Positions 1-64,000 of a stretch of DNA of 64,000 nucleotides are shown here, piece by piece (position 1 is the first letter of the stretch; each line of letters starts with the position of its first letter). The notes beneath the pieces are model-generated. The model ran no database searches. It saw only the letters and a program-made list of their open reading frames with translations, and was not told the origin of the DNA. Source of the DNA: Ceratodon purpureus. Its lineage: Eukaryota > Streptophyta > Bryopsida > Pseudoditrichales > Ditrichaceae. The stretch spans positions 73,894,303 to 73,958,302 of the forward strand of contig CM026426.1 of NCBI GenBank assembly GCA_014871385.1, in the 5' to 3' direction. The translations under genes and the position numbers were made by a program.

Positions 1-378
1 CGAGCAGCGATGGGGCCTCGTCGTCCAGTAGCCACGGCTCGAAATCTGGGTCGCGCTCCTCAAAACGTCGTAGCCACGCTGTTGGCGGTGGAAGTCGGCT
101 CGGTGGGATTCAAGTGCGGCCTCCAAATCTCGGTGTTTGGTCGCTGCGTAGTCCCGGACCGCGCGGCTCAAGTCACGAGTTGGTTTTGTCCGGGCAGCTA
201 GCTCCAAGGTGAGATGGTGGTTTTCCAGCAGCAGTCGGTCGGCTTGCTGGAGTCTAGCACTCAGAGCGTGCTCGAGTTCCAGCCTCCGAAGTGAGGGGTC
301 AGGGCAAGAGGAGTGAGCGGTTGCCGTTGCTAGCTGGGCTTGCAGGGACTGAACGGTGGTCTGGAGGGCCGTGTTGTC

Positions 379-2616
379 CTAGATCAGCTGGTCACGAGCA
401 ACCGCTGTGGACCGCAGCGTAGTGGCGATTGAGGCGATCTGAGCCGTAAGGTCGTGCACGGTGGCTGTCAGGGTGTCGACTGAGGATGCGGCTTGCTGTC
501 GATTGGCCTCAAGTTGCCTGGCTGCAGTCTTCGTCCTGACAAGAACCGTGGCTAAGGCCTGTAAGTTGTTCATTAGCAGTCGGTAGTCCGAGGTTGAATC
601 AGGGGAACCGAGTATAGAGGGGCCGTTTGAGTCATCTGGAGGGCCACCTGAAGGCCCATCCGAGGGTATACGGTCGGGTCGGCTGTGGTTGTGGGCCGCA
701 CCGGTACTGATAGAGGGGTTTGGGCTGGCTGTGGGCATTGCCGAGTTACGGTGCGGTCGTGGTGCTGAGCCGGAGGAAGTGTGAGGCGCCGTTGCATGTG
801 GAGGTGAATCGGCCACGGTGGCGAAAGGAGGGATGGTCTCGCCTGGAGTACCCCGGGAGGGTTGGTCTGTTAGCGATCCAAATGCCTAAGCCATGAAGGT
901 GGGAAGTGGCCGCCAAACCGTCAGTGCCCAATCCTTGCGAAGGATAGCCGGGCCTTCAGCCGTACCTGCAGAGTGTGCTTGACCTGGCGCAGCAAGTTGA
1001 TGGAGTCGAATTGGTGAGGGCGGATCTAGAGTTGGCTCGATGTCGGGGACTTCCTGGCCGAATGTCCCTCCTGAAGACTCACTGGAGTCACTGGACAGTC
1101 GCAGTATTGGTGCTGCAGGTCGGCTACTAGGGACCTCGGCCTCTATCAATCGAGTCGCCTGGTTCCGGGCCAGTGGCCTGGATCGCAGTGGATAGCGACA
1201 GCTCGGAGATGCGAGATCAGTTGGCGGTTGGTGAACTGGTGGTGTCTCTGAGACAAAATCAGGCTGACGGACTCGTTTGCCATCGCGTACTAGCCGACGT
1301 CGACGTCTACCAACATCGGAGGATCCCTCCTGAGAGTTACCTGTCAGTGCTGGCGCGGTAGTCGGCTCGGAAGCCATGCTCGGGCCTTGAAACCGATCGC
1401 CGCTGGCTTTGTCACGGAGGTGGAGGCCGACCATCGGGTGCGTAGGTGGGTCGGTGAGAGGTGTGCCCTCGTGGCTACCATCCATGGTGTCGACGCTAGA
1501 GGCCACTAAATCTGGCTCAACAATTTCCTCTCGATCCGGGAACCAGCACGATAGCACCGCATCGATAACAGAAGCACCCCGAAGTCTGCGCTTGCCCGGG
1601 GCCTGCGAATGAATGTATAGGAGATGTTGGCGAAGGTTCGCTAAAACGTAATGGGACCAGTCGAAGCGCTCCTGCCGTTCACCCGCCTCCTCAGCAGCAA
1701 AAATGTGCTCTAAGAGGTCGTTGCTCACAATCAACAGTCGTTGTTTGAAGCCAATTGCATCTCCGAGGGCTTGAGCCCGAATCTGATACTCTGGAGACAA
1801 GGCAGAAGTGCGGTTGCCGTCGTGGATATGGTTGTCGGCTGTCAGTCCATACTTCGCGAAATTCTGGTGGAAACCTGGTGGATAGCGCTGGCCGACTAAG
1901 TAAGCTCCTGACTCAAACCCAAGAGCCTCGCGAATCACGAATGCTGTAATTTCTACTGGTTTTCCTCTAACGAGAGACCGAATTGTCTCACCTTGATCAG
2001 ATGAGCCACGACGATTCCCGCGGGCTGGCGAAGAAGAGTCAAAACCCTCGATGAAATCAAGGATTAACTCCTTCCGGGGTTCGGGCCATCTGAAGTGATA
2101 GAATACATCGAGGCTAGTGAGTCCAACCCAGTCGTCATCTCCCGCCCCTGTCCAGAAGTTCCAATGGGTGAATGGTTCGAAAACCACATCCCAACGGCGG
2201 TGAGGTTTCTTGGTGATACGGACTCGCTTGGGCAGTCGGCTATCTACAGGAGTAACCTTGCGTTTTACACCCTGTCGTTGAGCAATTGGTGTCACAGCCG
2301 CGGTTTGATCAGCAGCATCCACAGCGGGCGAGGGCGGTACCACAGGCTGCTCGTCGTGACTAAGTGGTGTGGGCTGTTGGGTGCTGGGGCCTGCCTCATC
2401 CATGGATTCCTGTTCTGGATCGGGCTGCAGCACTCCTCGCGAAAAATATCGCTCTAGGGTTCCAAATTTCCCCCTACGGCGACAATGAAAGCTGCTGGGA
2501 GGTCGGCTACTCTGCCCGTCGGTGCAGCGAGGAAGAGGATGGTTCTGTGGTTGCGCTCCCTGCGAACAGTGCACCGGAAACTCCCCTAGATCCGAATCAC
2601 TGTCGGTACTGAACAC
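379..2616 (-). mobile_element. gypsy part: extra coding region downstream of integrase
   Basis: Two minus-strand open stretches, 886-2616 and 379-816, follow the integrase in the element's sense direction. The first encodes an acidic, Ser/Pro-rich protein with a globular middle part (about residues 130-350, rich in Trp, Phe and Tyr); the second is predicted coiled coil with many Gln, Ala and Thr. I recognise no named domain. The position 3' of integrase matches the extra ORF of some plant gypsy lineages, whose function is unsettled (envelope-like or other). It is listed as part of the fossil element, not as a host gene. Confidence 0.6.
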
Positions 2617-2640
2617 GCAAGGTGAATCGTCCGGAGGGGT

Positions 2641-5600
2641 CTATAGATTAGTAGCACAGAGATATGGTGCAGCAAAAGGAGGCAGAGATAATTGGACATG
2701 AGGAGGCAACCTCGGAGATTGTGAGCGTTCTAAGAAGTGAGAGAAGGAGGGCGAAGAAGGTAAAGAACCCAAAGGGGGTGAGGATGGAGGCGGAAGGCTG
2801 ATTGGTAAGACCGCACCAATTTCAACCTTGACTCGAGAAAGCTGCCCTAACGTGACGGAGAAAACTTGAGGCGACCCTCGGTTCTCAACAACTAAAGGAG
2901 ATGAGCAATCAACAAGGCAGGGACGAGCAAGGAAGGTGTGACCTGTCTGAAATACAGGGGGAATGGCGCCGTCGGTGCAGTAGAAGGAGGACCTCGCCGC
3001 TCCTGCCCGTGAGGCTGATCGTAGGTGGACGGCTCCGGGGTCGCTGGCTGAAATCGCTTGAACGCCGGGGGCTGAGGAAGATAGGGAGGGACTCCGCGCT
3101 GGTACAGTAGTGCAGCTGGGGCGAAGGTCGTCGTGATCCGCTGATGGTTGAAGGCTGTTAGCAGAAACCCTAAGGGAACAACCGCAAGAAGACGGCACCG
3201 ACGAGGGAAAGGGCGCCTGCAGGGGAGAGACGACTGAAGTCTCCCGACGAGAAGGTGGCAACAGAAAGGAATCGCCCGGGGCGTGTGAGGTCGAGGAGCT
3301 TGCACACACCGCGTCTCGGGCAAGTGTCGTGTGCAACAAGTCCTGAGGGGTCGAAAGAGTAGAAAAAGAGAAACGCTGTGCTGAGAGGGAGGGTTTTTGT
3401 ATTAATCCTAATTTGACCGGTAGGGGGGTAGGGGCTACCTGAGTACCTAGGGTCGGGTACTTAGCCGCTCCTGGACGGCTATGGTGGAGAGAGGGAGAAC
3501 TAGGGGGAGTTGGGAAAGCGTCTGGATTTATGGCTTCACCCTGTGGAATTGATTCCACGAAGCAACATGCAACGCCAAAGATCGGAGTGTCCGGGGTCGC
3601 AGCTGGCCGAGACGAAGGAAGACTGGTGGGGAGAAGACTGGGCAAGCTAACCTGGGGAGTCTCTGGGGTCAAGTCGTTAGAGCTCGCCATTGTCTGAGTA
3701 ATAGAGCCCGGAGTGGTAGAATGAATAGAGGGGTTGGCAGCAGTAGTCGGGGCGTTTAAATGCGCTACCTGTTCCGGGGTCATCGAATATGGGGATTCCG
3801 GTGTGACTTGATGTAGCCCATGTGGCAAATGGTTAGGGCTGACAGTGACCAATTGGTCCGCAGAGTAAAATCGGTAGGGTTTGAGCTTATTAATGTTGAC
3901 GATGATGGGGTCCGGCTCAAAATGAGCCTCTGTTACTAACATGGCAATGTTGTTAGGCAACCTGTACTGGACCCGATACGGGCCAAACCAGCGGCACTTA
4001 AATTTTCCCGTATGCTCCTTCGCCCCCTTGGGATACCAAAGAACATGATCACCCACTTGGAAGTCCTTCTGTCTGTAATGTTGCTGACTCCATAAAGCTC
4101 TGTCCCACTGTCTGCTGCCTGCCTCTTCTTGCGCAATAAGTCGGTTGCTGTCTAATTGTTCCAAGTCGGCTGTGCGCGCCTGCAGCACTCGGGTAAGAGT
4201 ATAATCGATACTGCCATTTGTCCTACGGGTAGGGACAGTGTATTCTGTAGGCATCAAGGGATGGAGTCCATAGACTAACTGGAAGGGTGTATACCCAATA
4301 GAGTCCTTAAAAGCAGTCCTATAAGACAGTAGGGCTGTGGGTAAATGTTCATCCCAGTCGGTTCTATTGTCGTTAACCAGTTTGGTCAGCAGCCGACCTA
4401 ACACCTTGTTGGTTGACTCGGCCTGTCCGTTCCCGCGAGGATAGTAGGTAGTCGAGGTGCGATGTTGCAGTAAAAAGTGCTGCACCAAGTACTCAATAGC
4501 TTCATTGATAAAATGAGTTCCTTAATCACTGATTAAAGTCAGCGGACAACCATAACGGGTCAGAATCTGTTCGTACAGAAACTTGGCAGTCACTGCTGCA
4601 GTATTAGTGCGCAGGGCCTTCGCTTCCACCCACTTGGTGGCATAGTCGGTTGCCACCAAAATGTACCTATTGCCGGTTCGGGCTGCTGCTGGCTTGATGG
4701 GGCCTACAAAGTCTAGACCCCACTTCATGAAGGGTTCCGGGGGGGAAGCACAATAAAGTGTACCAAAAAAGTGCTCTGCTCATTGTCCATTTCAGCCCCT
4801 ATTGCAAATACATAAGAAAGTGGCATCTCGATTGTTGGTATGTTGGGAAGAAGTATGGGTTTAGAAAATAGACTTGATTCTCTATAGTGTGGGAAAATAT
4901 GGTATGAATTCGTGTCTTCTACAATGCTCTACGAGAAGCTCAAAGTCCGACAAAGTGAATGTCAAAATTTGAAAAAGTGATAAGAACGATGTCGAATGTT
5001 GTCGGAAATCACTTCTGTCTCCACCGGGATCTCCGTTTGTGAATGGCGGATGTATAAATGGCAATGACCACTTGAAATGAAAGTTTGGGTGCACGAGAAG
5101 TATTTCAAGGACGTTTTTTAAAACACTGTTTTCCGTGAAACTTTTTGTGACGTTTTTTTCACCGAACATTGTTTTTTAAATTGGAAAAAACATCCTCTAA
5201 AGACAATAGAGGTCCCCAAGTGAAGAAATTAAGACTTTGAAAAAGTTCATTTTCATGATTTAGAACTAGCGGTCAAATTAACTTTCAATTGAAGATGTTT
5301 TTTTTATGGAGATGCCTGTAAGATACCTTATGACACCTTAAAAAGTGACTAAAATGCTCAAAAACTACACCAAAATGCTCAAAATCAGCTTTGAGCTTTC
5401 AAAAACAGCACACTTCATATTCACTTCTTAGTCGTCACATATTGCACTTTGTGGTACACTTTATTGTGCTTCCCCCCTCCGCAAGTAGGCTAGTGACCAA
5501 CTGAGCCAGACCAGTGTTGGCCAAGCCGCCGACCCGCTGGCACTTATCACATGCTCTGCAGTATTCAGACACATCCTTGTGCATTGTCGGCCACCAGTAA

Positions 5601-8179
5601 CCCGCATCTAGGATCTTCCTGGATGTGATGTCTTGTGAAAAGTGCCCCCCTGCGCAGCCGTCATGCATTTCCCTCATCACTGTCTCAGCCTGTACAGGAT
5701 CGAGAACCCTGCGTAGCACCAGGTCTTGTCCCTTCTTGTACAGCACATCCTGAATCAGAGTATATGGTAATGCTTTGAGGGTTAATCTTCGCTTCTCATT
5801 CTTGGTCATCGTGGCAGTAGGTTCACCCGTACGCAGGTAGTCCATGACGTCTTGGAGCCATTCTAGCTTGACATAAAACAGTCCTGCGTCTGGAAGCTGG
5901 TCTGGAACTCCTGTTGGCGCCTGGCCATTCAGAAGTCGGCTCAGCAAGTCGGCAGCGCCATGCGTCTTACCGGGCTTATACACCACCGTGAAATCATATT
6001 CCTGGAAGAGCAGAAGCCAACGTGCAATCCGCCCCGACACTTGGGGCTTGTTAACCAGATATACCAGGGCCATGTGGTCCACATAAAAAACCAGCTTGTT
6101 TCCCAAAAGGTAATGGCGATATTTATTTAAAGCATACACCATAGCTAGAGCTTCTTTTTCTGTTGTGGTACAATTCTTCTCAGCTGAATTCAACAATCGA
6201 GATGCATAAGAGATGGGCTGATCGCACTTCCCATTCTGATTCTGAGCCAACATGGCTCCCACTGCGATGTCTGAAGCATCGGTGTGAACGTGGAACTCCA
6301 GATCCCACCTCGGGGCAACCAAAATCGGAGCATTGGTATATCTGTCCTTAATGTCCGCCCACGCAGCTTTGCACTTCTCAACCCACTTGAACTCTTCAGT
6401 CTTCCTCATCAGCCTGGTGATGGGTTCCATGATGTGAGCATAGAATTTGATGTAGATTCGATTAAACTGCGCAAAACCGTTGAAGATCTGGACGTCGGTT
6501 GCATGTTGAGGTCGAGGCATATCCTGGATGACCTGGATCTTCTTAGGGTCTGGCATCTTGCCTGCCTTAGAAACAACATGCCCCAAAATGATACCAAAAG
6601 CTACCAAAAAAGCACACTTTTCGGGATTCAAGATGATACCATACTTCCGGCATTTTTCAAAACACAGTCGCAGCTTGAGCAGATGGTCGGCTATGTCACT
6701 GTAAACGGTAAAGTCATCTAAGAACAGCTTCATGAAGAGCCCCAGGTATTCCTTGAACGCCTTGTTCACAGCCCTCTGGTAGGTCGGCGGTGCATTAGTC
6801 AAGCCAAAAGGCATGACTACCCATACGAAAGCACCCCACTCCGTAATGAAGGCTGTCTTGTGCCTGTCCTCTGGGGCAATGGAAATCTGGTAGTAGCCTG
6901 ACCTACCATCCAGGAAAGTGTACATTTCGTAACCTGCCAGAGCATCTAAGACCTCTTCAGTAAACGGCAGGGGATAAGGGTCCTTCCTGGTAGCAGCATT
7001 TAATTTTCGATAATCAATGCAAATGCATAATTGACCATTTTTTTTAGGGACAACAACGATAGGTGAGAGCCAAGTTGCCTCTTCGACTGGTACAATGAAC
7101 CCTGCTGCCAGGAGCTTGTCTATGTCCTGTTTGACAATGCTGGCATAGTTGGGGTTCATCCTGTATCTAGCTTGATGGCTTGGAGGAACATCCTTCTCCA
7201 ATACAATGCGATGCTGGGCTACTGAGGGAGGGATGCCCTTCAAATCCTTGTAAGTCCAGGCAAAAACATCTGTATACTCTCGTAAGAGATCCTCCGCTGC
7301 TTTGGCTAACGCTGGCTCCAGGTGGCTACCAATCTTCAAAATCTTGGGATCTTTCTCAGTGCCGACATTAATCTTCCGCACCTGCTCCTCCTCAGTTAAA
7401 TTCCATGCTGCCACCTTCATCTCCGTCAGCTTATCTCGTACTGGGGTCTCATCAACCAGCACCTCTCCCTCTGTAAAGGTATAGAAGTTCTCTGGATACG
7501 TCGCAGAATCCAAGGTAGGAGAAGGTGCCTTTGCTGGGGCGGTGATGTCCAAGTCGGCTCGTAAGTCGGCTGCGTCAAAGTTGGCCTTGCGAAGGTCTGG
7601 TTGGTACAGGTCGGCTTCGTCATGTAGTGGGACGCGCAAGGACTCTGGCAGGGAAATGGTACCTACTGCAAATATATCTTCTTCTGACTGTAAAAAGCGA
7701 TCTTCTTCCTCATCGGTCAAGCCTTCAGCTAGGTTGTAGCATACCAGTACTTCTGGTAACTTGGGCAAGGGTCCTTGTCTCTGGTTGATGGATATGGTTT
7801 TCACTGTACCATTCCCTCGAATCGTCACTACTTTGTTCCCCCAGTCATGGGTTGCTTTAGCATCTATAAGCCAAGGTCGGCCCAGTAGCATGCTGTAGGC
7901 TTCGTTGACCTCCTTATTGCGGATGACTGTGAGACTAATGTTATACGGAATGCCGTGAATGTGAATCCGGACATTCCTAATCAGGCCCACTGGCTCCACC
8001 ACTGCCTGGTCTGCCATGCGTAATCTATATGGGGCAGGTGATGGCTCCTTGAGTCCCAATCTGATTCGTTCTTCCTCCGTGATGAGATTTACTCCTGAGC
8101 CTCCATCCAGCAGAACATTCTCCAAGGTTAATTTGCCCACCTGCACAGAGATCACAGGTAGACCCCTGTCAATATCCAC
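2641..8179 (-). mobile_element. gypsy part: protease, reverse transcriptase, RNase H, integrase
   Basis: In element order, the segment opens with an aspartic protease (LLDGGSGVNLI). The reverse transcriptase follows, with the core motifs FLDGRSGYYQI, MPFGLTNAP and FLDDFTVYS. RNase H begins at FHVHTDASD. The integrase zinc-binding region has a typical H-H-C-C layout, and the catalytic core starts near [11 protein letters not shown]. The C-terminal integrase tail is long and Pro/Ser-rich. A short inverted-repeat element sits inside the integrase part at 4,741-5,477. The pol region is broken and should be treated as a fossil. Confidence 0.92.
4741..5477. mobile_element. Nested non-autonomous TIR element (about 740 bp) inside the gypsy integrase region
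   Basis: The two ends are near-perfect inverted repeats of about 25 bp: GAAGCACAATAAAGTGTACC on the left and its complement on the right, each bordered by a run of G or C. The interior is AT-rich and has no convincing protein. The insertion splits the pol region of the older gypsy element. It has the size and build of a MITE-like non-autonomous DNA transposon; I cannot name the superfamily, and the target-site duplication is hidden in the G-run. It must be younger than the gypsy insertion. Confidence 0.75.
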
Positions 8180-8851
8180 TGCCCCAACAACGAGGCTAGG
8201 ATTTACCTATGAACTTCTCGAGCTCTGTTTCGGAGTTGGCAAGGTAGCCGACAGTGAGTCTTTATAACTCGCAGTGGATGAGGCAGAGCCAGTCGTGGGC
8301 TTTGAAGGCGTTCGGATGTCAGGAAACACCTTAGCCCTCACATACTCTGTCAGGTTAGGAGCTACCTCCAGCAGCTCTCCCAATGATACCGTGATGGGTG
8401 TCTGTAATATCTGCCTACTGACTGTTTTTGCCAGGGCCTCTGGCTGTGGATTAGCTGGATTCTTCACCTCCTCTTCTACAGCTTTCTTCTGTGCTGTCTG
8501 TAAGCAATCCGAGTCTGGGAACCCTGCCCAATCTCTTCCCAAAACCGGCCCCTCTTGAGTCATGGCTTCAGGGTCGGCTGTTTTTGCCTTCTGGTCCTCT
8601 TCCTCAGCACGCCTAGCCTCCTCATTTTCCTTGTTGATTTCTTCTGTGAAGGCTATAAACTCCTTTCGAAGGCGCTCCTCCTTATCCCAGTCTGCTTGAG
8701 TTTTGGGTTGCCTTGGTTCAGGTTCTTTACGCTCCTTATCCTCTAGAGGGAGCCCAGCCCTTTCCCTGGCAGCCCTAGTCAGAATTGTGGCCACCTCTGG
8801 GTCGTCCAATTCCTGTAACTCTACACTGTTGACCCCCACAGTATTCGTTCC

Positions 8852-11304
8852 CTATTTCTTAGCAGCCATGAATTGCTGAAAATCCAATTTATGTGGGCAG
8901 TTACGCATCTGATGGTCAGTGCCTAAACAGAGGAAACAGGCATCACTTCGCCCTGAACCGCCTGCTTGATAACCTCCTTGTCTGTTGTAAACTGGCCTCC
9001 CTGTATTGGTAGTCGGCTGCGTAGCCGACACCTCATGAACCCCCACAGTCGGCTGGTCTTCCGATTTCGAGAGTCTATTGTTTGGGTTGGCTGGGTTCAC
9101 AAAGCAGTATGCATCATCATGCCCGAATTTTTTGCACACAGTACAGTACCTTCTGGGGATAGTATCAACCCCCTCTGCCTGAGCAGTGACAGTGTTAGTC
9201 CGGCTACTGGTCGGCTCCGGCTTCTTAGTCTGGATGTACAACTTCTTACCAGACGCGTCAGTGCAGTTGGTTTCGCAGCGTCTTGCTAACTCCTTAAGCT
9301 CAGTCAGGGTAGTAGCTGTAGAGCCGCTGGTAGTTACCTTAAGGTAGTCAAGTAGCCCGGCTCTGAATTATGTTTATTTAAATCCCTCTCCCACATCAGT
9401 TTGCAGGCAATTTACCAGCTTCATGAAGCGTTCATAATAATCCTGAACCTTTTCTCCTTCTCCGTGTTTGAAAGTTCGCAATGTCATATAGACCTGCTCG
9501 TCTGAATCCTGCTCCCTATATCTCAGTTTGAATGCCTCCTTAGCCTCCTCCCAAGTGCAGTAGAGATGGTGGTCTAACCAGTCATCAAACCAGCGCTGAG
9601 CCTTGTCCACCAGCATTGTATCAAACAGAGTAATGATGACCTTCTCATCTGTTTCGCCATTAAACCAGACACACTTGTCAAAGTACCTGAGGTGGGCATC
9701 AGGGTCACTACCCTCCTTGTAGGCCCTATAGGGTAACTGCTTCCTCTGGGTACTAACAGGCGGCCTTGGCGGGGCTGAGTTGAGGTCCGTTGTCTGTACT
9801 ACTGGTGCTACTGGAGGAAGTGTGGCTGTCACTGGATAAGATGCTGGGACCTGGGGGGCAGTTGGTACAGTGGACGGACCTCCGGGAAAGGCGGTGGAAC
9901 TGTAGCCGACTGGTGCGGGAGCCAATGGTATGACTGGAGGGACCCCTTCAGGTATAGCTCCAGGGATGGCCCCTCCGAAAGTTGGCTCCACAGTTTTCTC
10001 AGAGTACACAGCTGGTTGGGTCGGCTGTGCGGAATGATACGCATCCCTGGTGAGATGATCTACATATCCTGGCAGCTTATGGACAGTCGAAGAATTCGCT
10101 GCAGGCAAAGAGCTAGGTATCCCCCTCCCTACAGTTGCTTCGGGTGCCACTGTATATATGTAGGGGGGTTTTGGAATAGTCCCCTCAGTGCGCCCCTGGT
10201 CTGGTTTCTTCCGTTGGTCCTCCCACAGGTCCTGCATTTGGGCCAACTCCTGTCTCTCACGCTCTAGACGTTCTTGCTCCTTCTGTTGGGTCATCAGTTG
10301 CTGTGCTGCTAGCTGCTGGGCTGCCAACTGTTGTGCTGCCAGTCTTTGCACAGCCTCTTCCACACGACGGTGTAAATCTTCCCCTTGCGGTGTTGGGTTC
10401 TTCTCTGTCCACTGTGGTTCAGTGTGCCAATGTTGCAGGGAAGCCACTCCTGAGGGCACACCTTGTTGTAGAGCCTCTAACTGCATGAGATATTTCCCTG
10501 GATCCTGTTTGCTTTGAGTCTGGCTGGCCTGGTGTTGCCTGACTCTCTCCCTTCTTGCCATTAACTCCGCTGCAAAGGCCTCTAGTGCCCTCTGATCTTC
10601 CTCTTCCGGCTCCCATCTTGACCGTAGTCGAAATTCATCCAGAAAATGAACATTTCTGTTATGAAGATTGTCTGAGGGGTGAAAGGGCCCTTGCTCCTGA
10701 ATTGATCGACTCCTGGTTTCATCCCTCTTCTGCCGCAGGTTCTGGAATGCAGCGGGTAGCGTCTCACGGGTCTTCGGCAAGTGTCCTGGTGATACAGGTC
10801 GGCTACGTACCCGGGTCGGCTACGTACCCGGGTCGGCTCCGCCTCCAGGTCGGCTCTGCCGGTAACTGTACTGGGCCACTGTGTTGGCTCCGCGAAGACC
10901 TCCTGCGTTTGACGCCTTTCTTCCCGGAAAGTATTGTAGTCGTCCACTGGAGCAGAAAAATCTCTTCTAAAAGACGCTGTTCTCTTCATGTCTTGGTACT
11001 TCCAAGGAGTGTTGGTTGGATCAGGTTTGCCACTCAGCCTATCCCCTTTTTCAGAGTGCCTTTCCTCTCCAAATCTGCTCTCTCTTGTCCTCCCATCTGA
11101 TGATGAGAGGTCGTTCTCCACCTCCATGTCAATCAGCTCACCGACTTGCTTGGCTGCACTGCCCTGCGAGCTAAGTCGGCTCTGTCCTTCTGCTTGCTTC
11201 TGCTCAGTAGTCCGTTCCTCACGTTGCATGTATCTTCGATATCGCTCCATTGCCTGTCTCTCAGCTTTGAAGTCGTTCATATCCCCCTCCTCCATGGCTT
11301 TCAC
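8852..11304 (-). mobile_element. gypsy part: gag with two zinc knuckles
   Basis: Minus-strand coding stretches at 10,582-11,304 and 9,374-10,780 encode a charged N-terminal region, a Gln/Ala-rich coiled coil with AAQQL repeats and a Pro-rich linker. They end in a retrotransposon-gag core (YRAYKEGSDPDAHLRYFDKC, then RWFDDWLDHH). The stretch 8,852-9,241 carries two knuckles, CTVCKKFGHDDAYC and CFLCLGTDHQMRNC. Together these form the capsid and nucleocapsid part of the element. It is broken. Confidence 0.85.
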
Positions 11305-12990
11305 TGGCCGTAATGATCAGGCGACTGTCCCCTGTGGTTAAGCTGAGCTTTTGTATGACACTGCTGGACTGTCCCTATACTGGTCTCTCTTGCTTCCAGT
11401 CGTGCTTGGCCGTTACTGCCTGTCAGAGTGAATGCTCCTGGTTGGTTGTTCTCAATCGGTTGACAATGACTCCTGGTCTTCGGCAGTCTGTATTTCTGCC
11501 AATCAGTACTCACTGACCCAACACTTGGTGTGTGGTCTGGTCAATACTAACACGCAGTTGTACAGGGTTCCGAACAAGACTAAAGTAATCCAGAACTGTT
11601 CTATCTGCCTATTTCTATCCTCTTTTTTGCACTGAATTAATCTCTAGAATTTACAATCTATGGGTGATAGTGTTTAGTTACCACTGTGACTATCCTGGGT
11701 CAAGAATTAACCTTCTGTCCAGGTTTTCACATCCATCAATTTTCCCAAATTACTTTAAACCCACCTCTTACAAGGTGCCTAAACCGACCCACGTCCTCAA
11801 CTCGAGGTCCGCAGCCAACCCAGGTCTCAATTTCACGTACCCAAATTCAAATTTCAAAATCTCAACAGTTTTTTAAACATCTTTGAATCTTCGAATCTGG
11901 TGTTTTTTGAATTTTGAATACACAATTTTTTGTGGGTTACTTACCTTTCACCCCCTTTTGTTTCAGTGGATGCTCGAATGTGACTTGAACCACCCTCTAT
12001 CCCCTTTTCGCTGTGGAACTGCCCTCAGTTCACAAGGTGGGTGTCTGCCAATTCGCTTCTCCTTCAACTGCTCATAGTACTTGCGCCCAAACAGCCTGAA
12101 GCAAGGTTAATATGTTGTTACCGTCCTTCTGAACACATACTGGAACTGCCACTGTGTCTGTACCACTGTTTTCTGCCCAGAAAACACCTGAACCCAAAAC
12201 TGTCCCTGTCCCTCTCTACTACAGCAGTGTGCGGAATTCAGATATCTGTAGCAAGGCTGTGTGCTTGCTAGCACTACTGCCTGCCCTTTGCAATACTGCA
12301 ATGGCTCTCAGCATCTATCAGGGACTGCTTAGCACCTCGGACTCACAGGGCAGTGATTTCAGCACTCCTACGAAACCTCTAGCAGTCACTACTGCCTCTC
12401 TGCAGGTTGAATGACTGACTCTCAGGCCTCTCTAGTGTGTGGACAGCCTTCAGCAAGCAGGAGATCACATGATCCGAACTAAAGCATGGTCGCCAATGAT
12501 AGAGGAAGGATTTGCCAACCAAACCCTAATCTCTATAAACCCATCAAAACCCTAGAAAACCCAACACATTCAAGTACTCCAACCACTCATAACAAGCTAG
12601 AAACATACAATACAAGTGAAGAAAACAGTCAAAACTGCAATTAATGAGTCAAAACAGCCCATAATCATAGTACAGCAACCTCTAATGACTCTCAGACTCC
12701 TCTAACTCTAACTGCTCTAGTCTGGAATGATCACTCAAAACCCTAATCCTGCCTCTTAAACCTAGCAGTATTCATCCAGTCGGCTGGATAGAGTTCATCT
12801 AGTCGGCTGGACAGAGTTCATCCAAGTTACTAGATGACTGCTCTGAAACTACAGGGGTAAATCTGCGAGAGTTTATAAGGGAAAATAACTAGAAGGTGAA
12901 AGGGGAGGGGAGATGAGGAATCTCCGGTTAACAACAAGGCTCGGCTGAAGAACGCAAAGCGCAATCCTTCGAAGTTGGGACCAATCGCAA
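11305..12990 (-). mobile_element. gypsy part: leader, primer-binding site and putative LTR
   Basis: There is no coding signal between gag and about 12,490; this looks like the untranslated leader. On the minus strand a TTGGCGACCATGC primer-binding-like site lies next to a CA dinucleotide at about 12,497, so the LTR would occupy about 12,497-12,990 (plus-strand start TGATAGAGG). A TATAA-like box is visible on the minus strand near 12,878. The outer LTR end is not clear, and the partner LTR is outside the window. Confidence 0.5.
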
Positions 12991-13748
12991 CCCGCTGCCA
13001 GGTTGAAGGCCTGTGTAAGATAATCGAAGAACTGTCAGTTCAAAAAGAGGGTGGAGAAGGAGGGCATTTGGGTCTAGTGTCACTTTTAGCAGCGCAGGCA
13101 GAAGAGCAGGCCCGCACAGAGGATGTTAGACGAGCTACTCTGGAACTGAACGTTTCTAATGAGAAACTCGCCGAAGCTGTAAAGAAGATGGAAGATATGG
13201 ATGCGGATGGAGAGGAAGATGCGCTGATTGCTGAACTTAGTGCTTTGCAGAAAGAGAAACGGAGGACTTTTCTACAGGGAGCTGGAGCGCAAGGGTACAA
13301 GGACTTGACTAAAGAAATGGAGGTCATATCTTTGCAGTTGCAAAGCATTAGGGATGCTGACGCTGAGCTCCAGAGCGAAATTGTCAAACTTAATGCTGAG
13401 GTCCAATTGAACTCAAACTCTCACGATGCAGCTTTGGCAGCTTTAAAATTGGCCGAGGAAAGTGTTGAGAAGGCGAGAGGGAGCATGCAAACATTAAAGA
13501 CACCTCGAGTTTTCTCATACCCAGAGGCTTCTTCCATTCCACCTTTGGGATTTGCAAGTAAGGATACCTGTGCGTACTGCAAACTTGGTTTTATATGGAA
13601 AGCTACAGTACTGTCCTCTTGCGGATGTTTTTTGCATCCTCCTTGTGCAGCCGAGTTGATTGCAGGAGGGAATTACAGATGTAGGGTGTGTAAGGATGAG
13701 CATCTAGCCATGTCTCCCATACATCTTACCGGTGAATGGGTTGCTTAA
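12975..13748 (+). CDS. Coiled-coil protein with C-terminal RING-like zinc motif (probably a 3' exon)
   Basis: An open frame of 257 codons. Residues 10-180 are a long, charged coiled coil (heptad-like KLAEAVKKMEDMDAD, ALKLAEESVEKARG). Residues 195-250 carry CAYC, then CGCFLHPPC, then CRVC, a cross-brace-like spacing resembling a RING or related zinc fold. RING proteins are commonly ubiquitin ligases, but I see no proof of that here. A good splice acceptor (CTGCCAG) lies at 12,995-13,001 in frame, so the true exon may start at 13,002, with upstream exons beyond the adjacent LTR element. That would mean the element landed in an intron. Alternatively ATG 12,975 is the start. I do not recognise the family. 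Confidence 0.55.
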   Translation: MGPIATRCQVEGLCKIIEELSVQKEGGEGGHLGLVSLLAAQAEEQARTEDVRRATLELNVSNEKLAEAVKKMEDMDADGEEDALIAELSALQKEKRRTFLQGAGAQGYKDLTKEMEVISLQLQSIRDADAELQSEIVKLNAEVQLNSNSHDAALAALKLAEESVEKARGSMQTLKTPRVFSYPEASSIPPLGFASKDTCAYCKLGFIWKATVLSSCGCFLHPPCAAELIAGGNYRCRVCKDEHLAMSPIHLTGEWVA

Positions 13749-14228
13749 TTCGGCGGAGAGCTTGACCGGCAGCAACTGAATGACTGCAGTGGTTTCTCTG
13801 ATGTACTTAGGGTAGTTCGTCGGAAAGAGAAGCAGTAGGGACATGTCATGAAATGTTTCTATTTGCTTTCTTGACAAACATTGGAACCACAAGAGGATTT
13901 TACGTAGCCTCATCTCATGATACCATATTATTGGAGGTGTTTTTTTAAAGTCAATCGGATGTTATGGTCAGAAGGGTAGGAAATACCAATGTTTCGATAA
14001 TGACATTTATTTAGTCATTCAATCATATGTAGTATGTTTAAGCCGCGGGAATATAAACAACTGAATTGAACTGAATCATCCATTACAAGTCTGAAATGAG
14101 TTGAGAGTGCTTGTAGTTCAATGAGATGTTATTAATGATATAGCGAAGGTAATGGCCGCGAAAATGTAATAAAAAGTGAGAGGTAATAGAAGCTGCTTCA
14201 AAGAATACGATTCCCATGTCAGAGATGT
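13749..14228. other. Intergenic, nothing recognised
   Basis: A 480-bp spacer between the 3' end of the RING-like exon (plus) and the 3' end of the ParB-MTase gene A (minus). It is moderately AT-rich with no open frame, tRNA or clear inverted repeat. It presumably holds the two converging 3' UTRs. Confidence 0.5.
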
Positions 14229-17200
14229 TCAAGGAATAAACTCGTCCTCACTTTCAACTCCACTGTGATCTATAAAACGACATCTTGTAGGATCGTATTT
14301 TGAACGAGGACTAGGAGATGCACTAGAACTATGCGATGAGTATTCAGCTAACGCTTGAGCTTGGTCTTCTATGTAACACGGAAGTCACATATCTGAGGAG
14401 GTAGGGGACCGGTAATACCTCCAATCCTTTGCATTCGTTAGTCGTTGACTGAAAAAAAAAACAAGTTGTTAGAAATAAAATGACCAGTTTTCTGCATAAA
14501 CATAACGACAAAGGATCAAGACATACGAAGACATACAGACAAAGAAATACAACTTACTCACATAGACTAACGGTTCCTTGTTCAGGTGGTAGGTCATCGT
14601 CGTCGTCTGAAAGCTCTTGAGTCTGAGGCACCTCTTTCGCCACTGCTTTTGATGACGACGCCATGAGAGGTTGAAGCACCTGTTTAAAGATCTCCTTGTC
14701 GCTTTCTAACGCCAAGATTGCACGGTTGTATGCCTCGGCTGCCAAAATAGAAGCTCCTGCATAGAGTCAAAATAGCATGCTAGTCAAGAAGAAGAAACAT
14801 TAAATGAATTGAATTTAAAGAAAGGAAGAAACTGTCCTCTAACCTGTTCCAACTGTTAGGTCACAAACGATGCCATTCTCTGGACTAAGGCCCCCTATGA
14901 AAAGCTTCATAAGCGAGACTGCTTTTTCTTTTGGACCCCGCCAGTAAACTTCTCCCTGTCGCTTGAGTGCCGTGTCTTCCGTTAAAATATTTGGGATGAC
15001 ATCGTCTCTGGCCAGGTTTATCTTTTTGAACTCTGGCGGAGTTCTAATAACAAATTACTTGAGCTTCTGGTCCATTGCCGTAGCATAGTAACGCACGAGC
15101 AGAATAGCCTTTGATTTGAGAGTCTGCACAGGGTTGATCAAAGGAATTAGTGATAATCAAAGGGTAAGAAGACCTCGTAGTTTCCGCCGTAACCCGCTCT
15201 AGCTGTACCATACTTACACAGGCCTTGCCGGTACCGGCTGTGCCCTGCAAGCTCCATCTTCCCTACTTCAGTTGCAAAGTGCGGTCAAGACATTGCTTGA
15301 AAGGCACCGCCGGTACCGGCGATGCCTTTCGGACATATTCTAACCACCACAGTGGTTGTCAATATTTCTACCACTGTAATGACCAGAGAGTGGCCTCAGA
15401 GGCATCGCCGATACCGGCGGTGCCTGAGTAGGACTATCATCTCCATGGCGCTGGTTGATTTTACCCACGCAGCACTGGAGAATGTAGTGCTCTCAGGCAC
15501 CGCCGGTACCGGCGATGCTTCTGAGGCCACTCTGGGCCTCGCCATGGAAGACGAGTGAGCCCCGCAAACCCGCAAGCAGTAAGAGTACTATGGTTTAAGC
15601 TGAAGCATGAAACAAAATAAAAGAACTAAAGCACAGAATAGAATTGGTACCATCTTAGTGGCGTCCGAGGGGTGAGTCATATGAAGCGAGTTGTAGATGA
15701 GCCACTCGCCCTTCACTTGGAGATTGTTGTTATTTAGAAATGCGCCAACTTCCTTCCTGATCTTGCTGCAGTCAGGGTAGAAGAGAAGTAGAGCACCGTC
15801 ATCGTGAAGGTACTGCCCGCAGAATCCAATTGTGTACTTAACGAAGTCAGCGACCTTACTGTTCCAATGTAGGACTTCTCCCGGGCGGGATGAAGCACCC
15901 GGAACAACTAAGCCGTTGGGGTAATCGGCGATAACCAGGTCCACTGCTGGCTTCTCCTTCAACTTCCCAGCGAAGAAAAATTCCTTACTGGATCGAACCT
16001 GAAAAAACAAAAGGATAATTTAGAATAAAAATATGCTTAAGAATAATAATTATAATAAGTTGATTAATTAAATGGTCTCTTACCCTCTTAAGAAACGACA
16101 CCATGGCTTCAAAGGAGGGAGGGAACTGGCCGGTCTTGTCTCTGACTTGAACCTTGAATGAAACGATTCATCAAGAATGAGAACTTGAGAAAGCGGCCCT
16201 GCTGTGGTGACTGCCTGGCTTGCAGACATTGCTTTCACTAATGGCGGTGTCAACTCTTCTGACTCATCCTTTGAAGATGGTCCGAGCAGCAGTCTCTTTC
16301 TAGGTCTATCCGGGGTGCCGGCACTTGGATGAGACTCTGCCGGTCCGGTATCGACCTTCTTGTTGGCTGCAGCTGTGGTCGCCGGAATGTCCTCCTCCTC
16401 TTCGGCTTGGTCCTTCACCTCATCGTCTGCCTTCCTCTTACGATTCCTTCTTGCTTTCGCTCCGCCTTTTCCCCTTGACGATCGAACTCCTGGAGCAGAA
16501 GGAGATGCTTGAGAAGCCGCAAATGGCGGAGCCTTGGGAATCTTGGCAAGCTCGGGCTGAATGGAGTCCCTTAGTGCGACGTCAAAAGCCGGACACTTCT
16601 TTGGAGGGCAGTCCATGTACCACCCACATCTCTCATAATGCTGTGGATCCCATGCATTCAGAATCGCAGCTGTATACATGCATTCTGCGCTGTCAACATC
16701 CAAGTAATTCGGGAAAAAGGGAGGGACCTTCGAAATCGCCTTTCTGGGCAGAAGAATGTACTTGAAGTACCGATACAAGATCCTTCGGACCGCAGGCTGA
16801 AAATTTGGCTGCTGGTCAGACTTCTTGTTCTTATGGACAAGGTCTCCATTCAACTCTCTTAAAAAAGCAGTATTCCAGAGCTGGCATCTCATTGCTTCAA
16901 CGTAGTCAAAAATATTATCAATCGGGTCTCCATTATCCGGTGTATAATCCACCTGCACCCCGAGATCTGTGATGACTCCCTTGAAAAGCTCCTCGGCCTC
17001 AATCGCCAACTGCAACACCGTAATAACAATTGGTATTTATTGAAACCAATTCGGACGAACCGCTTAGCCTGCAAATTCCATCGCCGGTACCGGCAGCCTG
17101 CTTGAAGCACCTTTGCGGTCACAGAGAAGGCAGTCCGCGTTGCAATCTCTTTGAAAGGAAGGGTGCTTCAATCGCACCGCCGGCATCGGCGGTGACTTCA

Positions 17201-20200
17201 GGGCCCCCGGATAGTCAATGAGCTGGTAATGTTGACTACCGGCTTGTTGACTTCTTGGGTGCTCTGAAAGCACCGCCGGTACCGGCGTTGCCTCTGAAGA
17301 AACTTCAAGTCAAAGGGTTGACAAAGTGGAATGCCTTCTCATGGACTGTTAGGGTCCTTCAAAGGCACCGCCGGTACCGGCGTTGCTTTCAGAGCTCCCG
17401 ATCAGTCGTCGAGCTGGTCGGGGAAGCAACCTGCTCATCGACTTCTCTGGTTCTCCGAAAGCAACGCCGGTACCGGCGGTGCCTTTGAAGGACCCTAACA
17501 GTCCATGAGAAGGCTAATTGGCAGCCTTCTCATTGACTGAAATGGTCCTTCAAAAGCACCGCCGGTAACGGCGGTGCTCTCACACCAACTCGGAAGTCAA
17601 CGGGCAGGTTGCTTCAACAACCTCGTCGATGACTTCCCGGGTGCTCTGAAAGCAACGCCGGTACCGGCGGTGCCTTCGAAGGACCCTAACAGTCCATGAG
17701 AAGGCTAATTGGAAGCCTTCTCATTGACCGGAATGGTCCTTCAAAAGCACCGCCGGTAACGGTGGTGCTTTCAGACCAGCTCGGAAGTCAACGGGCAGGT
17801 TGCTTCAGCGACCTGGTCGATGACTTCCTTGGAGCTTTGAAAGCACCGCCGATACCGGCGGTGCCTTCGAAGGACCTTGACAGTTCACAAGAAGGGTCCT
17901 GCAAAGGCACCGCCGGGAGCGGCGGTGCTTTTGGAGCTCCTGGTCAGTCATCGACCAGGTTGCTTTAACGACCTTGTCGATGACTGACCAGGACCTCAGA
18001 TAGCACCGCCGGTACCGGCAGTGCCTTTGAAGCACCCTTATAGTTACATGGAACGCTAAATAAATAGCCTTTCCACTGACTGTCTTGGTCCTTTAAAGGC
18101 ACTATCGCTAGCGTCGGTGCTTTCATAGCGCCCGGTCAGTATAAGGGATATCTAAACATATAGCCTTCCGAGTGACAGGAGTAATGGTAGAAAGGCACCG
18201 CCAGTACCGGCGGTGCTCTCAGAGCTCCTAAGCTGTCAACAAGCAGTGAGCTGCTCATTGACTGCTTTAGTCTTCTGAAAGCTCCGCCGGTACCGGCAGT
18301 GCCTTCAAACCTTAATAGTAAACACTCAGATGGCAGGATAAATGCAATCAATCGATAGGAAAATTGATAGTTACTCACTTGAGCCCACCATGTGGCCTTA
18401 TGTAGCCATGGCAGAAACACCGCATCGGAAAAACCTGCCTTCGGAAACTTGTGGGCAACCCTGATTGCCTCCGAAGAGTTCCACCTCTGAAGCCACTTCA
18501 CCATCATTGATGCTGGCATCGCAGAGGTCGCCAACATCCACAGCTTCTCCTACTGCATCTCAGGCTTATCATCAGCCTTCTCATAGTGCAGCTTGATTTC
18601 TTCAAGAAATTTCGAGGAGTGCTTTGGATCTGCAATGGGTAACATCTTCCTCAGTTCCTCGGCTAGTTTATCCTCCACCCTCTGGACCGCCTTTGTGACC
18701 CATTCATCTGCTGAACGTTCGGTCCACTGGCTCGGGTTGGGATTAGCCAGCTGATATCGCTGTTGGGCTGCGTGAGCTACCTCCCCGATCTCGTGCTGCA
18801 GTAAATGAAAAAGAAACATATTTATCAATTTTCAAGTCAAAATAAATCCGCGGATTTAAATCTAATCAATACGAGGTTATAAAACTTCGCACCTGATGCA
18901 AGACCGCGTTCAGGGCTTCAACTGATAGTGTATACCAAGTCCGATTCTTTCCAGACTGCTTTTTCTTTGCAGCATCGATGACGGACCGAGAAACAAGCCC
19001 TTCAAAATACTCCACAGGCTGAGGAGCTATGTTTTGTATCCGATAGAGCCTGTGCACAAGGTTTGTAGAAACATGCGACTTCTGATTCCTCCTGCATAAT
19101 CAAAATAATGAATTTCATAAAAAACGTATTACATAAACTTGTAGACTAACCACAGAAGACAATTCAAATAATTCGTTTCATATTAGTTCACTTCATGAAG
19201 GGCTGTGAGCACCGATGGAATTTCTCCCTTGGGGTCGAGGACAACGCTCTCAACTCGGTAATGCCAATTTATGTCACCCGCATAAAACTGCTCAATTATC
19301 GGCAACCAGGCCTGCAACCTGTGGTTTCCATCCCAAACCATAAACATCTTCTTCGAAAAGACCTTCTGATCATCGTCTGCAAGCAGCATCGCCTCGAAAT
19401 CCTCATTCACCTCTTTCCATTCTTTTGACCAAGATTCTTCGATAGCAGGTGTGACCTCAGATGTGTGTCCGTGGTTATCCTCCAGAGCCACGTAGAAATA
19501 GCCGTTGCCCTCCATGTATCCATCTCTGACAAAGTGAACCTGCAGAGTTGATACATCATTCTTCAAGTAGGGTCTTACCACGGGCAACGAAATCATCCGG
19601 CATAGGGGTATGAAGAGCCGGCCTTTGTTCTTTGGTTGCCATCTTAGTCTCTTCAACCTCGACGCTGTGTTGACCGTCTGGTTCGCAACTAGGTCATGGA
19701 GCATCTGATTCACCTCGCGCTCTGTCAATGGAACTGCAACAAAGAGGTGATAGTCAGTTGCTGAAACCGCAAGGGTAACATAGACACCATTACATACGTG
19801 CCGGTACCGGCATCGATTCTGGGCGCAACCTAAAATCCTCATGAGAGAATTCAATACAATTCCCAAAATGTGATGCCGGTACCGGCGACGCATTCTTGTG
19901 TGCCCCAGGGTTCTGCACCCCACCAGCCCAACTTCCCAGAGCAATCACAACCGAACACCAGCGCAACCACCCAACAGGCCATACACCCAAAAACAGCTCA
20001 AAAAGCCCAAAAAGCTACGCCGGTACCGACATCGATCATCGTGCTCTACCTCATCACTCTCCAAATAAGCGACGCCGGTACCGGCGACGACTTCACGGGC
20101 AGATAAGAAAACGGGCAGGGTAAATGATACCCAAGGAGGCGCCTTAGAAGGCAGAGGCAATTCGTGCCCCAAAAGCGATGCCGGTACCGGCGTCGCCTTC

Positions 20201-21575
20201 TTGGGTATGCTCCCGGCACAGCACTTGCGCATTGTCATGCGAGTGCAATGCGCGAGGTTGCCATAGAAGGCGTCGCCGGCACCGGCATCGCTTTTGGGAA
20301 CCAATTCCCTCCGCCGCAGACAGCAACAAAATTAAAACATAAGGAATGAAAATACCTTCGGGTAGAGCATCCTCCTTCTCGGCTTGCGCTGCGTCGTTGT
20401 CGTCCTCTCCTGGATCCTCGGAATTATCCATCTCAACCTCGTCCTCCTCCTAAGGGTTGCGGTATATAGCTCCTCCGCTACCCGACTACGGCTCCTTGGA
20501 GCTGCGACTAGCATCGTCCTCCTCTTCCATACCCTGCGACGTGGGGGTCTTCTGTCCAGACTGTGTCTCCATCTCCTGCATCGACCATGAATAACCCAAT
20601 TAGGACTTAATCCGATAACCCCAAAAACTTCTCGAATAACCTAATTAACACGCAAATTAGCATTACTCACTGACCATACATACCTTACAGTCACTAGAGA
20701 ACGAAGGGGCGATGGACGAGGGAAGAAGTAGGACAAAGAGACCGCGAGGGGAGAAGATATACACGAAAACCGCGAGGGAAGAAGAAAAACAAGAAGACCG
20801 CGAGGGGAGAAGAAGAACAAGAAAACTGCGAGAGTAGAAAAAACAAGGAGACCGCGAAGAAAGAAGAAGAACAAGGGAAAGAATTAGGTTAACTTAGAGG
20901 GAGACTACGGATTGAGTAGAGCTTTGGGTAGGGTAGCCCTGTCTTGGCGGCAATGGTACTGATTATAATCAAAACTTTGCACAACACAAGCAATCACACA
21001 TACGTAAAACATCAATTCAGCTGAAAGGACCTCTGTGCCAAGAACTCATTAAATTAGGCTTGGCGTGAATCACTAACTTCATGAGTTTATGGGCGATTGC
21101 TAAGAGTGTTGTAAAATTGTTCAAAAAAATTCTGGAACTGAAAAGGACTCACTTGCAATCTCGCAACAAAGAAATTAAAATTTCTATAACATACCTCTGG
21201 GGAGTCCTTCTGGGTTTCTTGAACTGCAGTTGTTTTCTTCGCGTGTTTTCCAGCACCCCTCTTGTACTGCTTTGTAATATTCTCTGGTACAACAACTAAA
21301 GGTGTCTCTGCAGCAGACGAGTAATCTAAAACCTTTGCTAGTCCTGCAATTTATAAAGTCTCGGTTCTCTTCTTCTTCTCTCTCGCCATCCGACTAGCCA
21401 TCAACGCTCTTTTTGTACTAAAGTGACTTCCTCTTCTTCGTTTCTTGGCCTTCAATGGGGCCTGCATATCAAGAACCTCTATACAAAAGCATCCTACTAT
21501 CCTAACACAATGAGGGCTCACCTGTCTTGATACAATCGCTTACTTCTTCCTGAGACGAGGAAGATGTCTATGCCA
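14229..21575 (-). CDS. Multi-exon ParB/Srx-like + DNA methyltransferase fusion gene, copy A (several lesions)
   Basis: Exons deduced from GT-AG borders, 5' to 3': 21,522-21,575 and 21,195-21,461 (tentative), about 20,356-20,583 (acidic), about 19,185-19,733 (ParB/Srx-like), 18,893-19,098, 18,379-18,796, 16,084-17,009 (helical plus Lys/Arg-rich linker), 15,651-15,998, 14,844-15,123, 14,558-14,756, 14,229-14,448. The ParB-like part has IPLCRMISLPVV and the signature MFMVWDGNHRLQAW. The MTase part has a motif IV-like DLVIADYPNG and, later, motif I (CDLTVGTGASILAAEA, then ALESD). Motif IV before motif I is the beta-class order of bacterial N4/N6 DNA methyltransferases. Paralogue B matches from end to end. 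In-frame stops lie in exons 20.4-20.6, 18.55, 15.06 and 14.38 kb, and a frame change lies near 16.16 kb, so this copy may be a pseudogene or contain assembly errors. Confidence 0.7.
15215..15525. repeat. Intronic GTAC palindromes of ParB-MTase A (3' group, 4 copies)
   Basis: Four copies of a palindrome close to CACCGCCGGTACCGGCGGTG, centred at about 15,225, 15,310, 15,408 and 15,505, spaced 85-100 bp, each flanked by short complementary arms (such as GAAAGG / CCTTTC). All lie inside the intron between the 15,651-15,998 and 14,844-15,123 exons. Confidence 0.9.
17075..18310. repeat. Intronic GTAC palindrome array of ParB-MTase A (main array, about 14 copies)
   Basis: About 14 copies of GCACCGCCGGTACCGGCGGT-like palindromes at a regular spacing of about 95 bp, from 17,085 to 18,290. 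Two neighbouring units form a 191-bp higher-order repeat (the copies starting at 17,461 and 17,652 are nearly identical over their length). Between palindromes, a second inverted repeat (AGGACCCTAACAGTCCATGA with its rough complement) and GAAGTCAACGGGCAGGTTGC blocks recur. The array fills the 1.37-kb intron 17,010-18,378 and stops short of both exon borders. Confidence 0.93.
19795..20290. repeat. Intronic GTAC palindromes of ParB-MTase A (5' group, 6 copies)
   Basis: Six copies of a sister palindrome with the same GCCGGTACCGGC core but different shoulders (GATGCCGGTACCGGCATC / GACGCCGGTACCGGCGTC), at about 19,798, 19,872, 20,017, 20,070, 20,177 and 20,272, spacing 50-150 bp. They lie inside the intron 19,734-20,355 between the acidic exon and the ParB-like exon. 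Confidence 0.88.
20700..20885. repeat. Degenerate purine-rich tandem repeat, about 35-bp unit
   Basis: About five imperfect copies of a unit like GACCGCGAGGGGAGAAGAAG separated by AACAAGAA. It lies in an intron or 5' region of the ParB-MTase gene A on its pyrimidine-rich strand. No protein is convincing here. Confidence 0.75.
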
Positions 21576-22000
21576 CTGCACTATTGTAGTAGTAGGGCCC
21601 ATGCCAATTCAATGCAGTATTGATCGTGTAGATCGTGGGCAGAGGTTGCATAAGTCTAATTCTATATGTGAAATAAAAAAACAAAAGACAGTACAAGAAC
21701 TAGATTTTAGTAATCTCCTTGACGGCCCGTTTCTTAAAATAAGACCGACTTTATTAAATAGAATGTCCACCATGAATTATAACGACTCATAAAAGATCAG
21801 TTAGCATCTGGCAGCTTCATATCTGTTTACAGTTTAAATTGGTCTTGCTTTACATCTACGAATGAGAAATTAGCGTCGTTTAGGAGTAACGAATGGTTAG
21901 AGTCTCCTGGATAAATAGAGCTACAACAATGAACTATTCGTCTCAAGTTATACATATACCTCTAGTGGCATTGTTGTAACATCAACACGTACTGCAGAGA
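21576..22000. promoter_or_regulatory. Divergent intergenic region between ParB-MTase A and SWIM-MULE A
   Basis: About 425 bp separate the most upstream exon I can see for the minus-strand ParB-MTase gene from the start codon of the plus-strand SWIM-MULE gene. The first coding exon of gene A may also lie here. It is AT-rich with no clear TATA box that I would defend. In locus B the same two genes again face each other across about 0.8 kb, so a shared bidirectional promoter is a reasonable inference. Confidence 0.45.
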
Positions 22001-25000
22001 ATGGCTCATCTCCCTGCAGACAGAGTGTTAGGCATGGCCGTGCTCAGAGCACATGGTGTTGGTATTTCGCTTACAGTACGTGTAGATGAGGATGGCTTGG
22101 CACTTGTGACGGCACAACGCCTTAGCCTCAGATTTCACTTCAGAGAGGAGACTGTCTGTTTAGAGGAAGAGATTTATGATGATGAGACAAATGAGATTAC
22201 ACATACGCTAGATCAGGTTTCGGAGAAAGATGATGATGATAACAGGTTCTGGAACCTTTATCCTGGTAGATACAGAGTTTATGGTCTTACAGAGTCCCAG
22301 ATGCAGGCGTCTACTGAGATTCTAACTCCTCGTAGATCATCTACTATTCAGACTCCTCTGCCTCGTGATGTGAAGGTTAAGGTAGAGCCTGGCTTGGACA
22401 CTCCTGATGTAACACCAGTCATATCCCTCTCCTCAGATGAGGAGACTAGTCCAATGAAAGCATCACCTCCTCTGCCTAGAGAGACTGTAGTATCTAGCAC
22501 GCGTGCTACACTACCAGTTAAATGTGCCAGTATCTCACAGACATCAAAGGAGGAGACTGTCAATGTACTGCCACTCATTAGGACACTTGCAGAGAGACCT
22601 GGGAGGAAAAATATTCTGAAGAGAATAGATTTCTCCACAGTTCGTCAGGAGAAGGTGGAGTACTTACCTGCAGTCTTCAACAACAATGTGATATTTGAGC
22701 TACCTCCTGTTGGTGACGGGGCTTCAAAGACGCAAGCGAAGGCTATGAAGGGGATGGACAAGCGGTACGACGGCCACATTTGGACGAAGACAATCACTAC
22801 CAACATCACTAACGAGTTCGGCCTGTCGTTCCGCTATTCCAGCTGCGTTGGTTGGCTGCGCTGCGTCAACAAAGAATGTGAATTTCTCAACCGTCGACCT
22901 CGAATCGTTGAGGTAAACGAGACTGAGTTTGAGGGTAGTACCCTCCAAGCTTTTACAGTGAATCAGCCACCCCCAGCGGATGCAACACTTGTCTGCAAGG
23001 TATGTAAAGAACCTCCTGCATGTATTGCTACATGCGGAGCCAAGATTTATTATGTTCTAGGTAAATCCAACCAGACTAGGGCATGTATCCATCAGGGAAC
23101 ACATAATCATCCAGTGAAGGTTGGAGACTATAGAGACACTAAGGAGGAGATCAATAGCTTGATTGAAGAACAGGTGGAGAATACTCCCCGGGCTACGAAG
23201 AGTGCCGTTGTCTTGGAGGCCAGCAAGATCCTAATTGGGAACTACCTCCTACAGCCTGAGGACGCACCACCGAAGAAGCTGAGCATGGAGGAGCTCATTC
23301 CTGTACTTGACCGGTGCAAGGACATGGCTTCCCCAAATATCCGCAACAAGGTGATGACGTTCAAGCGAATTGGAAGGTACGGAGTGATGGACGCCATCAC
23401 CAAACTCCGTGGGATCAGTTTGTGGGCCTTCGTCCAAGAGAACAAGTTTCTGGGCCAAGGAGCTGACAGAGAGAAGGTCTTCGTCTTCAAGATGTCAGAA
23501 TTTGGGCCCGGAAGTGGTGTCGACTTGGTCAGCAGAATGCAACCTGGTGGGGATCTTGACAATGCTTGGATTATGTTCGACCACGTGAAGCGTGCACGGG
23601 ATTGGTCGACGATGGCTTGCCATGTATATGACGCCACCTATTGCCGCGTCGTGACGATTGCAAGTTGCGACATGCAATCCGAGGACACTGAGGCTCAGCT
23701 GGTCTTCTGGAAGAACCTAAACAGCGTTATGGAGAGGAATGGCGTTGCAGCGCCAAACTTCAAAGGGTTCATGGCGGACAACGCACAAGCAAATTGGAAT
23801 GCGGTGCGTATTCTATACGGAAACGGCAACAAAGAAGACAAAATGGAGGATCGGGAAAGATCATGCTTGTTCCAGTGGACCCAGAACATGGTCCTGTACA
23901 CTGTCAAGTACTTCCCCGAAGAGCTCCGAGAACAGCACAAGAAGATGTGCAACCCGTATAGGACAGCAACGACTTTGACAGAGGTGGACACTCTATATCA
24001 CGCGTTGCAGGCATGGTGGATATCTACTGGGGTCCTGGGAGAAAAGGCCCTAACCAATCTAGGGACTTCGCTCGCAATCTGGCACCACCGCTTTCGTCAG
24101 TGGGGTGGATTCATGTCTGCGGTATGATGCTACTAAACCCTTCTACTGTACTTGTTTTTTGTTTTGGTAAACTTAGTTGACATCACTTCTATAATTGATT
24201 CTAATTACTGTAATTGCTTCAACTACAGAAATTTACTGAAGAAGAACTCACGGAGATGCCGACCTGTAACCTCGCCGAAACAGTTCACAATAAGTGGTTA
24301 CAAGCATCAGGTAACAACGGCAGCGACCTCTATGTTGCGACTATGGACGATTACGTTCGGGGCTTCCTGCAGGTTGTAAACTACTACCACTTCCTGAAAG
24401 GAGATGTAGGCGGAACTGGACCTTCGAAGAAGGAACTCAAGCTTCGAATGGCAGAACGCTTGGCAAAGAAAACAGGAAATCCTAAAGTCCTTAAAGATCC
24501 CATGCTGGATATGCCTGGTGCAGATGAGTTCTGCACCCGTGAGCCTGTCCTGGCCGAAGCAGAGGTGTTTGGATCACAGAAGCGTAAGGCGGACGTTTCC
24601 ATCGGAGCTGACGAGGAGTCACACCGACCAGACAAGGTTAACTTCTCACGTCCAAGAGGTGTAGGACGTAACGTTCGAGCTCGCCCTGTCCAGCTGCCCA
24701 TCATCGTCGAGGACGATTCTGAAGAAGAAGAGGCCCAAGAATCTCCCGCCCATGAAGCTTACTCGCCCCCAACGTCTCCTGTGAACAAGGTCGGCGTTCG
24801 CCATGTCAACGCTGTCGAAGAAACCAAGGTTGATGTGAAGGAGTGGCACATTGCAAGACTTCACAAAGCTTCTGCAAAGTGCTGCTGGGCCCAAAGAGCT
24901 GGTACAAAAAAGAAGTGCACTGAGAGAATTGTTAGGGGCCCAAACTTCACTGCTGCACCGACCTACACCGGAGTTTGGACTAACTATCGCAGGAATACGG

Positions 25001-25713
25001 TTGAGAGAACAGAGTTTTTCTTCTGCTCCGATGATATTGAGCGCTGCGTGAAAGGCACAAGGCGCAAGTGGGTTGCACACTACTCCAAGGACCTCGAAGT
25101 GCCGCCGATTCCAGAGGTGTGGCCTGTAAAACTAGGTACTAACCTGAAGCTCACTGAGATCCTCGCCCTTGAAGCTGCAGGGTTCCAACTCCCGCCGAAG
25201 AAGCCAGTCTCCCCAAGACGTCTCTTCTCGTCTGCTCCTCCTCCTGCAAACCTTGCTTCGTTGCCGATTCCAGCACAAGCTGACCGCTATCCCGGTAAGC
25301 GAGATGGGAAGATGGTCAAACGCACAGCAACTCGACCTAACCCGGCGCAACGACTCTCCATGGGCTCCTCTCAGTCCTTCAAGGCTCGCCTCCGTTCCAT
25401 CACCATGATACCTCATCCAGGCCATGGTTGCATCATCGGGCTGGATTCGGGCGTTGCTCCAAACATCACACAGTACAACATCACCATCACCTCTTATCCG
25501 AGTTGCACTTGTCGAGCATTCAGGAAGACGATGACTAAGTTTCGAGGTAAGATACAGTTTTCATATTGTAAACATATTTATTACATCCTTTTAAAGGTCT
25601 GCAACCGTGATCCGGAGGCCGAGCTTTTCATCCATGCTCCTACCTTTAGTTTCAACGAAGTCAAGCTAGTCCTAGAGAGCGGAATCTTGACACACCCCTT
25701 GGCCAAAAAATAG
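22001..25713 (+). CDS. MULE-like transposase with GCM/WRKY-type zinc finger and SWIM finger, copy A (intact)
   Basis: Two exons, 22,001-24,121 and 24,229-25,713, joined by clear GT-AG borders, give 1,201 residues without interruption. Residues 250-375 hold a Cys/His cluster (CVNKEC, CKVC, then RACIHQGTHNHPV) like the WRKY/GCM1-type finger that precedes many MULE transposases. Residues 520-650 resemble the MULE DDE core: MFDHVKR, IASCDMQSEDTEAQ, GFMADNAQANWNAVR and CLFQW. Residues 1133-1152 are a SWIM finger (CTCRAF then CKH). MULE transposases cut and reinsert DNA in the nucleus. The N-terminal 200 residues match only paralogue B at 31.2 kb. It lies head to head with ParB-MTase A. I see no terminal inverted repeats around the pair. 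Intactness suggests recent activity or domestication. Confidence 0.75.
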
Positions 25714-26030
25714 GAGGCACTATACTATTATGGTCTCGAGTATGCATAGTGGACAGTGGTTCATGCGGATACTTAGCCTGAGGTGATTGAATTTTTCCTT
25801 GTACTGAGTCAGCAATACAAATCTCGTATTGCCTATTTCAATATAAAGGTTTTGTCATTCACAATGATTACATTGTGTTACAATAGCATTCATTTCAACA
25901 AGTGGCATGTGTTATTTATATCTGGCATAGTTGGACTGTACTAATTCCATGAATACATATAAATATAGATTTTATTCCTTGAACTTAATGCGTTTAGGTA
26001 TCCCCTTCGCATTTTCAGCACAATCACGAA
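25714..26030. other. 3' flank of SWIM-MULE A
   Basis: AT-rich, noncoding, presumably the 3' UTR and spacer. I see no terminal repeat matching the left side of locus A. Confidence 0.4.
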
Positions 26031-26423
26031 CTACCTCCGCACTACAGGACAAGCTACATTGACATTCATTGTTCGTCCCCCAATTGGCACTTGTCGTAGG
26101 CGGGGACGTTTCAACAATGGAATAGCTTCACTCTTTCCACGTAATGCCTCCCTAGAATAAGTCCCCGGTGGAATCTTCCCGACCTTGGAGTATGCATGAG
26201 GTGCCAAAGGGACAACCGGTTCCTCCAGGGGAACTACGAGAACACCTGGCTCTTCAACAGCCACTACGTCTCCTATCACATCTACTTTTACTTCCACGCC
26301 ATCATTTTCAAAATGCCCTTCATTGCACCCATTCAACTCCTCTTCCCCCTCGACCTCCACATACGGATGAAATGGGCCAACGACATCACCAAGTGAGATA
26401 GTGGTTTCCCCGGCAACTTCCAT
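26031..26423 (-). CDS. Hypothetical acidic/Val-rich protein, 130 codons
   Basis: An open frame on the minus strand with a Val- and Glu-rich N-terminal half (VVAVEEPGVLVVPLEEPVVP) and a basic C-terminal half (KSEAIPLLKRPRLRQVPIGG). No family recognised. It converges on SWIM-MULE A, and its codon composition is unlike the surrounding AT-rich DNA, which is why it is kept. It could also be a chance frame. Confidence 0.25.
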   Translation of the reverse strand: MEVAGETTISLGDVVGPFHPYVEVEGEEELNGCNEGHFENDGVEVKVDVIGDVVAVEEPGVLVVPLEEPVVPLAPHAYSKVGKIPPGTYSREALRGKSEAIPLLKRPRLRQVPIGGRTMNVNVACPVVRR

Positions 26424-26433
26424 ATCACAACAC

Positions 26434-26463
26434 GCTCTTCTTGAAACTTATTTCAAGAAGAGC
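26434..26463. repeat. Perfect hairpin, 13-bp arms, 4-base loop
   Basis: GCTCTTCTTGAAA at 26,434-26,446 and its exact complement at 26,451-26,463, separated by CTTA. It lies just upstream of the hypothetical minus-strand frame and could form a hairpin in DNA or RNA. Confidence 0.85.
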
Positions 26464-26639
26464 ACGAACAAAAAGGACGAGAGCTTCTACTGCCACTACT
26501 TAAATATCGAGGAGGTAGATGCTCGGCGCCCTCGAATAGTGGGATATATAAAAATGTTTAAATATTCTACCACTCCATGGCATGAACAGGTTTGTTATCA
26601 CTGTTTTGATTAATTTGTAGACAAAATACCCTAAACCAT

Positions 26640-27880
<1,241 letters not shown>

Positions 27881-28012
27881 CACCAAATCTCCGCTCGCCG
27901 CTCGCCGCACGCATACAAGCTACCCCCGAATCAGGTACAACCATATAGTTCTGTACCAAACAGCCGAAAGCAAGTCTAATCGCATAATAACAACAAAAGT
28001 TGGATGATAAAT

Positions 28013-28560
28013 TTTAAAACAAAGTAAAGCTCAAATCAGCAGTGAGGAAGTCGTTCTGTACAGAACGAAGTAGGCAACGCTAAATAACCGTGTAATTTTA
28101 GACGATTAATAAGGTAAATAAAATTCCGAACTTGCTTTAAATCATGGGCAACTTAGTCATTCTGTAAAGAACTACATGCATCAAGCTAATTTACTAAAAA
28201 ATGTAAATTCAAGAAATTAACATTCCCAGTTCACCGAACAGTCGAAACCAATTCAAATGGCTATAAAAAATAACAAGTAAGAGGATACTTTTAAAATAAA
28301 GTAGAGCTCAAATCAGCACCGAATAAGTCATTCGGTACAGAACAACCTAGACTAAGCTAAATGGCCGAGTTATTTGAAAAATCAATAAATGTGCAGAAAT
28401 TACCATTCCTTGTTTCAATCATGGGCCAGTGCGTCATTCTGTAAATAACTACATGCATCAAGCTAATTTATCAAAAAGTGTATTTTGAATAAAATCATAT
28501 TTCCATGGCTCAACCAAGGTTAATTTGTTCCAAATGATAAAATATAGGTCAAAGCAAATA
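28013..28560. repeat. Degenerate direct duplication, about 278-bp unit
   Basis: Two diverged copies start at 28,013 and 28,291. Shared blocks include AGCTCAAATCAGCA, then a GTTCTGTACAGAAC-like palindrome, then CTACATGCATCAAGCTAATT. Each copy thus carries its own GTAC palindrome. The duplication lies downstream of the truncated SWIM-MULE B exon. Confidence 0.75.
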
Positions 28561-28589
28561 GTCGATCTGTACCGAACCTAGAAATTTAG

Positions 28590-28665
28590 GGCATGGATTG
28601 AGGTCGTTCGGTACCGAACGGGTCAAATTAGGGCAAGAGATATAGGCGTTCGGTATCGAACGTCG
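28590..28665. repeat. Pair of GTAC/GTAT palindromes, locus B type
   Basis: CGTTCGGTACCGAACG near 28,605 and CGTTCGGTATCGAACG near 28,649 are the best-formed members of the dispersed palindrome family that surrounds locus B (27.95-36.82 kb, with outliers at 57.8-57.95 kb). Confidence 0.85.
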
Positions 28666-28729
28666 CATTTTAGGTCATTGAGAACATAAACATAAAATGG
28701 TAAGACAAAAGGTTATTGTGGTTATTTAC

Positions 28730-31180
28730 CTCTGAGACGTGAGATCCCCACTACTGAAACTTGAAATGCCAGAAGTTGATCCAGTCACAGAGCTCCTTCA
28801 ACGACCCTTTGGCAACAGCTCCAGACGAAAACCACCACGCCTTGATAGATGCCAAAGCTGCATCTGCGTCGGACTTCGATCGTGATTTCCGGTAGTCATG
28901 ACACAGCTTCAAATGGATTTGTTGCAATTCCGGTTTTATAAGCTGTTTCGTGTGACGGTCAAAAGTCATTGACCAATGGAATTGGCATGTTCGCTCCTTC
29001 CCCTCCATCTTCTCTTTCGGGTTCCCAGATCCGAATATCGTACGAACGGCGTTGAAGTTAGCCTGGGCAGAATCTGCCATAAACCCTTTAAAATTAACGT
29101 TTGTAACGCCATGCTGCTCGAGCGTATTCAACATGGATAACCACATCCTTTCCTGGGCCTCAGCTGATTCCGACTGCATATCGCAAACAGCGATCGTCAT
29201 GATTTTGCGGTAGTCTGGATCGTACACGTGGATGCCTAGTGTAGACCAGCCCTTCACTCGTTTGACGTGGTCGAACATCACCCATTCGTTCTCCAAGTCC
29301 CCTCTTGCTTGCATTCTCTTAACAAGGTCAACACCACTTCTAACTCCACATCTTGACATCTTAAATAGGTATACCAAGTCTTTGCCTTGCCCAGGGAAGA
29401 CGCTGTCATGAATGTAGTCATAAGTTGATGACTTCTTCAACTTCAAGATGTTGTCAATGTATCCCCCTTGACCACAGAAACTCCTAGCCTCAGCAATCAT
29501 GTTCCAAATGCTAGGAGTGCTAAGCTTTGCCCATTTATCAAAAATCTGTTTCAGTTCATCCTCCGTTAACTCTTTCCCTTCACAACTCTCATCAACAAGG
29601 CCCTTCAAAAGCAACTCTTGACCAACAGCCATCCCTATGGCACTAACCTTGGCATTTGGTGTGCGAGACACCTGATTGAAGACTTCATCTCGAATCAAAT
29701 CTAATGCCTCTCTACACTCCTTAGTTGCAACCGGGTGATTGTGATTGCCAAAATGAACAGCGGCTCTGGACATTGCAGGGTTCTTTAAAACGATGTAATA
29801 CATTTTACAGGAGCACAACTTCAGACAGGACGGAGCAGTTTTACAAAAACGACAAACAAGAGTCCACTTCCTAGGCATTTTTGGGTTAGGTCCTGGCGTA
29901 AGAACCTCAGGACTCGACCCTTCCCAATAAAGGTCATTGTAATCTCCAGTCCGTTTAATGTGTGGGCAGGTGTCATTCAAACACCGCAAATGTTCCAGAC
30001 ACTTCACATACTTGAATGATAACTGAGATTTAGGATCAGAAATATTCGTCGTTGCTGTCTCAGTTCAAGCATGACCGTCACTTCTACGATCCATCCCATC
30101 CAACAATCCAGCTCTTCCTTCTTTAACCGAAGGTAAATTGGGTAATTCAAAAATTACATTCCCATCAAACTTCACAGGAAGATACTTCACCTTGTGATGA
30201 GAAAACGAAGCGAGATCCGCTGACTTCAAATCACTCTTCGACATCCGTTGATTTCCAAGCGACACAATGGAATCATAGATGCTGACAAATGCCGACAGCG
30301 AGGTCTCTGACAGAAGTGCAGTAGTGGAACCCTTTTCATGACACTTAGTGACAGGTGTCGCTGCCACCGAGTTGGGTCTCTCCGAATCCGGAGAGAGACT
30401 GTTAGTGTAATCCGTAGAGGCGGAATTTGGGGTAGCATGAGATCGACTCCCGTCGACACCATCCTCGCTTGATATAGAAGGAATTCGATCAAAAGAGGGG
30501 GTATTCGGAATAGCGCCCTCTATAGAAACTGAACGTGACGTGTCAGAAGAAGGAGTCTCTGTTCTGGCGGAGTTCTTGGAATCCATTCGCCCTGTGTCCG
30601 ATGATGGAGTTTCGGAAATAAGAGACTTGGATAATGTATCTTCACTTACAAAGGAGTCATCATTGAAGCTTTCCGAAGACGGAGAGGACCAAATCTTTTG
30701 ACTGTCACTAATCTCTTTCTTCACTCTACCCTCCTTTACTGCAGATCGGACTACTGATGCATCCTCTTCATCGTCAGAACTTACAATATGAATAGCATTC
30801 TCAGGGCTTTCAATCACACTAGGCAGTCTATAAGAAAGAGGAGTGCGTGTAGTACGGCCTAGACCTGATAATGAATGAGGAGTTAGAGTGGATGACTGTG
30901 ACATATCATAAGAATGATGACCACCAATGATGGTATAGGACCCTGCACTGATCCTATAGGTGGTCCTGCCATCCAGAACTTGGGGCTTCTGATACACTGT
31001 TCGTACCACGGATCTAGCACTATCAAACTCTTCTTTCTCAACTATCAATGATGACTCTTGCAATTGAAATCGTAGACAAAGCATTCTCTCATCAACAACA
31101 ACAAATCCGTCATCTTCAACATGGAGTACAAAGGGAACAGAGGAAGACAGAAGACGGAAAGAAACAACTAATGAAGCCAT
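28730..31180 (-). pseudogene. SWIM-MULE copy B: first exon only, two in-frame stops
   Basis: Homologous to exon 1 of copy A along its whole length: the N-terminal VEDDGFVVVDERMLCLRFQL block, a Ser/Thr-rich middle, GMDRRSDGHA, the Cys/His finger ending AAVHFGNHNHPV, and the DDE-like core (MFDHVKR, VCDMQSESAEAQ, GFMADSAQANFNAVR, CQFHW). One stop (TGA) replaces a Trp that copy A has at DGHIW; a TAG replaces the Gln of the RQWGG motif near the exon end. A good donor follows at 28,729. The second exon with the SWIM finger is not found downstream, so this copy has lost about 40% of the protein. It lies head to head with ParB-MTase B. Ordinary decay is the simplest reading. Confidence 0.8.
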
Positions 31181-31989
31181 TGTGATACTTCGAATGATAG
31201 AATCAGTAGAGAGTCCTCTGGTTTTATGTAGTCTAAGAGTCTACCAAAAATGAACTGCAACATATTTAGACTAATGTTCAGATTGCCAGATAGGCAGAAC
31301 TGTCAGATCCTTGTATTAGAGGCGGTTGGTAGAAGGCGGCTATATGTCTCAAAACTGTCTAAACTATTCTATGTCCAAAAGCACGGACTCCATGGGCATT
31401 CTGTACAGAATGCCCTTTTCTCACGCGATAAGGATCGGCACAAAGTAAGTACTAGGTGGTCGTTCTGCACAGAATGGACTAGTCCACCTCAATATGAAAG
31501 CCATTAAGAGAGCGTCTTGTGTGGTCACATCCTTGACATTGGGGGAAAAAGTCTCTTCTAAATAGTGTAAATTATAATGATTATTTTTATAAGATAGTAT
31601 TTATATTACAAATGAAAATCCAACAATAGAAGGAATCTTATAATGACGTGGAGCAATATAAAGACAAAATATATATAGTCAGGAATCTATAATCTTGGAG
31701 TACGCCAAAAGGCATCTCCTGTTAAGGGCGACGCCGTCTTAGACTACACAAAATAAGCCAAACTATAATGTGGCATTTAACAACTGCATGCATTCTAATA
31801 TAGTGACAACGCTTTTAGAATAAACTTTAATTTGAAAACGTTTACTATTATCCTTTGGATCGCCGATGAATGATCGCCCATCTCATTTCTCATGCCAGCT
31901 AAGTCATCAGATAGAGCCTTACATAAGAAGCATGGTGTGGACAACAGTGTTGATCACATCAGGATCAGAGATTTAGAGGACTTAAAGAC
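31181..31989. promoter_or_regulatory. Divergent intergenic region of locus B
   Basis: About 800 bp between the start of SWIM-MULE B (minus) and the start of ParB-MTase B (plus). It contains two GTAC-type palindromes, ATTCTGTACAGAAT near 31,405 and a GTTCTGCACAGAAT relative near 31,468. There is no other gene. It is the structural counterpart of 21,576-22,000. Confidence 0.45.
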
Positions 31990-33059
31990 ATGGTCGAGAC
32001 GAGGGCAGTGAGAAGAGCGAAGGCGTTGTTAGAGGGCATTGAGAAGAGTCTTACGAGAGAAACCGTCTACTTGATTGATAGTGTGGGCAACTTAGAGTTT
32101 TATCAGCAGACATACAGACGGAGGGGGCAACGACGTTCTGGCACTTTACAGCAGGTAATGTCCTTCATTCATTGAGTTATCGACCTTGTATTAAAAATCT
32201 TATGATATTTTTGTTTTATCATTTCTTATTCTTATTGCTTTTGTGGAAATCATTTACGGAATTTCTTGCTTCCTCCAGATTCATTTTGAAACATATGGCT
32301 TCAGTGCATTTCGCCATTACCTTGGAGATTTCGTTTGAAGTTTTCATTATAGTAGTGATATGTCTTGCATCAATTGAGCTTCTGCGTATATGGAGACGTA
32401 TTTCTACGCAAATGCCTCCAGTAGGTCATGCCAATGAAATAGATAGTTCGGCAGAGGAGTCGTCAGATGAAGGTACCGTAAGAGAGCCAGATAGCGTTGA
32501 GAACGAACTGCCATCATATGATGAGACATATCAGATGTGGTGTGAATTCTATGATGCAATGGGCGACGAAGAATACGACAACCTCTGTAACCACCTAGAT
32601 AAGTGAGTAGGTGTCGACTGTCGATGGTAGATCGGGTATGATCAGAGTAGAATATTATGATTATAATAACTAGAGAATGGATGAACGTTATTCATTGGCT
32701 AGGGCAAAACCTAAGGGTTTGGGCGGCTGCTTAGAGATAGCTGTTAAGCTAGTCGTAGACTGCGCACGAGTATATCATATGCGAAGCACTTCAGTTCATT
32801 ACACATCAAGTGCCGTGGGAAAGTCGAAGTCATTGAGTTGGAGTACTCGGTGAGTTGGCTGTTCTTTTCGTTTTGCAATCCCATGTATTGTACAATGCTC
32901 TTGGATTTGTGGTCTACATCGTCTTCTCTGAGCAGTCTCTTCGTTTGTTCTTAGAAGTTGACTTGTGCAATTTAGAGAGTAGGAGAGCTTTAAGCTGCAA
33001 AGCTGTAAGGTCAGATATCGATATTGTGTTCAATTATGTTCCACAAAGTGACACTGTAT

Positions 33060-36000
33060 TATGTGTTCTGTACCGAACGCATTCCTTAGATCCGATTTTC
33101 AGGATTAAGTTTTAACTTGAATCGGAAGTCCCAGATGCGGAGTCCTTTCAGAATATGGTGGTTCCTAAACCATTATGTAATCTGTGATGTGTTGTTGGTT
33201 GCGAAAGTTCTTAAGTGGATATACGACATGCGAGTTCTTCTTAGTGACTAGTCTATGCTACTCAGAAATCGTGTTTGCTTTAGCCGTTCTGTGCCGAACA
33301 GTGAATGTCGACTTAGATCAGATTGTTGGGTGTAAATGTATTACTCGTCAACGTGGTATTCACAAGGTATTGATCAACACCTTGACAGTATTAAACACGT
33401 ATTCATTTTCAGTTTTCGATTGAATTAAGCTGCATCAATTGAGTAGTGACTCACTGTTCTGTACCGAACAGTACAAGTATATCTAATAGAAGATGGCACC
33501 ATGCTTCATTTCTTCACCTGTTCTGTACCGAACGGCACTTTCCGCGTCAATTTTATCTTATAAATACTCATTTATGGATATTAATTAGTCCGAATTAGTG
33601 GGTTCTCTGCCGAATACCACCTTTGTTGTCAATATGCTTTAAGTTTCTTCATTCAGTCAAACTTAGGCTGTGCTGAAAATGCAATTTTGTACCGAATTTA
33701 TCAATTTTGAGCGAATTAGCCATAGACATGGATTTTCAATGTTTTTTCAAATGCACATAGGAGAGCCGTTCTGTACCGAACAAGGCACTTTGATGCAATT
33801 CTTGGACCCGAAATCTAGCCCAATCAGACCATACGATTAACTATTTGCATAGTACACCTTAGGCTTAGCTGTCAAGAATTGGGAGACATTGATCAGTTCG
33901 TTGCCGAATGGATGTAAACCACATAATTGAAACTGATAGAAATGATTTTGATATGTTCCAGATAACAAGTCCGATGGCGCAGCAAGTGGGCTTTGACGAC
34001 AAGCTCGAGGCCTCTTCCTCAAATGGACTCTCCAATTCCAACTTTGGTAAGTATCGAATTTCATCAACTAAAACTGTTAGTACATTTTAAGTGGAATCAT
34101 TTTATATGTTCTGTACCGAACTAGACATAACTCTTCAATTGATGTCCTTCTTGTAAAGGGACTGCTCGAGCGGCCTTGACTACTGAAGACTATGCGGGTC
34201 TCGCCGCGCTAATTGTAGAACAAGTTGCAAGTATGAATTTTCAAGGCAAGAGTCATTCAACCTCTCTAACTAGCATATAGTAAACCCGAATGATGACATA
34301 CTTATTTTATTGTGGGCGTTATCGCAGGTGATCAGCACTCCCAGGATGGCGACGACAACGCAATGCAAGACTTAAATCACCCGGTCGTTTTCCAAGGTGA
34401 GTATGCATTTAAGTTCATCTACAAGAAATCTGGTGTTCGGCAACGAACATGCTCTGATCTATCAATTGGCTTATGTCGATATTTATATGTATGTGTAATA
34501 TCAGTTGGCATTTTGTATTCCTTTGATACAAATTTCAATGGTAATGGCGATCCGAATGAGGACACAGATTCGGGAATGGACAATCACCGTGGAGAAGATT
34601 CGGATGCTGAGATTGACGACGGTGAACAAAGCGATCCTGAAGGGCCAAATTCACAAGAGGAGATACCCGAGGCAGGAGAGGATGATGACGAGATCCGTTC
34701 GGACACAGAAGAGGTCCCCAAGGAACAAAGGTTGGACCCCAGAGAAGAATACGACATGATAGTCGCGCATCGGAAAACCCGGGTAAACTCCATCCAGATT
34801 CTCAAAAGGCTAGAGATGTTCCCCAATGGCAAGGCTCAAATGCACATTCCACTTTGTAGAATGCGAAAATTGCAAGTCGTCACACCCGAGTTGGAGAATG
34901 ACGTTGCGAAGATGCAAGCGGAGTTTTCACATGGGTACCGAGATGGAGCTTCAGTTTTTTATGTCTCCACCACCAATTTCCAGGGGCAGGAGAAAATCGT
35001 GACGGAGGCCGAACGAGCCAAGTGGAGCACACATTGGCGCACAAGGGACCGGGAGTTTGAGGAATTTCTGAGTGGAGATCCTGAGCTTGCACCACTAAAA
35101 AATAAATATTTTTATGTTTGGGACGGGAACCATCGTCTGGTTGCCTGGTATGAGTTCATTCGAAAATCGCATAAACAAGACTTGGAGTGGCACTACAAGG
35201 TCCGTTCAATAGTGCTAAGGACTGCAAAAGATGTTACAGATGTCCTCACCGCGATGCATGACATCAACAAGTCGAATGAAAAGAGTCATGTCAAGCAGAA
35301 CCTCGTCCATACTTTGCATCGCATGCAAAAATTGGCCAGCTTTCACTTGAGAAGTTTAAGGATATTCTCACTTCCGAGGAGATGGCTGCGGCAAAGAAGC
35401 AACAGGACGTACCTCTCGAGAAGAGGCTGTGGTATCCTCTGTCTCGAGCAAAAATTTTAGACTAAATCTACAGCGTAAGTGCTTACCTGATTTTCACTTT
35501 ATGTAAACATAAATTCTAGTTATCCGAAATCTGAAAATATTCGTATGTTTGTTATTTCAGCAAGACATCATGGAAGCCGGTGATGAGGGACAACGAAGGT
35601 ACGAGGAAGAGACTCATCGTCGTAAGCGAACTGCTGAGGGATTGAATGCTGCAATTAATGGAGCTATGGAGTCCTAAAGAAAGGCTCTGACAGCACCCTT
35701 CACAAAATTTCTAGCTATCGCCAACCCGGCGAATGGAAAGAATTTTCTACCTGAGGTAATAGCTCTATCATCCTTGTTAGAACTTGATTCATATGACTTA
35801 TCCGCGCCTCTTATGTGAATATGAGTCAAACGGTAGGCATATGATGGGTGGTCTGTGCCGAATGGGCTTCATGCCTCTAATTAAAATTTGTTAAACCTTC
35901 TTGGTTTAATTTCTGGTCAGGCTATGAGTATGGAAGTCACACCAGAAATTAAACCAAGAAGCCATTGAAGTTGGTGTGACTTCCTTAATCTGTTTTTAAA

Positions 36001-36825
36001 AATTCTGTTAAGAGTTAGACCCAGCATTTACATGCAGAATATGGCTCATGCCAAGAACTAACTAACTTGACAGTAGTTATTTTCCTTGATTCGGTGCGGG
36101 TTTATATTGAGACTTCCCATATAAATTTAATTGACTATTACCTCCCCTGCATATTGATTGCGAGGTTATAAACTTTCTCGTCGCTATCATCCTGATCTGT
36201 GCCGAACGACCTTGTTAGTACTAATTTGTTTTCATTTTACAATCATACCGAAGGAAACAAATTATCGTAACAGAGGAAAGAATGAACGTAGGTCTTGTAT
36301 AGTTTGGTCCTAATTTGTAAAGGTCTCGAATCACCCTATGTCGTTTGAACTTGGTGCATGAGTTAGTTTACTTAAAAATAATTCAAGAATCATAATGTCC
36401 GATGTCTTTAAATGAGTAACTGTGATCTCGGCTGCATCATTTTGATTACATGTGCGTGTGTGCTAGGTAACTCTACTTCCGAGAACTAGCGTGCATTAAG
36501 TAATCAGTTTAGAGTTCGTCTATTCATGAAGTGACTGTTCTGTGCCGAACGACCTCGTAGGCTCTAATTCAGACCCTTGCCGAACGACTTTGTAGTTCAG
36601 TCGCAACTCTGAATTTCTATAATTTGTTCTCACATATGTCCGTAACTCTTGAAATATACAAAGGACAGTTGTGATTATTAACATCACTACGGCTTTCAGT
36701 AGAGTCATCTCATTCGCTATTCGGCACCGAACTGGATCTCTGAATCTGATTTAGGAACCGACTGTACTGACTAACTTCACTTTGGTAGTCAGTTGAGTCA
36801 TGACATTCGAAGTTCGGCACCGAAC
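33060..36825. repeat. Dispersed GTAC palindromes in introns of ParB-MTase B (about 12 copies)
   Basis: Copies of GTTCTGTACCGAAC / GTTCGGCACCGAAC and close variants lie near 33,066, 33,287, 33,460, 33,522, 33,769, 34,112, 34,436, 35,850, 36,198, 36,537, 36,720 and 36,811. They have no fixed spacing. All fall between the predicted exons. Similar words occur upstream at 27.95-28.65 and 31.40-31.47 kb. Confidence 0.8.
35897..35984. repeat. Two interlocked perfect inverted repeats (pseudoknot-like layout)
   Basis: Arms of 21 bp at 35,897-35,917 and 35,941-35,961 are exact complements. Arms of 12 bp at 35,932-35,943 (GGAAGTCACACC) and 35,973-35,984 (GGTGTGACTTCC) are also exact complements. The order a-b-a'-b' means the two stems interlock, and they share three bases. 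It lies within an intron of ParB-MTase B. Confidence 0.88.
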
Positions 36826-39800
36826 AAGGTAAATGAAGCTGATTTGTTTTTTAAAAAATATGTATGTCAATTAGATACTGTGTGTAAATTTGAGATGAGC
36901 GTCTTAGATGCTGTACCTTGATCATACGATTTCTTGGTAATATGTGAAACTTATTTGTGCCTTTTCTGAATGACAGATTGCCAAGCATTGGTCGGCCAAT
37001 ATTGTGCCTGAAATGACAACCGAAAAACTGCAGAACTTAGCTGCAGCTTGCATACCACCATCGGAAAAAGAGCTCTTGCTAAAGCTATGGAACTCCTCCA
37101 AATCAGATCGAAAAATGAAGAAGTTTCCAATCTCCCCCTTCAACGATGTTGTCTTCAACAACTATTTGTACAAGTACGTATTCTGGTATCAGTTGAAGGC
37201 AGCATCATTGAAGTTGTACTCTACAATCATGATGGATTATCCAACTTCAGATAAACAATGTTCCCAGTCTTTGGAGAAGTGCATTGACTACAACAGGATT
37301 CACCAATGGGATTATGCATTTAATATTCCTATTATGAAGAAGGAAATCAGCAAGTCTGCTGAGTGGGACACCCCGAAACAGCCCCATGGAGAGCCCGCCA
37401 TGAACCGGCTTATATACAGGTAAGTAGATTTGGGATTTAGATAACATCACATTGACATTGAATTTTATTGTCATTCTTATTTAATTACATCGTTCTACCT
37501 TGAACTCCTATATTCTATGAATGTTACATGTAAATGTGTATAATGTCTCATCTACTTTTTTGGAGTTCTATTATCTCTAGGTATTGGATACACGTACTTC
37601 TCAAGGAAGGAGTGGTCACGAACAAGCATCCTTCCTTTGCCTCGTGGTTGGATATCCAAAACCCAGACACTATGTTTACGTCTGACCAGGCAAGAGATTG
37701 GTCTCAAGACCATCTCTTTGCATGTCATTGGTACATCGAAATGGACCCAAATGAGACTCCACCCCATCTTGTGGAGCTTAGGAGGCAGGTGGAACCGGCC
37801 TTTCAAAGACCGGCACCAGTCCAACCACAAGGAGGTGGGAGGATATCCGGAGTCGAGGTGGCACTAGGTCGTGCACCTAAGCCAAAGGTGAGGGCGCCAA
37901 ATTCGGTCCCTGCCAAGGCACTTACGGTGGCACCAATAGGCCGCGAGGTCGGGCCAAAGACAAACAAGCGCCCTGCAACAAAGCCACTTGTAGAAGATGA
38001 GACTCCGAAAAGAGGAAAACACTCCGAACAGGATCAAGACCTTGCTGACCTCGCCGAGGTTAATCAGTCCGAGGTCAAATCTTCCAGGTCGCAATCTCAC
38101 ACGGGCCGTAGCTTCGGTGGAGGTCAGGGTTCGCTTCTTTGGTCTTGCCTCATTGACCGCGCTCAACATGGAACTGTTTACCATGAACATCTTGTTAACA
38201 AGCCGGTTGCGGATTTCTTGAGCTCGGACTCTGCCATCTTTGAAGAGTTCGCCAAAAAGGTATTCATTTTTTAAACTCTATGCTCTCGGCTTTCTCGCTG
38301 AAATTTAGTCAATGATGCGAGTATATATTATTGACATTCTATATATTGTTTAAATGCAAGCGCGTGGCAATGAAGAAACCTATATTGGTGGCAAAAAAGG
38401 GATGTTTCCCTGTGCTGATCTAGTCATACTGGATCAACCCTTTGACTCCATTGTCTCGGGTTTTGGAAACAAAGTTCCGCAATGGAACTCCATGGCTGGT
38501 AAGGAGAAAGAGTGGTATTCGACACGCTTCGAATTTGCCTCCTGATTCGTTAATGACGATGGGGGAATTCTTATTCTCATGCCCTCGGGTCTGAATTACG
38601 AGCTTATGGGCTAGATTAAGAAGTACAGGCTCAGGACCAAGTGCGAGTGGTCATGCCACCAGTTTGAACCCCTCACGCATCCTACATATGACGACATGAT
38701 GGTATTGCTTCTCCCCTTTCAATTTTACGATGACTTCGTAGATGTCTGAACCATGTGTAGAAATGATATCGGATGTGTAGAATGTGGCTAGTAATCTTGA
38801 AGGTGAACCAGAGTAAGATCCTAAGCACTTACTAACATTCAGATTTGTATGGACAGACATACATGTTCTCGGCATTATTGTTGCTAAAGACCGGGAAGGC
38901 ACCTGGAAAATCCGATTGGGACCGCATACTGAAGCCACTGAAGCTCAATTCCGACCCTCTGCTAGCGAATACCCCAGATGATCCTTTACGGTTTTCTAAC
39001 ACTCAGGAACGACGTTCAGAAGACCACGCTAGGTCTTGACCTCAAACCTTTGCGTGGCCCACATGAGAAGAGTGATGTTTTTTTCTAGATCCTCATCGAG
39101 ATGTGCTCCAAGGAAGGCGACTTGGTTGTTGATCTCAGCGCCTCGACTGGCGCTTCCCTTCGAGCTTGCCGCGCTTCAGGCAGGCATTTTTTTGGCATAG
39201 AGGAAGACTCCCACATTTTCAACACGGTTTTGGCGCCAATGTGCAAACCACCCGAATCGCCGAAGCCACGCAGCCGAAGGGGTATGGATGCTTCTTTCAT
39301 CCCATGAATTCGACCAATTAGTGTACTCAGGACCTCGCCAATCTCTGTATTGAGGTTCGACTGAACGTATCCCGCAAGCATTGAAATCTCAACAGTAAGA
39401 GTTCATGGTTATTCCGGCTTCATTTATTTCTGAATTCTAATGCATGTCAAGTCTTACTCCGAGTATCCCATAAGTCCGTCGCAGTAGCCTACAATTCACA
39501 CTGGTCGCAATCTTTGAAGTCGTCGCAGCATATGTTCAGGAGTTGAGCAACTCCACTTGTCATCCCCTCACCGTTCTAAACGCCTCCAGTAAAATGACTA
39601 CTTCGATCTCGATCCTTTGCAGGTCTCAATGGATTCTGCAGACCCTTTTTTGCAGACCCAGACTTCTTGAGAAGTCCATCACCGACATACTCTCTTCCCC
39701 CTCAGATCGCGGCGCTCGCAAATTTCGTCGCGGACCAACAGTCACCTGAGAAGAGCTCCGAAAGAAGTAATTCGTATTACAGAGGGAATCTGTACGTGGA

Positions 39801-40242
39801 CATCGAAGCAGCCGAATCCGTATCCGAAGGTAGGACTGTAGACATGTTGCATCCAGAATCATCGGGAGATAGTTTCATATTCCCCTAGTCAGCAAAGTCC
39901 ATAACATTAGAAGAATTGGTAGACTTGGTGCATGGTCGTTCGGATATGAACTGAAACTTAGTCGTGAGAATATTGGGCCCGGTGCAAACACCATCATGAA
40001 CAAGTGAGAATATTCCAAGTTAAGAGCTATTCGCGAGGTAATTGTCCCGCTGTCCAACTCGCCCATATGCTGTTGAAAATCCAGACCACGCTAGACGAAC
40101 TGGACAAAACCAGACTCTCTGTACGAACTTTCAAAACTTCAAGGTGCAACTTTGGTAAAATTGAAGTATAATGATCTCCTTCAACGAGGAAGTTTACGAA
40201 CACATTCTCAAAAAAAAGGATTGTGCCCAGCGTATTTGCATT

Positions 40243-40390
40243 TAGTTTAAGAAATCTATCATCGCGTACGGCCTCCTACATTATCTATACATATATAATA
40301 CAGGTCGTCTCAATTTCAAGTTCCAGAGAAGCTGTGTTGTCAATGCTCTAATCGCATCAAGTCTTCTCCGTTCATTGAGTACCACCCACA
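40243..40390 (+). repeat. Left arm of a 148-bp inverted repeat
   Basis: Nearly identical (about one mismatch seen) to the complement of 41,724-41,871. The arm is ordinary complex sequence (for example GGTCGTCTCAATTTCAAG), not microsatellite. The two arms enclose about 1.33 kb. Confidence 0.92.
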
Positions 40391-40590
40391 CAGCTTCAGT
40401 AGATGCAAGCTGCGACAAAAATGTTCAGAGTTACAACTTCTTTCTACCGGTAAGGATTCTTGAAATTTGCAGTCCTCGACTGAAAGCTTGGTTGAAGAGA
40501 AGGCGTGTCTGGAACTCTGATATAAATGGAAACCATGAAAGGACAGCCACGGGGGTGAACAGAAAGAGCCTGGTCTTTTCCGAATAATAT

Positions 40591-41135
40591 ATATTTATTT
40601 TAAATTTATATTCTAATATTTGGTATTTTAGTTAATTACATATATTTCTTTAATATAATAATCTATTTATCGCTTTATAATATATTTCTTTGATATAATA
40701 ATCTATTTATGGTTTGTTAAAATTATGAAAATATTATATATAGAACTTAATTGAAATTTTCATTAATATTGATTAACACCTAATTAGTATTCATTTGAAT
40801 AAATCAGTGCAAAATTTTCATATATATAGGATTTTTCTTTTGTGAGCTATAAATTTTTAAAATTATATTGAATACTTTCGTAACCTTAATGTAAATTATA
40901 AAAATGTAATATATATTTATATATATATATATATATATATGTATATTACATATGTATATTTAAAGGTATACTTATATATAAACTCTATATATGAAATTTT
41001 TTACTTTAAATACGTTATATCATAAGTAATGTTGAGATGTATCTAAACGTCTTAATAAAATTTATAATTTATATATACCATATTCAATATAAACGTAGAT
41101 AATATATTTAATTTGTAAGTGCTAAGTAATACTCA

Positions 41136-41183
<48 letters not shown>

Positions 41184-41953
41184 AATATAAATAAATAGAT
41201 ATATATAATTATTATATATATAATTATCTATGAACATAAGTATATATCAAGGTGTATTCATTAATATATTATTTAATAAATATATATGTTTAATGTTTAT
41301 TTTAAAATTATTAATTTATATTAAGATATGTATATTCAAAGATACATGTAAGTAAAAACTTTTGGAATTCTATTCAAAGGTATACTTATGTAAAAATTAT
41401 TTATGTCTAATGGTTTAAAAGTTAAACGTTATTGTATAAATAATATTGAGGTTTACGTAAAAGTTTTAATGATGTAAATAATTCATATTGTTATATAGTA
41501 TATTTATATAGACATAAACATAAATAAGAATTTATATATTAAAAACTAAAATTAAATCAGATATGTATGTATATATAAATATTTAAATAAACATACAGAT
41601 TTACTTCAATTTTAGTTTATCATATATATATTCTATTTATATTTGTCTTTATATATATCTATAAATAAATATATATATGTACAAGTATTTCTTTAATTAT
41701 ATACTTATACACACATATATATATGTGGGTGGTACTCAATGAACGGAGAAGACTTGATGCGATTAGAGCATTGACAACACAGCTTCTCTGGAACTTGAAA
41801 TTGAGACGACCTGTATTATATATGTATAGATAATGTAGGAGGCGGTACGCGATGATAGATTTCTTAAACTATATATATATGTGTATATCTTAAACTAAAT
41901 AATTATATATATGTATATATTATGTTTTATATATATATTATTATTTTTGAATA

Positions 41954-42036
<83 letters not shown>

Positions 42037-42195
42037 TTATATATACATATATAGATAAGTATAAACTAATGAATATAAAAAAATATATGTAAACCTTTTT
42101 ATACGAATTTATTAGGATATATATTATTATTAATGGATAAAATATATTTGTAGATAAATATAAATGTAAATAAATAAATGTAAATATAAATATAT
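40591..42195. repeat. AT-rich low-complexity DNA with (TA)n tracts
   Basis: Several pure TA tracts (near 40,918, 41,140 and 41,955-42,030) in DNA of very high AT content. Includes the interior and right flank of the 148-bp inverted repeat. No gene seen. Confidence 0.9.
41724..41871 (-). repeat. Right arm of the 148-bp inverted repeat
   Basis: The complement of 40,243-40,390. It is embedded on both sides in (AT)n-rich DNA, whereas the left arm sits in complex sequence. This suggests that the right arm is the copied, inverted segment. Confidence 0.92.
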
Positions 42196-42199
42196 TGGT

Positions 42200-42244
42200 A
42201 TTTAACAATGGACTTTGTATTTAAATGCAAGTCCATTGTTAAAT
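42200..42244. repeat. Perfect hairpin, 16-bp arms, 13-base loop
   Basis: ATTTAACAATGGACTT at 42,200-42,215 and its exact complement at 42,229-42,244. The arms contain AACAATGG-like sequence, reminiscent of the subterminal repeats of the Plavaka-like element 2.4 kb away, but too short to assign. Confidence 0.85.
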
Positions 42245-44390
42245 TTATAATAAATATGGCTTTTGAACCTCATATACTAAATCTTGTGGTTGAATAAAAT
42301 CAAATCTTGTGGTATAATGTATATCGTCACCCATGTGAGTAATTTTTTCTCTAGTTTTTTTTATTTAAATATACAAATTAAACAATTTTTTCATAAATAA
42401 ACTAAATTTTTTTTTTACACTTCTCTGAAAACCTTGTAACAAAGGTAAGTTGTATATATATAATAGATCATATCATAAAAGTTTGATTCAAAAGCTTAAA
42501 AAGCTTTAATAATAATACCACTAGATATGTTATATATTTTAAGAAAAATAATATCATATATTTTTGGTCATTAAATCATTTTTTATGATTTAAATGATGT
42601 ATACTTCACACTAGAAGCTCATCATGTGGCCTTTGCAAACCGAGCATTGTCAATCAGTTCTGCAACAGCTCTAAATGCCATGCTGCATGCATTTGCTTTA
42701 AGGTTTTCAAATGACTTGAATGCACATGGGACTTCTAATTCAAACACGAATTCAACAAGAGACAATATCTTCTAACAAACAATACATAATGTATAGATTT
42801 TTTTTATCAATCACCTTCTCAATGGCTATACATCTGATGCGCCTAATTGGTAGTGAACAAGGCGGTCATCACTAGTTGCAACATGCACAATGTGTTTGTT
42901 GTGGACGTTCTACCTCTAAACCTCTACCTCCTCATCGCTCATGTTCTTTAAATCATTAAGTTTAGTACAAAACGTTGACAATTCCGACAAAGCCTGTTCC
43001 AAGTATTAACTCAACACTATGCTTTGTGTAACCTTTGACTTCATGAAATGATGTGGCTAACTACGAGTGCGGCAATAGCGATAATACCTAAAATCTGACT
43101 GAAGTTCAAGATGAAACTCCATAAGCAATAAGATACTACAAATAGATACTTAATAGTAATATTAAATTGTAAGATATATCTTAGAGTAAATTTTTATTTC
43201 ATAAAGTAAATTGTATGATATGTTTAATATTTTTAAGAATTATAAATATAAACCATAATAAACTATTGTATTTTAATAGATTCAAGATCATTATATATCA
43301 TTATTCAAAGATCTATAAATAAATTTAAAAGACAAATAAACATTAATAAAAATAAGATTTATATCAATATACAATACTATTCATACATTGATCGAATGCA
43401 TTATGTTTTGGACTTGTTGAACGGGCTTGATCGAATGCATTATTTGGTGTTTTAAATTAACATCGACGAAACGCCAATTCTTTAGCGTATGAGGATCATA
43501 TAAAGAATGAAACATCCATTCTGTACTAAACGCCTCCTTGACACAAGCAGAGTTCGTTCACGGGTTTGTTTTATATGAATCAACTTCCAAGTGTACTCAC
43601 CCGTAGGATTCCGATTTTCCTATTGTAGTCCTCACTGTGGATGGTGATGGTCATTGCGCCATATACAAGATGATATTGCACAAATATCTAATGGTGGCCT
43701 TTAAGAAACATATATATAACATCATGAATGTTAAAATTATGCAAACAATGTTTAAAATTCATTATTAATACTTTATTTTAAATCCATATATTAAATCTTG
43801 TGATTTAAGAAGAATTAGATTTGTGGTGTTAAAGTTTCATTCATACGATATGAATTGTATTTTTTTCATTATACTTAACTATAACATATTATAATAACGA
43901 AACAATAATTATTATGCAAAATAATGTATATGTTAAAAGTTTATAAATAAAGGTTTAATAACTAAAGCCTTATTATTAATTCGATAATGTTGGTGATTCT
44001 GAAATAATTTAGTTCACTATATGGAAGAATGCATGTATATACTTTAATATTCATTATATTAATATTATAATATTAAATATAATTTTTATACATAATTATA
44101 TACAAATTGTATACTTCGAATTACTTATTAATATAATTTTAACTATATGTATAAAACTAAATGACAACACAAATATATATGTACATTTGCAAAGATTAAT
44201 TAAAATAAAAAATTATTTAAAATTATATAATATTTAATAAAATAAAAAATCGTTTAAAACGATATAATCATTTATATAGTAATTAAAATGGTAATTATAT
44301 TTATTAAATATTTAAACCCTTAAAACCACTATATGTAAATATTCATATTTATAATATTATGTATATGAATGTGTATATGTATAAATATAT

Positions 44391-44421
<31 letters not shown>

Positions 44422-44623
44422 TTCATATATGTACAAATACGTATATATAAATATATGCATATGTACATATATAAATATATGCATTCGTATAAATATTTGT
44501 GTTTATTTGATTAATATATAAATTAATTATTATAAGTTTTTTATATCTTCTATTATTTATAAGAAGCATATATAAAAAAATATATTTATACATTTAATAA
44601 ATGATTGATTCAAATATAGATAT
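42245..44623. other. AT-rich intergenic DNA, nothing recognised
   Basis: About 2.4 kb of AT-rich sequence without open frames of note. Two less AT-rich islands (about 42,600-43,130 and 43,410-43,690) look like worn-down older sequence, but I could not match them to any protein in any frame. Confidence 0.5.
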
Positions 44624-44639
44624 CATCTCAAATTAGGGC

Positions 44640-44940
44640 GGACATTGTTTTGTCACTGTAACAATTACTTCTTGTTTCTACATTGTTTCAATCTTTACAA
44701 CAATATTGTTACAATGCAATTTCAATAGCCATTGATTCATGGTGTAACAATAGGTATTGAAACAATGAATTTACAATACCAAATTGTTTCCAAATTGCAT
44801 CATACATTTCAATTGACATTGAAAAATTGCAATAACAATACCATATTGTTTCATCATTGTTTCAATATTGATAATCCATACAATTGAAAAATTATTGTAA
44901 CAACATATCATAGTTTCAACATTGAAATGATAGGATCAAC
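44640..44940. repeat. Left subterminal repeat field of the Plavaka-like element
   Basis: Many degenerate copies, in both orientations, of ATTGTTTCAAT and ATTGTAACAAT (for example CATTGTTTCAATCTTTACAA). Such subterminal arrays are usual transposase-binding regions in CACTA-type elements. Confidence 0.85.
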
Positions 44941-44960
44941 AAAGGTTGAGGAAATAGAAT

Positions 44961-47900
44961 TTAAAACTTGTATGTATTAACAAAAAACCTATTTGAAGTA
45001 GAAAAATTAGGTACCACATGGACCCCTCTCAATATATTATCTACCTCTATCACTAAATAGTCCTCACACCACCTAAGTTCAATACATTCTATCAATTTTG
45101 ACAATCTGCTTTGAGGCAACTCCTCATACATCTTCACTAAAGCCAATTCTTTTGATAAAGTTGTATTATTTACATTGCACAACTCTACTTTGAAAAGAAG
45201 CCTAATTTCACCAAAAGATGTCTTAGTATTTGCATCACCTCCTTCTTCCATCTGTATGGCTATAGAGCTAAACCATGGTAATCCAAAAAATTGGCCCGTG
45301 GCTCGTACATACATAGGCCAGTCTCCAAATCTGTCTCCATCTCCTGCTGGTATGGCCAAGGAACTATATACTTGTAGCAAAATCCCATCTTCAAATTTTG
45401 AATTTGGCAAGCTGTGGAAGTTGTTTTCAATCATATACACATCAAGGGCATTTGAGAGATGATCCTTCAAATCTGGTTGGGAATCCAATATAACCTTTGC
45501 AGTTTGTGGTATCATTACCTGAGTAGAAGAAAGTGACAAATCATTTGTTTGTATCCAGTGCATGCGCAAATTAGCCCTTGCTCCCGATAACACATTATGA
45601 CCAGTCGTAACAGCCTGTAAAATGAACAGAATCATTGATTAGCTACTTAATAATCTACAACAATTTAGATTCATTGAAGCGTCCTCATGTTAAGTCGTTA
45701 ATCTACTTATTAATCTAAACGTGTGAAAGGTTTTGATACATAAATCATTTGTTTTCATTTAGAATAAGAAAATGTATTGAAAAATGTATAGGAATCTTAC
45801 CTTATCCAAAGCTGTCGTTTTTTCTGCACTGGTCCGGTTTTTAAACCCATCCATGTGGTAAGTAAGCTTGCGAAGCGTCTCAAGCCGACGATTGTGATTT
45901 ACTATTTGTAACGTTGCCCCTCGTTTGTTACTACCTCTGTAAGCATTCTTCATCAAGACAATGTGCATATGTTCGTACAAGTTTGTACTGTATTCCCAGG
46001 GTAGCCCTGATCTCCAAATACAATCACTAAAATGTCTCATCATGTGAACTTTGATAATATCAAAACCAGATTTTTGAAACTGTGACAAGGTGGTTTTGAA
46101 TGAATCCACAACCCTGACACAAACCAAAGAAGTGATTTACTAACATGATGGTTGTGATTTACTAACATAATAGTGAATATAGAAACCAACAAAGGAAGTG
46201 ATTTTGTATGGTCAGTGTTATAACTACTTCTTACACATTAATTAATCTAATTAAAGAATGAAAATAAGAGATGAAAAATAAAATTTAGATCACTGTCAGT
46301 GACTTGCACCTTGCCATGAGTAAGTCCAATTGCTCCAAACTGGCTTCTGTATGCAGATTGCTTCGTGTAGCTGCTCTATACCATTTTAAGAAAAGGACAA
46401 TGGAATGAATTACTGGTTCTGGAAATAGCCCTATCATACAACAAATGATCACCTGCAAACCATGAACAATGAATCATGGTTAGTTTGATTACCTAGTTTT
46501 CACTAACTCTTATGACCCTTCACATATTAACAAGAATATCAAACGGCATAGTAAAAGAAAAGCCTAAGAGAGATGTACCTGCATAACTGCCCTATGTTCA
46601 AAAGCTGCGAAATTAGCATTTGATGTAAAATATCCTCCTTTATCGTTCCCTGGAATTCTAAACTCTGAAAACCAGGTTTCTTTCTTAAGGTGCAACAATC
46701 GCCTATCCATCTCAATGAAAGCTTTCCGAGTCAAAGCTTCTCCTCCATCTGCCATTTCTTTTAAACATGAAACTAAAGTCTTGAAAATTCCAATGTCTGT
46801 TTGGTGTAAAATATCCACATGTATTGCTCGGTAGGGGTTGCCAAGTTCAGTTTCGCCTCCATTAAATCCCCATAGTACAGACTGCAAATCCATATATATG
46901 AATATATTAATTTGTAATGTAGATTTCTATTATAGCAATTAACTCATGGAAAATAAAAAGATATATGTGAACCCTCAAAAAGAGTCAAGTTATATTGAAC
47001 ACTTACAGGGATAGGATGCACAGACCACTTTCTTGAGATGTCTTCAACTTCTTTTGCGGTCACTTGATTATCATTAGATACTGTCATGCTCTCGAATACT
47101 TCTTTCATTTTCTCTTCAGTTCGCACTTGGTTGTTAACAGTAGTGGAAGATAAATGTTCTTTTTTACACAAACATATGCTGCATGGCATTTGACATTTAT
47201 TTGTATCGTATGTGCAAGTTACCTTGCAGCTTTCAGGATGGTCACATATAAATGAATACAAGAGTGGAAATACCCATCTCGGCGTTCCAAATGGATCCAA
47301 TAAGCGCAAGCCTCTATAAAACCCCAATATAGAATCTAAGTTAGTAATAAATAATGATAACTTGAAGGTTAACAAGGTTGGTTCTCTTACACCGATCCTT
47401 TTTGACATACAAGACAGTCTTTACATATGAATGTTGAAAGTAATATGAAGTAAAGAACTTTGCACCTGTAGCTTAATATTTTGAGTGGGTCCAGAATAAT
47501 AGCAAGACATTTTTGAAAAACTTCTAAGACACGATCATGTTGGAACTTTGCACTTCTTCCTGCCACATGCAATACCACATATAGCTTTCCACTCAGATGT
47601 TCGATCTTTCGTTTAACCGTATTAATTAACCATTCAATTATAAGTCAAACATAATTAATAATTTAATTATTTGGTTTAATGAGGTGTGAACCATTTTGGT
47701 CTTTAAAAATCTCAATCTGTTTGAAAGGTTTTAATCATTCAAACCATTCATTTTGCAATGATATACATACTTACACGCTTAATTTAAAACTAACAAGAAT
47801 GGGCATTTGTACCTCGGACAAACTTGATTACTGGAAGGATAGCCAATAACACATGTCCATCAGGTTCTCCTCGACTTTCACAATCAATATTGGCAAGTGT

Positions 47901-48936
47901 CATAATAAGAGGCCATCCTGATACTCTTCGATCATTTGAAAGAGTAGTTTGGTCACTGTAGAACATTAGACCAGATATGACACTTCCAGAGCTCCCCACA
48001 TGATCCTGCTTGTACAACATAGAGGTTTGGAGGAAATTTGATTAGAAAGACATTAGAACAAACAATGTCATTTTCATATATTGTGTTCTTCATTTTGAAA
48101 AACAGAACCAAAGTCTAGAATTTAACCTGCATTGCTAACCACCATTTTCCTGTATCAGGGGTAGTATATGATCCAATATTATTTGGCCAGAGTTTAAATC
48201 CATCTGCATTTGAAGGTGCTGAAAATAACTCTGACAAGGCAGTCACTGGATTCTTTGAATGATGAACTATTGCATCCAAGTCTCTATCCTTTGGAGAGAT
48301 TACATTTTTGATCCATGCCTACCAATCAAACAACATAAAATTAAAAACTTGTGTAGAATGAGGCACAATACGTGCACTACCAGTGGTGCTAGAACAATAA
48401 TACTTGCAAATCAATAGTAGTCAAAGCATTACAAATTCATAAAGTAATTTATAATGAGTGATCGCACTTACATCATCCTCTTCTGTACTGGCCGCTTCAT
48501 ATTGCTCAAGCTCCAAAGCAGTCCTGAAAGCAACTTTGCTCAACACAAATAGAGGATGAAACAATGTTTTGAGGAGAAGGTCAATGTCTGATTTGGACAA
48601 ACCCATTTGATTCTTGCAACTTCTAATGAAATGAAGCAGATGCACTGTGGAATCAAATTCCTGTGTATCAGGATTTTTCTCCAATCTTTCATGTTCCAAA
48701 TCTATCACAACTTGTAAGCTGCATGAGCTCGGGCCTCCATTTTGCTCCTCAAGCATGAGTCTTATTTCAGCCGTTTCAGCTTCTCTTTGCAATTCAAGAG
48801 GATTGAGAACCACCCTGGGTTTTTTTTGCATTCGAAATTTACATTTGCCACTCTTTTGATGAGTACTAAGAGCACCGACATTGGCAAAATTTGCAGCCCC
48901 ACACTTTTCACATGTGATTTGTGCCTTTGGAGCCAT
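44961..48936 (-). CDS. Plavaka-like transposase, nine exons, no lesion seen
   Basis: Exons, 5' to 3': 48,475-48,936; 48,129-48,319; about 47,812-48,003; about 47,467-47,570; about 46,996-47,316; about 46,580-46,884; about 46,308-46,452; about 45,803-46,112; 44,961 to about 45,615. The N-terminus has a C2H2-like finger (CEKCGAANFANVGALSTHQK). Diagnostic Plavaka blocks follow: FYSDQTTLSNDRRVSGWPLI with MTLANI, an LDPLK region, LLDPFGTPRWVFPLL, a CQMPCSICLC zinc pair, DILHQTDIGIFKTLV, and the Y..HMHIVLMKNAYRGSNKRG block. The C-terminal region ends in a beta-rich segment with LRGVHVVPNF. The protein cuts the terminal repeats of its own element in the nucleus. All exon joins I checked have GT-AG borders, so the gene may be functional. 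Plavaka belongs to the CMC (CACTA-Mirage-Chapaev) group. Confidence 0.78.
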
Positions 48937-48971
48937 CTATGAGTAACGTCGTGCATTGATGCAATGGCTAC

Positions 48972-50419
48972 TCAATGAACATTGCAACAAGGTTCTGATA
49001 AGGTGAAAGTGTCATCATAATCTTCACCATCCTTGTTAATATTCTTTGAAAAAAACTTCAACGTAGGATAACCAGACACTCCGAACCTGTCAAAGTCAAA
49101 GGAACTATAGTAAGTATAACGATAAATATCGGCCTCGTTACTGAACAATTCGACAACAGTCAACAGAAAACATGACCTTAAAATATCGATAAGGCATTTT
49201 AAAACTGACGAAAATTGAAAACATCATAATACATACTTGGCAATGTCGAGGGCAAACTTTACAGCAGTAATGGCATCAAGTTTTCCTTTCCGGTCTATGT
49301 AATCATGTAAGTCTCCCTGATATAACATTGAGACAAGAACATTAGAAGTGCATGTAAATAATGTGATGTTTTGCCACGAAAAATGTGCTCAATGCAAGCA
49401 TGAAAACCAAAATATACAAAACCTTTCTATCCTAAATACAATGATCCGCAGTCTTTCATAATTGCAGGTGATACATGGAACATAATCAAGGACGAAAAAC
49501 ATATTCTGTGATCAGCGAAGCCATAGGGGATAGTATGAGCACCTTCGGTAGATACTCGGTTACTATGACGAAAGGTTGGGTTTTAGTCACACCTCCAAGA
49601 AACTGCATTATATTTGGATGTCGTAGTCTTGCAAGGAGAGCCAGCTCATCGATAAACTCTTTCCTGTTCAATGCCAAATATCAGAACGAGACCAATATGA
49701 TTCTCCGAAGACAACTATTAAAAATTAACATGGATCTTGTGCAATGAAATAAACGAGACATTCCTAGAGAATAACAATATGCAACCAGATACTCACACAA
49801 TTTTCTGATCTGATGTTAAATGACTCAATATGGTCTTTGCAGCCACGGTGGTCCCACGCCATTTCACTATTTTAATCTCCCCAAATGCACCCTGCAAAGA
49901 AATCTCAAGACAGTGAAAATCCTGCCCTTCGCAAATCTCACAGATCACGTGCATGACATGGTAGGTTCGTTTTTTATGCAGATTGACCAATATCATGCAC
50001 TAAGTAGTAGACACATCAGAGAGGGTAACATACAATTGAAGGTTCCTTGTACAAATACAATAGCAAGTTGTGCAACAATTGCAAGATTACTAATATGGCA
50101 CTGAGTATGTACCTTGCCAACAGGTCGAGCTTTCTCTAAACCCAATTCAGCAGGATCTATTTCATACTCCAAAACCGAAGTTGATGGCTAAGTATGCAAG
50201 CAACGATGTCATTAGAAATGCCATTAATACACCACATATACCGAGTCCCTAGACAAATAGACCTGCAACATTCTATGGCAGTGATGAAATTTTGTAAGAG
50301 CACAAGACACGCCACGAAAATGCAACGTCGGGAAGATTCAGCACCTTAACAAAACCACCCTTGGCTTCTAGCAACGCGCAAATTTCTTTGTGCCCATATC
50401 TTCGCGCATTTGCTAACGG
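48972..50419 (-). CDS. Captured ankyrin/Raf-like kinase fragment spliced in frame to a PDI exon (chimera)
   Basis: Exons: 50,345-50,419 (PLANARRYGHKEICALLEAK, last ankyrin unit), 50,113 to about 50,189 (VLEYEIDPAELGLEKARPVG), about 49,797-49,891 (GAFGEIKIVKWRGTTVAAKT, glycine loop and VAAK lysine), 49,543-49,663 (FIDELALLARLRHPNIMQFL, GVTKTQPFVIVTEYLPK), 49,237-49,316 (GDLHDYIDRKGKLDAITAVK, FALDIA). This is the plant integrin-linked-kinase/VIK type, but it ends before the HRD and DFG motifs, so it cannot be an active kinase. The next exon, 48,972-49,086, reads FGVSGYPTLKFFSKNINKDG then EDYD, the thioredoxin-fold part of a protein disulfide isomerase, and then stops. The kinase exon ends two bases into a codon and the PDI exon supplies the third, so the fusion is in frame. 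Confidence 0.75.
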
Positions 50420-50822
50420 CTGTGCAAAATTATCAGAACAGAGATCCAAAATTAGATGTGTAACAAGCTAGTACATGAAATTAAAAAGGAATCAACTCTG
50501 ACCTAATTGAACATCGAACATGCAGGACTTTCTTTGACAGGTTCGGAGTGTTCGGAGGTAGATCTATCCCGTCCACACAACCACCCCTGTTCTCGATAAA
50601 CTCAGGCTCTTCTAATAACCAGAAAATCACTTCAAAACGCACAAAGCATCAGTGGAATGTAGCCACTATTGGTTTTTTAGGGTTTAGGTCAACCACTCCA
50701 GGCATGCCAGAAATTGAAACCAGGTGCACCGCTCTAGTGGTACAAACACTAGGCCTAAACCCTCAATTGACCAGTATTCTTCAAAGTGAAACTAGTTCAA
50801 CAATGCGAAATCCGGAAAGCAT

Positions 50823-51161
50823 CTAGAAAAAGAAATTATTAGCAGAAGAGACCGACAAAATATGAAGGAGCAAGACCTCCTCCCAAGTAGATTTCAACTT
50901 GATCGTCGTCTCTGCATCCGCAAGTGCTTTCGTCAACTTCACCAAGTTCAGAAAGCCGCAGATCGGTTGCTGCACACCGACGATGGAAAAATCACTCAGC
51001 CGACCACCGAGCCCATCCACTAAAGGAATTAAAAGAAAAGATGGACTACTGCCTCCTAATGAATGTGAGACGCGAGGGGAAGATGATGACGATACACTGA
51101 CCCTCGTTACTTGGATCACCACGGCCTCATCCGAAGTCTTTGATACGGCAAAACTCACCAT
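50823..51161 (-). CDS. Possible 5' exon of the captured chimera
   Basis: An open frame starting with MVSFAVSKTSDEAVVIQVTR and ending at a donor-like GAG|GTCTTG near 50,880. It is Ser-rich with no recognised domain. It may be the original or acquired first exon of the kinase-PDI chimera, as it lies upstream on the same strand inside the element. Weak. Confidence 0.3.
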   Translation of the reverse strand: MVSFAVSKTSDEAVVIQVTRVSVSSSSSPRVSHSLGGSSPSFLLIPLVDGLGGRLSDFSIVGVQQPICGFLNLVKLTKALADAETTIKLKSTWEEVLLLHILSVSSANNFFF

Positions 51162-51239
51162 CTTACCAGCTTACCAGCGTAATCAGAAAAATCAAAGCTT
51201 ACCAGTTGCGATGCTCCTGAGAGATTAGCTTTGATTGAA

Positions 51240-51650
51240 CCACCTCAAGACGCTGAAACTTTCAGCTGCACTCCGATGAAGTACTGCAACTCCGATCCAG
51301 CTGCACTCCACTGAAGTACTGCAACTCCCCCTGAACTCACAATCACAAATCACCCAAGCCCAGCAGCATGAGTATCCATCTTCACAACATCGGTTGCGCT
51401 ATTCTTCAGCAATAAGGTATCCAACCTCCCTCCAGTAGTAAGTAAGAGGCCGTCATTGGGGACAAACTTGGAACTAGTTCACCGCAACGACCAAGGATTT
51501 CATGATGAAAGAGATTCAGACGTGCTTGAGACTTGCCGTAGACGTGCTTGAGACATGCAGTTTCACTTGAGACGTGCTTCACAGCTTGCCGGAGACGTGC
51601 TTGGGAACTCACTCATCCACTCCCCACTCCCCACTCCCCACTCCCACTTT
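51240..51650. repeat. Short tandem repeats inside the Plavaka-like element
   Basis: CTGCACTCC..TGAAGTACTGCAACTCC is repeated at 51,268 and 51,302. AGACGTGCTTGAGAC-like units recur four times at 51,517-51,600, and CCCCACT repeats at 51,620-51,645. Short units of this kind are common in transposon interiors after repeated repair. Confidence 0.7.
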
Positions 51651-51739
51651 TCATCAACCCAAACGAAAAGTAATTGAAAAGGATGAAATCAATGACCAGA
51701 TGATTTATTTTCGCATCCCGCCATGGCGGCCTTTATTCT

Positions 51740-52460
51740 CTTGCCCCGCCATGGCGCCCTCCTTCAGGTTTTTGTTTTTGTGATCGCTGGTAACGGGAAG
51801 GCTGGATGGAATTGGTTTTTAGTTTCTGAGTTTTTTGAAGGAGCGCTTGATGGAGGTTTGAGGTTTGGTGTTATGGTGAAGGTTCGGCTATTGTGAATGG
51901 TGTGTTGAGGTTTTTTGAGGTTTTTGTTTCCTTTTTGTGATCACCGGGAGGGGAATCTCGTGTGGAATTTCTTTTAGTTTTCTAGCTTTCTGAAGACTTG
52001 AGTGAGATGAAGGCTTGATGATGGCTCAAGATTGAGTTCATGGCAGTAAGATTGGAACCATACGACCGAATTCTCGTCCATTGCGCTGGTGCGTCATTTT
52101 TCAGGTTTTCGTCCCTGTTTTTCTTATTACTGGCGTTACGGAATAGCGGTATGTTGTTCATGAGGTTTTTGTTGATTTTTATGATCGCCGGCAACGCAAA
52201 GCTCGTGTGGAATTGATTCTAATTTTTTAAGCTTTAGTTTATTGTTCTCGAAGCATCACCTAATGAAGGCATGAGATTCGTTCCCCGCTCTCACGCGATG
52301 ATATTCTCTTACGTTCCGTGCTGTGATCACTCGCGATGGACAGCGGAGCAGCCGTCCGTGTAGAATAGATTTTGATTTGTTTTTAGTTTTGGTTTATTAT
52401 TCTTTCCATTCATTTTTGTCGAAGGTTTAGGAATACGGGTTGGAAAAAGTCACGTGATGC
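51740..52460. repeat. Degenerate 150-240-bp repeats, no gene
   Basis: Four diverged blocks, each with GTTTTTG..TTTTGTGATCGCCGG then GTGTGGAATTGATTTT then TTTTAG, near 51,770, 51,925, 52,165 and 52,325. They may be decayed duplications of one captured 5' region. No open frame is convincing. Confidence 0.5.
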
Positions 52461-52828
52461 AAGCTGCATTTATGGTGAGGTTTTTGTGGTTTGTGGTGCA
52501 ATCGCGCTACGTTCTTGTCTTCATTTGTCAGATCTGTCGGCTAGATTGGCGGGTTTGTCTTCTCTCTCTCCTTCGTTTGCTAGAGAGCATCGTGACTTGG
52601 CTCTAATATTTTCAGGTTTTCGTTTTAATGAGTGGTCAGGTAAACTATTCAATTTTACTATGCCCTTGTGAGGTGAGCTGTCGTTGAGTTTGTGGACATC
52701 TCTCATCAATCTCTTGTATCGTTGAAGTCAATTATCGTGGCAACTGCTGATGTAGACTCTGCTTCAGAGAATTATGCTGTAGACAATAAGCAGTTAACAA
52801 TATTCTTCGGCAGGGATAATGTGAAGCG

Positions 52829-53212
52829 ATCCAAATTGCTCGGCAAATGGAAAAGTCGTGGTGGAGTAATGATGTGCGAGAAAGCTGTGCGAGAAAGTTT
52901 TTGTGCCACTCTTCAGGTAATTTTCTTGCTAGCCCTTGTGCAAGGTGACTTAGCAACCTCTTAGTATGTTCTGTAGTAAAGAAAAGAAAGTAATCATAAT
53001 ACGGAGACGGTCTTTGTAATGGACAAGTTTAGAATAAAGCTACTTTTAAATGAATTCATCAGAGTGAAACTGCTAGTTGTACTGTACAGTCAATATTTTG
53101 TGTTCCGTTTTGCCAGGATCCAGGCCAAGACATCCTTGTGTGTGACGAGGCTCACACATCGTTGCATTGCTCTAACCGGGTCTCCTCTACAGAACAACTT
53201 ACAGGAATACTA
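52829..53212 (+). pseudogene. Captured ATRX-like SNF2 helicase fragment
   Basis: 52,829-52,915 reads KRSKLLGKWKSRGGVMMC, matching the region before the Walker B motif in plant ATRX (CHR20-type) helicases, and ends at a donor (CAG|GTAATT). After an acceptor at 53,117 comes DPGQDILVCDEAH, the Walker B/DEAH box, then after a deletion and frame change CIALTGSPLQNNLQEYYC, motif III. The intervening 25 or so residues expected in the family are missing, and all other helicase motifs are absent. It is a non-functional gene piece carried by the Plavaka-like element. Confidence 0.78.
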
Positions 53213-53437
53213 CTGTGTGAGTGTTGCAATTCTATCTCTGCATTCCTTGTTCGTTTGGTACAACTTGGAGTTGTTCACATTCTACATGTATACTATATGA
53301 AATTTTTTGTGAATGTGTTTGATGATAAATGGTACGTTTGGATATTATACCTGATTAGGGACAGCTGGATCCTGTGGATTCTCTGCAAGTTTATTTCAAT
53401 GCCATCACAATGAACAGTTCAAATTATTTGTAGCAGA

Positions 53438-54902
53438 ATGGGTTCAAATAGTTGCAGAGGGATGCCTTCTTCACGAACTCGTCTTCTTACGGTGATTGCT
53501 GTCTACGGAGAAATCAGAATGTCATCTCCAATGTCGGCTTATGCAACAGCTTTCTTGAAGCCATCCAGTCGGAAGAGAGGCCGATCAGGGCCTTCTCCTT
53601 CTCGAGCAGCACCGTTCAATGAAGCATTCGGTGGTTCAAGTCCGTCCCCTGTTCAGTTACCGCAAAGGCGTATGCAAGCTAATGTCCCTGCCAATGTGCA
53701 GCAGCCTCTTAACAACGTGCAGCAGCCTCTTAACAACGTGCAACAACCTCTTAACAATGCAGATGTTCCTACCAATACTGAAGATGCCCTTGCAAATACA
53801 GATGCAGGTATAAGGATAAAAAATGACTACCTAGTCAAATTCACTGCCAAGCAAAAAGAACAAATTACTGTTCTCACAAAAATGGTGCAGAAGTACCAGG
53901 AAGAACAAGAACAACCTAAGTGCTGCCAGATTCCGTATGTGAAGGTGAGATGAATGTGTCAACTTGCTTCACTTAATAAGTACATGTCAAGTTTTGAATG
54001 ACATTAAATCCTTTTTCTGAATGTAGTGTCCTGTATGTGATACAAATTTTACTTTCAATTGTATAGAACTTATTAATAATCCCCTATGTGTGTTATGACA
54101 GAAAATGATGACAGATGTCTCATGCAAACTACTAACAGGCCAATATAGTTTCTCAAGCATGTATCCTGAAGAGGATACTGTCATTGAGTGCCTACTAGCT
54201 TCCTTTCAAGTACCACTTGATGATACAACTACAAGGTCAGCATTCATGAAGGAGTGGACAATCTACAGGAAAGGAGAAAAAGGTTTAAAAGGGGTGGTCA
54301 GTGACAACATAACTTTGCGAAGAGGTAACATGACTCGAGATTTGAGGAATCACTTCTTTTCTCTATTAGGTCTTCCCAAACCCCCGCCACAAAGCGGCGA
54401 AGAGGCAACAGAAGAGTGGAAAAGAAGGGTGCAAGAGTTCAAGTTAGACGATAAGTGGCGTGTTTCAATCGACACAGACACAGGTGTTATTGATCCCTAT
54501 GGATCCATTGCAGTGCATGGGGCAATTTCTTACGTCATGTTAGGGAGATGCTACCCGTGTGCTGTACCAATCTATGTTACTCTGGAGCAAGCAGGGTTTT
54601 TCTTTCACGTGGTAAGTTTTCCATAATAATTTAGTAGGTTTTTTCAATTAAAGAGATTGTTTAGTTAGTATCACATGATTGCTTAACCCTAACACATTGC
54701 AAAATACATTTTCTCTTTGCAGATGGAGCTTGCACTTAATTTCAAGACTCTTTCTGAGGGACGATTGTCATCACAAATTCGGCTGATGAAGATGAAAGAG
54801 GATGACATCAAACAGAGCATGCATCTAATGAAGAGGGTGATAATTGTGGATAAGGGAGATGTTGAAATTGATGATGAAATCATTCCAGAGACTTTGCCTT
54901 AG
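53438..54902 (+). CDS. Three-exon gene of unknown function within the Plavaka-like element
   Basis: Exons 53,438-53,945, about 54,102-54,611 and 54,721-54,902, with GT-AG borders, form one reading frame. Exon 1 holds three near-perfect NVQQPLNN repeats and a coiled coil (KQKEQITVLTKMVQKYQEEQ). Exon 2 has a compact globular region (EDTVIECLLASFQVPLDDTT, VSIDTDTGVIDPYGSIAVHG). Exon 3 is helical and acidic. I recognise no family. CACTA-type elements often have a second gene that aids binding to subterminal repeats, which is a plausible role, but it could equally be another captured host gene. Confidence 0.5.
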
Positions 54903-56554
54903 AGATGATGAAATTTCTGCAACAATTTCTGCAACAATTTTGTAGTGGTGAGTTCTCTCTGGCAACATCTTCCCTCGTTCTCGATGTGTTTGATACTTTG
55001 ACGAGGAAGTGCATCACAGCATGAGCCTGTTTTGCTGCTCCCTGGTTAATTTGTGCAGTTGGAATCTTAAATCTGCTTAAAATCGTTGTAGGTATTGCGT
55101 CTGGAAATTTCTTTGTCTAGCACCACGCAGCAGAACAGTCTCAGCGTAGTTTTAGATGCCCGCAAGATGTTGCACGCATGGCATAGCCGCGGAGAGATTA
55201 GGTGGACTGTTAAAAGTGATAAAGTTCTACTGCAGGAATAGATTGAATTGTCGGTAACTTTGGTATGCTGTGATATAAGTGTGAGGTGTTCATCAGGTGG
55301 GTTTTAAATGCAATGCAACTAAAGAATCTGATGGCGTATTATTAGAGTTGACCCGTGAATCTTCATGGTACTGTAGTAAACGAGTTGGTGGTTACACGAT
55401 TGACCTCAATGAAGTGGTTGGCTTGTGTCTGAGATTGTCCGTGTTGTCTCTACGCCTTCCGTGGCAAATAGAGGAGGTGAAGGGCTGTATCTGTTATCTG
55501 AGCTGATTATACTCAACTTAAACTTTAGCCAGGGTCTTTGCCAATTGCCCGACTTGCGATGGAATGAGAATTGGAGGGGTAGATGAGTTTTTGTATGGTT
55601 GTGGGAGGTGTTTGGGTTTGTGGAGGCTTGGACTACTCTGAATGGGATGGTGTTTGTGGAGTGTTTGACGCTGTGGCGTGGAATTGCAGATTAGTGTGTA
55701 TCCAGTGACAGAGGAGAAGGTGAAGAACCCTAACAGCAGGAAGGTTAGGCGGCGAGAGTTTTTCAGGGAGCGTCGTGAGCATCGTAGGGCTTATCAGGAA
55801 GGCACCGAGGTGTTTGATCCCAGCTTGGCCATGGCTTCAGCTGAGAGTGCTGAGGGGTCTGATGAGAAAGCTTTGTGCTAGTGATGCATTCGTTTGAAGG
55901 TTTGCTAGTCCGTTTTGCACTCTTTTGTTCCGGTATCGGAGTTAGGTCAGAGTGTGGAAATGGTTCTTGTTAGATTGGGGTCATTCTAGGAGTTTCGCAT
56001 GATATAGGAAGTGGGAGATTGGTTACTAGCACAATGGATGCAATGCTGTGTCACATTCTTTTGTATACTAGGTTTTTAATGACAACCTGCACAAAAATGT
56101 TTTCGATTTTCCTACATTTGCAAAAATAGGGGTCGTGCTGGGATGAAGTGATTAATGTCTAGTTTTTCCTCAACGGATTTGCGTAACTATTGTCACCGTC
56201 GTCTGTTTGTGATAGTATTTGTTTATGGTAGCAGCATGAACCACTGCTTAATTTCAAGTTCTTCGTATATGATGAGGAAGCGAATCTACACTGCGGTGCA
56301 TATCAGAAGTTTTATATTGATCTCTATGGTCTCGCACTGCCAGTAACGTCTGTTGATTAATGAGTACAATCATGTACTGGTTAGTTTTTAACGTAATGGA
56401 TTCAAATATATGTGTGCACTGAGCCTCCACTGGGCGGCGGGGTCTCTGTGTATAGCACAAGTAACATGAATGATTCTCTCTGTTGATAAGTGTACAATAT
56501 ATTTGAATGCTTGAAGTCCTATCTAATGGTGCCGGGCAAGCTCAGTGGCAGCCA
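54903..56554. other. Right interior of the Plavaka-like element, no clear gene
   Basis: About 1.65 kb with only short frames. A stretch at 55,678-55,881 (basic, RKVRRREFFRERREHRRAYQ) may be a further captured exon, but I cannot identify it. Confidence 0.4.
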
Positions 56555-56860
56555 GTTCTTCTAATTTTACAATATAACATTGTTCCAATTCAACAACAAT
56601 TAGTCATTGTGCTACTATTTTTTCAATATGACATTGTTTTAATTCAACAACAATTATTCATTGTGCCACTATTTTTACAGTACATATTAGTTTCAATTCA
56701 ACAGCAATGAGCTATAGTTTTTCAATTGATACAATAAGCAATTGTCTTAGCATTGTTCCTCATTGTCTCAATAATCCTTGTTTCAATAAGGTATTGAAAC
56801 AACATTGCATGGCACTAGGTATTGTTTTTATATTGCTTCAAGGCTATTTCAATGGCATTT
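56555..56860. repeat. Right subterminal repeat field of the Plavaka-like element
   Basis: The same words as the left field (ACAATATAACATTGTTCCAA, TTTCAATTCAACAGCAATGA, AGGTATTGAAACAACATTGC). Their presence at both ends is the main support for the element borders. Confidence 0.85.
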
Positions 56861-56873
56861 TAAGTTTGAGATG

Positions 56874-58937
56874 ATAATAAATATTTATTTTTTTGAATAA
56901 TGTTTTCTGTTCTTCCAATTAGATTATTATAACAAAACATACGATTTCTATATATGTTTTAGAAATTTTTAATATCCTTACAATTATATAGTTTGATTTC
57001 TTTATAAGATTATATGTTTTTTAATTATTCTGTTGATAAGTTTAGATATATATATCATGAGTGCATTTTTATGGCCTCTATATTGACTTATTTACATAAT
57101 TATTGGAAAATAATATCAAGACATACGTAGATATTGAATAAGCTATATGTTCTGGTTAATTAGTCCATACAATCACTATGTTTTAGATATATACTAAGGA
57201 TTTGTTCACAATTAATTATGGATATCAATTTTAAGTTAATATTACGACAAATCATGCAATAATTGTAATAATTATATTTGTATTAAGATAATAAATTTAT
57301 TTGTATATACATATGTTTTGTTTGGCGTATGAACGTGGATGTATGTTTATCCCCTAACTATCCTTAAAACCCGAAATGGGTTTCAATGGTTCATCTAGGA
57401 GAGAAATTCAGCCAACTTTGACCATTACGATCTCACAAATGCAAAAGGATTAACGGTTTAAATTTGGTACGTAAGTAGAATTAAGGGGTTCACTTTCAGA
57501 TCCTACGGTTGGATTTTCTAAAGAATGCTTAGATTGAGTTTTTTTGGGCCTGAAGTAGAAGAAGGTCAAATCTTGTAAATTAGGCACTTTTGCATCAAGG
57601 AAATTTAGGGGTTATATAATAATTTAAGTTACCCCTCTAATATTATATGAAACATACTTTATACCATTTACTAACTTTAATCTAGTGAATACTGAAATGG
57701 AAAATACTGTAAATTTAAATTTCAAAAATAACCAGTTTTCCTTATCCTCGACAAATATTTGTGTGAAAACATTATAGTGAAAAAATCTTCTCATCAAAAA
57801 ACCTTTAGGTGAAGGGCATCAATTAAGGACCCTAGTAGCTGTTCGGCACGAACGCGTCGTTTCATGCATAATTGATACTGTGCTCCCAAGTAGAATCACA
57901 CTAATTCGTTTTGTAATCAAATTGGTGCGTAACTAGGCGTTCTGTACAGAACGCGGGAGTGGGTGAAAGCATGCTAGGGTGGATCAAAAAGTACGTTACG
58001 CCCTGTATTTGCTGTAAATTTCCATGTTTAAGGACCTTTTTTGGGGTGTATACACCCCAAAGTAGCAATTTTTTTTTTTTATAATATAGAAGGAGTGTTT
58101 AGGTGTGCAATTCTCTTTGACAAAATTTGTATAGGCATTTGCAACATACTATAAATTCCCTTTAAACTTTTTTATAGGAGTACGTTGCTGCCAGGAAAAA
58201 ATGCACAAAGTACTCAATTTTGCCAAATACTAAGTTGCGAAGTACTAGGAAGATTTCGCGTGCTCATAGAGCACCTTCTAGTGTTTAATATGTTGTATCA
58301 TTACTTTCCAAAAACTCATTCCTTCTTTGCATTTTTATCAGTCAAAGTGCCAAAATTTTGACATGGTATAATTTGATCAAAAATTGGATTTTTTTTGTTT
58401 TTTTTTTTATTCCTACTGAGGAACGTTGTCTCTTAATGAGCCAGGGTCTGAACGGATGGTTTTTGGCGCCCAAGCATGCCAGCAGGAAGTGCGGGAAAAT
58501 CAACAGTTCGTACTCTTGAGTACTCAAGATACTCTGTATCATCTTTTTTTAGGACCAGTCGTGGTAGGCCGTTCCGCTAAAAGGGGCTTTATTCGCTGTT
58601 TGATGGAAGAATGACGACGTTCATCTTCGTCTTACTGGCTCCAGCAGATTTCCTTCCAAGTTCACATAGGATCCGATGGATCATTTCTCTTGGCGTGCGG
58701 AGTACGGGCTGTGGAGGTGCGGCTGTGGCAATGTCTGTGGAATTCCCGCCGTTGGTTCTTGGTGTTGTTTTCGTGGTTTCATTAGGGTACTGTTTAGCAG
58801 GGTGTTGTTCTCTTGAGTGGAGGAATTTTTGCAAATTGGGTTCTAGGATTTCGCCTAGGGTTTGTGGTCTTCGCTGGGAACGTTTGCTCTTCCTCACGCT
58901 GGTCTTAGGGTTTAGACAGATTCATCTGCAATTTGCT
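56874..58937. other. Intergenic: AT-rich, two GTAC palindromes, one 20-bp palindrome
   Basis: AT-rich up to about 58.3 kb. GTTCGGCACGAAC near 57,841 and CGTTCTGTACAGAACG near 57,940 belong to the locus-B palindrome family. A perfect 20-bp palindrome (TTGGGGTGTATACACCCCAA) lies at 58,041-58,060. From 58.4 kb the composition changes towards that of the following gene; 58,611-58,937 is probably its 5' UTR, although an in-frame upstream ATG exists at 58,611. Confidence 0.6.
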
Positions 58938-61900
58938 ATGGGGAATGAAGCTAATCGGCAGCGGACTCGGCTTGGCATCATCCGACCTGGGCCACGAGGA
59001 CGAGCTGCCGCTGCAGCTGCAGCTGAAGTAAAACGTGCATATCTGGCAGAACAATCCCGACTGAGGATGCAGAAATATCGTGAGAGGGTAGGAACACGAG
59101 ATCGCAATATTGAGATACTGCGGCACTCCGGGGAAGGTTCGGTGGAGTCGAGTGGCATGGGTGAGCGCCAGAGTACTTCGAAGTCAGCGAAATTGGCGAT
59201 GTGCATCATGGCTGAGCTCCAAGACTGCCCAACAGCGACTTGCAAAAGCACTGTGCTTGAGAAGCTTCTGAATCACAATGGGATTTGGCCGATGCTCCCT
59301 GAGTACTACCCACGGTCGTCTGAGGCGAAGACAATCCACTCTTTTCTTCAGAGTTATCGCCAAGAGTTGCAGGCGGTAAAAGGCGCACATTCAAAGACAT
59401 TCCTTGCTCGGAAAGGTGTTCTTCTGGATGCCGCTGTTAGTGATGTGTCGTCATCGATGCGGGGGCTCTCCAGGGTCTTACACGTTTGTAGTTACTAACC
59501 CACTCTAGAAGAATCGGAATCGTGTTTGATCCTCTGGCAAAAGTGACGTCTATTTGGTGTGCGAAAGATCAGACATGATAGTGTCCAAGGTTTAGTCTTT
59601 TTTTTTAAATGACGGTTACCGTATTGGTTTCACTGTTGAACTGTAGAGATCGTAGGAATTCACTGCTCCTTCAAGTATCCTAGGTTTAGGAGTTCATAGT
59701 GCTATGGTGGTATACGGATTTCAGAATTGCCATAGATCTGATATTAAGGACGTTGGAGTGACTTTGGTGATGCATTTGTGGTGACTTCCAGTAGATGTGG
59801 AGTTTGATCTCCCTGATGTGTTGTTAACCCTCACTTTGGTCTGCAGGTACATCCCCGGAACATTGCGAATGCTTTAGACAGGAGAATAGCGTGCATAGAT
59901 GTTAACGAGCAGTACAAACTTTTGGAGCGGGCCAAGCGGGCTGGCTTGTCAGATTATGTGAAGGAGGCTGTGCGAGTGTTTTGGCATGGGAGGACCCGCG
60001 TTTCACCCAACAAGAAGGACGTAACTAGACAACGCATACAGAGGAATGAGTATGTAATACATGCTACACATTACCTCACGGACGCCCAGGTATAATTAAA
60101 TGCTATAATCTTAGTTGAAATTAATGTCGTAATAGGAGTTCAGATTCTCATTACATTGCTCAAATGCTTACATTTCTGGTCTGTACTACCACACCTACTC
60201 GGAGTCATCCCTTAGAATGTGAAGATCACTTACTGCGCATTTTTTTTTAAGAGTTGTTACTCTAACTACTCCCACGTTTAGGTCTGTAGTCTTGCAGTAG
60301 TCATGATGTCTCCTACGTTGGTATTAGTACAAGTAGAAGTAAGTAGTTCATTGGGATGGTAATCCTGGTACATATTCAATGGTGGAGACAGGCTCTTTGT
60401 AGATATTTGGTTCGCTCAAAGTATAGCTTATAGTACCCTGGATACCCACGACTACTTCTTAGAGTATTCAACGGAGTTACACTGTAGTACCATGATTTAA
60501 AAGAGTACTCAATAGAGTACTCTGACTGTCTTGTACGATACTCATGCCAACGTCAGTAGTATTTGAGTTATTACTCTGAGTATTGTCACGTTATAAGTAC
60601 AAGGGTGTTAGTACTAGGAGTACTCTTATATGTAGCCTAGGTACGTGACACCGGAACTGTATACTCAAAGTATTATGTTTGTTACCATTTCCGAAACAGG
60701 GTTTTGGTGGTGAGGCTATACGTGGCTAATTAGTGCATTCTCTTGCAGGCCCAACTGTTTCTAAATTTTAAGGAAGCGCATCCCGAATGTCGCATTAAGC
60801 AGCGAGCTTTTGAGTATCTAAAACCCTGGTATGTGAAAACTTTGAAAGATCAAAATTCTTGCTGCTGTGTCTATCATGTAGAAATTGATCTTTTAAGAGA
60901 AGCTATAAACACTATCCGAGATTCCTCGAAGGTTAATCACTGTCACATAGGTTGTTCGTGTGGGTGTGAGATCTGCGGTACTGATGCAAGTGGTTGTTCT
61001 GCTATCTCTAAGACATTTGAACGGATCTCCACATTATGGCAAGCATGTGTGTGTCCCAAAGGGGAACTTGAAAAATGGCATAAGCTGTCTTGCTTAATGG
61101 GCGACTGTGCATCTTGTGGTGTTGAGAGGCTCAAATTCTGTCCTCAAGAGTGCTCCCTTGCTACTGATTTGTTGGTCAAGTGGAGATGTTTTGAGATGAA
61201 AGTTATAGGGATACATGAAGAAATAGGTCAACAAAAGAAACGTATCCAGGAGGTGTTCAAAGAAACGGCACCCGGTGAGTTTGTATCGTACTTGAAGAAA
61301 AAGGTACAGCAGTTTGTCACTCACAATTTCGTTGCCAATTGGCAAGATGCAGAGTGCCGTAAGATGATGGAGAACGTGCCACATGGTGTTTTAATTTCAC
61401 ATATTGATTTCGCGGAAAATTATACTTTTGCAATTCAGAACGAGGTACAAAGTATGCATTGGTTTAGTAGTTCCATAACTATACTTGTGCACATTACTCT
61501 GTACAAGCCACCCCTGACAGAAGAAGGTGAGGATTTAGGCTTAATCAAGCATACTCATTACTATATTAGTGATGATAAAAAACATGATAGTCTGTTTGTG
61601 CAACATTGTATGCTTTTGCATTGGAAGTGGGTGGTAGATGCAGGTTTGAAGCCTACAGATCACTGGGTGTATAGCGACGGATGTGCCGGACAATTTAAGG
61701 GAGCTCGAGCCATGTATTTTGTGGCTCGATACCCTGGCCTTACAGGATGCACGATGAGATGGAGTTTTTTCGGTTCAGGCCACGGGAAAGGTACTGCGGT
61801 CTCACTTAGCCATTCATGCGTACACCTTCTCTGTTCTTAATATTGTACGTACTTTGGAGTACACGTGTGGTTCCAATTCGAGTACCCGTGTGGTACCCAT

Positions 61901-63013
61901 TGGAGTACTCATGTAGATAAGTGTTGGAGTAACCGTGTGGTTCCCATTGGAGTTCCCGTGTGGTACCCAGTGGAGTACCCGTGTACCGACATTGGCGTAC
62001 CCGTGTGCTTCAACGTCATACTCTAAGTACTGTTGTTGCACCGTCCATCAAGCATCGTACTTTGTTGATACTCTATGTACTCTTTGTGTAGCGTGAGTAT
62101 TGACGTCTTGAATACAAATGGTGCAGGGGAGTGGGATGGAGCTCGAGCGGTCGCAAAGAGGGCTTTACGCACCCATCAAATTCAGCACCCGGAAGACGAG
62201 TTGGCCAACGCATCACAGTGTGTTGACTTTTTAAAAACAAAGTTCAGTCATAGAGATGTCAGTTCTTCTGATGTTTCAAAGGAGGTGCCCATATCTAGAG
62301 TGTTCTGGCATATTGGCCTTGGAGATGTTGACAGAGTGAATGAGTGGAAATGTAGAACTATCTCAGGTTCTAGGCAATTCCACAGTATACTCGGAATTTC
62401 AAGGACTGATCCTACATTGCTGATGGTGCGTGATTTGTCATGTTTCTGCACGCCCTGCATTAATCAGGAGTCGGTGCATTGTGAGCAAAAGTCCCATGTG
62501 GAAGATTGGCGATTAGTACGTCTTCGACCAACAAATGCTCTTGAAGTACAAGAGCAAATCGAATGTCAAGATGATCCCGAGAACTGGGTAGCCAGTGTCA
62601 GTGACAACTCACATTCAACCCTTCTCACTGTAGGAGACAACTTCATGATACCGGCTTTCGAAGGCAACGATGAGGGGGTTGATTTTTATGTGTTGCAGTG
62701 TACAAAGAATAGGTTTCAGGTCGAAGAGGATTTCATTTGCCCATGGGGAGAATCTTTTCAGAAGGGAGATTTCGCAGTGGCTGGCACATACTACCAAAAG
62801 TACGGGAGAGGGTCAAACACCTTTGTCTACCTCGAAAGATCCGTTCAGGCCCACGTCCATGCAAGTAAGATTAGGGTCGCAAAATTCCCGATGATACTAG
62901 CTTCGCATGTGGTTCGGGGTGGTGATGCAGTTTATAAGATGACAGACGAGACATTAGATATGATCCAACAAGTCTTATCTGCATGGTGGGCAACTGATGA
63001 GGTTACAAGCTGA
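58938..63013 (+). CDS. Four-exon 902-residue DDE-transposase-like protein of an unnamed family, intact
   Basis: Exons 58,938-59,474, 59,847-60,089, 60,749-61,790 and 62,127-63,013 join at GT-AG borders and keep frame to a TGA stop. Residues 1-180 are basic with an Ala run; residues 180-260 contain HGRTRVSPNKKDVTRQRI. Cys-rich segments follow (CCCVYHVEI; CHIGCSCGCEICG), probably zinc-binding. A DDE-like core comes next: HIDFAENYTFAIQNEVQSMH, HWVYSDGCAGQFKGARAMYF, then FFGSGHGKGEWDGARAVAKR, the last split by intron 3. From memory, proteins with the same order (PxKKD, HxDFxENY, SDGxxxQFK, HGKGxxDG) occur as many copies in invertebrate genomes, usually uncharacterised. The copy number and acidic residues suggest a cut-and-paste transposase, but I see no terminal repeats. 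ATG 58,938 was chosen because the upstream extension is hydrophobic and unlike the rest. Confidence 0.7.
60200..60680. repeat. Intron 2 rich in GAGTAC/GTACTC words
   Basis: Intron 60,090-60,748 holds repeated, imperfect GAGTACTC-type words (near 60,505, 60,515, 60,628 and others) with AGTAC and GTACT variants about every 20-40 bp. The tract looks like decayed simple-repeat expansion. Confidence 0.6.
61835..62060. repeat. Intron 3 tandem repeat, GTACCC(G/A)TGTGG unit
   Basis: Intron 61,791-62,126 contains about seven imperfect copies of GGAGTACCCGTGTGGTACCC with a unit of roughly 20-30 bp. The exon borders on both sides are clean and rebuild the HGKGEWDG motif, which confirms that this is an intron. 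Confidence 0.75.
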
Positions 63014-63341
63014 GTGCCAGATGTATTTTTGGGTACATTTCCCCGACTTGCAAATCAATAATTCAATCATCTTTTAAGTATTAGGCTGTGTACACATAGA
63101 GTGCGATCTATAAAATTTGAAAAACAAATTAAATGAATAAAATGTCTCTGAGTAAAATGTTTATATTGTGGGAAAAAATAACAGTAACAAAAGTGACAAT
63201 CTATGAGAAGTCCATACATAATGCGCACACCTTATGAAACGACTTGAAAATCTAACACAACTGTTAATTCAAAACATTACGGTCTAGTCTTCGAGACAAT
63301 CTGAGGTGCCTCTACAGGCGGCTTGAATGAAAATCTATCAA

Positions 63342-64000
63342 CTACAGTCGGCTTGGATTCCTACACGCTAAACTGCCGCACAGACATGGCCCGCCGTTAG
63401 AACCCGTGCTCCATCCCTCCTCACCGTAATCCTGGTATTCAAGGAGACATCACCAACAATAGGAAGTAAGAGACTCGATCAATGTAAACACTGCTCCATA
63501 ACAAAATCATCTAAACCAAGGAAAGAACAAGTCTTACCCATGTGAGTTCCTCTCTAGGCTCGATATATCTACAAGCAAAAAAGGCCACATGATATAGCCG
63601 TGGATCAGCTTGCTCGATTCTAACCGGCACGTCCACCAGGTTAGCATCCTCGCACCTGTGGTTCAAAAAACGTGCCACGTTACCATATAAAACTCCGTCG
63701 ATATTGAGAGCCGTATTGTCGTCACTTGCCGCTTCCGCCCTCCATTGAGCATCTAGGTTGAGAGAGTACCAGCCGTTGCTGGACCACAAACCTGTCCTCC
63801 ACATCGTTTCTTGATTTGTACAAATCTGACCTGCAAACTCTACAACAAATTGTCCCTTCTCTATGGCTTCAAGTGTTTGAAGTCCCCAACCCCGACCTCC
63901 AGTCCAAACTACATTCAACTTTAAGGTCAGCCCTTTCTGTACAACTCTATTCCTACAAGTTCCACGACACAAGCATGACAGATTGCATTCAAATATAAAC
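63342..64000 (-). CDS. SUVR-type histone H3K9 methyltransferase, 3' end (SET and post-SET)
   Basis: Two exons: 63,538 to beyond 64,000 and 63,342-63,431 (stop TAG at 63,342-63,344). The first holds the end of the pre-SET cysteine cluster (CLCRGTCRNRVVQ), the SET domain start (GGRGWGLQTLEAIEKGQFVV), the catalytic NVARFLNHRCEDANLVDVPV block and EELTW. The second begins with DYG, completing the ELTWDY motif, and carries the post-SET cysteines PCLCGSLACRN. NHRCEDANL and the ALNIDG segment fit the SUVR1/2/4 group rather than SUVH. The enzyme methylates lysine 9 of histone H3 in chromatin and helps silence transposons. The open frame is unbroken. The gene runs off the right edge and converges on the DDE-like gene. 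Confidence 0.88.

What the first reader, a model, noticed from the sequence alone, without database searches (positions are those of the whole stretch)
14229..39888. A head-to-head gene pair (ParB-MTase and SWIM-MULE) occurs twice, in inverted orientation
Locus A is MTase(-)/SWIM(+) and locus B is SWIM(-)/MTase(+); in both, the genes diverge from a short central region. The proteins are well diverged between copies, so the pairing is old and kept. This is what a two-gene autonomous element or a functional cassette would look like: a transposase with a DNA modifier that could mark, protect or un-silence its own DNA.
Basis: partly seen in the sequence, partly recalled or inferred. Interest (0 to 1): 0.92.

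Follow-up and report, generated by a model that had tools for sequence, protein, structure and literature searches.

The report
Moss jumping gene with self-recognition partner
Two decayed, distantly related plant jumping genes, probably from a moss, each carry a cut-and-paste enzyme gene back to back with a gene of bacterial design, and each has its own repeated palindrome in its non-coding DNA, as if the partner protein recognises its own element in order to escape silencing.

Summary

An intact relative (L001), found later, has a third one upstream of its gene. This resembles Arabidopsis VANDAL/VANC sequence-specific anti-silencing, with an unrelated protein. Best reading: a VANC-like self-recognition anti-silencing factor (inferred). 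Pairing elsewhere could not be tested: the genome search did not complete.

The parts
14229..20572 (-). MTase-A: ParB + middle + beta-class methyltransferase-like partner gene of locus A, about 9-10 exons (approximate), broken (TAG 20486-20488, TAG 20450-20452, TAG 18550-18552, TAA 15055-15057; change of frame near 16158)
19186..19734 (-). ParB-fold exon of MTase-A (DGNHR motif near 19332)
15649..15998 (-). MTase-A methyltransferase motif IV exon, 'DYPN' at about 15926
   Evidence: PF01555 E 1e-5 for the typed composite, just under the Pfam cut-off; position opposite CcrM DPPY
14598..15114 (-). MTase-A motif X/I exons, 'DLTVGTG' near 14862
15226..15514 (.). A-type palindromes CGCCGGTACCGGCG, 4 sites, in an MTase-A intron
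17082..18298 (.). A-type palindromes, 13 sites mostly 95-96 bp apart, in the large MTase-A intron; neighbouring units are inverted copies
19799..20287 (.). A-type palindromes, 6 sites, in the intron before the ParB exon
22001..24121 (+). MULE-A exon 1: zinc-binding-like N part and DDE core with D527 and D593
   Evidence: 58 relatives; AF2 and fold comparison; D527/D593 in 37 of 37 aligned
24229..25713 (+). MULE-A exon 2: predicted third catalytic E724 (about 24277) and C-terminal SWIM (25495 to about 25585)
   Evidence: SWIM PF04434 above cut-off in relative P0055
28732..31180 (-). MULE-B, exon 1 only, with in-frame stops; exon 2 with E and SWIM not found in the window
27948..28661 (.). B-type palindromes (GTTCGGTACCGAAC-like), 6 sites downstream of MULE-B exon 1
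31394..33909 (.). Centre of locus B: perfect palindrome GGGCATTCTGTACAGAATGCCC at 31394 and 6 B-type sites (33065-33909)
33963..39888 (+). MTase-B partner gene, broken (TAA 35675-35677, TGA 38543-38545, TAG 38612-38614; change of frame near 35340); 5' exons approximate
34540..35372 (+). ParB-fold exon of MTase-B (DGNHR at 35122)
   Evidence: 41.7% to A over 163 aa
34108..36825 (.). B-type palindromes in MTase-B introns, 6 sites (34108, 34435, 36194, 36537, 36719, 36812), partly on 343-344 bp tandem units
38361..39283 (+). MTase-B methyltransferase exons: 'DQPF' at 38432, 'DLSASTG' at 39131

Best explanation
The two loci are decayed copies of two old lineages of one MULE family with two divergent genes: a DDE-SWIM transposase and a partner built like a bacterial ParB-methylase. 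The partner's methyltransferase half has lost its canonical catalytic motif and probably works as a DNA-binding or cofactor-binding module. The partner most likely recognises a palindrome private to its own lineage, repeated through that element's introns and intergenic DNA, and through that binding keeps or makes the element's own chromatin transcribable: sequence-specific, in trans, anti-silencing by the logic of VANC in Arabidopsis VANDAL MULEs. Shown: the divergent gene pair in two lineages, the ParB fold (model), beta-MTase homology with altered motif IV, a MULE/IS256-like DDE fold (model, modest score), and lineage-specific palindromic repeats in non-coding DNA in three of three partner loci with DNA. 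Inferred: that the partner protein binds the palindrome, and that binding counteracts silencing. The host is inferred to be a moss from one named relative.
For: Pair and divergence. MULE: fold comparison led by the IS256-family ISCth4 transposase, then retroviral integrases and Hermes; D527 and D593 in 37 of 37 aligned; SWIM above the Pfam cut-off in P0055, which aligns with MULE-A along 1025 columns. ParB fold. MTase homology: PF01555 for A (E 1e-5) and L001 (E 5e-4), both below Pfam's cut-off; DpnA E 9e-7 and CcrM 33-252 E 6.5e-4 with a profile of A, B and L001; phrog_3008 E 1.9e-8 for A. Palindromes: a 10-mer scan chosen without regard to palindromes puts pieces of them at the top in both loci, 30 vs at most 6 in 6 shuffles (A) and 17 vs at most 8 (B); 23 of 23 A sites and 18 of 18 locus-B sites are outside my exon models, though exons are 60% and 48% of the loci. 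Out-of-sample: L001 has an intact gene and three identical 12-bp palindrome cores in the 551 bp upstream, reached in 0 of 500 shuffles; its 18-bp form has no hit within 3 mismatches in the window, its 14-bp form one hit at 3 mismatches (33800). The same pattern (non-coding, tandem, differing between relatives) is what PMC5735166 reports for VANC targets (sections read).
Against: No binding or methylation data. Only three partner loci with DNA, two of them dead. Pairing is untested outside the window and L001 ends 551 bp upstream of its gene. None of 14 MULE clusters on contigs of 10 kb or more has the contig length of any of 23 such ParB clusters among the 120 listed (read by eye). No element ends found. 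In A no palindrome lies near the MULE gene. The B palindrome is weak as a palindrome: only 2 identical perfect 12-bp copies, its commonest form is imperfect, and the count of near-palindromes in locus B (16) barely exceeds the shuffles (mean 7.4, largest 14 of 20). Other parts of the window also have repeated motifs above their shuffles (51.6-53.4 kb, 54.9-57 kb, 58-62 kb) or more near-palindromes than shuffles (57-64 kb), so own motifs are not unique to this family. MULE-A itself has Q where 36 of 37 aligned have H in the CxxH motif. No DNA-binding (HTH) region of the partner was identified.
Confidence: 0.45

Rival explanations
1. The partner is a working sequence-specific DNA methyltransferase with an unusual catalytic motif; it methylates its palindromes (6mA or 4mC) to mark its own copies, for transposition control or protection.
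For: Motif X/I region well kept in A, B and L001; B keeps an aromatic at position 4 of motif IV (DQPF); beta-class enzymes such as DpnA and CcrM are the closest solved structures by sequence.
Against: The second proline is lost in all three and the aromatic residue in A (DYPN) and in the intact L001 (DVPE); motif I has T or S where the usual motif has F.
Confidence: 0.15
2. The palindromes are binding sites of the MULE transposase (subterminal-repeat-like), and the ParB protein has another job.
For: Clustered short motifs bound by the transposase are common in other DNA transposons (recalled, e.g. Ac and Spm); other parts of the window that look like different elements also have own motif clusters.
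Against: In A all 23 sites lie inside MTase-A introns, in the middle of the locus and away from the MULE gene and from likely ends.
Confidence: 0.15
3. The palindromic arrays are satellites without a function in the element, or dsRNA-forming arrays that feed host silencing; the pair is an old two-gene transposon whose partner role is unrelated to them.
For: A's array alternates in orientation and could fold as long hairpins (183-nt arms, 83% complementary); both window copies are dead; tandem arrays expand easily; the B sites are only loosely palindromic.
Against: A separate palindromic repeat beside or inside the partner gene in three of three lineages, each different, with 0 of 41 window sites in exons.
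Confidence: 0.2
4. Not one element: ParB-MTase and MULE belong to separate mobile elements or host genes that lie together here by chance or nested insertion.
For: No shared borders found; contig-length comparison gave no positive hint of pairing elsewhere.
Against: Same divergent arrangement in two lineages with about 30-40% protein identity.
Confidence: 0.1

Closest known systems
VANDAL MULEs of Arabidopsis with VANC anti-silencing proteins (PMC5735166, sections read; PMC10398659, abstract)
   Same: MULE transposase plus a partner gene; short lineage-specific motifs in non-coding DNA (introns, intergenic), often tandem, differing between related elements; no clear terminal inverted repeats.
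   Different: Partner is ParB plus beta-MTase-like, not DUF1985/DUF287; motifs are long palindromes; probable moss host; anti-silencing not demonstrated; VANDAL21 also has VANB.
Bacterial ParB-methylase such as Bce_0392 (described in PMC5512222, passages seen)
   Same: ParB-superfamily domain fused to an adenine-type methylase.
   Different: Eukaryotic gene with spliceosomal introns beside a transposase gene, extra middle region of about 500 aa, altered catalytic motif; nicking activity untested.
Fungal DNA transposons that carry a TET/JBP dioxygenase (PMC12730594, abstract seen)
   Same: DNA transposon with a captured DNA-modification-related gene proposed to aid escape from silencing.
   Different: Different enzyme, different transposon superfamilies, no element-specific motif reported in the abstract.
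CcrM and DpnA (beta-class N6-adenine methyltransferases)
   Same: Motif order IV to X/I and sequence similarity.
   Different: DPPY replaced by DxPx.
IS256 family, ISCth4 transposase
   Different: Bacterial insertion sequence, no such partner gene (recalled), about 10% identity.

Membership tests
Mutator (MULE) superfamily | RNase H-like DDE transposase of IS256/MuDR type | tested here: met
Mutator (MULE) superfamily | Match to the Pfam MULE profiles | tested here: inconclusive
   No MULE profile at E<=1 in 37 members; SWIM in 2. Absence of a profile match does not exclude membership
Mutator (MULE) superfamily | SWIM zinc finger, common in plant MULEs | tested here: met
   PF04434 above cut-off in P0055, below it in P0057, not reported in P0008; P0055 aligned along MULE-A; no hit for MULE-A exon 2 itself; not found for locus B in the window
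Mutator (MULE) superfamily | Terminal inverted repeats and 8-11 bp target duplication | tested here: inconclusive
   None found by blastn of flanks; copies are old, and non-TIR MULEs exist (PMC6446971 passages)
VANDAL/VANC | VANC protein with DUF1985/DUF287 | tested here: not met
   No such Pfam hit in the ParB set (42 members, E<=1) or in the L001 protein
VANDAL/VANC | Lineage-specific motif clusters in non-coding DNA of the element | tested here: met
VANDAL/VANC | Partner binds the motif and causes loss of DNA methylation | not testable with these tools
   needs binding and methylome data
ParB/sulfiredoxin superfamily | ParB/Srx fold with conserved arginine (DGNHR here) | tested here: met
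ParB/sulfiredoxin superfamily | CTP binding and clamp formation, HTH for parS | not testable with these tools
   no HTH region was modelled
Beta-class N6/N4 DNA methyltransferase | Sequence homology with motif order IV then X/I | tested here: met
   PF01555 E 1e-5 (A, 26.0 bits) and 5e-4 (L001, 20.5 bits), cut-off 26.7; L001's exon 5 alone gave no PF01555 hit; CcrM 33-252 E 6.5e-4, DpnA E 9e-7 by profile
Beta-class N6/N4 DNA methyltransferase | Catalytic [DNS]PP[YFW] | tested here: not met
   DYPN, DQPF, DVPE in A, B, L001, opposite CcrM DPPY

The most novel reading that the evidence does not exclude
A eukaryotic transposon family runs a parS-like self-recognition system: a ParB-fold protein fused to a repurposed methyltransferase loads on palindromes private to its own element and spreads over it, as ParB does from parS. 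It thereby excludes or removes host silencing marks, and the palindrome and protein co-diverge so that each lineage frees only itself.
Probability: 0.2. Interest if true: 0.93.

Novelty: new variant of a known kind. Interest (0 to 1): 0.76.

Why it matters
Sequence-specific anti-silencing by transposons is known in detail from VANC in Arabidopsis MULEs. A probable moss MULE family that reached the same design with an unrelated protein of bacterial type would be independent evidence that element-private motifs plus a trans-acting self-recognition factor are a general solution in the arms race with silencing. It would also be a use of a ParB-fold protein in a nuclear transposon, a possible tool for targeted epigenome editing, and a direct test bed: three protein-palindrome pairs are already proposed.

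Tried and rejected
Recent inverted duplication of one locus: rejected by divergence. Alternative genetic code to explain the TAG codons: considered and rejected, because all three stop types occur in the broken genes by my models and the L001 gene is intact under the standard code. Terminal inverted repeats for A and B: best candidate a 17-bp 16/17 match (14227-14243 vs 25968-25984, E 0.019) without a matching flank by eye; taken as chance. Annotation of the middle domain: none found. Full-length partner search with the A composite: no hit at E<=0.01 among the 7997 candidates scored, which I explain by intron-split gene calls; the exon-level search worked. Viral contigs: three scans, no relatives. 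Looking for palindrome-encoded peptides in 178 relatives: nothing useful. GTAC as a shared core of the palindromes: dropped, because L001 has GATC at the centre; CGG-NN-CCG is common to the best sites of A, B and L001, possibly by chance. Rfam at gathering scores: no match in the window. Plasmid collection, near mode, 4511 bases of locus A: no match. Literature: no paper held all the terms. The other searches listed only part of what matched in most cases (20 of 33; 33: 12 of 34; 34: 12 of 205; 75: 8 of 8; 79: 6 of 6; 112: 12 of 20; 118: 5 of 5; 121: 8 of 143), and no title or abstract start shown there describes a ParB-methyltransferase in a plant transposon; I did not see the unlisted ones.
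Full report
WHAT WAS CHECKED. The window is from a eukaryote: introns, a gypsy-type element at 5435-10819 and long TA microsatellites. Among the 178 relatives listed, the only one named by organism is P0103, a hypothetical protein on the U chromosome of the moss Ceratodon purpureus, so the host is probably a moss (inference). In locus A a multi-exon gene on the minus strand (20572 down to 14229) diverges from a 1201-aa transposase-like gene (22001-24121 and 24229-25713); in locus B the arrangement is mirrored (31180 down to 28.7 kb, and about 33.96 to 39.89 kb). Protein comparison within the window links A and B at 39.5% identity over 443 aa for the transposase and 41.7% over 163 aa for the ParB-like exon. 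Joined exons of the partner align at 30% identity over 944 columns; these joins were made by eye.

STATE OF THE COPIES. MULE-A is open along its whole length but has Q instead of H in the CxxH motif, where 36 of 37 aligned sequences have H. MULE-B has a TGA at 30065-30067 and a TAG at 28751-28753, and no exon 2 was found in the window; exon 2 carries the SWIM region and the predicted third catalytic residue E724. Both partner genes look dead: A has TAG, TAG, TAG and TAA plus a change of frame; B has TAA, TGA and TAG plus a change of frame. I read across these only for comparison.

THE OVERLOOKED FEATURE. Scanning non-coding DNA of each locus for the most frequent 10-mers (one mismatch allowed) gives, at the top, pieces of one palindrome per locus: 30 occurrences in A against at most 6 in six shuffles, and 17 in B against at most 8. 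Ten sets were scanned. The six controls reach 4 to 8; two of them (51.6-53.4 kb and 54.9-57 kb, both 8) also exceed their own shuffles (largest 6 and 5), as do the flank of MULE-A (8 vs 5, A-rich) and the third element at 58-62 kb (7 vs 5). With at most 3 mismatches, CGCCGGTACCGGCG occurs 23 times in 64 kb, all in three introns of MTase-A, 13 of them in a mostly 95-96-bp array; GTTCGGTACCGAAC occurs 21 times, 18 of them in locus B (array). None of these 41 sites falls in the exon models of its locus, although exons make up 6950 of 11485 bp in A and 5803 of 11990 bp in B (exon limits are approximate and tandem sites are not independent). The commonest B site is GTTCTGTACCGAAC, one pair short of a perfect palindrome. 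As perfect 12-bp palindromes A's core recurs 14 times and B's only twice (each 0 of 500 shuffles). A count of all near-palindromes gives 25 in A (shuffles: mean 8.7, largest 13 of 20), 16 in B (7.4, 14), 7 in L001 (3.6, 6), 13 in 57-64 kb (3.9, 9), and chance levels in 1-14.2 kb and 45-57 kb. So the case is strong for A, fair for B. One B-type site lies outside, at 57939, and two weak matches lie at 2601 and 16343.

AN OUT-OF-SAMPLE CASE. After this was seen (note), a scan of bacterial and archaeal genomes with the ParB alignment returned one locus, L001, a 4691-bp contig in a cyanobacterial metagenome bin. Its gene has six GT-AG introns by my model, so the contig is eukaryotic contamination (inference). 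It encodes an intact 1136-aa partner, 27% identical to A and 28% to B. In the 551 bp upstream, the palindrome core CTCGGATCCGAG occurs three times exactly, which none of 500 shuffles reached, and a fourth, weaker copy is present. Its 18-bp form has no hit within 3 mismatches in the window; its 14-bp form has one at 3 mismatches (33800). The A and B palindromes have no hit in L001. So three of three partner loci with DNA have their own palindromic repeat. The contig ends before any neighbouring MULE could be seen.

INTERPRETATION. In Arabidopsis VANDAL MULEs, VANC proteins bind short motifs in non-coding DNA of their own element and cause loss of DNA methylation; the motifs form tandem repeats that differ between related elements (PMC5735166; I read Results part 1 of 2, the tandem-repeat section and the Discussion; PMC10398659 abstract). 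The present family shows the same anatomy with an unrelated partner. I therefore think the partner is a self-recognition factor that binds its palindrome and counteracts silencing; binding and effect are inferred. It is not a VANDAL, since VANC domains were not found.

AGAINST AND OPEN. Pairing beyond the window is untested, because 19 genome-search requests did not complete. As a rough substitute I compared contig lengths by eye: 14 of 58 MULE clusters and 23 of 120 listed ParB clusters lie on contigs of 10 kb or more, and no length is shared. This counts mildly against strict pairing, but short or broken MULE frames were excluded by the length filter and 122 ParB hits were not listed. No element ends were found. 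In A the sites avoid the MULE gene. Active methylation, transposase binding and functionless satellites remain possible.

Noticed in passing
window 58581-63013 and 63511-63972: A different, unclassified transposase-like gene (+) whose non-coding DNA is rich in GTAC/GAGTAC motifs, with a SET-domain gene (PF00856, E 1.1e-15) on the opposite strand at the window's right edge: possibly another element with a chromatin gene.
   Followed up: partly
window about 44000-57000: Another probable element with ATTGTTTCAA/CAATATTG-type repeats on both sides (near 44.8 kb and 56.56-56.85 kb), enclosing protein-kinase (PF07714 E 1.7e-17 for a peptide joined by eye) and PDI-like gene fragments at 49.0-51.2 kb, like captured host genes.
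   Followed up: partly
window 40240-40390 and 41724-41874: 151-bp inverted repeats, 99% complementary, 1333 bp apart, at the right edge of locus B.
   Followed up: no
window 57840-57955: A B-type palindrome outside locus B (57938 GCGTTCTGTACAGAACGC) and, by eye, a weaker one about 100 bp before it, perhaps the remnant of another B-type element.
   Followed up: no
window 5435-10819: Ty3/gypsy-type element with RT, RNase H and gag.
   Followed up: no
window 21180-21480 (-): A lysine/arginine-rich frame upstream of MTase-A that may be a 5' exon, which would shorten the central region (read by eye).
   Followed up: no
L001: A eukaryotic, probably moss, contig binned in a cyanobacterial metagenome-assembled genome (CADCWO010000058.1).
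   Followed up: partly
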